Source: Siderastrea siderea
Lineage: Eukaryota > Cnidaria > Anthozoa > Scleractinia > Rhizangiidae
Direction: 5' to 3'
DNA: 64,000 nucleotides
Assembly: GCA_964030785.1 (NCBI GenBank)
Contig: OZ034975.1
Coordinates: 40,001,569-40,065,568, forward strand
The notes beneath the pieces are model-generated. The model searched no databases. It saw only the letters and a list, made by a program, of their open reading frames with translations, and was not told the DNA's origin. Each line of letters opens with the position of its first letter. Within the stretch, counting starts at the first letter, position 1. Positions 1 through 64,000 of the stretch are shown here, piece by piece. The position numbers and the translations under genes were made by a program.

Positions 1-3000
1 GAACGTCTCAAGAAACAGTTTGCCAACAAGTCTGAATGCCAAAACAACTGTTCGTTAACTGATAACTGATGGCAAAGTTTTGTTGCTATTTTGACTCTCA
101 CCAACTCGTTAATAATTGTAAGTGGCGAGAGAAGAACTTAGAAAATAAAAATGAAATATCAAAAAATGATGGATACCAGGCTTATGCGACGGGTGAACTT
201 AGTGTATACCAAACCACTGGATAGTGTTTTTCGTGCACTCTGATAGCAAATGGTCCACTCAGACGCGGGACATTATCTGCTATTCACCTTCCGGAATTTT
301 TCTGGATTTCGCGCGCGAGTTTTCTCTCATTTCTCAGAAAGAAAGACGGAACGATTTGGTTCTGACTATCTACTGGTTTGGTGTGTACTTCGCGGCTTGG
401 CAAATATCCACCACTATTAAATCACCTCCGCTTCGGTGAATAATTGGTGATATCACATGTGAAAATATCGATGATGTCACGTTTACATTGGCTGATTCAG
501 TAGTTCTACGGGGGTATCTTACTCAGGCTTGGTGTTAAACACGATGAAATTCATAAAATTGGCGCATAAATTTAGATACAAAATTATATCGCGCGTAACT
601 TTTCAAATTGTACAGTCATATCCCAAAATGTAAAATGTGATTTCAACAAGCAGATTTTCGCAACTGCGGAAAATTGTCAAAACGTCATTTTGATTGACCC
701 CTTTGTTGGGTAAAACGCTGTCAAATATATTGTTTTTTGTGAGCGTTAATTTCCGCGACATTATCTAAGTGGGGCGTTAATTTCCGAGAACTTAATTTCA
801 CCCCCAAATTCTGGATACTGTCCGAGCACATATAGCAACTAGAAAACAATAACCCTCCCTCTTTCTGCACACTCTTTTTCAGTCTTTTACGATGTAAAAG
901 TCTTAAAGATATGTCATCTGCAATATTTCCAGTTCATTCTTCCTTTCAGAAATGGTTCTCGACATCCGGTTTTTTACACTGCAGCCAAAAATTCTTAAGC
1001 GACATCAATAATCGCGTTAATTTTCTTCATTTCGAAAATTTGCCCCCTTTCTCGCGTTAATTTCCTTTATTCGAAAGAAATTTTCCCTCCAATTCGCGTT
1101 AATTTAAGTCGCGTTAATTTCAAATACCTTAATTTAAGGAGCTTTAATTTCCTATAACAAGGTAGTCAAAATTATTATCTCATTTTCTTTGCCATTCTGC
1201 AAGCTTTTGCATCTCTTTGTTAACATGTTTTCGAGCTTAGAGAATTTTCTGTTCCAAAATAATGTATACCCACCTAAATTATCTATTCAGGTTTAATTAG
1301 GACGCTAAACGATGGCAGAAACGCAATCATTTACCATCTGGCTATAAAATGATCTTCGTTGGTGCATGTAAGGTTCAGGTTGGAAGTCACCTCAAACGAA
1401 CCCCTAATTACTGGCTAGAGTTAAACACGCGGGTCCTTGAGCCCATGAGAACACTTCCTATTTTATGGTATCTCCATTAAGGCCCTTTGAACTCACCAGT
1501 GAATGCACGCTATTTTTTTTAATCAAAGTATAAAAAGAACATGTACTTACACACCGTCAATATTATGCTTGCAGTGTTCATGAACATCTTTTGTCTTGCT
1601 TGCACGTTCTCAGCGAACCTCACAGGCAGAACAAAATGCCAAATACACAATTTCACTTAACATGTACGTCAGTGAACGTATCTTTCTTCAGTTACTAGTT
1701 CCTTTTTATTTGTCAATCAGCGTTCAGCTCATTTACAAATTGTCAAGATCATAATATCATGTAGGTACACCTGCAAATTCACGCGGAAAGAGAGGTCGCA
1801 TTAATTTTCAGACAAGAACTGAGAGGTGTAAATTGGACTTTTGCCATAGTAGTTTTGAATTTCATGTTTCAAGGTCCCTGGGGATTGTTTTGCCGTCAAC
1901 TGAACATGTAATAGGATAAAAATGAGTTATCTAAATATGCATCAGCCTTTGTTATAACCAAGTTGTATAATTGCGACTTTTTTTATTTACATTTACTTTT
2001 AATTATTTTAAGAAACAACACAACACTTTTTAAATTTGAAACAAGACATGTTTCGGAATCCCTGATGCCATCCTCATTTGAATGAAAATGCTGAAACAGG
2101 GCTTTATATATGTCACAGTAATTTGAATTGTTAATGAAAATATAAGCAAGAACAACAACGAAAAAAGCGTGATTACGTGAAAATTTTCATCGTTTTATGA
2201 CCGTTGAAGCTGAGGTTGGCCAAAATTAAGGCTGAAATTTAGCTGGAACTACAAATGAAGACTTAATTTTGCTTTCGTTTTCCACAAGAGCTCAAACACA
2301 GGTTGAAATAACAAAAATTGTAGGTAACAGTTCGGTCTGGGCAATTGCACTACCTATACTATGTTGAAATTTCCAACAATTTGACACATTTGTTTTGCGT
2401 GCTACAGCCTTTTGGCACTGTGAAAACAAAACAAAAAATGGCGTCTCTTCTGCTTAACCGGTTTGAAATGGGGCAATAGCAAATGATTAAAAAATGGTAA
2501 GCAAGCAAATTCAAGGGGAACTGTGGGAGTCGAGATAGCCTGGAGGGGTTCAAATAGCAGGTGCACTGTGTGTTTAGTGTCGTTTCCATTGTATTTCCAT
2601 TCATTTGTATTTAAATAACTGTACATATTTCAAAAAAGCTATACAGATTAACTTAAAGGCCTAATGGCCTAAAAAAGGAAAAAGAAGAAACACTATTCTT
2701 ATTGCAATTGTACATCAGTGAGCAATGCCCCATGAGAGAGGTTCGCGCACGCTTATCTAGTGAGCTTTCCTGTCGCGTGTTAAGCACCTATTCCTTGTTG
2801 GTTGGCAAGGCTACCTGTTTGACCTCCAGCTTTAAAGTCAGCCTTATAGAAACAATTATGCCTCAAACAAGTTTATTTTCATGTTTCTTTGCTTGATACT
2901 TATTGGTTAAAGTACCCTACTCGTGTATTCCAATTTATGCCAACAAACCTCGTGACAAACATGACAAGACTCATTCGAATCTTTCGTCCTCTTGAAAAGG

Positions 3001-3400
3001 AACAAAAAAAAAAACATATTCACGTTTCAGGAACATAGGGTCAGAAAGAAAAGCAAATCCTGCCCAATCATGCGATCCTAGCTTGCAAAGTAGAACTACA
3101 CTTCACTTCATCTTTTACCCCCTCAATTATTATAAAAACGGCCTCAGATGAAATCTTGTGCAAAAGATAGATGCTAAAAAGTGCCCCATGGAATCCTTTT
3201 TAATTTATATTCCTAAGAATAGTAAATATGACAGATTGCTCTTTCTAAACTTTGCCATTATTTTTCTTTGTATCCCCATACTCCACGTAGGTCCGTCAGC
3301 AAAATAACAACTGAATTAACATATACGTGACTGGAGCCTTCTTTTAACTAGTTTACAATTCACAATTCATTTCCGTGTGTATTAACCCTCAATGCATTCC
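1..3400. other. Intergenic DNA, no gene recognised
   Basis: Only short open frames without recognisable domains are present. The one structured part is a cluster of GCGTTAATTT motifs, listed separately. The rest is AT-rich and unremarkable. Confidence 0.5.
743..1120 (+). repeat. Cluster of GCGTTAATTT motifs
   Basis: The 10-mer GCGTTAATTT occurs six times, at about 743, 774, 1014, 1054, 1096 and 1111, all on the same strand and at irregular spacing. Degenerate TTAATTT copies lie between and after them. Irregular spacing argues against a simple tandem satellite. It could be a transposon subterminal region or a protein-binding cluster; no flanking inverted repeats were identified. Confidence 0.6.
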
Positions 3401-3469
3401 CTGATCAATATTATCACATTTGCAGCGTATTCAAACTGAAACTGACTCTTAACCAAAAACTGAAATGTC

Positions 3470-4900
3470 AAGGTGTATTCTAATTGTTAAGGAAACTGAA
3501 TTCGCTTTGTGCATGAAAGGGCATGAAAAAACTGGCAACGACGAATTTGAAGTAGTGCCTTATTTGTGTCTTCTTGTGTTTCGAAAACCTTATAAATGGC
3601 ATGGAGTGGAATTTTTTCACGTGACTTTAATTTTATTCTCGATAACAAAAAAGGTTTTAAGAGGTAGTCCCGCGTAAATAGATAGTGATGGCCCTGTGAC
3701 TATACACAAGGGATAAAAATAAAATCTTATTCATGATTCTAAAATTATGATCATGAACCCTTTTTTAATCTGCTCTTTATTTCAACCTTTAAGTCGAAAA
3801 CGAAAAATTATTCTGACTTCAGGCATCGAAAAACAATTGTTGTCATGACACCCATACTAAATAAGGAAAATCGCCTTTTATGGGAAAAATAAATGGTTAG
3901 CCTTAAAAGGAGAATTACGATACACTACCTAGAAAGCCATCAAACACTACCTTTTTTTAAATTCTTACCTAATACGTAATGGCTTGTATATGAAAAAGCC
4001 ACTACTGAGAATATTAATTTTTTCATTCTTTCAGTTTCACCAAAAGTTTCCCAAAGACAGCTCTAAAGCAGCAACATGGGTTTCAATTTTGCCACATATA
4101 TCCTAACAAAGGGGAAATGTAGTAGGCGTAAAATATAAAGATGATACCGTCTAACAAGATTACGAAAGAAAATGGGTAAATATATAGGCTGAAGTTCTGC
4201 TTTCGTCAAAAACAGGAAACTCAGAGAACACGCAGCCTGACAACTGTCGCGTAGGCTAAATAAAACGTTACAAGTGCGTTTACAGGGATGGAGATGTTAA
4301 TTTCAAACATTGTATTGCGAGAAATACCTAAATATGTGAATGACGCATCCTCACCGAATTTCTGTTTTTTCCCTTACACCTTCAATAAAGACAGAATTAA
4401 TTCGTTTTCGTTTGTTGGATTGAAAATCGGTTACTTTAATTAAGAAGAAGAAGAAGCTGATGGTGCTGATGCTGATACTGATCAGTGGAGGAAAAAAACA
4501 AGAAGAGACTCGGCAGAACAGCTTGTTAGCTCTCGTGTTTATTGACTTAAATCTATGTACTCGTCTACAGAACTGCTATGATAACTGAACGATGGTTGTC
4601 TTTCAAATTTGTCGGTAATTATAAATGTACACTGAGAATAGAAAACACAGATAGCAGATATTCACTTTCAAACACAAATCTTATTGGATAAATAAAAAAT
4701 ACAATTCTGGCAAGCCTGCAGCTAGCTCGACAAACCATGTGAAATCCTTCACTAAAAGGTAACGAAAGGGTCGGAGCAGAGAAAACTTGTGTACACAGAC
4801 TTTGAGGAAAGATAAGAAAAAGTTGCCACTACTTCCGCTCGTTTTCCCTGTTTTTGTCTCGTGCGTCACGCCCTCGGGGGGCCTACCACACAAGTTATTA
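3470..4900. repeat. Segmental duplication copy A, with related empty site near 4,440-4,500
   Basis: This stretch is collinear with 19,550-20,390 and then with 44,540-44,880. Shared landmarks include the CATGAAAGGG block (3,515 and 19,566), TGGCCCTGTGACTA plus AAGGGATAAAAATAA, ATATAAAGATGATACC, AAATCGGTTACTTT, and then GGCAGAACAGCTTGTTA and AACTGCTATGATAACTGA. In copy A the two halves are adjacent, separated only by a short GAAGAAG...CTGATGG stretch. In the other copy 24 kb of tandem mobile element lie between them. No coding capacity was recognised. Confidence 0.75.
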
Positions 4901-7900
4901 TTCAAAATATTAAAAGCTTAAACATTACAGGGAATCAAATGATGGCGATAATATGCATATTAGAGTAAAACTCACAGATGATATTGATACACAAAAGTTC
5001 ATATTTCGGTGCGTAAAAGTTGACCCTTGGACGTACAAGGAAACTCACACCCCACTGTGGAACAAGGGGGTGAGGGGGGGGGGGGGGCTGGAGTGAAGGA
5101 ATTTTACCTTGGGTTTTACTGGAATATTTCGAAAATAGTTTATTTACGTAGAAAACGGGTGATCTACAAAATGAAGCATATGGCTGCTGGGGGCCTGTGA
5201 CGTTATCCAATGTGGCCACCATCTTGGATTTGACCTGAAATTATAAATTATCACAAAACGGCGGGAATTGATGCAAGACATGTTGAATATGACATAATTT
5301 AACATTTTGCTGCTTTTTTTCAACGTTTTATGATTTAACTGCTTAAGTTGAAACACCTTCACTGCTATGATCTTCATATAGTTCTTCTGTTTTATGATTT
5401 TGTCACCTAAAAAAGGATAAAACCCGCATTCTTGACAACCTGATACCATAGTTAATAAAAGAATCTGGTTATGAACCTCAGCAAAGTCCTTTGTTTTATG
5501 TTTTTGTTACCGTTTTTAGCCTTGACGGTGCACAAGCAACAATAGGTTTTGAATTTTGCATGAGCAACGAACCAATAAAAATGTCACTGTTAAGTTATTC
5601 TGCAATAGTTTGAGATCGTAAAACAAAAGATTGTGCACTTTCGTAGAACTTTCAACATAAATTGCAGCACCTTTGTTATTGCCTTTGAAACTTGTAAGGT
5701 TTCATAACCAGTCCCTCGAGTAACTATGCTGATACTTATGACGTCCTACCTCGCAGCCAGAGCAACTGATTCTATCCAGAATTGTGCAAAGATGTGTCAT
5801 GGGATATGCGCACAGCTACTGAAAACGGCAGGTGCAGTTGATGACTCGTCTTAGAGAAATTAAAAAACAAGGTGAGGGGTGGCATCCAGCCCCCCACCCC
5901 CCCCCCCAACCCACCCTGTACGTCTAAGGGTAAAGTTTGGTCAAGGAAATACGCATCCCCGAACTTCACTTTCAAAGGAAAAAAAAGGAAGAAAGAAAAG
6001 CAAAGACTAAAAAAATGGATTTTCTTTTACTTTTCCTAACTTCTGCAGAGGCATCTATATATATTGCTTTGTTTACATGCAGTTCTAACTCACTATGCCG
6101 TGACCTAAAGTGATTGAAAAAACTTGAATCTACATATTAACACAAGGTTCGCTTTCGGGCTTTACTTTGTTTCGATGTATTAAAACATTCAAAATCTTAA
6201 AACCTAGCCTGTTATATCTTCTACATGTCGATAGACAATTTCCTTTCATTAGATAACCCATTTTGTTCTGGGTTCTAGTCGTGTCTCTTCCACATCAGTT
6301 TTCATGGGATTAGAATCGGATGCACGTTTTAATTCAAGTTATGGTTGGTTCATAATCACTTTATTTCCCAGACGTAACTACTCTCGTTTTAGCCTTACGA
6401 CAGCCGATAGAAAACCGACTTGCAAGCCTGCGTGACAACAGCCTATAAAAAACCGACCTAGGAGCCTGCGTGACAACTAACCTGCGTGAATGGCGTCTGA
6501 TGAAAAAGTGGGGCGTAGGGCCTTACTAGCCTCTCAAGCAGACATTCTTTAGGGGCGGAACGAGTGACGAAGTCCAAAACCTATCTGCGAGGAAGGCTAG
6601 GCTCTTACGAGCGAAAAGTAGAGGGATTGGGAGGCTTATTTGGATGACATGGATCCTTAAAAGATGAATGACTGAAACCAGATCTGATATTTGCTGATCT
6701 TTGATCTGTTCTTTTGCGGCGAGAAACAAACGTCAAATCAAGCTAAAGTCCTATAATTAGGTATGTGAGTATAAGCGTATGGGAAATGTAAAGATAACAT
6801 TTTTCAACCTTTTAGTTAAGTCATTCCCGAGAATTTCTAGACGAGCGAGAAATACGGCCCGGGATACGAAGGTGTCTTCAAAGTAGTGTGCAGTCCTTGT
6901 TGATTGCCGAGCACACGAACAACCATTGCACAAGCCTTAATTGAACGCATAGGGAAAACGAAGTCCACTTAAAAAGCTAACAAGAGAAAATTGTTTTTAA
7001 CTATTAGGTGATATCGATGAAAATTCCAGCAAGCAGCAACAAATCTTCTTTCGATGTATAACCTGAGACTGAGCTTTGTTGTTAGTTATTTTTCTGCCAC
7101 ACACCTGCTGGCGTACCCCATATTTTTTCCTGGCGTAAGCCTCGCGCGCTGCCGACATTTTCCATTACCTTTGTTCAGACGCCAGTCAAGCAGGTAACTG
7201 CACATCCAATCAACCAATCAATCTACATGATAGTCTCCCTGTATTCATCCCAACCACTGTTTGCGTTTGCACCTGGGGCTTGTACCCCACTGACATCTAT
7301 CTTTATAAAATGTGTGATTTCAGCGTAATCAGTCTTGACCTTATGGAGTGGGTTTTTTGATTGGCGGCAGTGGATTCTGAGAGGTAGTTACTGTAGGCAT
7401 CTCTTGCCTGCCGAAATTTTCCAAGTCAGCATACAGCACTTCACCTGGCCTTCGTTTCTAAGATCGTAATACGTAAAACAAAGTTCGTTTTATTTCCTCA
7501 TTCCATATTTGTACAGATACCCCCAATTCCGATAAGTGTATGTAATTGAACGAGGCCGAGTAGAATTAAGGGTAAATTTTCACGCGCATTTTCAAAGTTT
7601 TCACAAAATTGCTCTAGTCGCACAGCGACGAATACAATTTGTAAAAACTTTGAAAGTACAAGTGAAAATTTCTCTTTAATTCTACGAGGACTCAATGCGA
7701 TTACTTGTTTATAACACAGAGGGCAAAATTTTCCCAAAACTTTTCATGTATGTCGAAGTGCAATTAGCGGGCGCCAAGAATAGAAGTACTCGCTCGTAAA
7801 CATTTCACCACACTAGCAGTTTAACTGCTGGCTCAGCGTACAGAACAAAAAAAGATATGTTCATCTTAAGAGTTAAGTACAATTCTAGTTCGTTGACAAA

Positions 7901-9740
7901 ACACACTTAAACTCAAACTAAGTAAATTTTATTTACCTGAGTTGCGAAGCTTTCTCTCGCTCACTGAACTGGTTTTCAGTAGTTACAAAAAAATAACCAT
8001 TTGTTGTTTCCCGTAAAACATTCAGGTTTACCTTTTGGAATTTCTCTTTGAGCTCTCACTCGATTTCCACACCAATTTTGCCAACCAACCCGTCTAAAAG
8101 TCAAAGTCTGAAGCTTTTTGTGTTGAACAATTCAAAATCCACTTCTCGTTTCTAGACGCTTACAAAATGCAAATTGCGCGCTCTCGCGCTCAGCCAATCA
8201 AATGCGAGTAATTTTGGCGCTTGGCCAATCAGGAGTCAGTAATTTTGTCCTCGTTAGAAAGAAAATTAAGAAAAAATGTCCTCTGTCTCAACCCTTTGCC
8301 CTCTATGTTATAAGCCCCCCAAAAATAAGCCCTCATAAATATAAGCGCCCCCCCCCTCAAATCTCATCCGCAAAAGCCCCCCTCCCCAATATAAGCCCAT
8401 GGGCATGTTTTAAGTTTACATCCCAAAAACCATTACGGCATAATATGCTTTGATTATAAGTCCACACACAAACAACCGTATTATTCTACCATTTTTAAGC
8501 GCAAAACTCCACCCAATGATCCAAAGCTCACCAAAAAAGATTTTTGGCCTTTTGGGCAAATGTATCGGCGAGGGCTTGTTATTGTTAATAGAGCTTTATA
8601 TCGTTGCTATTTCTAGATGGCCCATTGACTTTTCGTTAAAGTTGTTACGAGACGATTGTTCAGCATCCTTTGTATAGGGAGGCCCGTTTTAGGAGTCGAA
8701 GTTTTTTTCTGTAAAGCTGTTTAATATGGCCTGTGATAAAAAATAAAGACACACATTAAATATAGTCCAAAGATTACATTGCTGTTGGTACTGTTAATAT
8801 TTGCGTAAACAGGCGTGTTCCACCTGTACCTTTTTGCCGTTTTGAGATTTTTCAACGACGGTATAATGGGGAATGTTTTGGTACCCAGCTCCTCCCCGAA
8901 GATGTTCATCTTGCCTGGACGTAAAATTTCTGCATTAGAGTGACGTTTTATTGCAAAGGGTCGGTAACGGTAAAGTTGGTCCAGAAGCATGAATCACCTT
9001 GGAGTATCACTACTCCCCCTGGACGAGTTGCTAGTTTTTCTGCAAGGCTAACACCAGGATTAAATTAGGTTAGATTCACTGGCAAGTTCTGCCAAAAGGT
9101 CAGCCTCTATGACGTACATGGAAGCGAGCATGAGGCTAATTAAGGGGCAACACGAAAAATTATGACGGAAATCCTTGGAACACGTCACCCGGCTTATAAT
9201 TGCTCGATCCCCACTTTTGGCATACTTATAATGATAACGTGATTCACAGGAAGCTCCAAGATCATCCACTATCTCAGCTTATTTGACCACTGATGATCTT
9301 CATGAATTGGTTGGTTGGATTGGGTTACTGGATGGGGTCCAAAATAATATTTTTTTGATGGCGTCAGCGCATATAGGTGTATTTCGTCCAGAAAGATCAG
9401 GAAACAGCTTACTGCATTAATATCATCATGTTGCAACTTAGAAGTATTACTTACTTTTCTTCTTTACCAACTTCACGTTGAATCAAGCATGGATGACATG
9501 AAAATGTTGAAAAGAAAAAATTGTGAGCAATCATATAAAACACTGTTTTGTAGGAAGGCAACTATATCTAATTTCTCGAGAGCAAGGGAAGGCGAAGTAA
9601 GACTTCTGAGACTTCGTATATCCCACATCTGAGATGAAGGAGACTTGTGAAGAGTGATATGTGCTGTAGTTTTAAGTTGACGTTGCTTCCAAATGTATCT
9701 CTTGTTTTCTTCTGTCTCTGACTAATTAGCGTATGTTGTG
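4900..9740. other. Intergenic DNA with homopolymer runs, no gene recognised
   Basis: No exon with a recognisable domain was found. A G-run near 5,078 and a C-run near 5,890 lie within two inverted copies of a short block containing GACGTACA, which may bound a small degenerate element of about 0.9 kb. Around 8,310-8,400 several ATAAGCCC-type copies form a short degenerate array. A block at 8,820-8,890 (CTTTTTGCCGTTTTGAG, then TTTTCAACGACGGTATAATG) recurs near 45,570-45,610 as a dispersed repeat. Confidence 0.45.
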
Positions 9741-9749
9741 TTCCCTACG

Positions 9750-9994
9750 AGCAGTGGTTGCCGGCGAACGAGAGGACGAGGAACCACTGCAAGCAACCGT
9801 TTAGCGCCGTCCCCAACTCTGGATGAATAAATTTACTCACAACCAGGAAAACCGGTTTCAAACCGGTTTGACGTTTGCGCTTACGCTTAGAAATGAGAAC
9901 CAAGATAAAAGAAAAATCTTTGACCCCGGCGGGATTTGAACCCACGAACCTCCTGATTAGAACACCGTCGCTCTACCAACTGAGCTACGAGGCC
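9750..9994 (-). repeat. tRNA-derived SINE (head plus body)
   Basis: On the minus strand, 9,994 to 9,922 folds as a tRNA-like head of 73 nt. Its acceptor arms GGCCTCG and CGGGGTC pair over all seven positions with two G-U pairs. It has an A-box (TAGCTCAGTTGG) and a B-box (GGTTCAAATCC). The anticodon stem is badly mismatched and the loop would read TCT, so this is not a working tRNA. A non-tRNA body follows on the minus strand (9,921 to about 9,750). Part of that body recurs at about 13,135-13,190 (GGTTGCTTGCAGTGGTTC and following), which supports a dispersed SINE family. Confidence 0.6.
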
Positions 9995-10139
9995 AGGCTG
10001 AGTCACGTTATGATCAAAATATTTCATCACGCTCTTCGTCACACACGCTAAAACAGGGTGATTAGGCAGGTCATGCCTTGATTTATATTATCTTTGCAAA
10101 CACGTAAAAAATACGATAAATAACCAACTTTTAAAATTT

Positions 10140-11402
10140 ACACTACTTCGGCTTGTATCTTACGTGGCCGTAATATATTTTGGACCCCAAGGGCAGAGAG
10201 AACAACGGCGGGGTTAATGCCCCTGGGGCTTTTCTTGTTTTCTGGTGGTCACTTGCCCCAGACCTCCCGTTTTCGCTCGGCCAAACAAATACTCGTCGTG
10301 TCTTTCGCTACACAGGCAAGGGCTTTTATCTTGAGTGACCGTAACATATTTTACACCCCGGGGTGGGGGGGGGGGGAGAACAACGGCGGGGTCTAATGCC
10401 CCTGGGGCTTTTCTTGTTTTTTTTTGGTGGTCACTTGCCCCAGACCTCTGCTCGGTCAAAACAATACTTGCGGTAATCTTCGTTCATTTAGCGTTTATTC
10501 GCCAGAATTTTCATGAAAGTTGGTGTAGAAAATTACTGGCGATATAATGGCATAAAAACCCCTTTAAAGAAAGGAAGAACGAAGGTGCTAGCGAGGTTTG
10601 AAGCTGGCATGAATTCGCCTAACTTGCCCTGGCACGTAAACATTACATCACTAAAACACAGAAGCCGATTCGGGGAAGTCCCTTGCTTTCGCCAAGTTGA
10701 ATAATTCAACAGTGACATGCAAGCAGTTTTTGGCAGTTTTGCTTTGCTTCGCCAAAATCTTTAGGGAAAGTTGTGTAGAAAAGTACGAGAAATTCAGTGG
10801 AGTTGACTTCTCTCGATGAGAGCAAGGACGAAGGTACTAGCGACCTTTGAAGCTGGCATGATTTCGCCTAACTTGCCCTGGCACGTAAACATTACATCAC
10901 TGAAACACAGAAGCCGATTTGGGGAAGTCCCTTGCTTTCGCCAGATCATTCATTGACCTAAAAGTAGACTTGCACGTTTCTTTTTTCGGTAGATAACCGT
11001 TCCCTTGAGATTTTAAGATTATTATTTTTTATCAATAAATCTCGTTTCCGTGCCCTCGTCAGTTCGTCTAAGAAAAAAACGTGACGTAACTGAGTCACGC
11101 TATGGTCAAAACTATTTCGTCACGTTCTTCTTCGCGCGTGTCAGAACAGGTGGATGACCAAGGAATGAGGGATGGGAAAGGTGTTCATACTATTAGGGAT
11201 TCATGTTATCACAAGCAGGAGGGTGCAGAGAAGACGTGGGGGGGGGGGGAGATGGCAGCAAACACGTCAATGGTAAGATAAATTACCAACTTCAAAAATT
11301 TACACCACTTGGGCTTATATCTTGAGTGACCGTACTGTATTTTGCACCGCGAGGGGAGGGGGAAAAACGGCGGGGTCCAATGCCCCTGGGGCTTTTCTTG
11401 TT
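10140..11402. repeat. Local duplicated blocks
   Basis: A block containing AACGGCGGGGT..AATGCCCCTGGGGCTTTTCTTGTTT occurs three times, ending near 10,240, 10,420 and 11,402. A second block (GAAGCTGGCATGA then TTCGCCTAACTTGCCCTGG and ACACAGAAGCCGATT) occurs twice, at about 10,570-10,695 and 10,815-10,945. Open frames across these blocks are by-products of the repeats. Two copies of an AGTCACG..ATG.TCAAAA block lie at about 10,000 and 11,093. Confidence 0.7.
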
Positions 11403-11844
11403 TATAAATGCGAAGACCGGACTCGCTCTGCAATGCCGGAAGGGACGCTAAAGCGAAAGCTTCAAAGCCTTCGATGCCCAAGAACAACACTTCGATTTCT
11501 TTCCATAAATTAATCCCTGGAATTGCAGAAAAGGAGGAGAAATATTACAAGGTTTGCAAACATAAAATTAAAAAAAACAGATCTGCTAGTGATGCAGGCC
11601 GCTCAGCTATCTTCTGTATCTTCTGTAAGTTTTGTTTTCATCAATTAATTCGTGTATTGAATATCCATTGTGGTGATAACAAAGAAAATAAAAGCTATTG
11701 ATAAAAAAGTATTTTTGCGTCTGAAAGGAATGTGAAATGTTCTCGCTTTATCTAGTGCTGATTTTCAAAACCTTCATGGTCGATCCTAGATTCGCTTGTA
11801 AATACAAATTAAAATAATTTTCTGCGAGCGCTCACTGAATACTT

Positions 11845-12828
11845 CCCAGCGTAACCATATCGAACGTTCGGTAATCGAACTCAATCGAACTTCAATCGTT
11901 CGATTGATTTGGATTGGGTTCGGCAATCGAACATAATCGAGCTTACCCAGAGGTTTTGCCAATCGAACACAATCGAACGTTCCAAAATCGAACACTTCTT
12001 TAATCGAACAAAATCGAACTCTAGACCAATAGAGCTTTGTCCTTGGCCTGCCCTTTGTCATTCCAAACCGGTTTATTTAGTTTCAAACAGTGCGTTGCAG
12101 TCAAATACTCTATGTGTAGGCTTCTATTTCAACCACGTGCGTACCCAGCGTACACGGAAAAGATGTCGCAAGTGAAACTTAAAACTGTTCAGCCTAAAAG
12201 TATTTCAAAAGTCCATCCAGTATTGCAATCCGTTTCAATATTCTTCAATTTCTGTCCATCCGTACCTTCTTTTGCATTTGCTTTGTTATTGAAATGCTCC
12301 TTCACTATTTTAAGTGACCAATCTAGTGGCCATTTTGAAATGCTTAAAGTTGTCTTAAATCCGTGACACAGATCCTTCAACTCGTTCGGAACTTCCGCTA
12401 CAACTTTAAGCTACAGAAATCACCGGTCAGTATAATCCCAGGTATATAAAAACAGTTCAGTTTGCTGTGCCGTTTAAGTTTGCTCAGTAAAAATAAAACA
12501 ATAAAGGTTTAAGTTGACTGATTGAAAGGTGTTTATGTTTTTTTTTAAACCTGGCTCACATAGGTATAAGAGGGAAATCTCTCTGTCTTATAATTCGATA
12601 TTTATGTCGTTTTACTACCGAACGAAATCGAACTAATCGCGTCGATTAAGCTCCTTTGGTTCGATTTAGTGCGGAAATCGAACTCGCGAGTTCGGTAATC
12701 GAACTCACCCAAAAGTTCCTGTTCGATTATGCTCGACTGCCGAACCAATCGAAAACCAATCGAATGATTGGAGTCCGATTGAGTTCGATTGATTTTTCGT
12801 TCGGATTCGTTCGATTGGTTACGCCGGG
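11845..12828. mobile_element. ATCGAAC-rich inverted-repeat element (MITE-like)
   Basis: The ends are imperfect inverted repeats: the left end reads CCCAGCGTAACCATATCGAAC and the complement of the right end reads CCCGGCGTAACCAATCGAAC. Both ends carry dense copies of ATCGAAC/GTTCGAT, about ten in 11,865-12,025 and a similar density in 12,610-12,815. The middle, about 12,030-12,600, has no recognisable gene. A clean target duplication could not be fixed. Family unknown; probably a non-autonomous DNA transposon. Confidence 0.6.
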
Positions 12829-13428
12829 TATTTTGTGTAGCGCGCTGAATATTTTGCGGAGGCTCGCTTTAATACGAACACAAACATTCCTTGATTGCTT
12901 GGTCATTAAAAAGCCGCCAAAATGCTAAAATAATCGAAAGCTCTTTTACTGGCACAAAAAATCGAAAATAGCGAAGAAATTTCCGCAGCTTCAGGCTACA
13001 ATTTATATTTTTACCAGTTGAACCGTTAACCTTTTGTCGCGCGTTCGTCCAGGGCGCGTGTTTGCTCTGATTGGCCAAAATCTGACAGCTCAGACTCTGT
13101 CACTCACGCATGCTCGACAGAAATCTAAACGGTTGCTTGCAGTGGTTCATCGTCCTCTAGTTCGCCGGGAGCTACTGCTAGCAGGGTATATGTTGTGAGC
13201 AGGGGAAAATAAAAATCAAACTGGTTTAAAAAATTTGAAACCAAAAAACCAAACCAAACCAAAACGTTAAAGCACAGCATTGACGTTCTGAATAGTCGAA
13301 ATTGTTAATTGTGTCAATAAATGGCATCATCATCATCATCATCATCCTCGCCACTGTCATTGTCATAATCAAAGGTGTAAAATAATCAGAATTTACCTGA
13401 AAAGGACTTTAAATTTGTCATGACTCAC

Positions 13429-13533
13429 TTGTAGTGTGCCTTCGCATCCACCACACCACTGAGGCAACAATAATAATAACTAAAACAAGAGCCCCTCCTA
13501 CTGCAGCACCCATAATGATCCATGAAGAATCGT
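13429..13533 (-). other. Transmembrane exon
   Basis: Thirty-five codons including a run of about 22 small and aliphatic residues (from IIMGAAVGG to VASVV), then WWMRRH as a stop-transfer signal. If the GTGAGT donor is not used, translation stops four codons later, leaving a very short tail. Confidence 0.65.
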
Positions 13534-15151
13534 CTAGAACACATTGAAACAAAAGTGGTTAGAATTTTTTTCTAAGTCCTGAAGTTGCCAGGTTGTATAC
13601 AATAAGATTATATTTTAAATAGCCTAATCAGTGTATATAATAACATTATATGTTGAAAATGTTGAAAAGCTAATAAGAGTTTTTTTTTAACTTGTTCTTC
13701 AAGGATTACAAAGTAAAGATGGACAAACTTAATTTGTCATCGTGGTTGATTTTCAGTCTTTCACGTAAAAAAACCCGAACCTTTGAAGGCAGCGTAATGA
13801 GTCACTCAATGAAATGTTAAATTGTTGTCATCAAATTAGGACTTTTTGTCGCAGTGATATCTAAAGGTGCTGTTTGTGAAGGCTAACAAGCAGTATTTAA
13901 GTGTAGTGAAAAGGCTTCTTCAATAAAAGCTATTAGAGTGCGATAGCCCTCCTTCTGTGTCTCCCGCGCGGCCAAGACAGACACTTTGTTTAAAGGTCAT
14001 AGATTATGAACAAAAACTAAGTCGTTATGGAGACTTAACAGAGTCCAAGCTGCTACAAACTGAAGCTTATTCCAAACCAGTACGTAGTTGTTCTGCCCTA
14101 CCTATGCACAGATGACTTTAAAACGTACCTGACGACGTTTGTCTTGCCTTGTTTTCTGGTGTGACACGTGTAGTAGGAGAGGAAGAGAAAGGTTTCCTAG
14201 AAGCTGCATAAAAAAAAAATTATAAGTGACTTTATGTTTCAAGTACATGTGCATATGATGTTATATCCACATGTTTCTCTTAACATTCACGAGAACTATC
14301 TAGGCACGATAAAAGTCTTACTGAAAGGTACGGAGTACATTAAACTGTGTTCAGACAAGAGCACATAAATAAGACTTACATGAACTTGTAACTATAACTA
14401 CGATAGAGAAGCTGGCAGAACCCTGGCTATTTGTCGCAGTACAAGTATAATTTCCACCATGACTATCATTCACGTTATGCAAACGGAGATGTTTTTCAGT
14501 TGTAACGACCTCGCCAGCTGCATTTGTCCAAACATACTGTGGTCTAGGGCTGCCATTTGCATGACATGTGACATAGGCACACTCCCCAGCAGTTACTGTC
14601 CGTGTTCAGTGACCTACACAGACAAATGGGACAAACAAGCATACGTGAGCGATTTTTACACGCAACACAATTGCCCAGTACAAGTAACAATAAAAATGCA
14701 CACGGGTGCATTTTTCCAAGGCAAGGAAGGTTATTTAATTTATTTTCACCTGTAACCTCAATCCTTATGTTGTATGCCCAATCAGTGTCCGCCAAGTCAA
14801 TCTTGCACTGGAATGTAGCATTCTCTCTTTCAGTCACGGTGTTTATTCTCAAAGTAGAAAACTCATTCGAACTGTGGACACTGAACCGAGTTCGGTAACC
14901 ATCCCTGTTACTTATTTTAGAACGTCTGGCAGTTACAATTCCTACAGTATCTTGCGAGTTGATGCCATTTTTAATGATAAAGGAGGTGAAATAGATGCTT
15001 TGACCAGGTAAGAGAGTGTAATTCCACCTGACGATAACATTGGTACTTCCATTTAGCACTTGAATAACAGCAGTTTGAATGTCAGCGGGATCACTTCCTC
15101 CGTTAGTTTGATTCCAAGCTGGAAGAGGGGCAGTCCACATAAATATAGCAC
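13429..15151 (-). CDS. Ig-superfamily single-pass membrane receptor, partial gene (four exons)
   Basis: Four minus-strand exons can be placed by splice sites and reading frame, all with phase-1 borders. Exon a (15,151-14,750, 134 codons) encodes a V-like Ig domain with a RWNYTLLPG-type strand and an ATFQCKI cysteine strand. Exon b (14,595-14,380, 72 codons) encodes an I-set domain with VTCHANGSPRP and the GNYTCTA Y-x-C motif; its donor is GTAAGT. Exon c (14,203-14,129, 25 codons) is a Ser/Thr/Pro stalk. Exon d (13,533-13,429, 35 codons) encodes a hydrophobic transmembrane helix followed by WWMRR; it ends at a strong GTGAGT donor, so a cytoplasmic exon probably follows at lower coordinates. 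Signal peptide and first exons were not found. It likely acts as a surface adhesion or recognition receptor; no ligand can be inferred. The acceptor of exon b has a weak pyrimidine tract, and a nearer-consensus acceptor upstream would bring in a stop codon. Confidence 0.7.
14380..14595 (-). other. Exon encoding I-set Ig domain
   Basis: A 216-nt phase 1-1 exon with both Ig cysteines (VTC and YTC) and the core tryptophan (YVW). It is the membrane-proximal domain, because the stalk and transmembrane exons follow. Confidence 0.7.
14750..15151 (-). other. Exon encoding V-like Ig domain
   Basis: The acceptor is TTCTTTCAG and the donor GTGAAA. The 402-nt exon is symmetrical (phase 1-1), typical of shuffled Ig domain exons. 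It encodes several N-x-S/T sequons. Confidence 0.7.
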
Positions 15152-15724
15152 CTGAAAGAAGGGTCAAATGTAATCTATCACTTTCAATCTCTTAATCTTT
15201 AACACTAAGTACGTAAGGAACGACCATCACAAAGCAAATAAGGAGAATCACCATTCTCGACCAACATCAGCATGGAATACTTATTAGGGGGACTCTGGTT
15301 TACAATCTTCTTTCACAGTAAGAACATGAGACGGGGCCTTTAGGAGTCCGCTTAACCCTCTTTTTCTGTCGTGTTGTTTTTCTTAACTACGTTTGTTAAC
15401 TTTCGTTCTAAACTATGCTTTTGCAGTATTGTAATGATATTTAGGTTTACAACATATATATTTTTCCGTGTCGTCATTTTCAACTGTATGGCTGCAGGCT
15501 TGGGATCCAATATGGCGGCGTCTTAATTCAAAATAGCTGGTTCGAGACGTCACTGTGACGTCATAAAACGTCATAACTGACACGTCATAAACCTAATCTG
15601 TTAAGGTATTGACGTGCTAAAACGTTCCAATTTTAATTACAAAAGGTATAATACTTTTCGACATCTATCGGGGGGAACCCCCAGGCTCAGAAACTCAAAC
15701 AAAGCCCAGGCAAAATAGGGTTAA

Positions 15725-16040
15725 TTTATCTTGCAAGTGGTCTGAAAGCCACCAAACGTTTGGTCAGGCTTAGCCTGACGAAATGAACGCTCGTTTAATA
15801 TTCGGTCTCTTAGGCCGCCATTAATTTTGGATGCAAATAAAAAATAAACCCATCGTCCTCTCAACTGGAATCTTTTTTTGGCTCGCCCAAACCCTCTGTC
15901 AGTTTCATTATCCAAGATGGCTGCATATCGGATTATTCATCGCTCGCCCAGCAAAATACGCCTGCTCTGCAGGCTAGGTCAAGCTTAGGTGGTTTCCATT
16001 GTAGCAGAACAGAATTGTTGTCAGACCACTTGCAAGATGA
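15725..16040. mobile_element. Possible small MITE with TCTTGCAAGTGGTCTGA ends
   Basis: The 17-mer TCTTGCAAGTGGTCTGA near 15,729 is repeated as its exact complement near 16,020. The pair bounds about 310 bp without coding capacity. Target duplication not resolved. Confidence 0.4.
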
Positions 16041-16139
16041 ATTTAATGTCTCCATTCATTACTGCACTACTCCCTCTTTGTTTTTGTTCGTTTCCTTTTT
16101 TGTACGAAGTGGTTTAAATTGAGTCGTGTCATTCGTTGA

Positions 16140-16447
16140 GCCTAGTTTACACGCTACGATTAGTCGGCTGTATTTGTCTGCCCGACAACATCGGGCGCGA
16201 CTCGTAGGTGTAATTTGCCACCGGATTCACATCCGACTCGAATCGGCCCGATTCAAAAAAGCTGTCGAAGTGCAGCAGATTTTTCTCATGTCGGGCCGAC
16301 GTTCTTAAAAAAGCCGCCATTCATAGAATCGGCTGTCCGATACTGCGTGGCCGACAAATTGGGCCGACCCGGAGACGACAGATTGTAAGATGTAAACACA
16401 GTGCTTCGATAATGACGAGGCAACAAATAGTAGCGTGTAAACCGGCC
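16140..16447. mobile_element. MITE with 18-bp TIRs and TTGA target duplication
   Basis: The left end reads GCCTAGTTTACACGCTAC and the complement of the right end GGCCGGTTTACACGCTAC. Both sides are flanked by TTGA (16,136-16,139 and 16,448-16,451). The interior is rich in TCGGGC/GCCGAC words and does not code. It is a small non-autonomous DNA transposon; superfamily not assigned. Confidence 0.65.
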
Positions 16448-17513
16448 TTGATTTTCTAGCAAATGAAAACCAGCAAACCTAACACTGCGTATTATATGGA
16501 TTTATTTTTGAAAATAGACAGATATTCATTCTCATTCAGGCTCAACTAACAACAGCAAGAGTATCTAATAAGAGGCGATTCTGGTTTAGAATATTCCTTC
16601 ACAGTGAGGAAACGATATTAACGTGGTGACTGGCAGAGAAGGGTTTTTGGGATACAGTTAACCCAATAAGATGCCACCATGTGCTGTTCTCCATACGACG
16701 GTCAGCAAGGAAAGCTAGTATAGCACCCACAGATTACCTACATATGCCTTAACGTAATATAATCATGCACAGATGTTTTCCTTTCCTACTAGCAATATCT
16801 ATTTCGTAAAAAAATTGCACTGACGTCTATGAAACGTTCTGCTTCCATTAACAGAATGATCGCCAGGTGCGTTCCTGGCCATTTTTTACCTGTAAGCCAG
16901 GATGCACAAGATGAAAAAAAATGTTTAATATATAGCATAATACTGATTACAGGTACCTGAATTGATACAAGCTTTGTGACCTGCAAGTTTCGCATTTGCA
17001 GTATGGGAAGCAGTCTAGTCTACAGACTTAAACTTGGACCAAGGCAACATAAGGAATGTTTAATGTTATTATCAAGTTTTTTTTTTAAAACCCTACAGGC
17101 GAAATATGACTCCTATAGGCACTTAATAGGAACTTATCTCGCTTCTGGGTTTAAAAGTAGTAGGACTATTTCAGTATGACTAACAAATAGTGCAGAGCAC
17201 TAGTCAAAATAGAACCAACAGTTTCATCTAGAATCTAGATCAAGAATAGACATCGCGTTATTGTCATTATTGTAGCTGATTACGAATTTTGAACATCATG
17301 CTACATTTAACAATACTTTCAGTCCGCACGCCAGATTTACACAGTTGTACGGATTGGCTATGGTTTAGTGCTGTACCATGAAATAGTTACGAGATGGAAT
17401 TTCAAAGTGAAACGTGACGTGTATAAACAAGATCATAGTACACTAGCTCGCTAAAATGCAGGGTCAATGCCAACCTTACGTTTCAGTTATAAATGTTCAA
17501 TCGGCGCAGCTTC

Positions 17514-17885
17514 TTAGCACAAACCTCCTGGACGACTTAAGACCAGACAGCCTGTCAGCTTGCATGGTAGACCGCATATAGGTCTTAACCCACTCCGCAT
17601 AGTACTAAAAGAACACTCAGGGGTTGCTGTCGACATGGGCATTGTGACAAGGATGGTGAGGATGGCCGTAACATAAGGATACAGTTCTTTATTGGTGCCG
17701 CAAAGCGTATGCTGCAGAGTGGTTGGTTTGTCTTCTGGGTCAACGTGTGCCCACTTCGCTTTCCATCGCACAATCTCACCATCAAACACGGCTCCTTCCG
17801 TTAAGTCGGGTTCATCAGTATGTGTTGAAAATATTGTCTGTCGTGTCGAGAATAACAAGCAGTGCGAGCCACAAGAATCCACCAC
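17514..17885 (-). pseudogene. hAT-family transposase C-terminal fragment
   Basis: The 123-residue frame contains LYPYVTAILTILVTMPMSTA followed by ECSFSTMR, then a KLTGCLVLSRP-like end. This is the signature of the C-terminal hAT dimerisation domain, including the conserved hydrophobic strand, C-x-S-F-S-x-M-R and the downstream leucine-rich helix. The RNase H-like catalytic part is not seen, and the typical histidine of the final helix is replaced. It is most likely a decayed copy, or an exon of a domesticated hAT gene whose other exons were not found. Confidence 0.7.
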
Positions 17886-17899
17886 TTATCAGAAAATTG

Positions 17900-19540
17900 A
17901 TCAGATATGACCTCGAGATCAAAGCCTTAAAAATGCGACGCCGAAGTTGTAACGGCTCAATTCATTCACCATTTAAGAACCCTCCAAACTAAATTCACTA
18001 CAAAACCCCAAGAAGCAAAATTGGTCAAAAGACCGAAATAAGGCGTGGCGTACAAAGATGTGAAGTAGGAGTCGTGCAGGCCTTCCAAACCCATTTTATA
18101 TCCGGGAAAGATAATTACAAAAAGAAACTCGATTTCGCGGAATTCTGAGCCTGACAGTGAGTGTGAGGTATTACGACAGCTACCACGAATTTTCAATCCC
18201 TAGCTCTTTGTTGACTTTTGGGACGGACTTCACTTGACACTCTTGACAAAACCTGTTGGAAGTTTTCATAGTGCAATAACCCGCGGGCCCATATACATTT
18301 TTGAGAAATTTCAATAAAAAACTTGTAAGCCCGTGCTTACCTGGCTTATAGGCAGGTACTCGCCTGATCGCGTTAATGCAGTGAAGAATAAAAGAAAATG
18401 TTTGCTTGGAAGTATAGAAAAAGTCAAGAACCATTTTTCCTTCCAGGTCGTAGCTGTGAGCGACAACCGTTAGTCCATGAGTATTTTTCCTGTTCAGTAT
18501 AATAGTGGTTATAAATATCAATCTTGGAGAAACAATAAAACAAACCCAGTTTTTCGAGAATCGTGCGTCTAGCCATCCAAATATCAACAGCAACATTGCA
18601 GTGACTGTGGATTCTGCTATCAAATAAATCTTGTTTACTGTACCTAATTACACCTACCCACCATTTTTTACACATCATGGCTATAATGGGATCATCTTGT
18701 ATGCATACAGAAAATAGACAGACACGTTGTCTCTGAAACATCGGAACAGGAAAACAATACTTTTTTTGGAAATTTTGGGCACCCGCCCATCCGACTGAAA
18801 GTTGCCAACTGAAGACCTTTAGTTTTCAAGTCCCGTGGCTACCTAAATAAGTTTATTCTAACAAAAGATGGAATATTCAACATGTCGCGAGCGTGGGACA
18901 AAGAAAAACCTACTTTTCAAAAGATTTTATTTTGCATTTTTAATTCTGGTATGCTGTTGCTATATAATAACTAAAATATCCCCAAGAGAAACCGTAATAA
19001 GCTTTCTGGAGCTCAGAACGATATTGATGTACTAGAAAAGAAACAGAACACATCCATAGTCTAAACTCAACCATTAACGTTTAGTACTGGAAAGATGTAA
19101 CCGTTACATACACGGTGTTCGCCTGTGAAAAAAAGCTGCCGTAGCCCAGCGGTAGCATTATGGAAAGCAATTTTATGGGACGTTTTCCAGCCATTTATTT
19201 CTTAAAATATTCAATGAAAAACGAGAAACAAGCAGGAAAACACGGAAATGTAGCTCAGCAAGGTATCTTGCTGTTACGCCAGTAATTAGCTTGGTAAATT
19301 TAAAGAGAAAAAAGAAATAGAAAACTCACCTGCTTTATGACAGAAATGACAAATTCAAGCAGTAACAACATAAATTACGCGATCGGCGACATGATTGCAA
19401 TGATAACCACTGAGACAAAATATCTGTAAAATCGGAAACAATCTTTTCGAAGAATGATGCCCAATGAAAAGAACTTTACACGAAACCAAGGGATCAGTCT
19501 AATCTATCGAAAATTTGCATAAATAAAATTTACCTTACAT
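17900..19540. other. Intergenic DNA, no gene recognised
   Basis: Two overlapping minus-strand frames (18,180-18,741) have no recognisable domain and no convincing splice context. Nothing else structured is visible. Confidence 0.4.
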
Positions 19541-19549
19541 GAAGTTAAC

Positions 19550-20390
19550 GAAAGTCGTATGTCCATGAAAGGGTATTGAAAACTGGCTTCCATATTTGTG
19601 TCTTTTTATTATCGTATGTTTCAAAAATCTTATGAATGGTGCTGAATTTTATTCTACTGATAACAACGGCAAAATGGTGTTGGAAAACAGTTTCGTGTAA
19701 ATTAACATAAATCTTAATGGCCCTGTGACTAAATTCAAGGGATAAAAATAATATATTGTTGGTTCTAAAATTATGAACAGAAAATATTTTTAAAGGATTT
19801 GACTCCTCCCGTATCGATGAGCAAACCGACCTAGGGAAAATAACCTAACAATATTTTTCTTTCAAAAACAAAAAAGTAAATAGTTAGCTTTGAAAAGAGA
19901 ATAGTAATAATAAATACATCTCTTACGAATGCAACACCATATATAAGCTTCTTGGACTAAAACGGAACACGTAATTAGTCAAGGGTTCCCAAGAACAACC
20001 ATTTTGCGACCAAATAAAGCTTCATTTTTGCCACAATATCCTAATAAAGAAAAAACGTAGTGGCTGTAAAGTATAAAGATGATACCCAAACAAGGGTCAC
20101 GTATCAAAGATAATACCAGGGTAAATACATAAGTTCAGATTCCGCTTTCGGCAAAAACATACTATTTAGAGAAATTCCTAAATAGGTGAATGATATGTCT
20201 CATCTATAATCATCAATTTACTGGTCAAGCGTCTTTACTGACATCTTTTTTTTCCCTTACGCTTCATTGCTCGTTATTTATCCTGAAGTTTTTTTGAATT
20301 GCGCAAACATGCCAATAAAGACAGTATTTAACTTTCGTTTTCTTTGTTATTTTAAAAATCGGTTACTTTCATTCAAAAGAAGAAGAAGCG
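19550..20390. repeat. Segmental duplication copy B, left half
   Basis: Collinear with about 3,500-4,440. It ends at AAATCGGTTACTTTCATT followed by a GAA-rich tract, exactly where the tandem mobile element array begins. Its right half continues at 44,540. Confidence 0.75.
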
Positions 20391-20574
20391 AAGAAGAAGA
20401 AAAAAAGAAGAAAAAAAAAGAAGAAGAAGACGAAGAAGACGAAGAAGACGAAGAAGACGAAGAAGAAGAAGAAGAAGAAGAAGAAGAAGAAGAAGAAGAA
20501 GAAGACGAAGAAGAAGAAGAAGAAGAAGAAGAAGAAGAAGAAGAAGAAGAAGAAGAAGAAGAAGAAGAAGAAGA
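20378..20574 (+). repeat. (GAA)n microsatellite
   Basis: About 200 bp of GAA repeats with GAC interruptions abut the left end of the tandem element. The paralogous site at 4,442 has only four to five GAA units, so the tract expanded in this copy. The long Glu- or Leu-rich frames across it are artefacts. Confidence 0.9.
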
Positions 20575-21044
20575 TCGTTTCCCAAAATTTCAGTTCCTGA
20601 TTTTAAAAACCCTAAAATAGTTCTGACTACCGCGCAAATCTCTCCATAACTACGTTTCCAAGTAGGTTTATGTAGGGCACTGCTAAAACTTACGTTTTAC
20701 CGGCTTTTGCCAAAAATATACCTCAAATGGGAAGGTTTATGTTCCAAAGCGTTCCTTATAAGAGGAACAGCTACAAAAAAGGCACACTTGTTCCTAAAAC
20801 AGTGTTAAAAGATGATGGCCTTAAATTTATATCAGCAAAACAAGGGTTTTCCCAGAGCTATCTTATTCCATGATACAAAAGTGAGTCCCTTTGTCCCCGG
20901 CATATCCGTGATCTCCGTTGAATGTATACAATTGTGCAAATCAGAACAAACTAAATAGGAAATAGATCACAGACACAAATGGCGAAACACTCACGCTCAA
21001 TGAAAAGAGTAAAAAGGAATATCAACTTAAACAAGCTCCAACTA

Positions 21045-21201
21045 CTATTCCCCGCTATCTCCGTTTTATCCGTCATACTAAAGAAATAATGAAACTTTTA
21101 GTCAGATCTCAGTAGTCAAAATATCTCAAGTAAATCGGGGATAACGGATACAACGGGGACAGAACTTACATTATTATTATTACACTTATTATTATTATTA
21201 T

Positions 21202-21242
<41 letters not shown>

Positions 21243-21474
21243 TTCTTAATATATTCCTATATATATACTGTAAGCTGTGTCCCCGCCGTCTCCGTTGTCT
21301 CCGTTGTACTTTATATTATTTTATATTCCTTGAAGCTGATCTGATGTACTGTAAGTTCTGTCCCCGTTGTATCCGTTATCCCCGATTTACTTGAGATCTT
21401 TTGACTACTGAGATCTGAGTGAAAATGCAATTATTTCTTTAGTGAAACGGATAAAACGGAAACAACGGGGAACA
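21045..21474. repeat. Element palindrome, unit 1 (one arm reduced)
   Basis: The outer parts (TATTCCCCGCTATCTCCGTT and AACGGAAACAACGGGGAACA) are still inverted. Most of the left inner arm, present in units 2-4, is missing and replaced by TTA repeats. Confidence 0.7.
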
Positions 21475-21509
21475 GCACTGAGAGATATTTTGATTACTGT
21501 GAACCCACT

Positions 21510-21625
21510 GTAAATACGCATTCATTCATTCATTCATTCATTCATCCATTGATTCATTCATTCATTCAATCATTCATTCATTCATTCACTCATTCATTGA
21601 TTCATTTATTCATTCATTCAAGTTA
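21510..21625 (+). repeat. (CATT)n microsatellite, unit 1
   Basis: Tandem ATTC units with a few interruptions follow the palindrome. Equivalent tracts lie near 26,920-27,025, 32,338-32,440 and 37,760-37,845 in the other units. Confidence 0.85.
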
Positions 21626-22088
21626 ACGTGCGTTATCTAAATAGTGTGACGGATACGCCGAGAAAAGCTATTAATTACAACTGTGCTGCACAAAAGAATA
21701 ATCCTTTCAATTAGCTCGCTAGTATTTTAAAAATATCGTTAAGCTTTTTGTTGATTCTGGAAATGCTTGTTCGCTAAAAAAAGTGTTAAGGTGACATGTT
21801 TTTAAGGCATTGATCATATGCCGGTATGAATGTTTAGTTTGCGCTTCATTGTTTTCCAGATTCTTTATTACACTGTTTGCCAAGGAGAAGCAGTTATGTA
21901 ACCACTGTAAATTGCTCGGGCATTTTGTTTTTGACTTGATTGTATCGAAAACAAAAAAAAATCACAGACAGGAAGTTTAAAAATGTAGCTCGTCGGGGCA
22001 CTTTTTACCACTAACCGCATATTTTTGCCCGTAAATTATCGAAAAGAAAAGATCAAACTGAGGAACGTAAACAATGAAGCTAGTATGC

Positions 22089-22096
22089 TATAAAAG
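22089..22096 (+). promoter_or_regulatory. TATA box of truncated Rep gene, unit 1
   Basis: TATAAAAG lies 36 nt upstream of the ATG at 22,132, so the leader would be very short. It is conserved at 27,508, 32,924 and 38,322 in the other units, including those whose Rep gene is truncated. Confidence 0.6.
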
Positions 22097-22131
22097 AAGT
22101 CTGAAACGTTGCTTCGTTCTCATTTCACTCG

Positions 22132-22656
22132 ATGACAGTGATGGCCACAGCACCAGCAAGGCAACTCAATAATAAGGTATGTACTAGATTTCATATTCCT
22201 TCTTCGTAGCTTTAAGACAAGTTAAGGAAGAAAAGTTGCTCTCGGTTCTTTTAGTGAACGAATTTACAAAGTTCAGCTTAAAACGTAGCAATTAACAGGA
22301 ACGAAATGCTATATTGCTTAGGCTTTTCTAACCAGTTAATCTAATAGGCATTGTAGTCTAAATATTTCCTACAGATTATTCGTCAATTTTAGTGATTCTG
22401 TGCTGACTAGTTTACTGTTTCCTTGTAATTATTTTAGGGAATCAGGAGTGCTGTGCTTAGCAAGGTCTTGCCAGCTGTCCAGGGAACTTGTTCTCTTTTG
22501 GCAGCTAAATTATCTTACAGCAAACATGAGGGAATGTCTTGTGACGATCTGTGGCTAAACATATGCCAGAAACGTGATGAATGTGACGAAAAGATAAAGA
22601 AAATGAAAGGAGTAGCATTTTTCTTCTCCGCTGTCGCCCATGTATGGCGAGAGTGA
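22132..22656 (+). pseudogene. Truncated Rep-like gene, unit 1 (two exons, 87 codons)
   Basis: Exon 1 (22,132-22,176) has 15 codons from ATG to AATAATAAG and ends at a GTATGT donor. The intron ends in ATTTTAG, and exon 2 (22,438-22,656) continues in phase 0. The protein matches the unit 4 Rep for about the first 80 residues, up to the FFFS stretch. It then runs for a few unrelated codons (HVWRE) to a stop, because the rest of the gene is deleted. Promoter, splice sites and frame are all preserved. It is therefore either a recent deletion derivative or a small expressed N-terminal fragment that might interfere with full-length Rep; expression is unknown. Confidence 0.65.
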
Positions 22657-22971
22657 TTGGTCAGACAAATGTCATCAATTGAATCCGTTTTCTGTGAAAT
22701 GAAACATTGAACTCAGTGTTTTTGCCTTTCGTAAAATTGAAATCGTATTTTTCAAGTCGAGAGTGATGCTAATAAATAATAAATAAGCGAACTACATGTA
22801 AGGAAAGGAAAGGAAAACGTCAACCTTGATTAAAAGAAAGTCACTTTTTGAATACAACTTTGCTTACTTTACTTCGACTATCTCTTACACGATAAAGGGT
22901 GCGTCGGCTCGGTCCCATATTTTATTAGACGAGTTTTGGCAGATTAGTTTGTTTCTAAACATTATGTCAAG

Positions 22972-24663
22972 CTATAGCTGCATTTTCATTCCAGCCCTTT
23001 TCTTGAGAGAGTCCGCCGTTCTTCCGTCTTGAAGTTTGAGATCGGGATCCCTCAGAATTGCCGTCCACTGCCCAAACCCGTGCCGATCGATTCCCTTCTT
23101 GAGAAAATCGTCCTCGTCTGCCGTGAATTTCAACACCCGACGATAATTTCTTTGAACTCGCAATTGGTTTGTGGGCGGGGAATCCTTTTCTTTAGGGGGC
23201 GCGCTCTTTGTTTCTGCTGTTTTGACTGGAGCTGCAAGACTTGAAGTTGAGCCGTTAAACCTCGTTTGCACTTCCCTATCCACCTCCGAGCCTTTCGTGC
23301 CTTGTAGCTTTTGTAGACACTCGTGAGCTTTGACAGCAACTTCGCGCGATCTTTGCTTTTGATAGTGAACTTTTGCAACGGCAGAACTGTGTTTTTGGTC
23401 TTCTGACAAAATTTGTTGCTCCTTGCTTGTGAGCAGATTGAGGCTTTGCGTCTCGACAATTTGACGATAGCGCGTCGGATGAATGAACTTTCCGATTGCA
23501 TCAAACACCAGTTTACTCATGACGTCGCCCAATTTGCTGTGCTGTCCTCCATTTCTCGTGATCAGAACGAACTCGCACTGGGGTTTTAGCAATGGCCTTA
23601 CGAAATTTATGTAGCTATCGAGCACCTGCATGCTTGCATCGGTCAGAATTAAGGAGTCAAATCCATATTTCCTAGCAGTCTTGAACTTTTTCTGGTCGAT
23701 GAATCCCCCGTTCTCCTTAGCTGCTCTGACCATGTCCACTGTCAAATACTGATAAGTCATAGGCCAAGATCCCTTCACCTTGATGAACAAATACACTGCG
23801 ACAAATTTCGTGGCAAATGTTAAGTCCGAAGGATTAACTTGACCTGGAATAGTTTTGCACGTCTTCACAGTGTTCTCGTAACGAGGCAAATGAAATGTCA
23901 CCACTTCTAACAGTTCTTCCATGGTTGCCCAGTGCCCCCTAGCATCCAAAGTTTCAATGTCTAGATCTTGTGTCCACTGCAGTCTCATCATCTTTGCCAC
24001 CGTCTTGCGCGCTCGTTTAAGGTACAACTCCGTTGAGGACAAATTTCGAAGAACTGTGTCTGATGCGCCGTTTATTTTTCTGAAGTCGATTAATTCGGAG
24101 ATCGCGTCAATGTAGCCCAATCGGCCACCGTGTCCGAGTTTGCATTCATCTTGCAAGCAGTCGATAAACTTGAACAACAGACTATGAGAACACAGGCTAA
24201 AGTCCAGCACTTCAAAACTCAATTCCTCTTCATCTTCGCAGCAAAATTTGAGAAATTTAAAGCATCTCTTGGCCATCTGCTGAGCTGCACGATCTTTCTT
24301 GCAACCCCCACCACTTCCAGTCAACCATTTCGTGAATAACCCGCCAATTTGGCTGGAAACTGAAAACGAAGGCATTACCCTGGCAGTTTGTTTTGTGATT
24401 TCGCCCGATGTATCATCATCGGCACGTTCTTTGGTACTTGAAACGTCGGGTTTTTCGTCAAAGAAAAAGAACCAACTGTGCTTGGTGTTCACATGTTTCC
24501 TGCAGCCACGTTGACTTTTAAATCCATCGTGATCACACCTTTGTATTGGACAGTGATACAAGCTATCTGTTTCTTCTTTTTCCAAGTGAAGCCGTTTTGG
24601 TTTTGGTGATGAGCCATCGATTTTCGACCAGTCAACCTTACCCTTTTTGTTCATGTCGGACAT
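22972..24663 (-). CDS. Tyrosine recombinase with C2H2 finger and Myb/SANT domain, unit 1
   Basis: The likely product is a 563-residue protein from the ATG at 24,663; the frame extends nine codons upstream but without an ATG. A C2H2-type finger uses C38, C43, H57 and H62. The catalytic domain of tyrosine recombinases is recognised from H395-P-T-R398 (the HxxR box), then H425 and Y434 nine residues apart, as in XerD-like enzymes; a probable beta-hairpin lysine is in the FKT motif (K328). The first arginine of the R-K-HxxR-H-Y set is expected at position 300 (GSxPMTYQYL) but is Trp here; unit 4 has Arg. Residues 509-563 form a Myb/SANT-like domain (KFTADED...GFGQW...GRTADSLKKR), recalling telobox proteins. 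The family cuts and rejoins DNA at paired core sites, here presumably the terminal arms. The W300 change suggests loss or reduction of activity. An AATAAA signal (complement of 22,921-22,926) lies just after the stop. Confidence 0.8.
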   Translation of the reverse strand: MSDMNKKGKVDWSKIDGSSPKPKRLHLEKEETDSLYHCPIQRCDHDGFKSQRGCRKHVNTKHSWFFFFDEKPDVSSTKERADDDTSGEITKQTARVMPSFSVSSQIGGLFTKWLTGSGGGCKKDRAAQQMAKRCFKFLKFCCEDEEELSFEVLDFSLCSHSLLFKFIDCLQDECKLGHGGRLGYIDAISELIDFRKINGASDTVLRNLSSTELYLKRARKTVAKMMRLQWTQDLDIETLDARGHWATMEELLEVVTFHLPRYENTVKTCKTIPGQVNPSDLTFATKFVAVYLFIKVKGSWPMTYQYLTVDMVRAAKENGGFIDQKKFKTARKYGFDSLILTDASMQVLDSYINFVRPLLKPQCEFVLITRNGGQHSKLGDVMSKLVFDAIGKFIHPTRYRQIVETQSLNLLTSKEQQILSEDQKHSSAVAKVHYQKQRSREVAVKAHECLQKLQGTKGSEVDREVQTRFNGSTSSLAAPVKTAETKSAPPKEKDSPPTNQLRVQRNYRRVLKFTADEDDFLKKGIDRHGFGQWTAILRDPDLKLQDGRTADSLKKRAGMKMQL

Positions 24664-25055
24664 CTGAGTGATCCACACAATTTGTTCCACTTACATAAAT
24701 AGTGAACAAAACACAAAGGCGACAAAAAACAATGGCTGTATTGTGCAAGTTTAAACTTGCCCCAACCTGCCCCAACTTGCCCCTGCTTGCTCAGGCATGT
24801 GTCTGCTTGCCACTGTTCATTATTCTTAAGTAAGCTTACAAATTCGAGGTGATATATGGCGTTGGTGCGATTATATTCAACCTTGCCCGGGCAAGTCTAT
24901 AAGGGCCTCGAAAAGTCTTTAAAAATCTGCTATTGACACTGCTTCGTGTTGTTTGAAACTTAAAACACTACACCAAATGTTTTTGCCAATTAAAAAGCGA
25001 TAAAATCATAGATGGCAAGAAAAGAAGAATGTTTCTGTTGAACAAGATGTACAAA

Positions 25056-25609
25056 GGAACTGTCATTTCTAAATAGGAACCATTTTACATAAATAGGAAC
25101 TAATGGTTAGGAACAAACTGTTCCACGTGCCAATAAAAAGGAACATTTCGTTCAAAACGGAACCTGTTAATGGGAACAATTGTTCCTCAAGTGAATAAAA
25201 AGGATCCAATTTTTCAAAACAGGAACAATGTTAGAAAGGAACAAACGTTCCTTTACAAAAAAAGGAACGTAATTAATTGGGAACCAAAGTTCCTCGTGTC
25301 AGCATAAAGGAACAGCCACTCTAAAACGGAACGCATTAATGGGAACAATTGTTCCTCAAGCGATTAAAAAGGACCAAAATGATAAAAGAGGAACAATACC
25401 ATTGGGAACACCTGTTCCTAGGCCACTCATTTAGGAACAAAAAGTTCCTTTCAATGTTAAAAATTCGGAACAAAATGTTCTTTTTAGCTCTAAATGAACA
25501 CTTTGTTCCTATTTTTAACAGCAATTTGTTCCTTTTGATGCTAAAAGGACCACTCCAAAGAGGAACAATCATCTCTTAATCGGAACGTTCCCAAAGCAAA
25601 AATGGGAAC
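25056..25609. promoter_or_regulatory. GGAAC/GTTCC iteron-like cluster, unit 1
   Basis: I count 31 GGAAC or GTTCC pentamers in about 554 bp, against roughly one expected by chance. Many form inverted pairs such as GGGAACAATTGTTCC and AGGAACAAAAAGTTCCT; spacing is irregular. The cluster sits between the recombinase 5' end and the right terminus. Four more copies lie near the left end (20,738-20,800). It is a candidate binding array for the element's Rep or recombinase/Myb protein, by analogy with iterons and subterminal sites. Confidence 0.7.
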
Positions 25610-25758
25610 AGTGCTAAAAAATAAAAGTAAGTTAAAAAGCCACGTAAAGGATGCATAAAATATGCCAAAGCATCTTATGACTCTCTATACTGAACAGATA
25701 CAACAGCCAAAATTTGATTGATAAAATCATGCTAGAACATGTTCAAATTTGAAAGTAA

Positions 25759-25796
25759 AAATTTTGGGAAACGTATAAGATCGTTTCCCAAAATTT
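25759..25796. other. Tyrosine-recombinase core-site candidate, junction 1/2
   Basis: Two 15-bp inverted arms (AAATTTTGGGAAACG and CGTTTCCCAAAATTT) flank the 8-bp spacer TATAAGAT. Arm-spacer-arm with an 8-bp spacer is the layout of lox- and FRT-type core sites. It is what a circularised element, or two units joined by site-specific recombination, would leave. Confidence 0.7.
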
Positions 25797-26251
25797 CAGT
25801 CCCTGATTTTAAAAACCCTAAAATAGTTCTGACTGCCGCGCAAATCTCTCCATAACTACGTTTCCATGTAGGTTTATGTAGGGCACTGCTAAAACTTACG
25901 TTTTACCTGCTTTTGTCAAAAATATACCTCAAATGGGAAGGTTTATGTTCCAAAGCGTTCCTTATAAGAGGAACAGCTACAAAAAAGGCACACTTGTTCC
26001 TGAAACAGTGTTAAAAGATGATGGCCTTAAAGTTATATCAGCAAAACAAGGGTTTTCCCAGAGCTATCTTATTCCATGATACAAAAGTGAGTCCCTTTGT
26101 CCCCGGCATAGCCGTGATCTCCGTTGAATGTATACAATCGTGCAAATCAGAACAAACTAAATAGGAAATAGATCACAGACACAAATGGCGAAACACTCAC
26201 GCTCAATGAAAAGAGCAAAAAGGAATATCAACTTAAACAAGCTCCAACTAC

Positions 26252-26501
26252 TATTCCCCGCTATCTCCGTTTTATCCGTCATACTAAAGAAATAATTAAA
26301 CTTTTAGTCAGATCTCAGTAGTCAAAATATCTCAAGTAAAACGGGGATAACGGATACAACGGGGACAGAACTTACAGTTCATCAGATCAGCTTCAAGGAA
26401 TATAAAATAATATAAAGTACAACGGAGACAACGGAGACGGCGGGGACACAACTTACAGTATATGTATAGGAATATATTAACAATACTACTACTACTACTA
26501 C

Positions 26502-26538
<37 letters not shown>

Positions 26539-26880
26539 TATTATTATTATTATTATATATTAACAATACTACTACTACTACTAATAATAATAATAATAAT
26601 AATAATTATTATTATTATTATTATTATTATTAGTAGTAGTAGTAGTATTCTTAATATATTCCTATATATAGACTGTAAGTTGTGTCCCCACCGTCTCCGT
26701 TGTCTCCGTTGTACTTTATATTATTTTATATTCCTTGAAGCTGATCTGATGTACTGTAAGTTCTGTCCCCGTTGTATCCGTTATCCCCGATTTACTTGAG
26801 ATCTTTTGACTACTGAGATCTGAGTGAAAATGCAATTATTTCTTTAGTGAAACGGATAAAACGGAAACAACGGGGAACAG
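26252..26880. repeat. Element palindrome, unit 2
   Basis: Imperfect inverted arms of roughly 250-300 bp meet in a TAC/TAA/TTA/GTA microsatellite core. Paired landmarks include GGGGATAACGGATACAACGG with CCGTTGTATCCGTTATCCCC, and AGATCAGCTTCAAGGAATAT with ATATTCCTTGAAGCTGATCT. The arms contain repeated TCCGTTGT-type words. It lies between the left terminus and the Rep promoter. It could be an origin-like structure or an old nested palindromic element. Confidence 0.75.
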
Positions 26881-27550
26881 CACTGAGAGATATTTTGATT
26901 ACTGTGAACCCACTGTAAATACGCATTCATTCATTCATTCATTCATTCATCCATTGATTCATTCATTCATTCAATCATTCATTCATTCATTCACTCATTC
27001 ATTGATTCATTTATTCATTCATTCAAGTTAACGTGCGTTATCTAAATTGCATATTTCTCGTAGTGTGACGGAGACGTCGAGAAAAGCTATTAATTACAAC
27101 TGTGCTGCACAAAAGAATAATCCTTTCAATTAGCTCGCTAGTATTTTAAAAATATCGTTAAGCTTTTTGTTGATTCTGGAAATGCTTGTTCGCTAAAAAA
27201 AGTGTTAAGGTGACATGTTTTTAAGGCATTGATCATATGCCGGTATGAATGTTTAGTTTGCGCTTCATTGTTTTCCAGATTCTTTATTACACTGTTTGCC
27301 AAGGAGAACCAGTTATGTAACCACTGTAAATTGCTCGGGCATTTTGTTTTTGACTTGATTGTATCGAAAACAAAAAAAAATCACAGACAGGAAGTTTAAA
27401 AATGTAGCTCGTCGGGGCACTTTTTACCACTAACCGCATATTTTTGCCCGTAATTTATCGAAAAGAAAAGATCAAACTGAGGAACGTAAACAATGAAGCT
27501 AGTATGCTATAAAAGAAGTCTGAAACGTTGCTTCGTTCTCATTTCACTCG

Positions 27551-28075
27551 ATGACAGTGATGGCCACAGCACCAGCAAGGCAACTCAATAATAAGGTATG
27601 TACTAGATTTCATATTCCTTCTTCGTAGCTTTAAGACAAGTTAAGGAAGAAAAGTTGCTCTCGGTTCTTTTAGTGAACGAATTTACAAAGTTCAGCTTAA
27701 AACGTAGCAATTAACAGGAACGAAATGCTATATTGCTTAGGCTTTTCTAACCAGTTAATCTAATAGGCATTGTAGTCTAAATATTTCCTACAGATTATTC
27801 GTCAATTTTAGTGATTCTGTGCTGACTAGTTTACTGTTTCCTTGTAATTATTTTAGGGAATCAGGAGTGCTGTGCTTAGCAAGGTCTTGCCAGCTGTCCA
27901 GGGAACTTGTTCTCTTTTGGCAGCTAAATTATCTTACAGCAAACATGAGGGAATGTCTTGTGACGATCTGTGGCTAAACATATGCCAGAAACGTGATGAA
28001 TGTGACGAAAAGATAAAGAAAATGAAAGGAGTAGCATTTTTCTTCTCCGCTGTCGCCCATGTATGGCGAGAGTGA
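27551..28075 (+). pseudogene. Truncated Rep-like gene, unit 2
   Basis: Exons 27,551-27,595 and 27,857-28,075 have the same splice sites and the same protein as the unit 1 copy. The identical break after the FFFS stretch shows that the deletion predates the tandem amplification. Confidence 0.65.
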
Positions 28076-28390
28076 TTGGTCAGACAAATGTCATCAATTG
28101 AATCCGTTTTCTGTGAAATGAAACATTGAACTCAGTGTTTTTGCCTTTCGTAAAATTGAAATCGTATTTTTCAAGTCGAGAGTGATGCTAATAAATAATA
28201 AATAAGCGAACTACATGTAAGGAAAGGAAAGGAAAACGTCAACCTTGATTAAAAGAAAGTCACTTTTTGAATACAACTTTGCTTACTTTACTTCGACTAT
28301 CTCTTACACGATAAAGGGTGCGTCGGCTCGGTCCCATATTTTATTAGACGAGTTTTGGCAGATTAGTTTGTTTCTAAACATTATGTCAAG

Positions 28391-30082
28391 CTATAGCTGC
28401 ATTTTCATTCCAGCCCTTTTCTTGAGAGAGTCCGCCGTTCTTCCGTCTTGAAGTTTGAGATCGGGATCCCTCAGAATTGCCGTCCACTGCCCAAACCCGT
28501 GCCGATCGATTCCCTTCTTGAGAAAATCGTCCTCGTCTGCCGTGAATTTCAACACCCGACGATAATTTCTTTGAACTCGCAATTGGTTTGTGGGCGGGGA
28601 ATCCTTTTCTTTAGGGGGCGCGCTCTTTGTTTCTGCTGTTTTGACTGGAGCTGCAAGACTTGAAGTTGAGCCGTTAAACCTCGTTTGCACTTCCCTATCC
28701 ACCTCCGAGCCTTTCGTGCCTTGTAGCTTTTGTAGACACTCGTGAGCTTTGACAGCAACTTCGCGCGATCTTTGCTTTTGATAGTGAACTTTTGCAACGG
28801 CAGAACTGTGTTTTTGGTCTTCTGACAAAATTTGTTGCTCCTTGCTTGTGAGCAGATTGAGGCTTTGCGTCTCGACAATTTGACGATAGCGCGTCGGATG
28901 AATGAACTTTCCGATTGCATCAAACACCAGTTTACTCATGACGTCGCCCAATTTGCTGTGCTGTCCTCCATTTCTCGTGATCAGAACGAACTCGCACTGG
29001 GGTTTTAGCAATGGCCTTACGAAATTTATGTAGCTATCGAGCACCTGCATGCTTGCATCGGTCAGAATTAAGGAGTCAAATCCATATTTCCTAGCAGTCT
29101 TGAACTTTTTCTGGTCGATGAATCCCCCGTTCTCCTTAGCTGCTCTGACCATGTCCACTGTCAAATACTGATAAGTCATAGGCCAAGATCCCTTCACCTT
29201 GATGAACAAATACACTGCGACAAATTTCGTGGCAAATGTTAAGTCCGAAGGATTAACTTGACCTGGAATAGTTTTGCACGTCTTCACAGTGTTCTCGTAA
29301 CGAGGCAAATGAAATGTCACCACTTCTAACAGTTCTTCCATGGTTGCCCAGTGCCCCCTAGCATCCAAAGTTTCAATGTCTAGATCTTGTGTCCACTGCA
29401 GTCTCATCATCTTTGCCACCGTCTTGCGCGCTCGTTTAAGGTACAACTCCGTTGAGGACAAATTTCGAAGAACTGTGTCTGATGCGCCGTTTATTTTTCT
29501 GAAGTCGATTAATTCGGAGATCGCGTCAATGTAGCCCAATCGGCCACCGTGTCCGAGTTTGCATTCATCTTGCAAGCAGTCGATAAACTTGAACAACAGA
29601 CTATGAGAACACAGGCTAAAGTCCAGCACTTCAAAACTCAATTCCTCTTCATCTTCGCAGCAAAATTTGAGAAATTTAAAGCATCTCTTGGCCATCTGCT
29701 GAGCTGCACGATCTTTCTTGCAACCCCCACCACTTCCAGTCAACCATTTCGTGAATAACCCGCCAATTTGGCTGGAAACTGAAAACGAAGGCATTACCCT
29801 GGCAGTTTGTTTTGTGATTTCGCCCGATGTATCATCATCGGCACGTTCTTTGGTACTTGAAACGTCGGGTTTTTCGTCAAAGAAAAAGAACCAACTGTGC
29901 TTGGTGTTCACATGTTTCCTGCAGCCACGTTGACTTTTAAATCCATCGTGATCACACCTTTGTATTGGACAGTGATACAAGCTATCTGTTTCTTCTTTTT
30001 CCAAGTGAAGCCGTTTTGGTTTTGGTGATGAGCCATCGATTTTCGACCAGTCAACCTTACCCTTTTTGTTCATGTCGGACAT
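28391..30082 (-). CDS. Tyrosine recombinase with C2H2 finger and Myb/SANT domain, unit 2
   Basis: Same 563-residue product as in unit 1, with no amino-acid difference, including Trp at position 300 in place of the expected catalytic Arg. Confidence 0.8.
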   Translation of the reverse strand: MSDMNKKGKVDWSKIDGSSPKPKRLHLEKEETDSLYHCPIQRCDHDGFKSQRGCRKHVNTKHSWFFFFDEKPDVSSTKERADDDTSGEITKQTARVMPSFSVSSQIGGLFTKWLTGSGGGCKKDRAAQQMAKRCFKFLKFCCEDEEELSFEVLDFSLCSHSLLFKFIDCLQDECKLGHGGRLGYIDAISELIDFRKINGASDTVLRNLSSTELYLKRARKTVAKMMRLQWTQDLDIETLDARGHWATMEELLEVVTFHLPRYENTVKTCKTIPGQVNPSDLTFATKFVAVYLFIKVKGSWPMTYQYLTVDMVRAAKENGGFIDQKKFKTARKYGFDSLILTDASMQVLDSYINFVRPLLKPQCEFVLITRNGGQHSKLGDVMSKLVFDAIGKFIHPTRYRQIVETQSLNLLTSKEQQILSEDQKHSSAVAKVHYQKQRSREVAVKAHECLQKLQGTKGSEVDREVQTRFNGSTSSLAAPVKTAETKSAPPKEKDSPPTNQLRVQRNYRRVLKFTADEDDFLKKGIDRHGFGQWTAILRDPDLKLQDGRTADSLKKRAGMKMQL

Positions 30083-30474
30083 CTGAGTGATCCACACAAT
30101 TTGTTCCACTTACATAAATAGTGAACAAAACACAAAGGCGACAAAAAACAATGGCTGTATTGTGCAAGTTTAAACTTGCCCCAACCTGCCCCAACTTGCC
30201 CCTGCTTGCTCAGGCATGTGTCTGCTTGCCACTGTTCATTATTCTTAAGTAAGCTTACAAATTCGAGGTGATATATGGCGTTGGTGCGATTATATTCAAC
30301 CTTGCCCGGGCAAGTCTATAAGGGCCTCGAAAAGTCTTTAAAAATCTGCTATTGACACTGCTTCGTGTTGTTTGAAACTTAAAACACTACACCAAATGTT
30401 TTTGCCAATTAAAAAGCGATAAAATCATAGATGGCAAGAAAAGAAGAATGTTTCTGTTGAACAAGATGTACAAA

Positions 30475-31028
30475 GGAACTGTCATTTCTAAATAGGAACC
30501 ATTTTACATAAATAGGAACTAATGGTTAGGAACAAACTGTTCCACGTGCCAATAAAAAGGAACATTTCGTTCAAAACGGAACCTGTTAATGGGAACAATT
30601 GTTCCTCAAGTGAATAAAAAGGATCCAATTTTTCAAAACAGGAACAATGTTAGAAAGGAACAAACGTTCCTTTACAAAAAAAGGAACGTAATTAATTGGG
30701 AACCAAAGTTCCTCGTGTCAGCATAAAGGAACAGCCACTCTAAAACGGAACGCATTAATGGGAACAATTGTTCCTCAAGCGATTAAAAAGGACCAAAATG
30801 ATAAAAGAGGAACAATACCATTGGGAACACCTGTTCCTAGGCCACTCATTTAGGAACAAAAAGTTCCTTTCAATGTTAAAAATTCGGAACAAAATGTTCT
30901 TTTTAGCTCTAAATGAACACTTTGTTCCTATTTTTAACAGCAATTTGTTCCTTTTGATGCTAAAAGGACCACTCCAAAGAGGAACAATCATCTCTTAATC
31001 GGAACGTTCCCAAAGCAAAAATGGGAAC
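30475..31028. promoter_or_regulatory. GGAAC/GTTCC iteron-like cluster, unit 2
   Basis: Same arrangement as in unit 1. Confidence 0.7.
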
Positions 31029-31177
31029 AGTGCTAAAAAATAAAAGTAAGTTAAAAAGCCACGTAAAGGATGCATAAAATATGCCAAAGCATCTTATGAC
31101 TCTCTATACTGAACAGATACAACAGCCAAAATTTGATTGATAAAATCATGCTAGAACATGTTCAAATTTGAAAGTAA

Positions 31178-31215
31178 AAATTTTGGGAAACGTATAAGAT
31201 CGTTTCCCAAAAGTT
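31178..31215. other. Core-site candidate, junction 2/3
   Basis: Same layout and the same TATAAGAT spacer (31,193-31,200). The right arm carries one substitution (AAAAGTT). Confidence 0.65.
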
Positions 31216-31670
31216 CAGTCCCTGATTTTAAAAACCCTAAAATAGTTCTGACTGCCGCGCAAATCTCTCCATAACTACGTTTCCATGTAGGTTTATGTAG
31301 GGCACTGCTAAAACTTACGTTTTACCTGCTTTTGTCAAAAATATACCTCAAATGGGAAGGTTTATGTTCCAAAGCGTTCCTTATAAGAGGAACAGCTACA
31401 AAAAAGGCACACTTGTTCCTGAAACAGTGTTAAAAGATGATGGCCTTAAAGTTATATCAGCAAAACAAGGGTTTTCCCAGAGCTATCTTATTCCATGATA
31501 CAAAAGTGAGTCCCTTTGTCCCCGGCATAGCCGTGATCTCCGTTGAATGTATACAATCGTGCAAATCAGAACAAACTAAATAGGAAATAGATCACAGACA
31601 CAAATGGCGAAACACTCACGCTCAATGAAAAGAGCAAAAAGGAATATCAACTTAAACAAGCTCCAACTAC

Positions 31671-31920
31671 TATTCCCCGCTATCTCCGTTTTATCCGTCA
31701 TACTAAAGAAATAATTAAACTTTTAGTCAGATCTCAGTAGTCAAAATATCTCAAGTAAAACGGGGATAACGGATACAACGGGGACAGAACTTACAGTTCA
31801 TCAGATCAGCTTCAAGGAATATAAAATAATATAAAGTACAACGGAGACAACGGAGACGGCGGGGACACAACTTACAGTATATGTATAGGAATATATTAAC
31901 AATACTACTACTACTACTAC

Positions 31921-31954
<34 letters not shown>

Positions 31955-32299
31955 TATTATTATTATTATTATATATTAACAATACTACTACTACTACTAA
32001 TAATAATAATAATAATAATAATTATTATTATTATTATTATTATTATTAGTAGTAGTAGTAGTATTCTTAATATATTCCTATATATAGACTGTAAGTTGTG
32101 TCCCCACCGTCTCCGTTGTCTCCGTTGTACTTTATATTATTTTATATTCCTTGAAGCTGATCTGATGTACTGTAAGTTCTGTCCCCGTTGTATCCGTTAT
32201 CCCCGATTTACTTGAGATCTTTTGACTACTGAGATCTGAGTGAAAATGCAATTATTTCTTTAGTGAAACGGATAAAACGGAAACAACGGGGAACAGCAC
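31671..32299. repeat. Element palindrome, unit 3
   Basis: Same structure as in unit 2, at the equivalent position. Confidence 0.75.
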
Positions 32300-32966
32300 T
32301 GAGAGATATTTTGATTACTGTGAACCCACTGTAAATACGCATTCATTCATTCATTCATTCATTCATCCATTGATTCATTCATTCATTCAATCATTCATTC
32401 ATTCATTCACTCATTCATTGATTCATTTATTCATTCATTCAAGTTAACGTGCGTTATCTAAATTGCATATTTCTCGTAGTGTGACGGAGACGTCGAGAAA
32501 AGCTATTAATTACAACTGTGCTGCACAAAAGAATAATCCTTTCAATTAGCTCGCTAGTATTTTAAAAATATCGTTAAGCTTTTTGTTGATTCTGGAAATG
32601 CTTGTTCGCTAAAAAAAGTGTTAAGGTGACATGTTTTTAAGGCATTGATCATATGCCGGTATGAATGTTTAGTTTGCGCTTCATTGTTTTCCAGATTCTT
32701 TATTACACTGTTTGCCAAGGAGAACCAGTTATGTAACCACTGTAAATTGCTCGGGCATTTTGTTTTTGACTTGATTGTATCGAAAACAAAAAAAAATCAC
32801 AGACAGGAAGTTTAAAAATGTAGCTCGTCGGGGCACTTTTTACCACTAACCGCATATTTTTGCCCGTAATTTATCGAAAAGAAAAGATCAAACTGAGGAA
32901 CGTAAACAATGAAGCTAGTATGCTATAAAAGAAGTCTGAAACGTTGCTTCGTTCTCATTTCACTCG

Positions 32967-33491
32967 ATGACAGTGATGGCCACAGCACCAGCAAGGCAAC
33001 TCAATAATAAGGTATGTACTAGATTTCATATTCCTTCTTCGTAGCTTTAAGACAAGTTAAGGAAGAAAAGTTGCTCTCGGTTCTTTTAGTGAACGAATTT
33101 ACAAAGTTCAGCTTAAAACGTAGCAATTAACAGGAACGAAATGCTATATTGCTTAGGCTTTTCTAACCAGTTAATCTAATAGGCATTGTAGTCTAAATAT
33201 TTCCTACAGATTATTCGTCAATTTTAGTGATTCTGTGCTGACTAGTTTACTGTTTCCTTGTAATTATTTTAGGGAATCAGGAGTGCTGTGCTTAGCAAGG
33301 TCTTGCCAGCTGTCCAGGGAACTTGTTCTCTTTTGGCAGCTAAATTATCTTACAGCAAACATGAGGGAATGTCTTGTGACGATCTGTGGCTAAACATATG
33401 CCAGAAACGTGATGAATGTGACGAAAAGATAAAGAAAATGAAAGGAGTAGCATTTTTCTTCTCCGCTGTCGCCCATGTATGGCGAGAGTGA
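32967..33491 (+). pseudogene. Truncated Rep-like gene, unit 3
   Basis: Exons 32,967-33,011 and 33,273-33,491, identical in product to units 1 and 2. Confidence 0.65.
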
Positions 33492-33806
33492 TTGGTCAGA
33501 CAAATGTCATCAATTGAATCCGTTTTCTGTGAAATGAAACATTGAACTCAGTGTTTTTGCCTTTCGTAAAATTGAAATCGTATTTTTCAAGTCGAGAGTG
33601 ATGCTAATAAATAATAAATAAGCGAACTACATGTAAGGAAAGGAAAGGAAAACGTCAACCTTGATTAAAAGAAAGTCACTTTTTGAATACAACTTTGCTT
33701 ACTTTACTTCGACTATCTCTTACACGATAAAGGGTGCGTCGGCTCGGTCCCATATTTTATTAGACGAGTTTTGGCAGATTAGTTTGTTTCTAAACATTAT
33801 GTCAAG

Positions 33807-35498
33807 CTATAGCTGCATTTTCATTCCAGCCCTTTTCTTGAGAGAGTCCGCCGTTCTTCCGTCTTGAAGTTTGAGATCGGGATCCCTCAGAATTGCCGTC
33901 CACTGCCCAAACCCGTGCCGATCGATTCCCTTCTTGAGAAAATCGTCCTCGTCTGCCGTGAATTTCAACACCCGACGATAATTTCTTTGAACTCGCAATT
34001 GGTTTGTGGGCGGGGAATCCTTTTCTTTAGGGGGCGCGCTCTTTGTTTCTGCTGTTTTGACTGGAGCTGCAAGACTTGAAGTTGAGCCGTTAAACCTCGT
34101 TTGCACTTCCCTATCCACCTCCGAGCCTTTCGTGCCTTGTAGCTTTTGTAGACACTCGTGAGCTTTGACAGCAACTTCGCGCGATCTTTGCTTTTGATAG
34201 TGAACTTTTGCAACGGCAGAACTGTGTTTTTGGTCTTCTGACAAAATTTGTTGCTCCTTGCTTGTGAGCAGATTGAGGCTTTGCGTCTCGACAATTTGAC
34301 GATAGCGCGTCGGATGAATGAACTTTCCGATTGCATCAAACACCAGTTTACTCATGACGTCGCCCAATTTGCTGTGCTGTCCTCCATTTCTCGTGATCAG
34401 AACGAACTCGCACTGGGGTTTTAGCAATGGCCTTACGAAATTTATGTAGCTATCGAGCACCTGCATGCTTGCATCGGTCAGAATTAAGGAGTCAAATCCA
34501 TATTTCCTAGCAGTCTTGAACTTTTTCTGGTCGATGAATCCCCCGTTCTCCTTAGCTGCTCTGACCATGTCCACTGTCAAATACTGATAAGTCATAGGCC
34601 AAGATCCCTTCACCTTGATGAACAAATACACTGCGACAAATTTCGTGGCAAATGTTAAGTCCGAAGGATTAACTTGACCTGGAATAGTTTTGCACGTCTT
34701 CACAGTGTTCTCGTAACGAGGCAAATGAAATGTCACCACTTCTAACAGTTCTTCCATGGTTGCCCAGTGCCCCCTAGCATCCAAAGTTTCAATGTCTAGA
34801 TCTTGTGTCCACTGCAGTCTCATCATCTTTGCCACCGTCTTGCGCGCTCGTTTAAGGTACAACTCCGTTGAGGACAAATTTCGAAGAACTGTGTCTGATG
34901 CGCCGTTTATTTTTCTGAAGTCGATTAATTCGGAGATCGCGTCAATGTAGCCCAATCGGCCACCGTGTCCGAGTTTGCATTCATCTTGCAAGCAGTCGAT
35001 AAACTTGAACAACAGACTATGAGAACACAGGCTAAAGTCCAGCACTTCAAAACTCAATTCCTCTTCATCTTCGCAGCAAAATTTGAGAAATTTAAAGCAT
35101 CTCTTGGCCATCTGCTGAGCTGCACGATCTTTCTTGCAACCCCCACCACTTCCAGTCAACCATTTCGTGAATAACCCGCCAATTTGGCTGGAAACTGAAA
35201 ACGAAGGCATTACCCTGGCAGTTTGTTTTGTGATTTCGCCCGATGTATCATCATCGGCACGTTCTTTGGTACTTGAAACGTCGGGTTTTTCGTCAAAGAA
35301 AAAGAACCAACTGTGCTTGGTGTTCACATGTTTCCTGCAGCCACGTTGACTTTTAAATCCATCGTGATCACACCTTTGTATTGGACAGTGATACAAGCTA
35401 TCTGTTTCTTCTTTTTCCAAGTGAAGCCGTTTTGGTTTTGGTGATGAGCCATCGATTTTCGACCAGTCAACCTTACCCTTTTTGTTCATGTCGGACAT
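33807..35498 (-). CDS. Tyrosine recombinase with C2H2 finger and Myb/SANT domain, unit 3
   Basis: Product identical to units 1 and 2. Full-length identity across three units implies very recent amplification, ongoing gene conversion, or a duplicated stretch in the assembly. Confidence 0.8.
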   Translation of the reverse strand: MSDMNKKGKVDWSKIDGSSPKPKRLHLEKEETDSLYHCPIQRCDHDGFKSQRGCRKHVNTKHSWFFFFDEKPDVSSTKERADDDTSGEITKQTARVMPSFSVSSQIGGLFTKWLTGSGGGCKKDRAAQQMAKRCFKFLKFCCEDEEELSFEVLDFSLCSHSLLFKFIDCLQDECKLGHGGRLGYIDAISELIDFRKINGASDTVLRNLSSTELYLKRARKTVAKMMRLQWTQDLDIETLDARGHWATMEELLEVVTFHLPRYENTVKTCKTIPGQVNPSDLTFATKFVAVYLFIKVKGSWPMTYQYLTVDMVRAAKENGGFIDQKKFKTARKYGFDSLILTDASMQVLDSYINFVRPLLKPQCEFVLITRNGGQHSKLGDVMSKLVFDAIGKFIHPTRYRQIVETQSLNLLTSKEQQILSEDQKHSSAVAKVHYQKQRSREVAVKAHECLQKLQGTKGSEVDREVQTRFNGSTSSLAAPVKTAETKSAPPKEKDSPPTNQLRVQRNYRRVLKFTADEDDFLKKGIDRHGFGQWTAILRDPDLKLQDGRTADSLKKRAGMKMQL

Positions 35499-35890
35499 CT
35501 GAGTGATCCACACAATTTGTTCCACTTACATAAATAGTGAACAAAACACAAAGGCGACAAAAAACAATGGCTGTATTGTGCAAGTTTAAACTTGCCCCAA
35601 CCTGCCCCAACTTGCCCCTGCTTGCTCAGGCATGTGTCTGCTTGCCACTGTTCATTATTCTTAAGTAAGCTTACAAATTCGAGGTGATATATGGCGTTGG
35701 TGCGATTATATTCAACCTTGCCCGGGCAAGTCTATAAGGGCCTCGAAAAGTCTTTAAAAATCTGCTATTGACACTGCTTCGTGTTGTTTGAAACTTAAAA
35801 CACTACACCAAATGTTTTTGCCAATTAAAAAGCGATAAAATCATAGATGGCAAGAAAAGAAGAATGTTTCTGTTGAACAAGATGTACAAA

Positions 35891-36444
35891 GGAACTGTCA
35901 TTTCTAAATAGGAACCATTTTACATAAATAGGAACTAATGGTTAGGAACAAACTGTTCCACGTGCCAATAAAAAGGAACATTTCGTTCAAAACGGAACCT
36001 GTTAATGGGAACAATTGTTCCTCAAGTGAATAAAAAGGATCCAATTTTTCAAAACAGGAACAATGTTAGAAAGGAACAAACGTTCCTTTACAAAAAAAGG
36101 AACGTAATTAATTGGGAACCAAAGTTCCTCGTGTCAGCATAAAGGAACAGCCACTCTAAAACGGAACGCATTAATGGGAACAATTGTTCCTCAAGCGATT
36201 AAAAAGGACCAAAATGATAAAAGAGGAACAATACCATTGGGAACACCTGTTCCTAGGCCACTCATTTAGGAACAAAAAGTTCCTTTCAATGTTAAAAATT
36301 CGGAACAAAATGTTCTTTTTAGCTCTAAATGAACACTTTGTTCCTATTTTTAACAGCAATTTGTTCCTTTTGATGCTAAAAGGACCACTCCAAAGAGGAA
36401 CAATCATCTCTTAATCGGAACGTTCCCAAAGCAAAAATGGGAAC
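35891..36444. promoter_or_regulatory. GGAAC/GTTCC iteron-like cluster, unit 3
   Basis: Same arrangement as in unit 1. Confidence 0.7.
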
Positions 36445-36593
36445 AGTGCTAAAAAATAAAAGTAAGTTAAAAAGCCACGTAAAGGATGCATAAAATATGC
36501 CAAAGCATCTTATGACTCTCTATACTGAACAGATACAACAGCCAAAATTTGATTGATAAAATCATGCTAGAACATGTTCAAATTTGAAAGTAA

Positions 36594-36631
36594 AAATTTT
36601 GGGAAACGTATAAGATCGTTTCCCAAAAGTT
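36594..36631. other. Core-site candidate, junction 3/4
   Basis: Same layout, spacer TATAAGAT at 36,609-36,616, with the same single arm substitution as junction 2/3. Confidence 0.65.
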
Positions 36632-37085
36632 CAGTCCCTGATTTTAAAAACCCTAAAATAGTTCTGACTGCCGCGCAAATCTCTCCATAACTACGTTTCC
36701 ATGTAGGTTTATGTAGGGCACTGCTAAAACTTACGTTTTACCTGCTTTTGTCAAAAATATACCTCAAATGGGAAGGTTTATGTTCCAAAGCGTTCCTTAT
36801 AAGAGGAACAGCTACAAAAAAGGCACACTTGTTCCTGAAACAGTGTTAAAAGATGATGGCCTTAAAGTTATATCAGCAAAACAAGGGTTTTCCCAGAGCT
36901 ATCTTATTCCATGATACAAAAGTGAGTCCCTTTGTCCCCGGCATAGCCGTGATCTCCGTTGAATGTATACAATCGTGCAAATCAGAACAAACTAAATAGG
37001 AAATAGATCACAGACACAAATGGCGAAACACTCACGCTCAATGAAAAGAGCAAAAAGGAATATCAACTTAAACAAGCTCCAACTA

Positions 37086-37362
37086 CTATTCCCCGCTATC
37101 TCCGTTTTATCCGTCATACTAAAGAAATAATTAAACTTTTAGTCAGATCTCAGTAGTCAAAATATCTCAAGTAAAACGGGGATAACGGATACAACGGGGA
37201 CAGAACTTACAGTTCATCAGATCAGCTTCAAGGAATATAAAATAATATAAAGTACAACGGAGACAACGGAGACGGCGGGGACACAACTTACAGTATATGT
37301 ATAGGAATATATTAACAATACTACTACTACTACTACTACTACTAATAATAATAATAATAATA

Positions 37363-37395
<33 letters not shown>

Positions 37396-37416
37396 TAACA
37401 ATACTACTACTACTAC

Positions 37417-37448
<32 letters not shown>

Positions 37449-37717
37449 ATTATTATTATTATTATTAGTAGTAGTAGTAGTAGTATTCTTAATATATTCC
37501 TATATATATACTGTAAGTTGTGTCCCCACCGTCTCCGTTGTCTCCGTTGTACTTTATATTATTTTATATTCCTTGAAGCTGATCTGATGTACTGTAAGTT
37601 CTGTCCCCGTTGTATCCGTTATCCCCGATTTACTTGAGATCTTTTGACTACTGAGATCTGAGTGAAAATGCAATTATTTCTTTAGTGAAACGGATAAAAC
37701 GGAAACAACGGGGAACA
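37086..37717. repeat. Element palindrome, unit 4
   Basis: Same inverted arms as in units 2 and 3; only the microsatellite core differs in repeat number and order. Confidence 0.75.
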
Positions 37718-38321
37718 GCACTGAGAGATATTTTGATTACTGTGAACCCACTGTAAATACGCATTCATTCATTCATTTATTCATTAATTCATTCATTCAT
37801 TCATTCATTCACTCATTCATTGATTCATTTATTCATTCATTCAAGTTAACGCGCGTTATCTAAATTGCATATTTCTCGTAGTGTGACGGAGACGTCGAGA
37901 AAAGCTATTAATTACAACTGTGCTGCACAAAAGAATAATCCTTTCAATTAGCTCGCTAGTATTTTAAAAATATCGTTAAGCTTTTTGTTGATTCTGGAAA
38001 TGCTTGTTCGCTAAAAAAAGTGTTAAGGTGACATGTTTTTAAGGCATTGATCATATGCCGGTATGAATGTTTAGTTTGCGCTTCATTGTTTTCCAGATTC
38101 TTTATTACACTGTTTGCCAAGGAGAACCAGTTATGTAACCACTGTAAATTGCACGGGCATTTAGTTTTTGACTTGATTGTATCGAAAACAAAAAAAATCA
38201 CACACAGGAAATTTAAAAATGCTCGTCGGGGCATTTTTTACCACTAACCGCCTATTTTTGCCCGTAATTTATCGAAAAGAAAAGATCAAACTGAGGAACT
38301 TAAACAATGAAGCTAGCATGC

Positions 38322-38329
38322 TATAAAAG
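38322..38329 (+). promoter_or_regulatory. TATA box of the Rep-like gene, unit 4
   Basis: TATAAAAG lies 36 nt before the ATG at 38,365, consistent with a start site near TCTCATTTCA (about 38,351). Confidence 0.6.
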
Positions 38330-38364
38330 AACTCTGAAACGTTGCTTCGTTCTCATTTCACTCG

Positions 38365-40491
38365 ATGACAGTGATGGCCACAGCACCAGCAAGGCAACTC
38401 AATAATAAGGTATGTACTAGATTTCATATTCCTTCTTCGTAGCTTTAAAACAAGTTAAGGAAGAAAAGTTGCTCTCAGTTCTTTTAGTGAACGAATTTAC
38501 AAAGTTCAGCTTAAAACGTAGCAATTAACAGGATTGAAATGCTATATTGCTTAGGCTTTTCTAACCAGTTAATCTAATAGGCATTGTAGTCTAAATATTT
38601 CCTACAGATTATTCGTCAATTGTAGTGATTCTGTGCTGACTAGTTTACTGTTTCCTTGTAATTATCTTAGGGAATCAGGAGTGCTGTGCTTAGCAAGGTC
38701 TTGCCAGCTGTCCAGGGAACTTGTTCTCTTTTGGCAGCTAAATTATCTTACAGCAAACATGAGGGAATGTCTTGTGACGATCTGTGGCTAAACATATGCC
38801 AGAAACGTGATGAATGTGACGAAAAGATAAAGAAAATGAAAGGAGTAGCATTTTTCTTCTCCTCTGTCGCCGCCCTAGAGAAGCGAAGTAAAGAAAAGGG
38901 AGAGAAGGCAAACAGCCAAGAACAAGAGGACGACCAGAACGATGAATTACCAGAAAAGTACAGGCCAGCAATAACTTACTGGATTGCAGTCCAATCCTCC
39001 AACGGAATGTGCGTTTCAACGGTACCCTTGCACTCGGCCCTATTACAAACAGGCATGGAAATTACAGCTAAAACCCTGCCAGTCTGCAAACGAGGAGGTG
39101 AAGAGGAATCTTGTGCACCATTATGTACTACGCTAAAAGATCACAATAACCTCTTTATTCAGACCAAAGTGGACAAGTCGTTTTCCTACAGTCTCCAATT
39201 GCTACAAGACCAATTGATAGAGGAGCCACTGGAGTCACGTGCACTTCCCGCAAGTGAACGTGTTGTAAGGTTACAAGTTGTTGGTACCTCGTTTACTGCA
39301 AATCTGCGAGACAAGTTAATACCCTCTCTTGTCCGTTCCGGCCTCCAATTTGATGCGTTTGGCATCGAAGCATGCGATTTGCCTTCAGAGGTCCCAAAAG
39401 TCACAAAGGCTCTGACATCGCCGATTGTTGTAGCGATTAATGACATCGAACGAGCAATGGGGAAATTGGGTTACGCTCTGTACAGTGGAGAAGTTTTCAA
39501 AAAGGCGAAGTCTTCTAAATACACATATCACCACTGCTGTTCGGTGAAGAAATTTCTTTCTCTGCTGGCAAGCAACGACCAGTTTAAAGACACCATCATC
39601 AAGAATCTGAACAAGCTCGTAGAAATCCTTGGAGATAAAGATTGCGAGTTCGTGAAGCAGCTGTGTATCAACTACGACTTGATCGAAGTCAATGGGGGTT
39701 GGGGCTTCTCAATAAGCCAGAGAAAGTTCGTTTTCCATCCCATCAAAGAAACAGACATCGGCAAAGAATCTCCCAGGGCCTACATCGACTACCAACACAC
39801 TAAGACGCCGGATCCTGGATACTTCAAAGAAATACTACAGAATAGCCTCAACCAGCTAGAAATGGCACACTTTTGCGAATATTACATTCGACTCCTCAAC
39901 TGCCGCATTAAACAGCACAAAGAAAGGGTCATGTGCCTCATAGGTGAGCCTAATAGTGGAAAGACGAGCCTTTTCACCCCCATCTCTCGCTTGATCCCAG
40001 CAAGATACATGGCCGTGATCAGCAAGCAAAAGGATTTCAACAAGAGCCTGGTCGATGAAAACACTCAAATAATTTTTCTGGACGAGGCGCACACCAAGCT
40101 GATGGATCCAGACGACTGGAAGATATTGACACAAGGAGGGCTCACGGCACACGACCGCAAATATAAGACTTCAAGCCTGGCAGTCATAAGGTGTCCAATG
40201 TTTATCACCTGTCAGACGGACATGGATTTCGGTGGGGAGCACAACACTGCCATGGACGCCCGCTTAAGAAAGTTCTTCTTTAGAAGTCTGACCTCGCCGT
40301 GTGTAGCGGGAGTGCAAGAATTCTTGCGAGCTAATGCAATGGACTGCATTATTTGGGCATGTGGCCTTGCACGTACTCCGGAAGATGAGCTATCCCCTCC
40401 CATGCCAGGGACCAGTTTACAGCCAGAAGAGATCGATGAAGAAGAAAAGAACAGAATTAGAACCATTCAACTAGATGAAAGCGAAAGCTAG
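38365..40491 (+). CDS. Rep-like SF3 helicase, unit 4 (two exons)
   Basis: Exon 1 (38,365-38,409, 15 codons) joins exon 2 (38,671-40,491) in phase 0 across a GTATGT...ATCTTAG intron, giving 621 residues. Numbered on the spliced protein, the Walker A loop GEPNSGKT is at 440-447, the Walker B strand IIFLDEA has D486 and E487, motif C (FITCQTD) is near 526-532, and an arginine-finger candidate (DARLRKFFF) has R546 and R548. This order is that of SF3 helicases, which unwind DNA at origins in parvoviral NS1, papillomaviral E1 and many Rep proteins. Motif C has Gln where Asn is usual. No HUH nicking motif is recognisable in the N-terminal 400 residues, so an endonuclease role is not supported. After the TAG stop the frame stays open for 41 further acidic codons, suggesting a recent nonsense change in the tail. 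The gene lies head-on to the recombinase. It probably drives replication of an excised form; that is inference. Confidence 0.8.
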
Positions 40492-40617
40492 CACGAAGGC
40501 AGTGAGCAAGAGGAATCGAACACGGACACAGAAGTCAGCGCGGAGGAGGGAGAGATCGAAGACACTAATTCTACCTGTTTGGAGAAGAGTCTAGAGAAAA
40601 TTGCAAGTCTGCGATAA

Positions 40618-41361
40618 CAACAGCCATGTCACAGTCTCAAGCGGAGGCAACTTGTTCTACTCGCCACTGAAGTAAAACGCACCGTGGATGAAAGGGACAG
40701 CCGGGAAGAGTGTGCACGATTACGTGTCCTTGAAGAAACTAAGGAACGCTGGATCTCACTGGGGATGATAAGGGAAGAAGACGCCCACTTGCTACAGTCG
40801 GTGAACGGACCTTATCATCCCAACATAGAACGTTCCAGAGAAGAATACTTTACGAAGAAGAGGCAAGAAGACCAACGGATTCTCGAAAAGAAGGCGCGCG
40901 AATACTTTAACGATGAGTGGGTCATGGAGAAGGAAAAGGAACTCCGAGAACTTCAGAAAAAAGAGGACGCAGCGAAAGACGAGCAAGTGAAGCGTGCGCT
41001 CCATTACATGATGGAAGTGACTGTCGAAGCCCTCAAGTTGAAATTTCAGAAGGAAGAAGTTTCCGGTCTCGCGAAACTGGTACAGTTGGAGCGGAGAAGA
41101 AAGGCTGTGGAAATGAAGTGGGTATCCCCTTCTCAAGCCCAACGCATTAACAGTATCTGGTGCCCCCTACCCTATCCTTGTGAAGAGATGGAAGACGAGG
41201 AGGAGGAGAATCTCTTCATAACACCCTCGAGGGCGCCCAAAGCGCACAGTCGCTCATCCTCTCAGAAACAGAAGTCTCAGAAACGACGAGGGGGGCAAAC
41301 AAGTACCTCAGTGCCCAAGAGAGGAAGAATAACTCACTTTTTTACTCCGAGTCAAGAGTAA
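40618..41361 (+). CDS. Coiled-coil protein with basic tail, unit 4 (start uncertain)
   Basis: The frame is open from 40,618; about 225 residues from 40,684 look coding. The middle is Glu/Lys/Arg-rich and strongly helical, likely a coiled coil. An acidic patch (EEMEDEEEEN) precedes a Ser/Lys/Arg-rich tail. The extreme C-terminus, GRITHFFTPSQE, resembles the I-x-x-F-F core of PCNA-binding (PIP) boxes but lacks the leading Gln. The start is unclear: an ATG at 40,626 lies in another frame and would need a one-base shift, while the first in-frame ATG is about 28 codons into the clear coding part. It lies 126 nt after the Rep stop, on the same strand, with an AATAAA at 41,633-41,638. Family not recognised; an accessory replication factor would fit the context. 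Confidence 0.6.
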   Translation, partial: QQPCHSLKRRQLVLLATEVKRTVDERDSREECARLRVLEETKERWISLGMIREEDAHLLQSVNGPYHPNIERSREEYFTKKRQEDQRILEKKAREYFNDEWVMEKEKELRELQKKEDAAKDEQVKRALHYMMEVTVEALKLKFQKEEVSGLAKLVQLERRRKAVEMKWVSPSQAQRINSIWCPLPYPCEEMEDEEEENLFITPSRAPKAHSRSSSQKQKSQKRRGGQTSTSVPKRGRITHFFTPSQE

Positions 41362-41489
41362 AAATCAAATTTTCATGTTGTCAGGAAACATTGAAAAAAG
41401 TTAGCACTTGTGTTACAAATTGATGTTTAACGAGTTAACCTACATTACTTATTGGTTTTCCTAAAATTCATTTTTCCATGTGTAACAAA

Positions 41490-41592
41490 CTGTTGAGAAA
41501 AGTGAACATTGAACATTGAAGAGTCAAGATTGAAGTGTGAACATTGAACATTGAACATAGAACATTAAACAGTGAACAGCGAACATTGATTG
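41490..41592 (+). repeat. TGAACATTGAA short repeat, unit 4
   Basis: About eight degenerate copies of (T)GAACATTGAA lie between the convergent gene ends, just before the AATAAA at 41,633. Absent from units 1-3, which lack this part. Confidence 0.75.
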
Positions 41593-41632
41593 CGTCTCTA
41601 AACTCTGTGCCATGATGTTGCATTTTGTCCAT

Positions 41633-41638
41633 AATAAA
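41633..41638 (+). terminator. Polyadenylation signal for plus-strand genes, unit 4
   Basis: AATAAA 272 nt after the coiled-coil ORF stop. It is the first canonical signal downstream of the Rep and coiled-coil genes and lies before the convergent recombinase gene. Confidence 0.5.
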
Positions 41639-41730
41639 GATTTCCTCTTGAGTTATTTTGTCCGGGGGGTTAACTCACCATCTTGAGATTCGAGCAAATA
41701 GCATGTACACTAAATCAATTCCTTTTTTTT

Positions 41731-43430
41731 TTACATGAATTTAAGTTCGGCCCTTTTCTTTAAAGAGTCAGCCATTCGTCCCTCTTGAAATTTGACTTCG
41801 GAATCTCTCAAGATGGCACTCCACTGTCCAAATCCGTGTTTAGCTATCCCTTCTTTTAGAAATTTGTCCTTATCAGCAGTAAATTTTAAGATCCGACGAT
41901 GGCTCCGTTGAATGCGCAAGGGCGTAGCTGAGGAGACAACCTCTTTTGGGAGGCATGATTGTTCTTTCTGCAGTTTCAACTAAAGGCGACGAGCTTGAAG
42001 TTGAACAGCCAAACCTCGTGTGGACTTCCTTGTCCACTTCCGATCCCTTGGTACCTTGTACTTTTTGTAGACACTCGTGGGCAATTGCAGCAACTTCGCA
42101 CGACCTCTGCTTTTGATAGTGAACTTTGGCGACGGCTGAACTGTGTTTCTGATCTTCCGAAAAAATCCTTTGCTCTTTACTAGTGAGCTGATTGAGGCTA
42201 TGCGTTTCGACTATTTGACGATAGCGCGTCGGGTGAATGTACTTTCCGATTGCGTCAAAGACTAGTTTACTCATGACGTCGCCCAATTTGCTGTGTTGGC
42301 CTCCATTTTTCGTGAGCAGAACGAACTCGCACTGGGGTTTTAGCAATGGCCTTACGAAATTGATGTAGCTATCGAGCACCTGCATGCTTGTATCGGTCAG
42401 AATTAAGGAGTCAAATCCATATTTGCTAGCAGTCTTGAACTTTTTCTGGTCAATAAACCCTCCATTCTCCTTCGCTGTTCTGACCATGTCGACTGTCAAG
42501 TACTGATAAGTCATAGGGCGAGACCCCTTTACCTTGATGAACAAATACACCGCGACAAATTTCGTGGCAAATGTCAAGACCGAAGGACTAACTTGACCTG
42601 GAATAGTTTTGCACGTCTTCACAGTGTTCTCGTAACGAGGCAAATGAAATGTCACCACTTCTAACAGTTCTTCCATGGTTGCCCAGTGCCCCCTAGCATC
42701 CAAAGTTTCAATGTCTAGATCTTGTGTCCACTGCAGTCTCATCATCTTTGCCACCGTCTTGCGCGCTCGTTTAAGGTACAGCTCCGTTGAGCACAAATTT
42801 CGAAGAACTGTGTCTGATGCTCCGTTTATTTTTCTGAAGTCGATTAATCCGGAGATCGCATCAACGTAGCCCAATCGGCCACCGTGTCCGAGTTTGCATT
42901 CATCTTGCAAGTAGTCGATAAACTTGAACAACAGACTATGAGAACACAGGCTAAAGTCCAGCACTTCAAAACTCAATTCCTCTTCATCTTTGCAGCACAA
43001 TTTGAAAGAAGAAAAGAAGAAATTTAAAGCATTTCTTGGCTATCTGCTGAGCTGCACGATCTTTCTTGCAACCCCCACCACTTCCAGTCAACCATTTCGT
43101 GAATAAGTCGCCAATCTGGCTGGAAACTGAAAACGAAGGCATTACCCTGGCAGTTTGATTTGTGATTTCACCCGATGTATCACCATCGGCAAGTTCTTTG
43201 GTACTTGAAACGTCGGGTTTTTCGTCAAAGAAAAAGAACCAACTGTGCTTGGTGTTCACATGTTTCCTGCAGCCACGTTGACTTTTAAATCCATCGTGAT
43301 CACACGTTTGTATTGGACAGTGATACAAGCTATCTGTTTCTTCTTTTTCCAAGTGAAGCCGTTTTGGTTTTGGCGATGAGCCATCAATTTTCGACCAGTC
43401 AACCTTACCCTTTTTGTTCATGTCGGACAT
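41731..43430 (-). pseudogene. Frameshifted tyrosine recombinase, unit 4
   Basis: The gene is collinear with the intact copies but broken twice. A net 13-bp insertion near 43,003-43,015 (CTTC-rich) shifts the frame after the FKFL stretch, and another shift lies near 41,945-41,975 before the Myb/SANT domain. The three pieces run 43,430-42,984, 43,000-41,873 and 41,979-41,731. The catalytic core is otherwise complete and has Arg at the first catalytic position (GSRPMTYQYL), where units 1-3 have Trp. The N-terminal and catalytic parts are nearly identical to units 1-3, whereas the C-terminal linker and Myb/SANT part differ at many positions. Confidence 0.8.
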
Positions 43431-43806
43431 CTGAGTGATTCACACAATTTGTTCCACTTACATAAATAGTGAACAAAACACAAAGGCGACAAAGAAACAA
43501 TGGCTGCATTGTGCAAGTTAAAACTTGCCCCAACCTGCCCCAACTTGCCCCTGCTTGCTCAGGCATGTGTCTGCTTGCCACTGTTCATTATTCTTAAGTA
43601 AGTTTACAAATTTAAGGTGATATATGGCGTTGGTGCGATTATATTCAACCTTGCCCGGGCAAGTCTATAAGGGCCTCGAAAAGTCTTTAAAAATCTGCTA
43701 TTGACTCTGCTTCCTGTACTACACCAAATGTTTTTGCCAATTAAAAAGCGATAAAATCATAGATGGCAAGAAAAGAAGAATGTTTCTGTTGAACAAGATG
43801 TACAAA

Positions 43807-44342
43807 GGAACTGTCATTTCTAAATAGGAACCATTTTACATAAATAGGAACTAATGGTTAGGAACAAACTGTTCCACGTGACAATAAAAAGGAACATTTC
43901 GTTCAAAACGGAACCTGTTAATGGGAACAATTGTTCCTCAGGTGAATAAAAAGGAACCAATTTTTCAAAGCAGGAACAATGTTAGAAAGGAACAAACGTT
44001 CCTTTACAAAAAAAGGAACGTAATTAATTGGGAACCAAAGTTCCTCGTGTCAGCATAAAGGAACAGCCACTCTAAAAGGGAACGCATTAATGGGAACAAT
44101 TGTTCCTCAAGCGATTAAAAAGGACCAAAATGATAAAAGAGGAACAATACCATTGGGAACACCTGTTCTTAGGCCACTCATTTAGGAACAAAAAGTTCCT
44201 TTCAGTGTTAAAAATTGGGAACAAAATGTTCTTTTTAGCTCTAAATGAACACTTTGTTCCTATTTTTAACAGCAATTTGTTCCTTTTGATCTTAAAAGGA
44301 GCACTCCAAAGAGGAACAATCATCTCTTAATGGGAACGTTCC
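43807..44342. promoter_or_regulatory. GGAAC/GTTCC iteron-like cluster, unit 4
   Basis: Nearly all motif copies are kept despite scattered substitutions between them. One copy near 43,952 (GGAACC) is a GGATCC in units 1-3, and one copy near the right edge is lost (GGGAAG). Confidence 0.7.
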
Positions 44343-44539
44343 CAAAGCAAAAATGGGAAGAGTGCACAAAAATAAAAGTATGTTGAAAAGCCACTTAAAA
44401 GATAAATAAAACATGCCAAAGCAGCTTATGACTCCCTATACTGAACAGATACAACAGCCAAAATTGGATTGATAAAATCATGCTAGAACATGTTCAAATT
44501 TGGAAGTAAAAATTTTGGGAAACGTAGGAGATGGAAGAG

Positions 44540-44885
44540 AAAAAAAGAAGAGACACGGCAGAACAGCTTGTTACCTTTCGCGCTTATTGATTTTAATCTA
44601 TTTACTTAATATGCGCAGAACTGCTATGATAACTGAGCGATGGCTGTCTTTCAAATTAGTCGTTTATTAGAAATGTAAACTGAGAGCAGAAAACACAGAT
44701 AGCAGATATCCAATTTCAATCTCAAACTTTATTAGATGAACAAAAAATACAATCCTGGCAAGCCGTAATCATCCACCGGAAGGCAACGAAAAGGCCGGAG
44801 TAGAGGAAATTTGTGTACACTGAGTTCCAGGAACAAAAAGAAAAGGTTGTCCCTTGTTCCCGGTTTGCGTCTCGCGAGTCACGAA
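44540..44885. repeat. Segmental duplication copy B, right half
   Basis: Collinear with about 4,500-4,870: GGCAGAACAGCTTGTTA, AACTGCTATGATAACTGA, AACACAGATAGCAGATAT and ACAAT.CTGGCAAGCC are shared in order. It begins within about 10 bp of the right end of the element array. Confidence 0.75.
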
Positions 44886-44889
44886 GTAG

Positions 44890-46440
44890 CATGGATAACC
44901 CAAGCCAGTTTCAAGGTATGGTTTATTTCAATGTTTGTGCTGTCTATTGAATGAGGATTGAGATCATTTAGAGTTATGGCACATGTTAAATTATTTCACA
45001 GAAGTTAGGTTCCAAATCAGTTTCTACGTGATCCTCAAAACCTGCCTTTTAGTTTGGAATTGTTTGTGTTCAGTAGATTTCGCTATTGCTGTTTCACAAC
45101 TGTCTAATTAATGAAAAAGAGTTGTTCTGTCGAGAGAAAGTGCCTATCTTTTTTTCTGCGCTTTAGATTACCAGCGCCATGCAAGTTTATAGTACTGATT
45201 TTCAAGATTAATTTCCTGTGATTTTGACCCCCCGAACCCGAGAATCGATTTCGTCGTTTATTTCAAAATAAAGCGCTTCTGGGAGAAAACGAACCACACC
45301 AGGTTTCTAGCTTTACTAATACCTAATTATGTGCAAAATACAAAAGAAATAGATTTTTCAACTATTGCAGCTAAATTGAAATTTTGCTTTATTTTTACTG
45401 AAAGTCGCTCTTAACGTGTGGATGAAATTTTAACTTGTGACTCTTTGTTTTCTGCGACGATGTTTAATGTTTGTTGTACAACGAGCTGTTGACATTTCAG
45501 CCTGTAGTTCGTTGATGACATTGCTGTCGTACTGTTCGTGTTAGCGTGTATCAGTGTATTCTCCCTGTACCTTTTTGCCGTTTTGAGGCTTTTCAACGAC
45601 GGTATAATGAGGTATGTTTTGGTATCTACAACCAGTGACATAAGTCGTTGAAACGCCCTCCCCTCCTTCCCCTATTCAATGTTGCATAGTGTTGTGAGCA
45701 CTTGTCTTCATCTATTTAGTTGAAACTATTTTACAACATTGCCTTGTGGGAGAGGGAGGGAGACACAATTGTACCGAGAGTGTTTCAGCATAGTAACACT
45801 GATTGTATTGAACCGAAAAGGCTTGAATTACGTGTCACGGTATACAGGTCTTTACACCCAAAATTACTTCTTGAAAATTGTTAAGTATTTTATATAGTTA
45901 GGAAAAGATTCATGGTGTTTCAGACAGCTCTTAAGTTTTCCAAAATGGAGAGAGGAGAAGCCAACCTTTCTCAGACCAAACACAGAAAACTGGAATTGGC
46001 CACAGACTAAAATGTACCGGTGTAAGAGAGGACACCGAAATCATCCCCTACAGCTGCGTTAAACCATTTTGCTAGACGACCAAGCCTTGAACCAATAGAA
46101 AACGCTTGTCAATTGATGTGATGCAAACCGACAAGAAAAGAAGAGTTTGAAAATTCTAAAACAAGATATGCACAGCACCTCAATCAAATAGTATCACCGG
46201 CTTTAGACGGCTTGTAAAATTCCGCAGTAAATGGAGGCGCCATAATCATCAGATACACCAACAGACAGTAAAATCCATCTAAAATTACTCCTAACGCTTT
46301 TTCATAACAGCGCAATGCCTTTTTTACACCAGTCTCATATAAAATAAACAAAACGATTTATTTCTATTACGATCTGAACATAATAATCAAAGAGCTGAGG
46401 ACATTTGCGGCGCGTGTTTACGGGTTACCAATGTAACCCG
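44890..46440. other. Intergenic DNA, no gene recognised
   Basis: Nothing coding is recognisable. A block at about 45,565-45,615 repeats one at 8,820-8,890 (CTTTTTGCCGTTTTGAG). Confidence 0.4.
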
Positions 46441-46443
46441 TCG

Positions 46444-46705
46444 AAATTTGATAATAGATCTGAAAGTTACCAGTCGCCACGAAGCCCAGCTCGAAGCTCA
46501 AATAAACGAGTATCAACAACATGGAGATTCGCCCGAAGTGGCCAGTGTTAAAGCTGAAAATGCTCTACTACCAGTCTACGGGAAGGAGCTGAGAAAAGTC
46601 CTTTTGGAGTATTTACAGCGGGTGCATGCCGTGAAGAAAGATTCGACCTTCCGTAAAGTGATGGAGACCAAAAATGAATTAAAGGAAACAGAAGGCTATG
46701 ATTGA
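46444..46705 (+). CDS. Possible terminal exon of an unrecognised gene
   Basis: An 85-residue frame rich in Glu, Lys and Leu (EAQLEAQINEYQQ; KELRKVLLEYLQRVHAVKK) looks more protein-like than its surroundings. It follows a possible acceptor (GATAATAG) and is followed by AATAAA at 46,846-46,851. No domain is recognised and no upstream exon was located, so it may be a fragment of a gene or transposon. Confidence 0.35.
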
Positions 46706-46859
46706 CTCGAATCGACAGAACTCGCCATCGATAAGCGAAAATATTCCTACTCAATCGATTGTTTGTCAAACAACCTGTTCCGGCAAAGACTAAGCAAACT
46801 TTGTCTGTTAAACTATTCTTGTAACACATTAGCCGTTTTGTTATTAATAAACGTATTTG

Positions 46860-48470
46860 TAAAGGGATCAGCTGTTTATTCCTTCTCGTGTCTAGCAGCG
46901 CGTAACTTGTCTATATAAAAGCACTCTGTTAAACAAAGAGGTGCTAATTTCTCATGCAAATTCGGTTGAGTTACCGTAGTTCGCTTCATTATGCGCATAC
47001 GCATTCTCTACTTTTAATGAAATGTAAAGACAAAAACACAGACACATAAGAACTGTTTATTAGCACAAGAAAATAAAATCCAATGTATATTGAATTGTTT
47101 TCGTTTTCGACCGACAGTGCTACAAACGCTCTTCCGTAGCCACCTAATGTAAGGTATGCCAGTGATAGGTTTGATCCCTTCAAGGTCTTGCAGGCAGAGT
47201 CCACACTTTAAGATACTCATCTTGAAACTAGAGTAACAGTGCAAACGCAGATCCTTTGCACTGTCGTAAATATTCTTTTGCATGATGTCCAATAGTGAAA
47301 TGAGGCGCTCAACAGAAAGCGCGCTTCTATTTGAAAACATAATGGACTTTTAACTGACCAATCGGTGTTGACTACGAGCGGGCAAGTTTGGGCAAGCATA
47401 TTGTTATCGAAATTATGAATATATGAAATTCATATATTTGAACGGCGGAATGAAGAAATAAATGTAAAGAATAACTGCAAGGATCTTCTTTTCATTTATT
47501 TCATATTGTTATCATTGTGCAAGAAAGACACTTATTAGTATTCTTTTGTGAAAAATGTCGAGTTTTCTATAATGAGATGATTACGACTCGACTTACCTCG
47601 ACCTAACTTGACACTTACCTTCGACTAAACTCTACTTACCTCGACAGTAACAAGGCGAAGTCCATACCTATATAACTACTAAAATGAATCAAACAGTTAT
47701 ACCATGTTTACATGATACGAATTGGGTTTTCCATACCAGAATAAGAATTTTAGATCCAGTACCCCTACTGGGGTGAACTCACTCAGGTATGACTCAAAGT
47801 GTTATATGAGATTTTCCCTCCAGAGAAGCAAGAGGGAACTGGGATGAACCTGTATCAGAATGAAAACCATACATTATACAATGTACTGGTGTCATGTAAA
47901 CACCCCCTCAGAATAAAGTTGAGCAGCGCTCAAGAATGTTTAACAACATCCTCAGAGACCCAGGGGCAGTAAAACCCTGATTTCATTAAAGCAGTGCAAA
48001 CTCAGACTGGTACAATTTTGTTTACATGAGACCGGTCTGAAAGTCACGATGGCATAAGTGTTTACATATGGCCAACCATTCCTTAAAAATACAGTTTACC
48101 TTTTATCCACTAGCTTGGAATGCTTCAATGCCACAAACTGAATGCGCATGCTCAAAACAAATATCTTAAACCAGTTTGAACTCATGTTTATGTGGTTCCA
48201 AAGTGTGATTTAGCCCGTTGGGCATAAGTCATTTTAGCGGAGCCCGCGCGCTAGCACGCCAGCGGAGCACCATTGCTAAGCAAATTTGGTAATCTATCGA
48301 TCCGAGAAATTTTGGCTGCGACGTCAGCGTACGTCCGTCCGCCCGTACAGACTCTGGGGAAGGGGAAGAGGAGTCGCAAGAGAACCCGACGGGGGGTGGA
48401 GAATGGTTTTTTTTTCTTGGCGGGAAATCGAACGGTGCTTTTGGGCAGCCGGCGTTTTTCTTGGCGGGAA
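46860..48470. other. Intergenic DNA, no gene recognised
   Basis: A 108-codon minus-strand frame (47,340-47,014) has no recognisable domain. Near 47,580-47,645 short CGAC/TTACCT words recur. Two copies of CTTGGCGGGAAAT (48,418 and 48,460) lie just before the CACTA-like element. Confidence 0.4.
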
Positions 48471-48478
48471 ATTGCACG

Positions 48479-49320
48479 CACTGGAAAAGTTGAAAATTTA
48501 CATGCACATGTAAATCGTAATTTACAACATGCAAATCCTAATTTACATGTTTTGTAAATTTACATTTACATGTTGGCATTTTGTAAATTGAATTTGCATG
48601 CTTTTTTACATGTTAAGGAGAAGCTGTAAATTTGTTGTAAAAATGGATTTACGTGGTCCCCTTTAACCCTTATAACTTAAAGAACCATGTAAATAACATG
48701 TAAATTTTGGGGAACAAATTTACAGTATCTTCTTTGTAAATATCCTGTAAATTTTTTAAACAAAACATGTAAAGAACATGTAAATGAGAAATATGGGGCT
48801 GTTCTATACCCTGTAAATAACATGTAAATTTGGTGGCCCAAATCCTGTAAAAATCATGTAAATGGAAAAAGGGAGACTGGCCAGACAATGCAAATAGCGT
48901 GTAAATTGGAAAAGGGATACATTCAAGAATATGTATCTAACATTTGAAGTAAAAAAAAAAGGTAAATCAAATTTAGCGTCGTAGTGTGAGGACCACACAT
49001 CATGTGTAAACACTTGACGTCCAGGTTGAATTGGAATTTGGAAGTGTTGGTTTTTGTGGAGGGAAAAAATTTGGAGAACTCTAAAAAAACCCCTCGGAGC
49101 AAGGACAGAACCAACAACAAACTCAACCCACGTGCCAACCACTGGAACCGAACCCGGGTCACAGAGGTGGGAGGCAAGTGCTCCCACTGCTACACCGACC
49201 TTGCTCCCCACAAATGTAAAAAAGGGAGATTGTAGAAAGAAAGTAAAACAGAGAGATTGCCTAAACCTTGTAAACGACATGAAAACAAAAAAGGGAGACT
49301 GCAAAAACCTTCTACATAAA
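48479..49320. repeat. Left subterminal array of the CACTA-like element
   Basis: Repeated CATGTAAAT / CCTGTAAAT words extend to about 48,912, and degenerate copies (AAAAAGGGAGA then TGCAAA) resume at 49,225-49,320 after a SINE-like insertion. They are the reverse complement of the right-hand array. Confidence 0.75.
49060..49215 (-). repeat. tRNA-derived SINE fragment
   Basis: On the minus strand a tRNA-like head with A-box (TGTAGCAGTGGGAGC) and B-box (GGGTTCGGTTCC) is followed by GTGGGTTGAGTTTGTTG and CTTGCTCCGAG, a body type seen in many invertebrate SINEs. It interrupts the left subterminal array. Confidence 0.55.
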
Positions 49321-51320
49321 AGCCAGATAGGAGTGGGCGGCCTCAAAGGTAATGATTTTTGTGTCGTTTTGGTCTGAATTAGGGTAAAGTTTTCGAGTTA
49401 TGGTCCGGAATTGGGTATGGTCTTTAGACGAAGCTACTTTTTACTATTTTCATCCCTTGAGAATGGTCTTTTGATTAATATAGAGGATTTGAAGCCCTTC
49501 TCAAACGTCTTACGTAAATTGAAGCAGTTCCTAGGTAGTTGCGATCCTTTTTGGGACAGTTTTGATAAGGGGCGTTAGATTTTGGGTCAGGCCTGAAACA
49601 GGGTAAAAAAAATCACATATTGTGCTCCGAAATAGTGTAATTGTTTCAAGACATTTGCCGCACATCGTCCACCGAGATTTTAGGGGTTCCTCCCCACCCC
49701 CCTCCCTCCACCCAAAGCTAAGTTTTTAACACCCACTTCAAGATGGGGGACATCTGCGTTTTTCATTATCTTGAACAACCTATTCACATGTTTAAAATTA
49801 AGCACTGTTTTACTGTTTGGCTTCAGCAACAAGTCGCAGTTTGTGTGTAGACGAATATTTGGTTAATTATTAAAAACTAACCTTTCGGTAGTGCCAGTTG
49901 AGAGAAGCAACAGAGAATTGATTTAAATCCAACTAATCTGTGAATTTTGAAGACAGATTGTTTTTCTTTAAAAACGTTTTTCGGCCGCCAGTTTGAAGTG
50001 GGCGTAACAAAAACATTGCCCGGTACCGGTACTGCTTAGAAGAGGATTGTGGATAAGCAAAAACAAAAGAAATTGAGCGTGATGCAAAAACGCTGCAAAA
50101 CTAGCCCTTCTCGCGAACAGGAGTCTACATTATTCGTTTTTTGTTTTTGTTTTAACACACAGACGAGAATCTCTTTAAGTACGGTTTTTTCCTTTTGAAT
50201 TTCCACTAAAACCTGTTTGTCAGAGGTATTTCATGCGAACGTAGGTGCTACACCCTTTGAATTTCGTTCTACTGGCCTCTGCTGGTACATTGCGATGCGA
50301 ACTAACCTCACCAAGTTAAATAATCGACCGTTTCCTCAGCGAATTTAGTTAGCATTTTCATGGAAAATCTCTAAATTACGTGAAAACAACACAGAACTGC
50401 AAAAACGCTGTTTTTTCAGGGCATGTTATTTTTAGCGTTCGTGTACACTAAGTAGTAAACGTCCGCTGACCACAATTCGTGCTCATTCGGGAAGGCAGCA
50501 CAATCTTTTTAACGGTCGAGCGAGCTAGTATAGGACAAACCAACGTGCAAACGGCTTTCAATCTGATGGAAATTCAATGCAAATAATATGGAAGAACCAC
50601 TTTTCCTTCGTCTATGGCTCGTACATCATTTCAGGTATGTTTTTTTTACTCTTGGTTGGTAAATGTTTGTATTCAGTTATATTTCTCACGCGGTCCGCTC
50701 AATCCACGAGGACTTAGTATTATTTAAATAGAGGGTCATTGAATTGAATTAATTGTCTTGATTCGATGCTTTTGTCTTGCATTTAACTTAAATAATGTTC
50801 TTTAATAGTTGTGTATCACATAAGTTATCGTAAGAACCTTTTCAGATTTAAACTTTCAATTCATGGACAGAACTTTGCCCCCATGTCCTCTGAATTCCAT
50901 AATCATTAGTCCCCATTCCTGCAGAATTGCCGTTTTCTCTCCAAGTTCCCTTTGGCTTTGGGCAACATTAGCTACTTAGGTAACTTTGCTTTTAAATTAA
51001 GGGCTGTCAATTAGCTATTAGTCACATGTTCATATGCATATAAAGAAACCCAATTGCTTTTTGAGTAAATAATTATTAATAGCAACAAAAGATAAGTTCA
51101 TCCATAACACTGATCTATACTCCGCCGTAACACATGTTAGGCATTATGGCTCTTAATACAGTAAAACTATGAAAACCCTGATACAAGAAATTTGTGGTTT
51201 GCATTGATTTCACACCTGATTGGTCGGTCATGGCACAGTGAACATTTCAAGATAATTCTTACTGTTCATGGTTTTATTAGTCACATGTTAATCATAGCCC
51301 TGAGGAATAACACGGTATGC
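49320..51320. other. CACTA-like interior, no gene recognised
   Basis: No transposase domain is visible on either strand. Confidence 0.4.
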
Positions 51321-51326
51321 TTCGGT

Positions 51327-51716
51327 GTGTTTATGCCAGGATCTCCGCAAACTGAGCCAGCATGGCTAAGCAGGCCAGTTTGGCTCATTGGCCTCTTAAG
51401 GTCCAGTAATACGGGCAACATTTTTGTGCAACCTTCCTCGCAACAATGTTGTGTTGCAAGTTGAGATTGTTTGTTGCAGGTATTACCACCTCTGCACATA
51501 ACAAATTTTCATGTTGCAAAAAGTAGAAGCAACAAATTTGTTGTGCAAAAAGGTGTTAATATGTGTAAGAAACAATCTCAACTTGCAACGCAACATTGTT
51601 GCACAAGAAGTTTTACAAAAATGTTGCTCGTATTACTGGGCCTTAAGAGGCCAATGAGCCAAACTGGCCTGGTTAGCCATGCTGGCTCAGTTTGCAGAGA
51701 TCCTGGCATAAACACA
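51327..51716. mobile_element. Palindromic MITE nested in the CACTA-like element
   Basis: The whole 390 bp folds into a hairpin. The inner part is bounded by CCAGTAATACGGGCAACA (51,403) and its complement TGTTGCTCGTATTACTGG (to 51,639). The outer 76 bp on each side are also inverted (GCCAGGATCT.CGCAAACTGAG, GGCCTCTTAAGG). The interior is rich in TTGCAAC words. Confidence 0.7.
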
Positions 51717-51719
51717 CGT

Positions 51720-53400
51720 CACACACTTTGCAGTTACATAAGAAAATCTTAGTCCAGTTAGCTGGGATCCTGGTAAGGCAATGCTGGGATCCCAGGTAGC
51801 CAGGTAGAAAATTTTTAGTGTAAGGGTGTATGCTCAGCAAACTGGGCATACATGTACACTTCCTTGTGATTCACTTTTGCTTCAGAACATAACAGCTGAC
51901 CAGTAAGTCGATAATTTTCTTCTCTTTCTATATATACACATAAAAGTTCATTACACCTTAAGGCTGAACCCAGATAAATTTGTATAAGAAGAGTACGGAT
52001 TGGGTGCATCCTCACCCTTGGGGGGGGGGGGGTACTCAATAAAGTTTCATACGGAGAGGCTCTGTCTGGAGGTTCAAACCCTTCCCTTTTAATATACTAA
52101 TTTTTACCAAAATGGTACCGAGAGCAAAATCTGCACCCTTTTGCTATAAACCAAAACCATAGAATTTTCTTTAATTGCCTAATTTTCCCTGGGCTTTCAG
52201 TCGTTCTGGTTCAGCTACTCAAAGGTTGCAAGCTTTTGTGTGTTTCGTGTTGTCATTTCTACAGAAATTTGGCACGCTTTCCCAAACTTTTCTTTAAGCC
52301 ACCATCTTGTCCACTTTTCAGTTGATTTTGTAACCTTTTCTTATACTAAAATGACAATTTTTTCCTACCCTTTAGTAAACTGTGAGCTTAAAAAAAGTCA
52401 CCACCTTTGGCCAGAGCCTCCCCGTAAAACCATAAATAGGCAGTACCCCGCTTCCCCCCAGGATCCTCACTTGAAAATGTGTGGTAACCTAATATAATAT
52501 TCTAGATTGACTGACTGGTATGATATTTTTTTTGGGATTTGTAGGTGTGATTCCATTTGAGACAAAAAGTATTAATACTTAGGGGCAAAAGGAACAATTT
52601 CAGGGTGAGTAAAGATAACAAAAAGATGGAAAATAAGGATGACAGTTTGACTCCCAAATGCGGATGAATCAGACACCATTGCTTGCATAATCTTGTGGTT
52701 TGGGAGGGAGAATTCCCCTTTTGTGGGCATGTCACAAATTATTTAATAGTATTTTACATGTAATGTAGTGCACTGATAGAGAAAAAGAGATGATGAAGAT
52801 GACAAATTATATGTGTGTGTCCCCCATACATGCCCCATACCATAGGCTTTCCAGCTTAAGTTACTTTAATTTGGACCAACCACAGCCAGCAGGTACATAT
52901 TACATTACATGTAATTGCAAAGTGAAGTTAAAAAGTTTGTTGGGCTACACTAGACCTGTACTTGAATCTCAGCTGCTTAGATATGAGCACTTTCTTAGCT
53001 GTTGAAATCATTCTTGTGTTTCTTAAATCTCCTTATGTTAATATTAATGATCCAAAACAATTGCATTTGTGTATTTATTACAAATGTAATATACTGGTTA
53101 TGGCAGTAGGCCAAAAAGAAAAGCTTAACAAATAAACAACATCTCACTTCTAGCTGTCTTTATTCAGTCGAGGTTTGACAGTTATTCTTGTTATTCTTGA
53201 CAAAACAGGAACAACTGAATAGTGAATTTGCAGTACAATAGTGGCACCAGTTAACATCTTTCTGGTTAAGGCTTCCAATTCTTCTCAAGGACGGTGTCTT
53301 GTTTTGTTACTGCGTATACCTTCTGCGCATCTCAGGATATTCAGGGTAATAAATCCATGACTACCGTCTCGAATATAACAAATCTAATCGCTGTCCATAT
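51720..53400. other. CACTA-like interior, no gene recognised
   Basis: AT-rich DNA with a G-run at 52,020-52,032. No domain was recognised. Confidence 0.4.
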
Positions 53401-53401
53401 A

Positions 53402-54840
53402 GGTAGGTGAAGTCAGTGTAGTGAGCATAGTTGGTGTAGTTGGTGTAGTCAGTGTAGTCACTGTAGTTCGTGTAGTCGGTGTAGTCAGTATAGTTGGTGT
53501 TAAAGGTGTAGTCATTGTAGTCTATGTAGTTAATTTAGTCAGTGTAGTTGGGGTGGTCAGTGTTGTCGTGACTACACTGACTACACCCACTACACCAGCT
53601 GACTACACCGACTACTCTGACTACGCTGACTAGTACACCGACTACACTGACTACACCGGCTACGCTGACTACACCGACTACACTGACTACGCTGACTACA
53701 CCGACTACACTGACTACGCTGACTACACCAACTACGCTGACTACACCGACTACACTGACTACGCTGACTACGCCGACTACACCGACTACACTGACTACGC
53801 TGACTACACCGACTACGCTGACTACACCGGCTACACTGACTACACCGACTACACTGACTACGCTGACTACGCTGACTAGTACACCGACTACACTGACTAC
53901 ACCGACTACACTGACTACACCGAATACACGGACTACGCTGACTACACCGACTACACTGGCCACACCGACTACACTGACTACATCAACTACACTGACTACA
54001 CCCACTACACCAACTGACTACTCTGACCACACTGACTAGTACACCAACTACACCGACTACACTGGCTACGCTGACTACACCGACGACACTGACTACGCTG
54101 ACTACACCGACTACACTGACTACGCGGACTAGTACACCGACTACACTGACTACACCGACTACACGGACTACGCTGACTACACCGACTACACTGGCCACAC
54201 CGACTACACTGACTACATCAACTACACTGACTACACCCACTACACCAACTGACTACTCTGACCACACTGACTAGTACACCAACTACACCGACTACACTGG
54301 CTACGCTGACTACACCGACGACACTGACTACGCTGACTACACCGACTACACTGACTACGCGGACTAGTACACCGACTACACTGACTACACCGACTACACG
54401 GACTACGCTGACTACACCGACTACACTGGCCACACCGACTACACTGACTACATCCACTACACTGACTACACCCACTACACCAACTGACTACACCGACTAC
54501 TCTGACCACGCTGACTAGTACACCAGCTACACCGACTACACTGGCTACGCTGACTACACCGACGACACTGACTACGCTGACTACACTGACTACACCGACT
54601 ACGCTGACTACACCGACTACACCGACTACACCTACTACACCGACTACACCGACTACGCTGACTACACTGACTACACCGACTACACCGACTACACCGACTA
54701 CACGGACTACGCTGACTACACCGACTACACCGGCCACACCGACTACACTGGCCACACCGACTACACTGACTACATCGACTACACTGACTACACACGACTA
54801 CACACGACTACACTGACTACACCAACTACACTGACTATAC
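53402..54840. repeat. ACTAC minisatellite with strand switch and 235-bp higher-order unit
   Basis: 9-bp units of the type GACTACACC fill 1.4 kb. From 53,402 to about 53,572 they run in the GTAGT orientation and from about 53,573 onward as ACTAC, so the array contains an inverted junction. In the right part a larger unit of 235 bp is repeated (for example CCCACTACACCAACTGACTA at about 54,001 and 54,236). Long Val/Ser- or Arg/Cys-rich frames here are artefacts. Confidence 0.9.
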
Positions 54841-54867
54841 ATGACTACACTTACCCCTTGTAAAATG

Positions 54868-55125
54868 GCTACCGGGATCCCGGCGGGATCCCGCCAAGAA
54901 TGCCGCTTCCTACCGGGATCTTGCCGGGAAATGAAAAATCTTGCCGGGAAACGGAATTTCCCCGCCGGGATTCTAACGGGATCTTGGCAAGAAAAAATCT
55001 TGGCCGGGATCTTGGCAAGAATCCCGGCGAGAGTTTCGGTTCCCGGCGTGATCTTGCCAAGACCTCGGTGATCCCGCCAAGACAACCGTAATGTCGGCAA
55101 GACAACTACGATCTTGGCAAGATGC
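54868..55125. repeat. GC-rich left arm
   Basis: Degenerate copies of GGGATCTTGGCAAGA / CCCGGCGGGATCCCGCC words, themselves partly palindromic. Confidence 0.7.
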
Positions 55126-55129
55126 GCAG

Positions 55130-58100
55130 ATTCATAACTGGCTGTGATGAGACTTCAGAAAAAATATTACAAGTTGTGGTATGTAGAGTCCGAGCAAGCA
55201 TTAGCGAGGTCTATTGCAATTGATATTTTTATCAGAGTTCTCGTTATGTTGATGAATAAAAAAATAGGGCGATCATCGTGCGGGAGTTCGCGCTGGCACG
55301 TTGTGCGAGATTGTTAAGACGATGGTCAATAATCCCGAACTATATTAATCTTGAAAAGTTTATAATCTTCAAACGTGTTTAAAGTGACAATTAACGCAGT
55401 GCTGTATCCGTAAGGAGAATCATTCCTGGATCTCGATATAACTGAAACTAACAATCGACGAAGAGCAACGTTATTTACCGGCGGTTGTCCGGTTTTGTAG
55501 CTTTGCCGCTACGCGCGACATCTACCAAAATAGCAATGATCAGAAACGCTGCTGGCGCTGATCGGCTCTGTTTTACAAGTCATTTCATTTTATCAGACCA
55601 CTGATGTCTATTTGTTGTCACTTAAGCTTACCTTTTATGCAGAGGACTTCGTTTTCGCATCCCCGTATTTTAAATGACTACTTCTGTCTAGGTGATGTCA
55701 TGTCATCTCTTTGTTGAACTTTCTTTATAAGCCACCACGGAAGAGTTAAGCAAGGGTTTTTAAATACTGTTTCCTGTGACTAATATGTTGTCGTTCTGAA
55801 TTTAACTTTTTTCGCTGCTTGCCGGCCATGTACCTAATACCGTAGTCGCGCCAAAAAATCCCGCCTTGACTCCCGCCATTGCGTTAATGGAGCAATCTGA
55901 TTGGTTGATTCAATCACGCCATCGGCGAGCAGTGCTCGCGTAACCCAAAAAGTGCGAGAACTTTTCCACAAAATAAGTTGAAAATGGCTTCTTTTTGTTG
56001 TGTGTACAGGGGAAAATTGAAACGTTTAACTTATTATTTTTACCGAAAACAACGTGGTTCTGTCAAGTTTGAAGCAAGAGAACGTTTTGAAAGAAATTCA
56101 AGAAACTGTTGTCAACGAGAGAACGGCCGGCATGCTAAACCCAGCGAAACAAGCCACACTAAAGTGTACTGAGAATGAACTTAAACAAAGGATGAGAAGA
56201 TATTGTGGACAAAGCTACATTTGAGGAATAAACACTCGAGTTAAATGCTTTCAAAAATTTCCAAAGGACGTCTATAGTCTCCACAGCTTACTAATTTGCC
56301 GCGATGGAAGCCGCTAACTGGGTTTCTTTCCTTCGACGAGTCTGGTCGCTCCGAGCATTCAACATGTGAGAAAAAGGTCAGTGAGTTTCACTTTTATATT
56401 TCACTCAAAAGCCTCAGCGTGTACTGCTGTTCGTTGCTCCTTTTTTTTCTCTGAAAGAACCCTTTTATATGTCGTCGACTGTTAACCTTTAATTTATTTT
56501 AATTGGTGATGTTGATTTCAGTCGAGTAAACTGATCGTTGGCGGGTCTTTCACAGAGAGGCTCCTTTGTGAGAAAAAATCCACACTGACAAAAAGCTTGA
56601 CTTACCTATAAAAATGTGTGAGGATGGTATAAATAAACTTACTTTCCGATAACTAATTTGCTCTTACACATTAGTTAAGCATTCATTTTGTGAGTTCAAA
56701 AAGTAAGCTTAATTTTCGCCGTCTTCTCCAGATTTGCGTAAACTTGACACAATTTAGCCCGATAGCGAACAGAACAGCCAGGTGACAAGTCTGACAAATT
56801 TCAGAATTTGTGGCAAGTTGCAGAATCTTATACTGAAAATGGTTCCTTGTTAAACAGTTTTAGATGCAAAACAACAACAACAATATATAAATAATTTGCG
56901 ATTGACAATTTCACGAGCTTTGCACTCCATGACAAAATAATCGTGACTTGCGTGACCACAGTTTGCCGAGCAGCCAATTTCTGCAAGACTTGAAGACGCC
57001 ACAAAACAAACACTTTATTTTTACATTGTCATTTTCCTTGTTCAGTTTCTTTACTCGAACCTTTAAGGAAAATAAAAAAGGTTCGAGTTATTTGAAGGTT
57101 TGAGTTACCGAGGGCAAAATTCTGAAGGAAATGTTGTGAAGAGAAAAAAGCGTTCACCTCGAGTTATAAAGTTGGCGGGAGGTTCGATTAACTGAGGCTT
57201 CAAGTTACCGGGAAGTATAGTTTGTTTGTAATCCCTTGAATTCTATTTTTCTTTGTTCGGTGTTGTCGGTTTCACCTTTTTATTCTCCATAACGTCTTCT
57301 CCCTTTGTATTCTTTCCCAAGGCGAATAGTTGAGGAAGAACGACGCAAGATAAATTCCATAACAAATTGAGACAGTCTAATTAGATGCACATAGTTTTCA
57401 TTTAAAAGGTCCTCGCACATTCTGTTTTCAGTTGAACTATCCAAAATAAAGCACAAAGACAGAGGAAAATAATGGGATTGTTTACTAGATACAATTTATT
57501 GGATTCTTAGGGTTATACAAAAACAGATGGTCATCCCTGTTCATACCTACATGATCACATTTCATGTTTACATTTTTAAACAAGTTGAAGCGCAATGCAA
57601 GCGGCTGAGCTGTTTTCCACAAATTCCCCACATTTGCTAGTATTTGGCGATTTAATTTGTGTTTGCATAAGCTTCGCCCAATTACAAACCCTGCACGTAT
57701 GTTCAGGCAGAACGCGTTAACAAAATTTAATACATTTACGTTTATTAAAGAAAGAGTAATCTTGAAATAACGACGTAGATTAACCGAGAATCTGAACCGT
57801 TGTGCATGTATAAATCTAAGCCTTTCCACCTGTCTCCTCCAATGAAATTCTCAATACTTTGGAGTACTAAACAATATTTGTTCCTTTGATGACAATTGTA
57901 AAACGTACTTCGCAAAACTGCGTTGCCAGATACTTCAGATTTCACACGTTTCTTTCGCTCAGCATTTAAATTTCCACTGACAAGTCTCGTCCAGCACACT
58001 GTTCTTTTCTTAGATGATCATGAACAAACCCGAGTTTCTGCACGGCCACTATTCCATGCTTTGTCTTGACTACAAATAAATCGATCTCTCTGAACCGCGA

Positions 58101-58500
58101 GCACATATCGTTTACATGTAAGCGTATAAAATGCAAGTGCGAACAAACACAAAACAAAACACCATCAAACTCTTCCTGTTCGTTGCTTTATTCTCCTGCA
58201 GCTGCTACGGATTTCACAGCAAATAAAGAAGACACTTGCCTCCTTCCACCAGCAACGCTCCTGGCACCACGAGGCTTTCATGGGGAACGTGGAAATTAAT
58301 CAACAACGTTAAATTCGGCGCGCTGAAGTAACAGCACATGCACGTGAACTATTCTTTTGTCTTCTCGTTATTGTCACATGGAAATAGTACCACATTACGG
58401 ATAATTCAATAAAGAAACACGTGCAACGCTGATAACAATCATGTTAACAATACTTGGGACTGCAATATAGGACATAGTTTTGTCAGCGCATGGTAGTTTG
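55130..58500. other. Interior of the GC-rich-armed element, no gene recognised
   Basis: Short frames at 55,978-56,172 and 57,485-57,829 show no domain. TTCGAGTTA/GGTTCGA words recur at about 57,050-57,215. Confidence 0.4.
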
Positions 58501-58522
58501 ATTAATGTTAATTACGTTCTCA

Positions 58523-59155
58523 TCGCGAATCCTGGCAAGATTCCACACAGGACCCCCGGAGATTTTGGCTGACGGGAATTTCGCTTTCCGACCGGATCTC
58601 AGCGAGATTTTGACCGCAAGGGGTTTTGTTTCCCGCCGCAAATCCCGGCAACACTCCCACCGAGAGATCTGGTTACCCGCCAAGAATCCCGGCAAGACTC
58701 CCGCCGGGATCCTGCCGAGATTTTGGCCGCCGGGAATCCCGTCTCCCGCCAAGAATCCCGGTAAGATTCCCGCCGGGATCCCGCCGGGATCCCGCCGAGA
58801 TTTTGGCCGCCGGGAATCCCGTCTCCCGACAAGAATCCCGGTAAGATTCCCGCCGGGATCCCGCCGAGATTTTGGCCGCCGGGAATCCCGCCTCCTGCCA
58901 AGAATCCCGGTAAGATTCCCGCCGGGATCCCGCCGAGATTTTGGCCGCCGGGAATCCCACCTCCCGCCAAGAATCCCGGCAAGATTCCCGCCGGGATCCT
59001 GCCGAGATTTTGGCCGCCGGAAATCCCGCCTCCCGCCAAGAATCCCGGTAAGAATCCCGGCGGGAACCGGGAATCCCGGCGGCCAAAATCTCGGCGGGAT
59101 CCCGGCGGGAATCTTGCCGGGATCTTGGCAAGATCCCGCCAAGATCCCGGTACCA
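58523..59155. repeat. GC-rich right arm with 69-bp minisatellite
   Basis: The block TTTTGGCCGCCGGGAATCCC recurs at 58,721, 58,801, 58,870, 58,939 and 59,008, giving a 69-bp period after one 80-bp unit. After about 59,060 the sequence reverses (CGGCGGCCAAAATCTCGGCG), so the outer end folds back on the array. Long frames rich in Gly, Arg and Pro are by-products. Confidence 0.85.
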
Positions 59156-59199
59156 TTTTTACAAGGGACTACAGTGACTACAACTTCAACAAACTACAC

Positions 59200-60940
59200 T
59201 ACATACAGCAAATACATTCGCTCTTTCAATTGCATGAGATAGAGATAGACTATGAAATGTATATTCGTGACAGTAGTCATGGATGCATTACCATTCAGGT
59301 TTTTTAAGGAATTTGCCCCCTTATACCAAATTTTTTGTGTGGTTTAAGACTATGTGGAAACAGCAAATCTTAGCAAGGGTTTCCAATAACCCTTGCTAAG
59401 ATGCTCCTTTTCCCCATAGTCATAACCTTTGCAAAAATACATCTGTATTAATTAGGAGGTACCATCCTTAAGAAAAATTAACCTATCAACATGTTTGTCA
59501 CATATGGTGGGTCAGATTTGTTGTATTACCACTATATTTTAGTACCAGTCTACTGGGACATGAGTTACATGTACATGCAACTCTGAACCATTATTTTCTT
59601 TTATAAACCCGAAGTGCTCTCATGTGCTTGCCTTTCCTTTTTTGTTTTGTACGATTTCAAAAGACTGGCCATATGAGCCTTCGAGACCGCCATGTTTGTT
59701 GACAAAGTGACGGTCAATTCTCCAAGAAGGGGGTGGAGAAGAGATAATATTAGAACCACCATTTTGCACACAGGCAAGACCCTGGTGACAAATGAAGTCT
59801 TTTTTAATGAAAACAAAGTAATATTGTTACTTGGTTTCAAAACAATGGACATAACGTACAGCAGAGAACAATAGAGGCATTTTTCAATGAAGGGAAAAGA
59901 ACTACAGGACATCATTTGAAAACTGTCTTAACTATCGATAATTAACTAAACTATCGCGATTGTCATCGATAGTTGAATTTTGCGATCAATGCGTCGCTAT
60001 CGGAACACTCCAATCGCAATGCATTGATAGTTCGATCTATTGTTACACTCCTATGCATGTTAGGAGTCTATGCTACTTTTCATCCTGTACAATGTCTTAC
60101 AAGGTAGTGATAAAAATATTGTCATTTGCCAACAATACACATATAGCCCAGAACCTCATATGGGGTCACTTTTTAACGCTTCCATTATTTTCAATTCAGT
60201 TAAGTGTTATTATACATATTATCTTCTCAGGCTGTGGCTGGTACATGTAGATGTACCTGATGAATAGCACATGCATGGGGATACACCCTTATATCTTCAA
60301 AATATTAGTCAAAGTAAAGATGTTGCATTCTTAGCTAGGGTAGGGAATGAAAGAGCTATATGAAACTTGAACCGAAATGTCTAAAGGTGTTCTTAAGTTA
60401 AACTCAGATCATTACACCATAGTTGCCTTTTACTACTTGCTTACTGTTTGCATTTTTTTGTTATTTCCACAGGTCTCAAGATACAAAGCGAATCCCAAAA
60501 CAAAAACAAAATAAAATACATGCAGTGGCGTAAGCAATATAAATAGCCAAGGGCATCACAAGGATTACTACAGAGTATTTTTAATGTCGTCACTTTTTGA
60601 TACCCATAAGCGGTATCAATCACACAGATGTAGATTCATTAGCTTAGGTGATGCTGCTGGTGCTTGTTGGTGTAACCAATGTGCCTGCGTTATTTTTGCA
60701 TTACTTTTCTTAAATGTCTATTTTAAAAGCCCTTTTTGAAGGCATGTATCCATGCCTGTTATGAATTCATACAGTGTAGTGGTTGTAGACCAGTGTGTTG
60801 ATGCAAACCTATTGAGAAGGTCTGCTTTTTAGGTTTTCTATGGTGGAATAGTTCAACACGTTATTTCTTCAACAATAAAGATTACAGAAAAGGCTTTTTG
60901 TCTGTCATCTCACTACATGGTCTACAATGTAGTCGTCCTT
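59200..60940. other. CACTA-like interior, no gene recognised
   Basis: Clustered CTATCGAT-type words lie at 59,930-60,030; otherwise no structure or domain is visible. Confidence 0.4.
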
Positions 60941-60944
60941 TTTC

Positions 60945-63049
60945 AATTTACATGATATTTGCAGGCTCCTTTATTCGATTTACATGCTTTTTACAGGCTC
61001 CTTTATTCGATTTACATTCTATTGACAGGCTCCTTTATTCGATTTACATGAAAATTTACAGGCTCCTTTATTCGACTTACATGATATTTACAGGCTCCTT
61101 TATTCGATTTACATGGTTTTTACAGGCTCCTTTATTCGATTTACATGAAAATTTACAGGCTCCTTAATTTGATTTACATGATATTTACAGGCTCCTTTAT
61201 TCGATTTACAGGCTCCTTTATTCGATTTACATGGTATTTACAGGCTCCTTTATTTGATTTACATGAAAATTTACAGGCTCCTTTATTCGATTTACATGGT
61301 ATTTACGGGCTCCTTTATTCGATTTACATGGTATTTACAGGCTCCTTTATTTGATTTACATGAAAATTTACAGGCTCCTTTATTCGATTTACAGGCTCCT
61401 TTATTCGATTTACATGAAAATTTACAGGCTCCTTAATTTGATTTACATGATATTTACAGGCTCCTTTATTTGATTTACATGAAAATTTACAGGCTCCTTT
61501 ATTCGATTTACATGGTTTTTACAGGCTCCTTTATTCGATTTACATGAAAATTTACAGGCTCCTTAATTTGATTTACATGATATTTACAGGCTCCTTTATT
61601 CGATTTACATGATATTTACAGGCTCCTTTATTTGATTTACATGAAAATTTACAGGCTCCTTTATTCGATTTACATGGTTTTTACAGGCTCCTTTATTCGA
61701 TTTACATGAAAATTTACAGGCTCCTTAATTTGATTTACATGATATTTACAGGCTCCTTTATTCGATTTACATGATATTTACAGGCTCCTTTATTTGATTT
61801 ACATGAAAATTTACAGGCTCCTTTATTCGATTTACATGGTATTTACAGGCTCCTTTATTCGATTTACATGAAAATTTACAGGCTCCTTAATTTGATTTAC
61901 ATGATATTTACAGGCTCCTTTATTCGATTTACAGGCTCCTTTATTCGATTTACATGGTATTTACAGGCTCCTTTATTTGATTTACATGAAAATTTACAGG
62001 CTCCTTTATTCGATTTACATGGTATTTACAGGCTCCTTTATTTGATTTACATGAAAACTTACAGGCTCCTTTATTCGATTTACAGGCTCCTTTATTCGAT
62101 TTACATGGTATTTACAGGCTCCTTTATTTGATTTACATGAAAATTTACAGGCTCCTTTATTCGATTTACAGGCTCCTTTATTCGATTTACATGGTATTTA
62201 CAGGCTCCTTTATTCGATTTACACGAAAATTTACAGGCTCCTTAATTTGATTTACATGATATTTACAGGCTCCTTTATTCGATTTACAGGCTCCTTTATT
62301 TGATTTACATGAAAATTTACAGGCTCCTTTATTCGATTTACATGGTATTTACAGGCTCCTTTATTTGATTTACATGAAAATTTACAGGCTCCTTTATTTG
62401 ATTTACATGAAAATTTACAGGCTCCTTTATTCGATTTACATGGTATTTACAGGCTCCTTTATTTGATTTACATGAAAATTTACAGTCTCCTTTATGCCAT
62501 TTACATGATATTTACAGGCTCCTTTATTAGATTTACATGGAAATTTACAGGCCCCTTTATTCGATTTACATGGTATTTACAGGCTCCTTTATTCGATTTA
62601 CATGATATTTACAGGCTCCTTTATTCGAATTACATGATATTTACAGGCTCCTTTATTCGATTTACATGATATTTACAGGCTCCTTTATTCGATTTACATG
62701 AAAATTTACAGGCCCCTTTATTCGATTTACATGATATTTATAGGCTCCTTCATTCGATTTGCATGAAATTTACGGCTCCTTAAAACCATTTACATGTTAT
62801 TTACAGGTAACCTTTAGTCGATTTACATGCTATTTACATGGTTTATGTCCCTTGGTTTGCGAAATTTACAGGATCGTCTTCATAATTTACATGTTTCACT
62901 TAAAATATTTACATGTTTTTTACAGGAATATCTCAAAACATGTAAATGGGTAAAAAGTATGGAAATTACCATTTACAGTATCTTTTTGACGATTTACATG
63001 TTATTTACATGTTTGTTACATACTATGTAAATTTTCAACTTTTCCAGTG
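60945..63049. repeat. Right subterminal array, about 50 copies
   Basis: The unit TTTACAGGCTCCTTTATTCG followed by ATTTACATG plus a variable GATA, GGTA or AAAA segment (about 32-36 bp, with some 22-bp short units) runs from 60,960 to about 62,770. Diverged copies continue to the terminus. The core words CCTGTAAAT and CATGTAAAT also occur, inverted, in the left arm. Confidence 0.9.
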
Positions 63050-63052
63050 ACG

Positions 63053-64000
63053 ACCAACGTCGCTTTTGAAGAAGAGGTTTTTTTTTAAAGCTTAGCTTGT
63101 TTAGCAAAACGATTCAGTTCGACAGAAGTGAAGATTAGAACTTGAGAAAAAATTTCAAATAACTATAAATGGAAAGAAAGAGTTCAACAGAGTACTCAGT
63201 TGTCCTTTTAGGAAAGCAAAAAGTTCAAGTTACTTTTAAAGACTTCATCTTTGTTGTCGGTTCCGTGCTGCGAACTGGGTCGGCACAACGCTTGAGTTCG
63301 CAGTTAAATCCGCAGCGGTCCTGATCTCAAATATAGCAGAGCTGGTGCCTTCTGTTTTTTTCTGTCCACAACCATGGTTTTTGCGGCAGTCCGAACGCAT
63401 TTTCCCAAGAAAAACACCCGTGTTTATCGTAATTAACACAGTACCTTGCTTAACTTTCGTAACATCGAATCGAGTCGAAGTACATCGCTTGAATTCGCAG
63501 CATTTGGCAATGGTTCGGACATCAAACATGGCAGAGCTAGTGCTTTCCGGTATTTTCTGTCTACAACCATGGTTTCTGCAGCGGACCGAACACCTTTCCC
63601 TAAGAAAAACACCCGTGTTTCTGTCAATCCAGCTGTGAGCAATAAACAACTGTTTAAGTATTAAAATTATTCCTCATTTGATCACTTAGCACAGGTTATG
63701 TAGTGTTATCATTTTCCCTTTTCATTCCGGCGGTTTTGGCGGCTCGTGGGTTCGACCCTCAGGAGGAGCAGATTTTTTTTTTCAGTTTTTTTTGGTGATT
63801 ACTTTAAAAAAATGAACAACTTCCAGCACTTAAAAAAAGGTGGGGCTCCGCTTTTAGGCTTGGCTAAATCTATATATTATCAGTTAAGCAACGGAAACTG
63901 ATGAGTCAAACCAGCCTGAGATAATAATTATTTTACACAGGCTTCATGTGATGACAGTCATTTGGTCTTTGGATTGTGTTTGTTGTGACGAGGAATAGAT
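63053..64000. other. Intergenic DNA, no gene recognised
   Basis: A block containing CTGTCCACAACCATGGTTTTTG (63,362) recurs as CTGTCTACAACCATGGTTTCTG (63,559) with surrounding similarity, so 63,260-63,420 and 63,470-63,615 are diverged direct repeats. Frames across them have no recognised domain. Confidence 0.5.

Follow-up and report, generated by a model that had tools for sequence, protein, structure and literature searches.

A probable two-gene animal transposon with a tyrosine recombinase-like gene and an SF3 helicase gene, arrayed head-to-tail in a coral genome

The 64,000-nucleotide stretch of Siderastrea siderea DNA analysed here (the window) contains, at positions 20,576-44,524, four related units arranged head-to-tail. 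Each of the four is probably a copy of a small animal DNA transposon with two genes, in which a tyrosine recombinase (YR) would join the element ends and an SF3 helicase would drive replication of the resulting circle. The element most likely represents a new kind of YR transposon in animals, and its cycle would comprise excision as a circle, SF3-initiated copying, and reinsertion. The placement of both genes between the same arms, the common ancestry of the units, the SF3 domain, the YR-like residues, the layout of the junction core, and a cluster of short sites are all features read from the sequence.

Unit 1 (20576-25773, 5,198 bp), unit 2 (25782-31192, 5,411 bp), and unit 3 (31201-36608, 5,408 bp) carry an internal deletion in the helicase gene, and the left palindrome of unit 1 is shorter. 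The long unit 4 (36617-44524, 7,908 bp) carries the helicase gene. The mutual identity of units 1-3 was 99.3-99.9% over most of their length, whereas unit 4 differed from them by ~8% in the recombinase half and also in gene content. The arm TTTTGGGAAACG, searched with at most one mismatch allowed, was present at 8 sites in the window, each without a mismatch and each at the end of a unit, versus 0.61 sites expected by shuffling. The left outer arm of the array (20576-20587, minus strand) adjoins a GAA microsatellite and has the flank AAGAAGAT; the right outer arm (44513-44524, plus strand) has the flank TAGGAGAT. At the junction between units 1 and 2 (25762-25793), a 12-bp arm is followed by the 8-bp spacer TATAAGAT and a 12-bp inverted arm, and the same core was found between units 2 and 3 (31181-31212) and between units 3 and 4 (36597-36628), giving three occurrences in the window versus none expected. 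In PMC3212892, a YR core site is defined as two 11-13 bp inverted arms flanking a 6-8 bp segment, and all three unit junctions have this form (12-8-12). The inverted arms of the long unit had initially been described as 15 bp long; arms of that length are exact in units 1-2, whereas in units 3-4, one of which is the long unit, the exact arms measure 12 bp. AGAT recurs in the spacer of the junctions and in each outer flank of the array, at a single locus and in GA-rich DNA.

In unit 4, the helicase gene is located on the plus strand. Exon 1 (38365-38409, 15 codons) has GT directly after it, the intron predicted from the sequence (38410-38670) is of the GT...AG type, and exon 2 runs to the first nonsense codon (38671-40491), encoding an N-terminal region of uncertain fold and then the SF3 helicase (~residues 247-577 of the ORF). 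The splice put forward earlier is plausible, as GT follows exon 1, AG precedes position 38671, and the annotated Oculina protein P0137 begins likewise. The C-terminal part (40492-41361, plus strand) is charged and has the PIP-box-like tail RGRITHFF; two nonsense codons, at 40489 and 40615, detach it in this unit. The segment at 40618-41361 had been taken for a separate coiled-coil protein, a reading that is given up here: it shares the helicase frame, and what it matches in homologues 864-913 aa long (P0121-P0129) is their C-terminal part. From its motif, the tail would be of the PCNA-binding (PIP-like) type.

The helicase is a true member of SF3, of the E1/NS1/Rep type, with Walker A, Walker B, motif C, and the Arg finger in an SF3 fold. 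The motifs pointed out in the initial annotation proved real in alignment A1 (n=30), in which the Walker A Lys was conserved in 29/30, the Walker B Asp-Glu in 30/30, and the Arg finger in 29/30 sequences. PPV_E1_C was the sole Pfam family above its cut-off (27.1 vs 26.5 bits, E=2.8e-06), and NS1 was just under. When the PDB was searched by sequence, the best chain for the helicase ORF alone was B19 NS1 (E 0.012), and the A1 profile retrieved no SF3 chain (best E 0.36). In the structure comparison, the SaPI5 primase-helicase ranked first in both lists, with AAV Rep sharing that rank in the second. NCBIfam gave seven weak matches for the helicase, far under the cut-offs, and PHROGs gave four weak matches for the helicase and one for the C-terminal ORF. 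No polymerase domain was matched in the element ORFs by the Pfam scan. The helicase remnant of unit 1 (22132-22629, plus strand) comprises exon 1, the intron, and an initial 192-nt segment of exon 2 that is identical to unit 4; the deletion point lies within ~10 nt after this segment. Exon 1 and exon 2 read the same in units 2 and 3 as in this remnant, and one helicase-gene deletion is common to units 1-3.

Unbroken recombinase ORFs of 572 aa, encoding a C2H2 finger, the YR core, and a Myb domain, were found on the minus strand in units 1 (22972-24690), 2 (28391-30109), and 3 (33807-35525); the protein sequence is the same in all three, with Trp where the catalytic Arg I belongs. The convergent recombinase with C2H2 and Myb domains that had been ascribed to the long unit stands as to its domains, but the gene in unit 4 (41873-43439, minus strand) is frameshifted and broken into two ORFs (42984-43439 and 41873-43039), with the Myb-coding stretch in another frame. 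The C2H2 motif was upheld by alignment A4 (n=45; both Cys in 44/45, both His in 45/45), and the Myb/SANT assignment by a C-terminal Myb/CHD1-HTH domain.

By its catalytic residues and their spacing, and with weak profile support, the recombinase seems to be a YR. The set Arg-Lys-(His)-Arg-His/Trp-Tyr is present with canonical spacing: in A4, R309 was found in 44/45, K337 in 45/45, H404 in 25/45, R407 in 45/45, H434 in 45/45, and Y443 in 45/45 sequences, and the distances were equal or close to those in lambda Int, XerD, and Cre, except for Arg II-His III (27 vs 22-23). Pfam YR families gave 0 matches for 27 recombinases at E up to 10, no YR family was among the 25 listed of the 32 Pfam families matched by the 45 recombinases of A4, neither DUF3504 nor GCR1_C was matched in Pfam, and the recombinase had no matches in NCBIfam or PHROGs. 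PDB profile searches yielded only Myb/Chd1-type relatives below E 0.01. No match was obtained with a profile of three bacterial YRs (Prob 0.2). With a profile of eight bacterial YRs (8 of 9; IntS was excluded, its core not being found by the motif pattern), hhalign gave a weak match of 37 columns between Lys and HxxR (P 0.0013, with shuffle controls; probability 18.8%), and HxxR and Tyr were out of register when the match was extended. The structure model of the recombinase was poor (pLDDT 41).

Judged from these sequences, all four units are derived from an ancestor carrying both genes, because the arms are the same in all of them and none lacks the start of the helicase gene. Probably none of the four is autonomous in its present form: units 1-3 are missing the helicase and have Trp at the catalytic Arg I of the recombinase, and unit 4 has a frameshifted recombinase gene and two nonsense codons in the helicase gene. 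Neither a circle, an empty site, nor a second insertion was seen from the window.

Homologues of both proteins are numerous, and those named were from corals, an anemone, and, for the recombinase, a hydrozoan, Clytia hemisphaerica, whose proteins fall within the recombinase family. The named SF3 matches were all from Hexacorallia, among the 120 of 206 matches listed, few of which carry names. The A1 helicases were 37-87% identical to the window protein, the N-terminus was similar across several helicase homologues, and related genes that look intact are present in databases. Linkage outside the window was taken from contigs of equal length listed for both proteins; two such lengths are chromosome-sized, and the third is 78,386 bases. 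The 78,386-base size was listed for a recombinase homologue (77% identical) and for a helicase homologue (84% identical), and it seems that a single 78-kb contig carries the two genes with open frames. The proposal that an SF3 helicase and a YR belong to one mobile element is supported by the 78,386-base listings, by the shared arms, and by the helicase start in all four units. When viral and prokaryote genome contigs were scanned with the helicase alignment A1 and a recombinase alignment, A2, using two peptide patterns per protein on the viral contigs, 187, 162, 127, and 41 pattern matches were obtained, none of which passed tblastn. When viral contigs were searched for the inner 8 bp of the arms around an arbitrary 8-base spacer, 9 stretches were returned, which were taken as chance because no relative of either protein was confirmed there.

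Among described systems, Cryptons are DNA transposons with a YR that occur in fungi, in oomycetes, and in animals, Nematostella among them (PMC3212892). The same text presents them, like the element, as capsid-less and with a proposed circular intermediate, describes short bases common to the ends, which the element may have as well, and gives them 4-6 bp direct repeats at the ends and a gene set of a YR plus, in some groups, a C48 peptidase gene; the word "helicase" occurs 0 times in the paper (PMC3212892). Cryptons are described there without terminal inverted repeats, whereas the element has exact 12-bp arms in 4/4 units (15 bp in two), and the SF3 gene (in unit 4, with remnants in units 1-3), the C2H2 finger, and the C-terminal Myb domain set the element apart from them. 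Extra genes occur in some Cryptons, and the gene set alone would not exclude Crypton membership. Polinton-like viruses (PLVs) and virophages, as described in PMC4642659 and PMC12220804, resemble the element in having both enzyme types, in integrating, and in a predicted circular donor, but they carry capsid and packaging genes, and PLVs measure 14-40 kb, against 7.9 kb and two genes seen here. As both enzymes are encoded by PLVs and virophages (PMC4642659), the uniqueness initially claimed for the YR and SF3 pairing was too broad. Neither a capsid gene nor a packaging ATPase was seen in unit 4 by the ORF list and Pfam on five ORFs, in which short spliced exons could be missed.

DIRS-type retrotransposons are also animal mobile elements with a tyrosine recombinase; their hallmarks, reverse transcriptase and RNase H, were absent among the unit ORFs (ORF list and Pfam scan). 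SaPI-type satellites, with an integrase and a primase-helicase in their gene set, are prokaryotic and are packaged by a helper phage; like the element, they pair an integrase with an SF3-type replication helicase (the SaPI5 protein was the top structural match), but no relationship was seen beyond the SF3 fold. Papillomavirus E1, parvovirus NS1, and AAV Rep are SF3 initiator helicases as well, with 13-19% sequence identity to the element helicase over structurally aligned residues, and to our knowledge they are genes of capsid-bearing viruses with no tyrosine recombinase. Among the papers listed in searches of an open-licence PMC library, none was recognised as reporting a capsid-less animal transposon with this gene set. 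In the literature searched, described animal YR transposons are apparently without a replication initiator, and the eukaryotic elements that otherwise pair a YR with SF3 are viral or resemble viruses. If an element without a capsid carries both, it would reveal how transposons turn into replicons, or viruses into transposons, and would tie the papillomavirus/parvovirus helicase class to chromosomal mobile DNA in early-branching animals; it also offers a candidate with which episomal replication in animal cells can be tested.

The helicase gene may be of ancient viral origin, and the whole element could be what is left of a PLV, a virophage, or a small DNA virus after loss of the capsid genes, with a YR integrase and an SF3 helicase retained. 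PLVs and virophages do contain both gene types (PMC4642659), stony corals are reported to contain endogenous PLVs (PMC12220804), and for sea anemones there is a report of cressviruses with an E1-like Rep and with what seem to be genomic copies (PMC11071296). For the element as a whole, a reduced virus is nevertheless unlikely: beyond the two genes, the 7.9-kb unit 4 has no ORF >124 aa, short spliced exons that could escape the ORF list aside, relatives of neither protein were confirmed among the viral contigs with two peptide patterns each, and the SF3 domain, which certain PLVs and virophages carry in fusion with a polymerase (PMC4642659 and PMC12220804), is accompanied by no polymerase match here. 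It is likewise improbable that a Crypton-like, YR-only transposon received the SF3 gene in a single insertion and carries it as a passenger without a role in mobility. The helicase-less units 1-3, so alike over most of their length, fit such a history, as does a recombinase family that reaches Clytia hemisphaerica beside named SF3 matches from Hexacorallia only among those listed, but the helicase is conserved across the wide divergence of A1 in its motifs (29-30/30), its N-terminus is alike in several homologues, it has a PIP-like tail, and the occurrence of both homologues on contigs of 78,386 bases makes the pairing seemingly not private to this array.

A somewhat likelier alternative, although still on the doubtful side, concerns only the growth of the array, which would have come about by unequal crossing-over or partial assembly duplication and would be uninformative on recombinase activity. 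Units 2 and 3 are 99.9% identical, and Trp in place of Arg I in units 1-3 makes their self-mobilisation doubtful. On the other hand, the diverged unit 4 is joined at exactly the same core, and crossing-over enlarges arrays but would not by itself have made the first exact end-to-end junction. Growth of this kind is compatible with a two-gene transposon as the nature of the element.

For the two-gene transposon, the recombinase, with its C2H2 finger, YR core, and Myb domain, would join both ends at the 12-8-12 core and release a circle, which could later insert at a fresh location or at the end of a copy already in place, the latter giving rise to head-to-tail arrays. The SF3 initiator, with its PCNA-binding-type tail, likely binds the element, perhaps at the GGAAC array beside the joined ends, and would melt the DNA and recruit the host replication machinery, so that the circle would be copied before reinsertion. 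The circular form, its replication, protein binding to the GGAAC sites, and reintegration, which make up the plasmid-like cycle suggested initially, we consider a sound inference. More tentatively, the element may be an animal chromosomal plasmid, a two-gene circle of corals that persists episomally, is copied by its own SF3 initiator and the host PCNA-dependent machinery, and reinserts site-specifically. It would then correspond, in animals and free of a capsid, to phage satellites, and could have given E1/NS1-type helicases to viruses or received them from viruses.

The iteron-like cluster noted earlier was borne out: the interval 43780-44380 contains 30 GGAAC/GTTCC sites, whereas 300 shuffles averaged 1.5 and never exceeded 6. 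The cluster (43806-44342) is situated between the recombinase 5' end and the right arm and includes six GGAAC-N4/5-GTTCC palindromes, for which a possible likeness to papillomavirus E1 sites was considered and left aside. A left-end group of four GGAAC/GTTCC sites (36782-36835) would sit across the joint from this cluster once the ends were joined in a circle. AACAAT was also enriched in the cluster (7 vs 1.0), but inside the GGAACAA motif.

Four units lie head to tail in the array (20,576–44,524), with lengths of 5,198, 5,411, 5,408, and 7,908 bp (units 1–4: 20576–25773, 25782–31192, 31201–36608, and 36617–44524). With up to one mismatch allowed, the 12-mer TTTTGGGAAACG was found eight times in the window (0.61 expected), always exact and always at a unit end. 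An identical 32-bp junction sequence, having a core-site layout of arm, spacer, and arm (12-8-12 bp, spacer TATAAGAT), was present at all three unit borders. The initial annotation had given the long unit inverted arms of 15 bp; the arms were recovered at 12 bp, and the inverted match reaches 15 bp solely in units 1 and 2. On the left, a GAA microsatellite adjoins the array, with AAGAAGAT ahead of the arm, and the right flank reads TAGGAGAT. The last four spacer bases of the junctions are common to both outer flanks; this is suggestive, although only one locus is involved and the DNA there is rich in GA.

Identity is 99.9% between units 2 and 3; unit 1 matches both at 99.3% over 4.6 kb and at 98% in its first 595 bp. 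For the left 2.3 kb of unit 4, identity is 97.5% with units 2/3 and 94.8–97.8% with unit 1, and its recombinase half matches all three at 91.7%. The helicase gene, encoding the SF3 domain, is full-length in unit 4 only. Units 1–3 have kept an identical exon 1, together with the GT donor and the AG acceptor. Exon 2 of unit 1 begins with 192 nt that do not differ from unit 4; after a single difference the two diverge from approximately base 202, and the exon 2 reading of units 2 and 3 agrees with unit 1 through this point. Since the start of the helicase gene is kept in units 1–3, all four units descend from an ancestor with both genes, and, judged by sequence, units 1–3 are internal-deletion derivatives of the two-gene element. 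Approximately 350 bp from the deletion point to the recombinase end of units 1–3 (22,640–22,993 in unit 1) had no match in unit 4, and the first 333 bp of this segment were confined to the three short units, apart from 16–19-nt matches. The left part of units 2–4 also carries an inverted repeat (26235–26896, 31654–32312, and 37070–37734) with ~90% complementary arms of 318–321 nt around an AT-rich centre; it may be a foldback element nested in the unit or a palindrome with a part in replication. The arms of its counterpart in unit 1 are just 145 nt.

The 572-aa recombinase ORFs of units 1–3 had 919 protein matches (details from 120 listed), and 97 relatives of about 600 aa or more were 34–78% identical, two named Clytia hemisphaerica proteins included. 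In a 45-sequence alignment, the putative catalytic residues K337, R407, H434, and Y443 were each conserved in 45/45 and R309 in 44/45; position 404 was His (25), Asn (14), Thr (4), or Ser (2). Spacings were compared with lambda Int, XerD, and Cre, respectively, using residue numbers that were checked in the three enzymes: Arg I to Arg II, 98 (99, 99, 119); Arg I to Lys, 28 (23, 24, 28); Arg II to His III, 27 (22, 23, 23); and His/Trp to Tyr, 9 (9, 9, 9). A C-terminal Myb/CHD1-type domain was matched in 27/27 members of one set and 39/45 of another. Against a profile of eight bacterial tyrosine recombinases (YRs), the catalytic region scored 29.8 (P 0.0013, hhalign probability 18.8%), a weak match of 37 columns between Lys and HxxR; controls reached at most 21.0 (60 column shuffles), 11.7 (reversed copy), and 15.6 (six other segments). 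HxxR and Tyr fell out of register when this alignment was stretched, a three-sequence bacterial profile did not match the recombinase, and no Pfam YR family matched any of the 27 recombinases scanned (E up to 10). The structure model was poor (pLDDT 41). The YR assignment draws on three things in combination: how the residues are conserved and spaced, the weak match to the bacterial profile, and the layout of the core site.

The Arg I position is Trp in the recombinases of units 1–3; it is Arg in 117 of the 120 close relatives listed, the other three having no match to the search pattern. Unit 4 has Arg at this position, but a frameshift splits the gene into two ORFs and places the Myb-coding stretch in another frame. 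No unit therefore looks autonomous. In an alignment of 500 codons, six of them counted twice, the recombinases of units 1 and 4 shared 453 residues, with dN 0.048 and dS 0.240, as would be expected from protein-level selection on both recombinase lineages until recently.

The proposed iteron-like cluster was borne out: 30 GGAAC/GTTCC sites, including six palindromic pairs, lie in 43780–44380 (300 shuffles: mean 1.5, maximum 6), and four more at the left end of unit 4. In a circular form, both groups would flank the joined ends as one contiguous control region. Candidate binders are the recombinase C2H2/Myb domains or the helicase N-terminal region. Just past the unit 4 helicase gene (41501–41589) are approximately twelve 7-bp TGAACAT-like repeats; motif counts detected no such cluster in units 1–3.

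Most simply, the element can be read as a transposon with two genes, in which a site-specific recombinase would excise and insert the element and an SF3 initiator would copy the excised form. The sequence itself shows the anatomy of the units, their common descent, the SF3 domain, the YR-like residues, and the layout of the core; the plasmid-like life cycle suggested initially, with a circle, its replication, and its reintegration, we infer from these. A rival source is a reduced virus. Polinton-like viruses and virophages have both enzyme types, according to PMC4642659 and PMC12220804, so the pairing as such is not new, and the novelty suggested initially was too broad. Cryptons are the closest capsid-free elements, and, compared with their published description, the element here differs in its inverted ends and gene set. 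Among the papers listed by searches of the open-licence literature, none was seen to describe a YR and SF3 gene set as an animal transposon.

The helicase might instead be a passenger in the element. Open relatives of both proteins exist, namely the recombinase P0075 (77% identity) and the helicase P0121 (896 aa, 84% identity), each on a 78,386-base contig that we take to be the same one. When 217 recombinase rows were compared with 120 helicase rows, two further lengths were found on both sides, each of chromosome size and uninformative about linkage. As a further rival, the array may have grown by crossing-over alone; for units 1–3 this may well be so, and it would leave the nature of the element unaffected. 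Among the matches listed, the named close homologues were foremost from Oculina patagonica and point to a stony coral as the probable host. A divergent SF3 relative (P0188, 532 aa, 41% identity) lies on a 7,143-base contig, which could represent a second subfamily of about the same size.

Elsewhere in the window, a tRNA gene was predicted on the minus strand at 9920–9995 by ARAGORN (undetermined type) and Rfam (47.2 bits). The regions 53406–54851 and 58676–59065 contain a 9-bp GTGTAGTC-type minisatellite, its strand sense inverted near 53569, and a separate GC-rich tandem repeat of 69 bp. A tandem array of ~1.9 kb with a 32-bp basic unit occupies 60936–62838.
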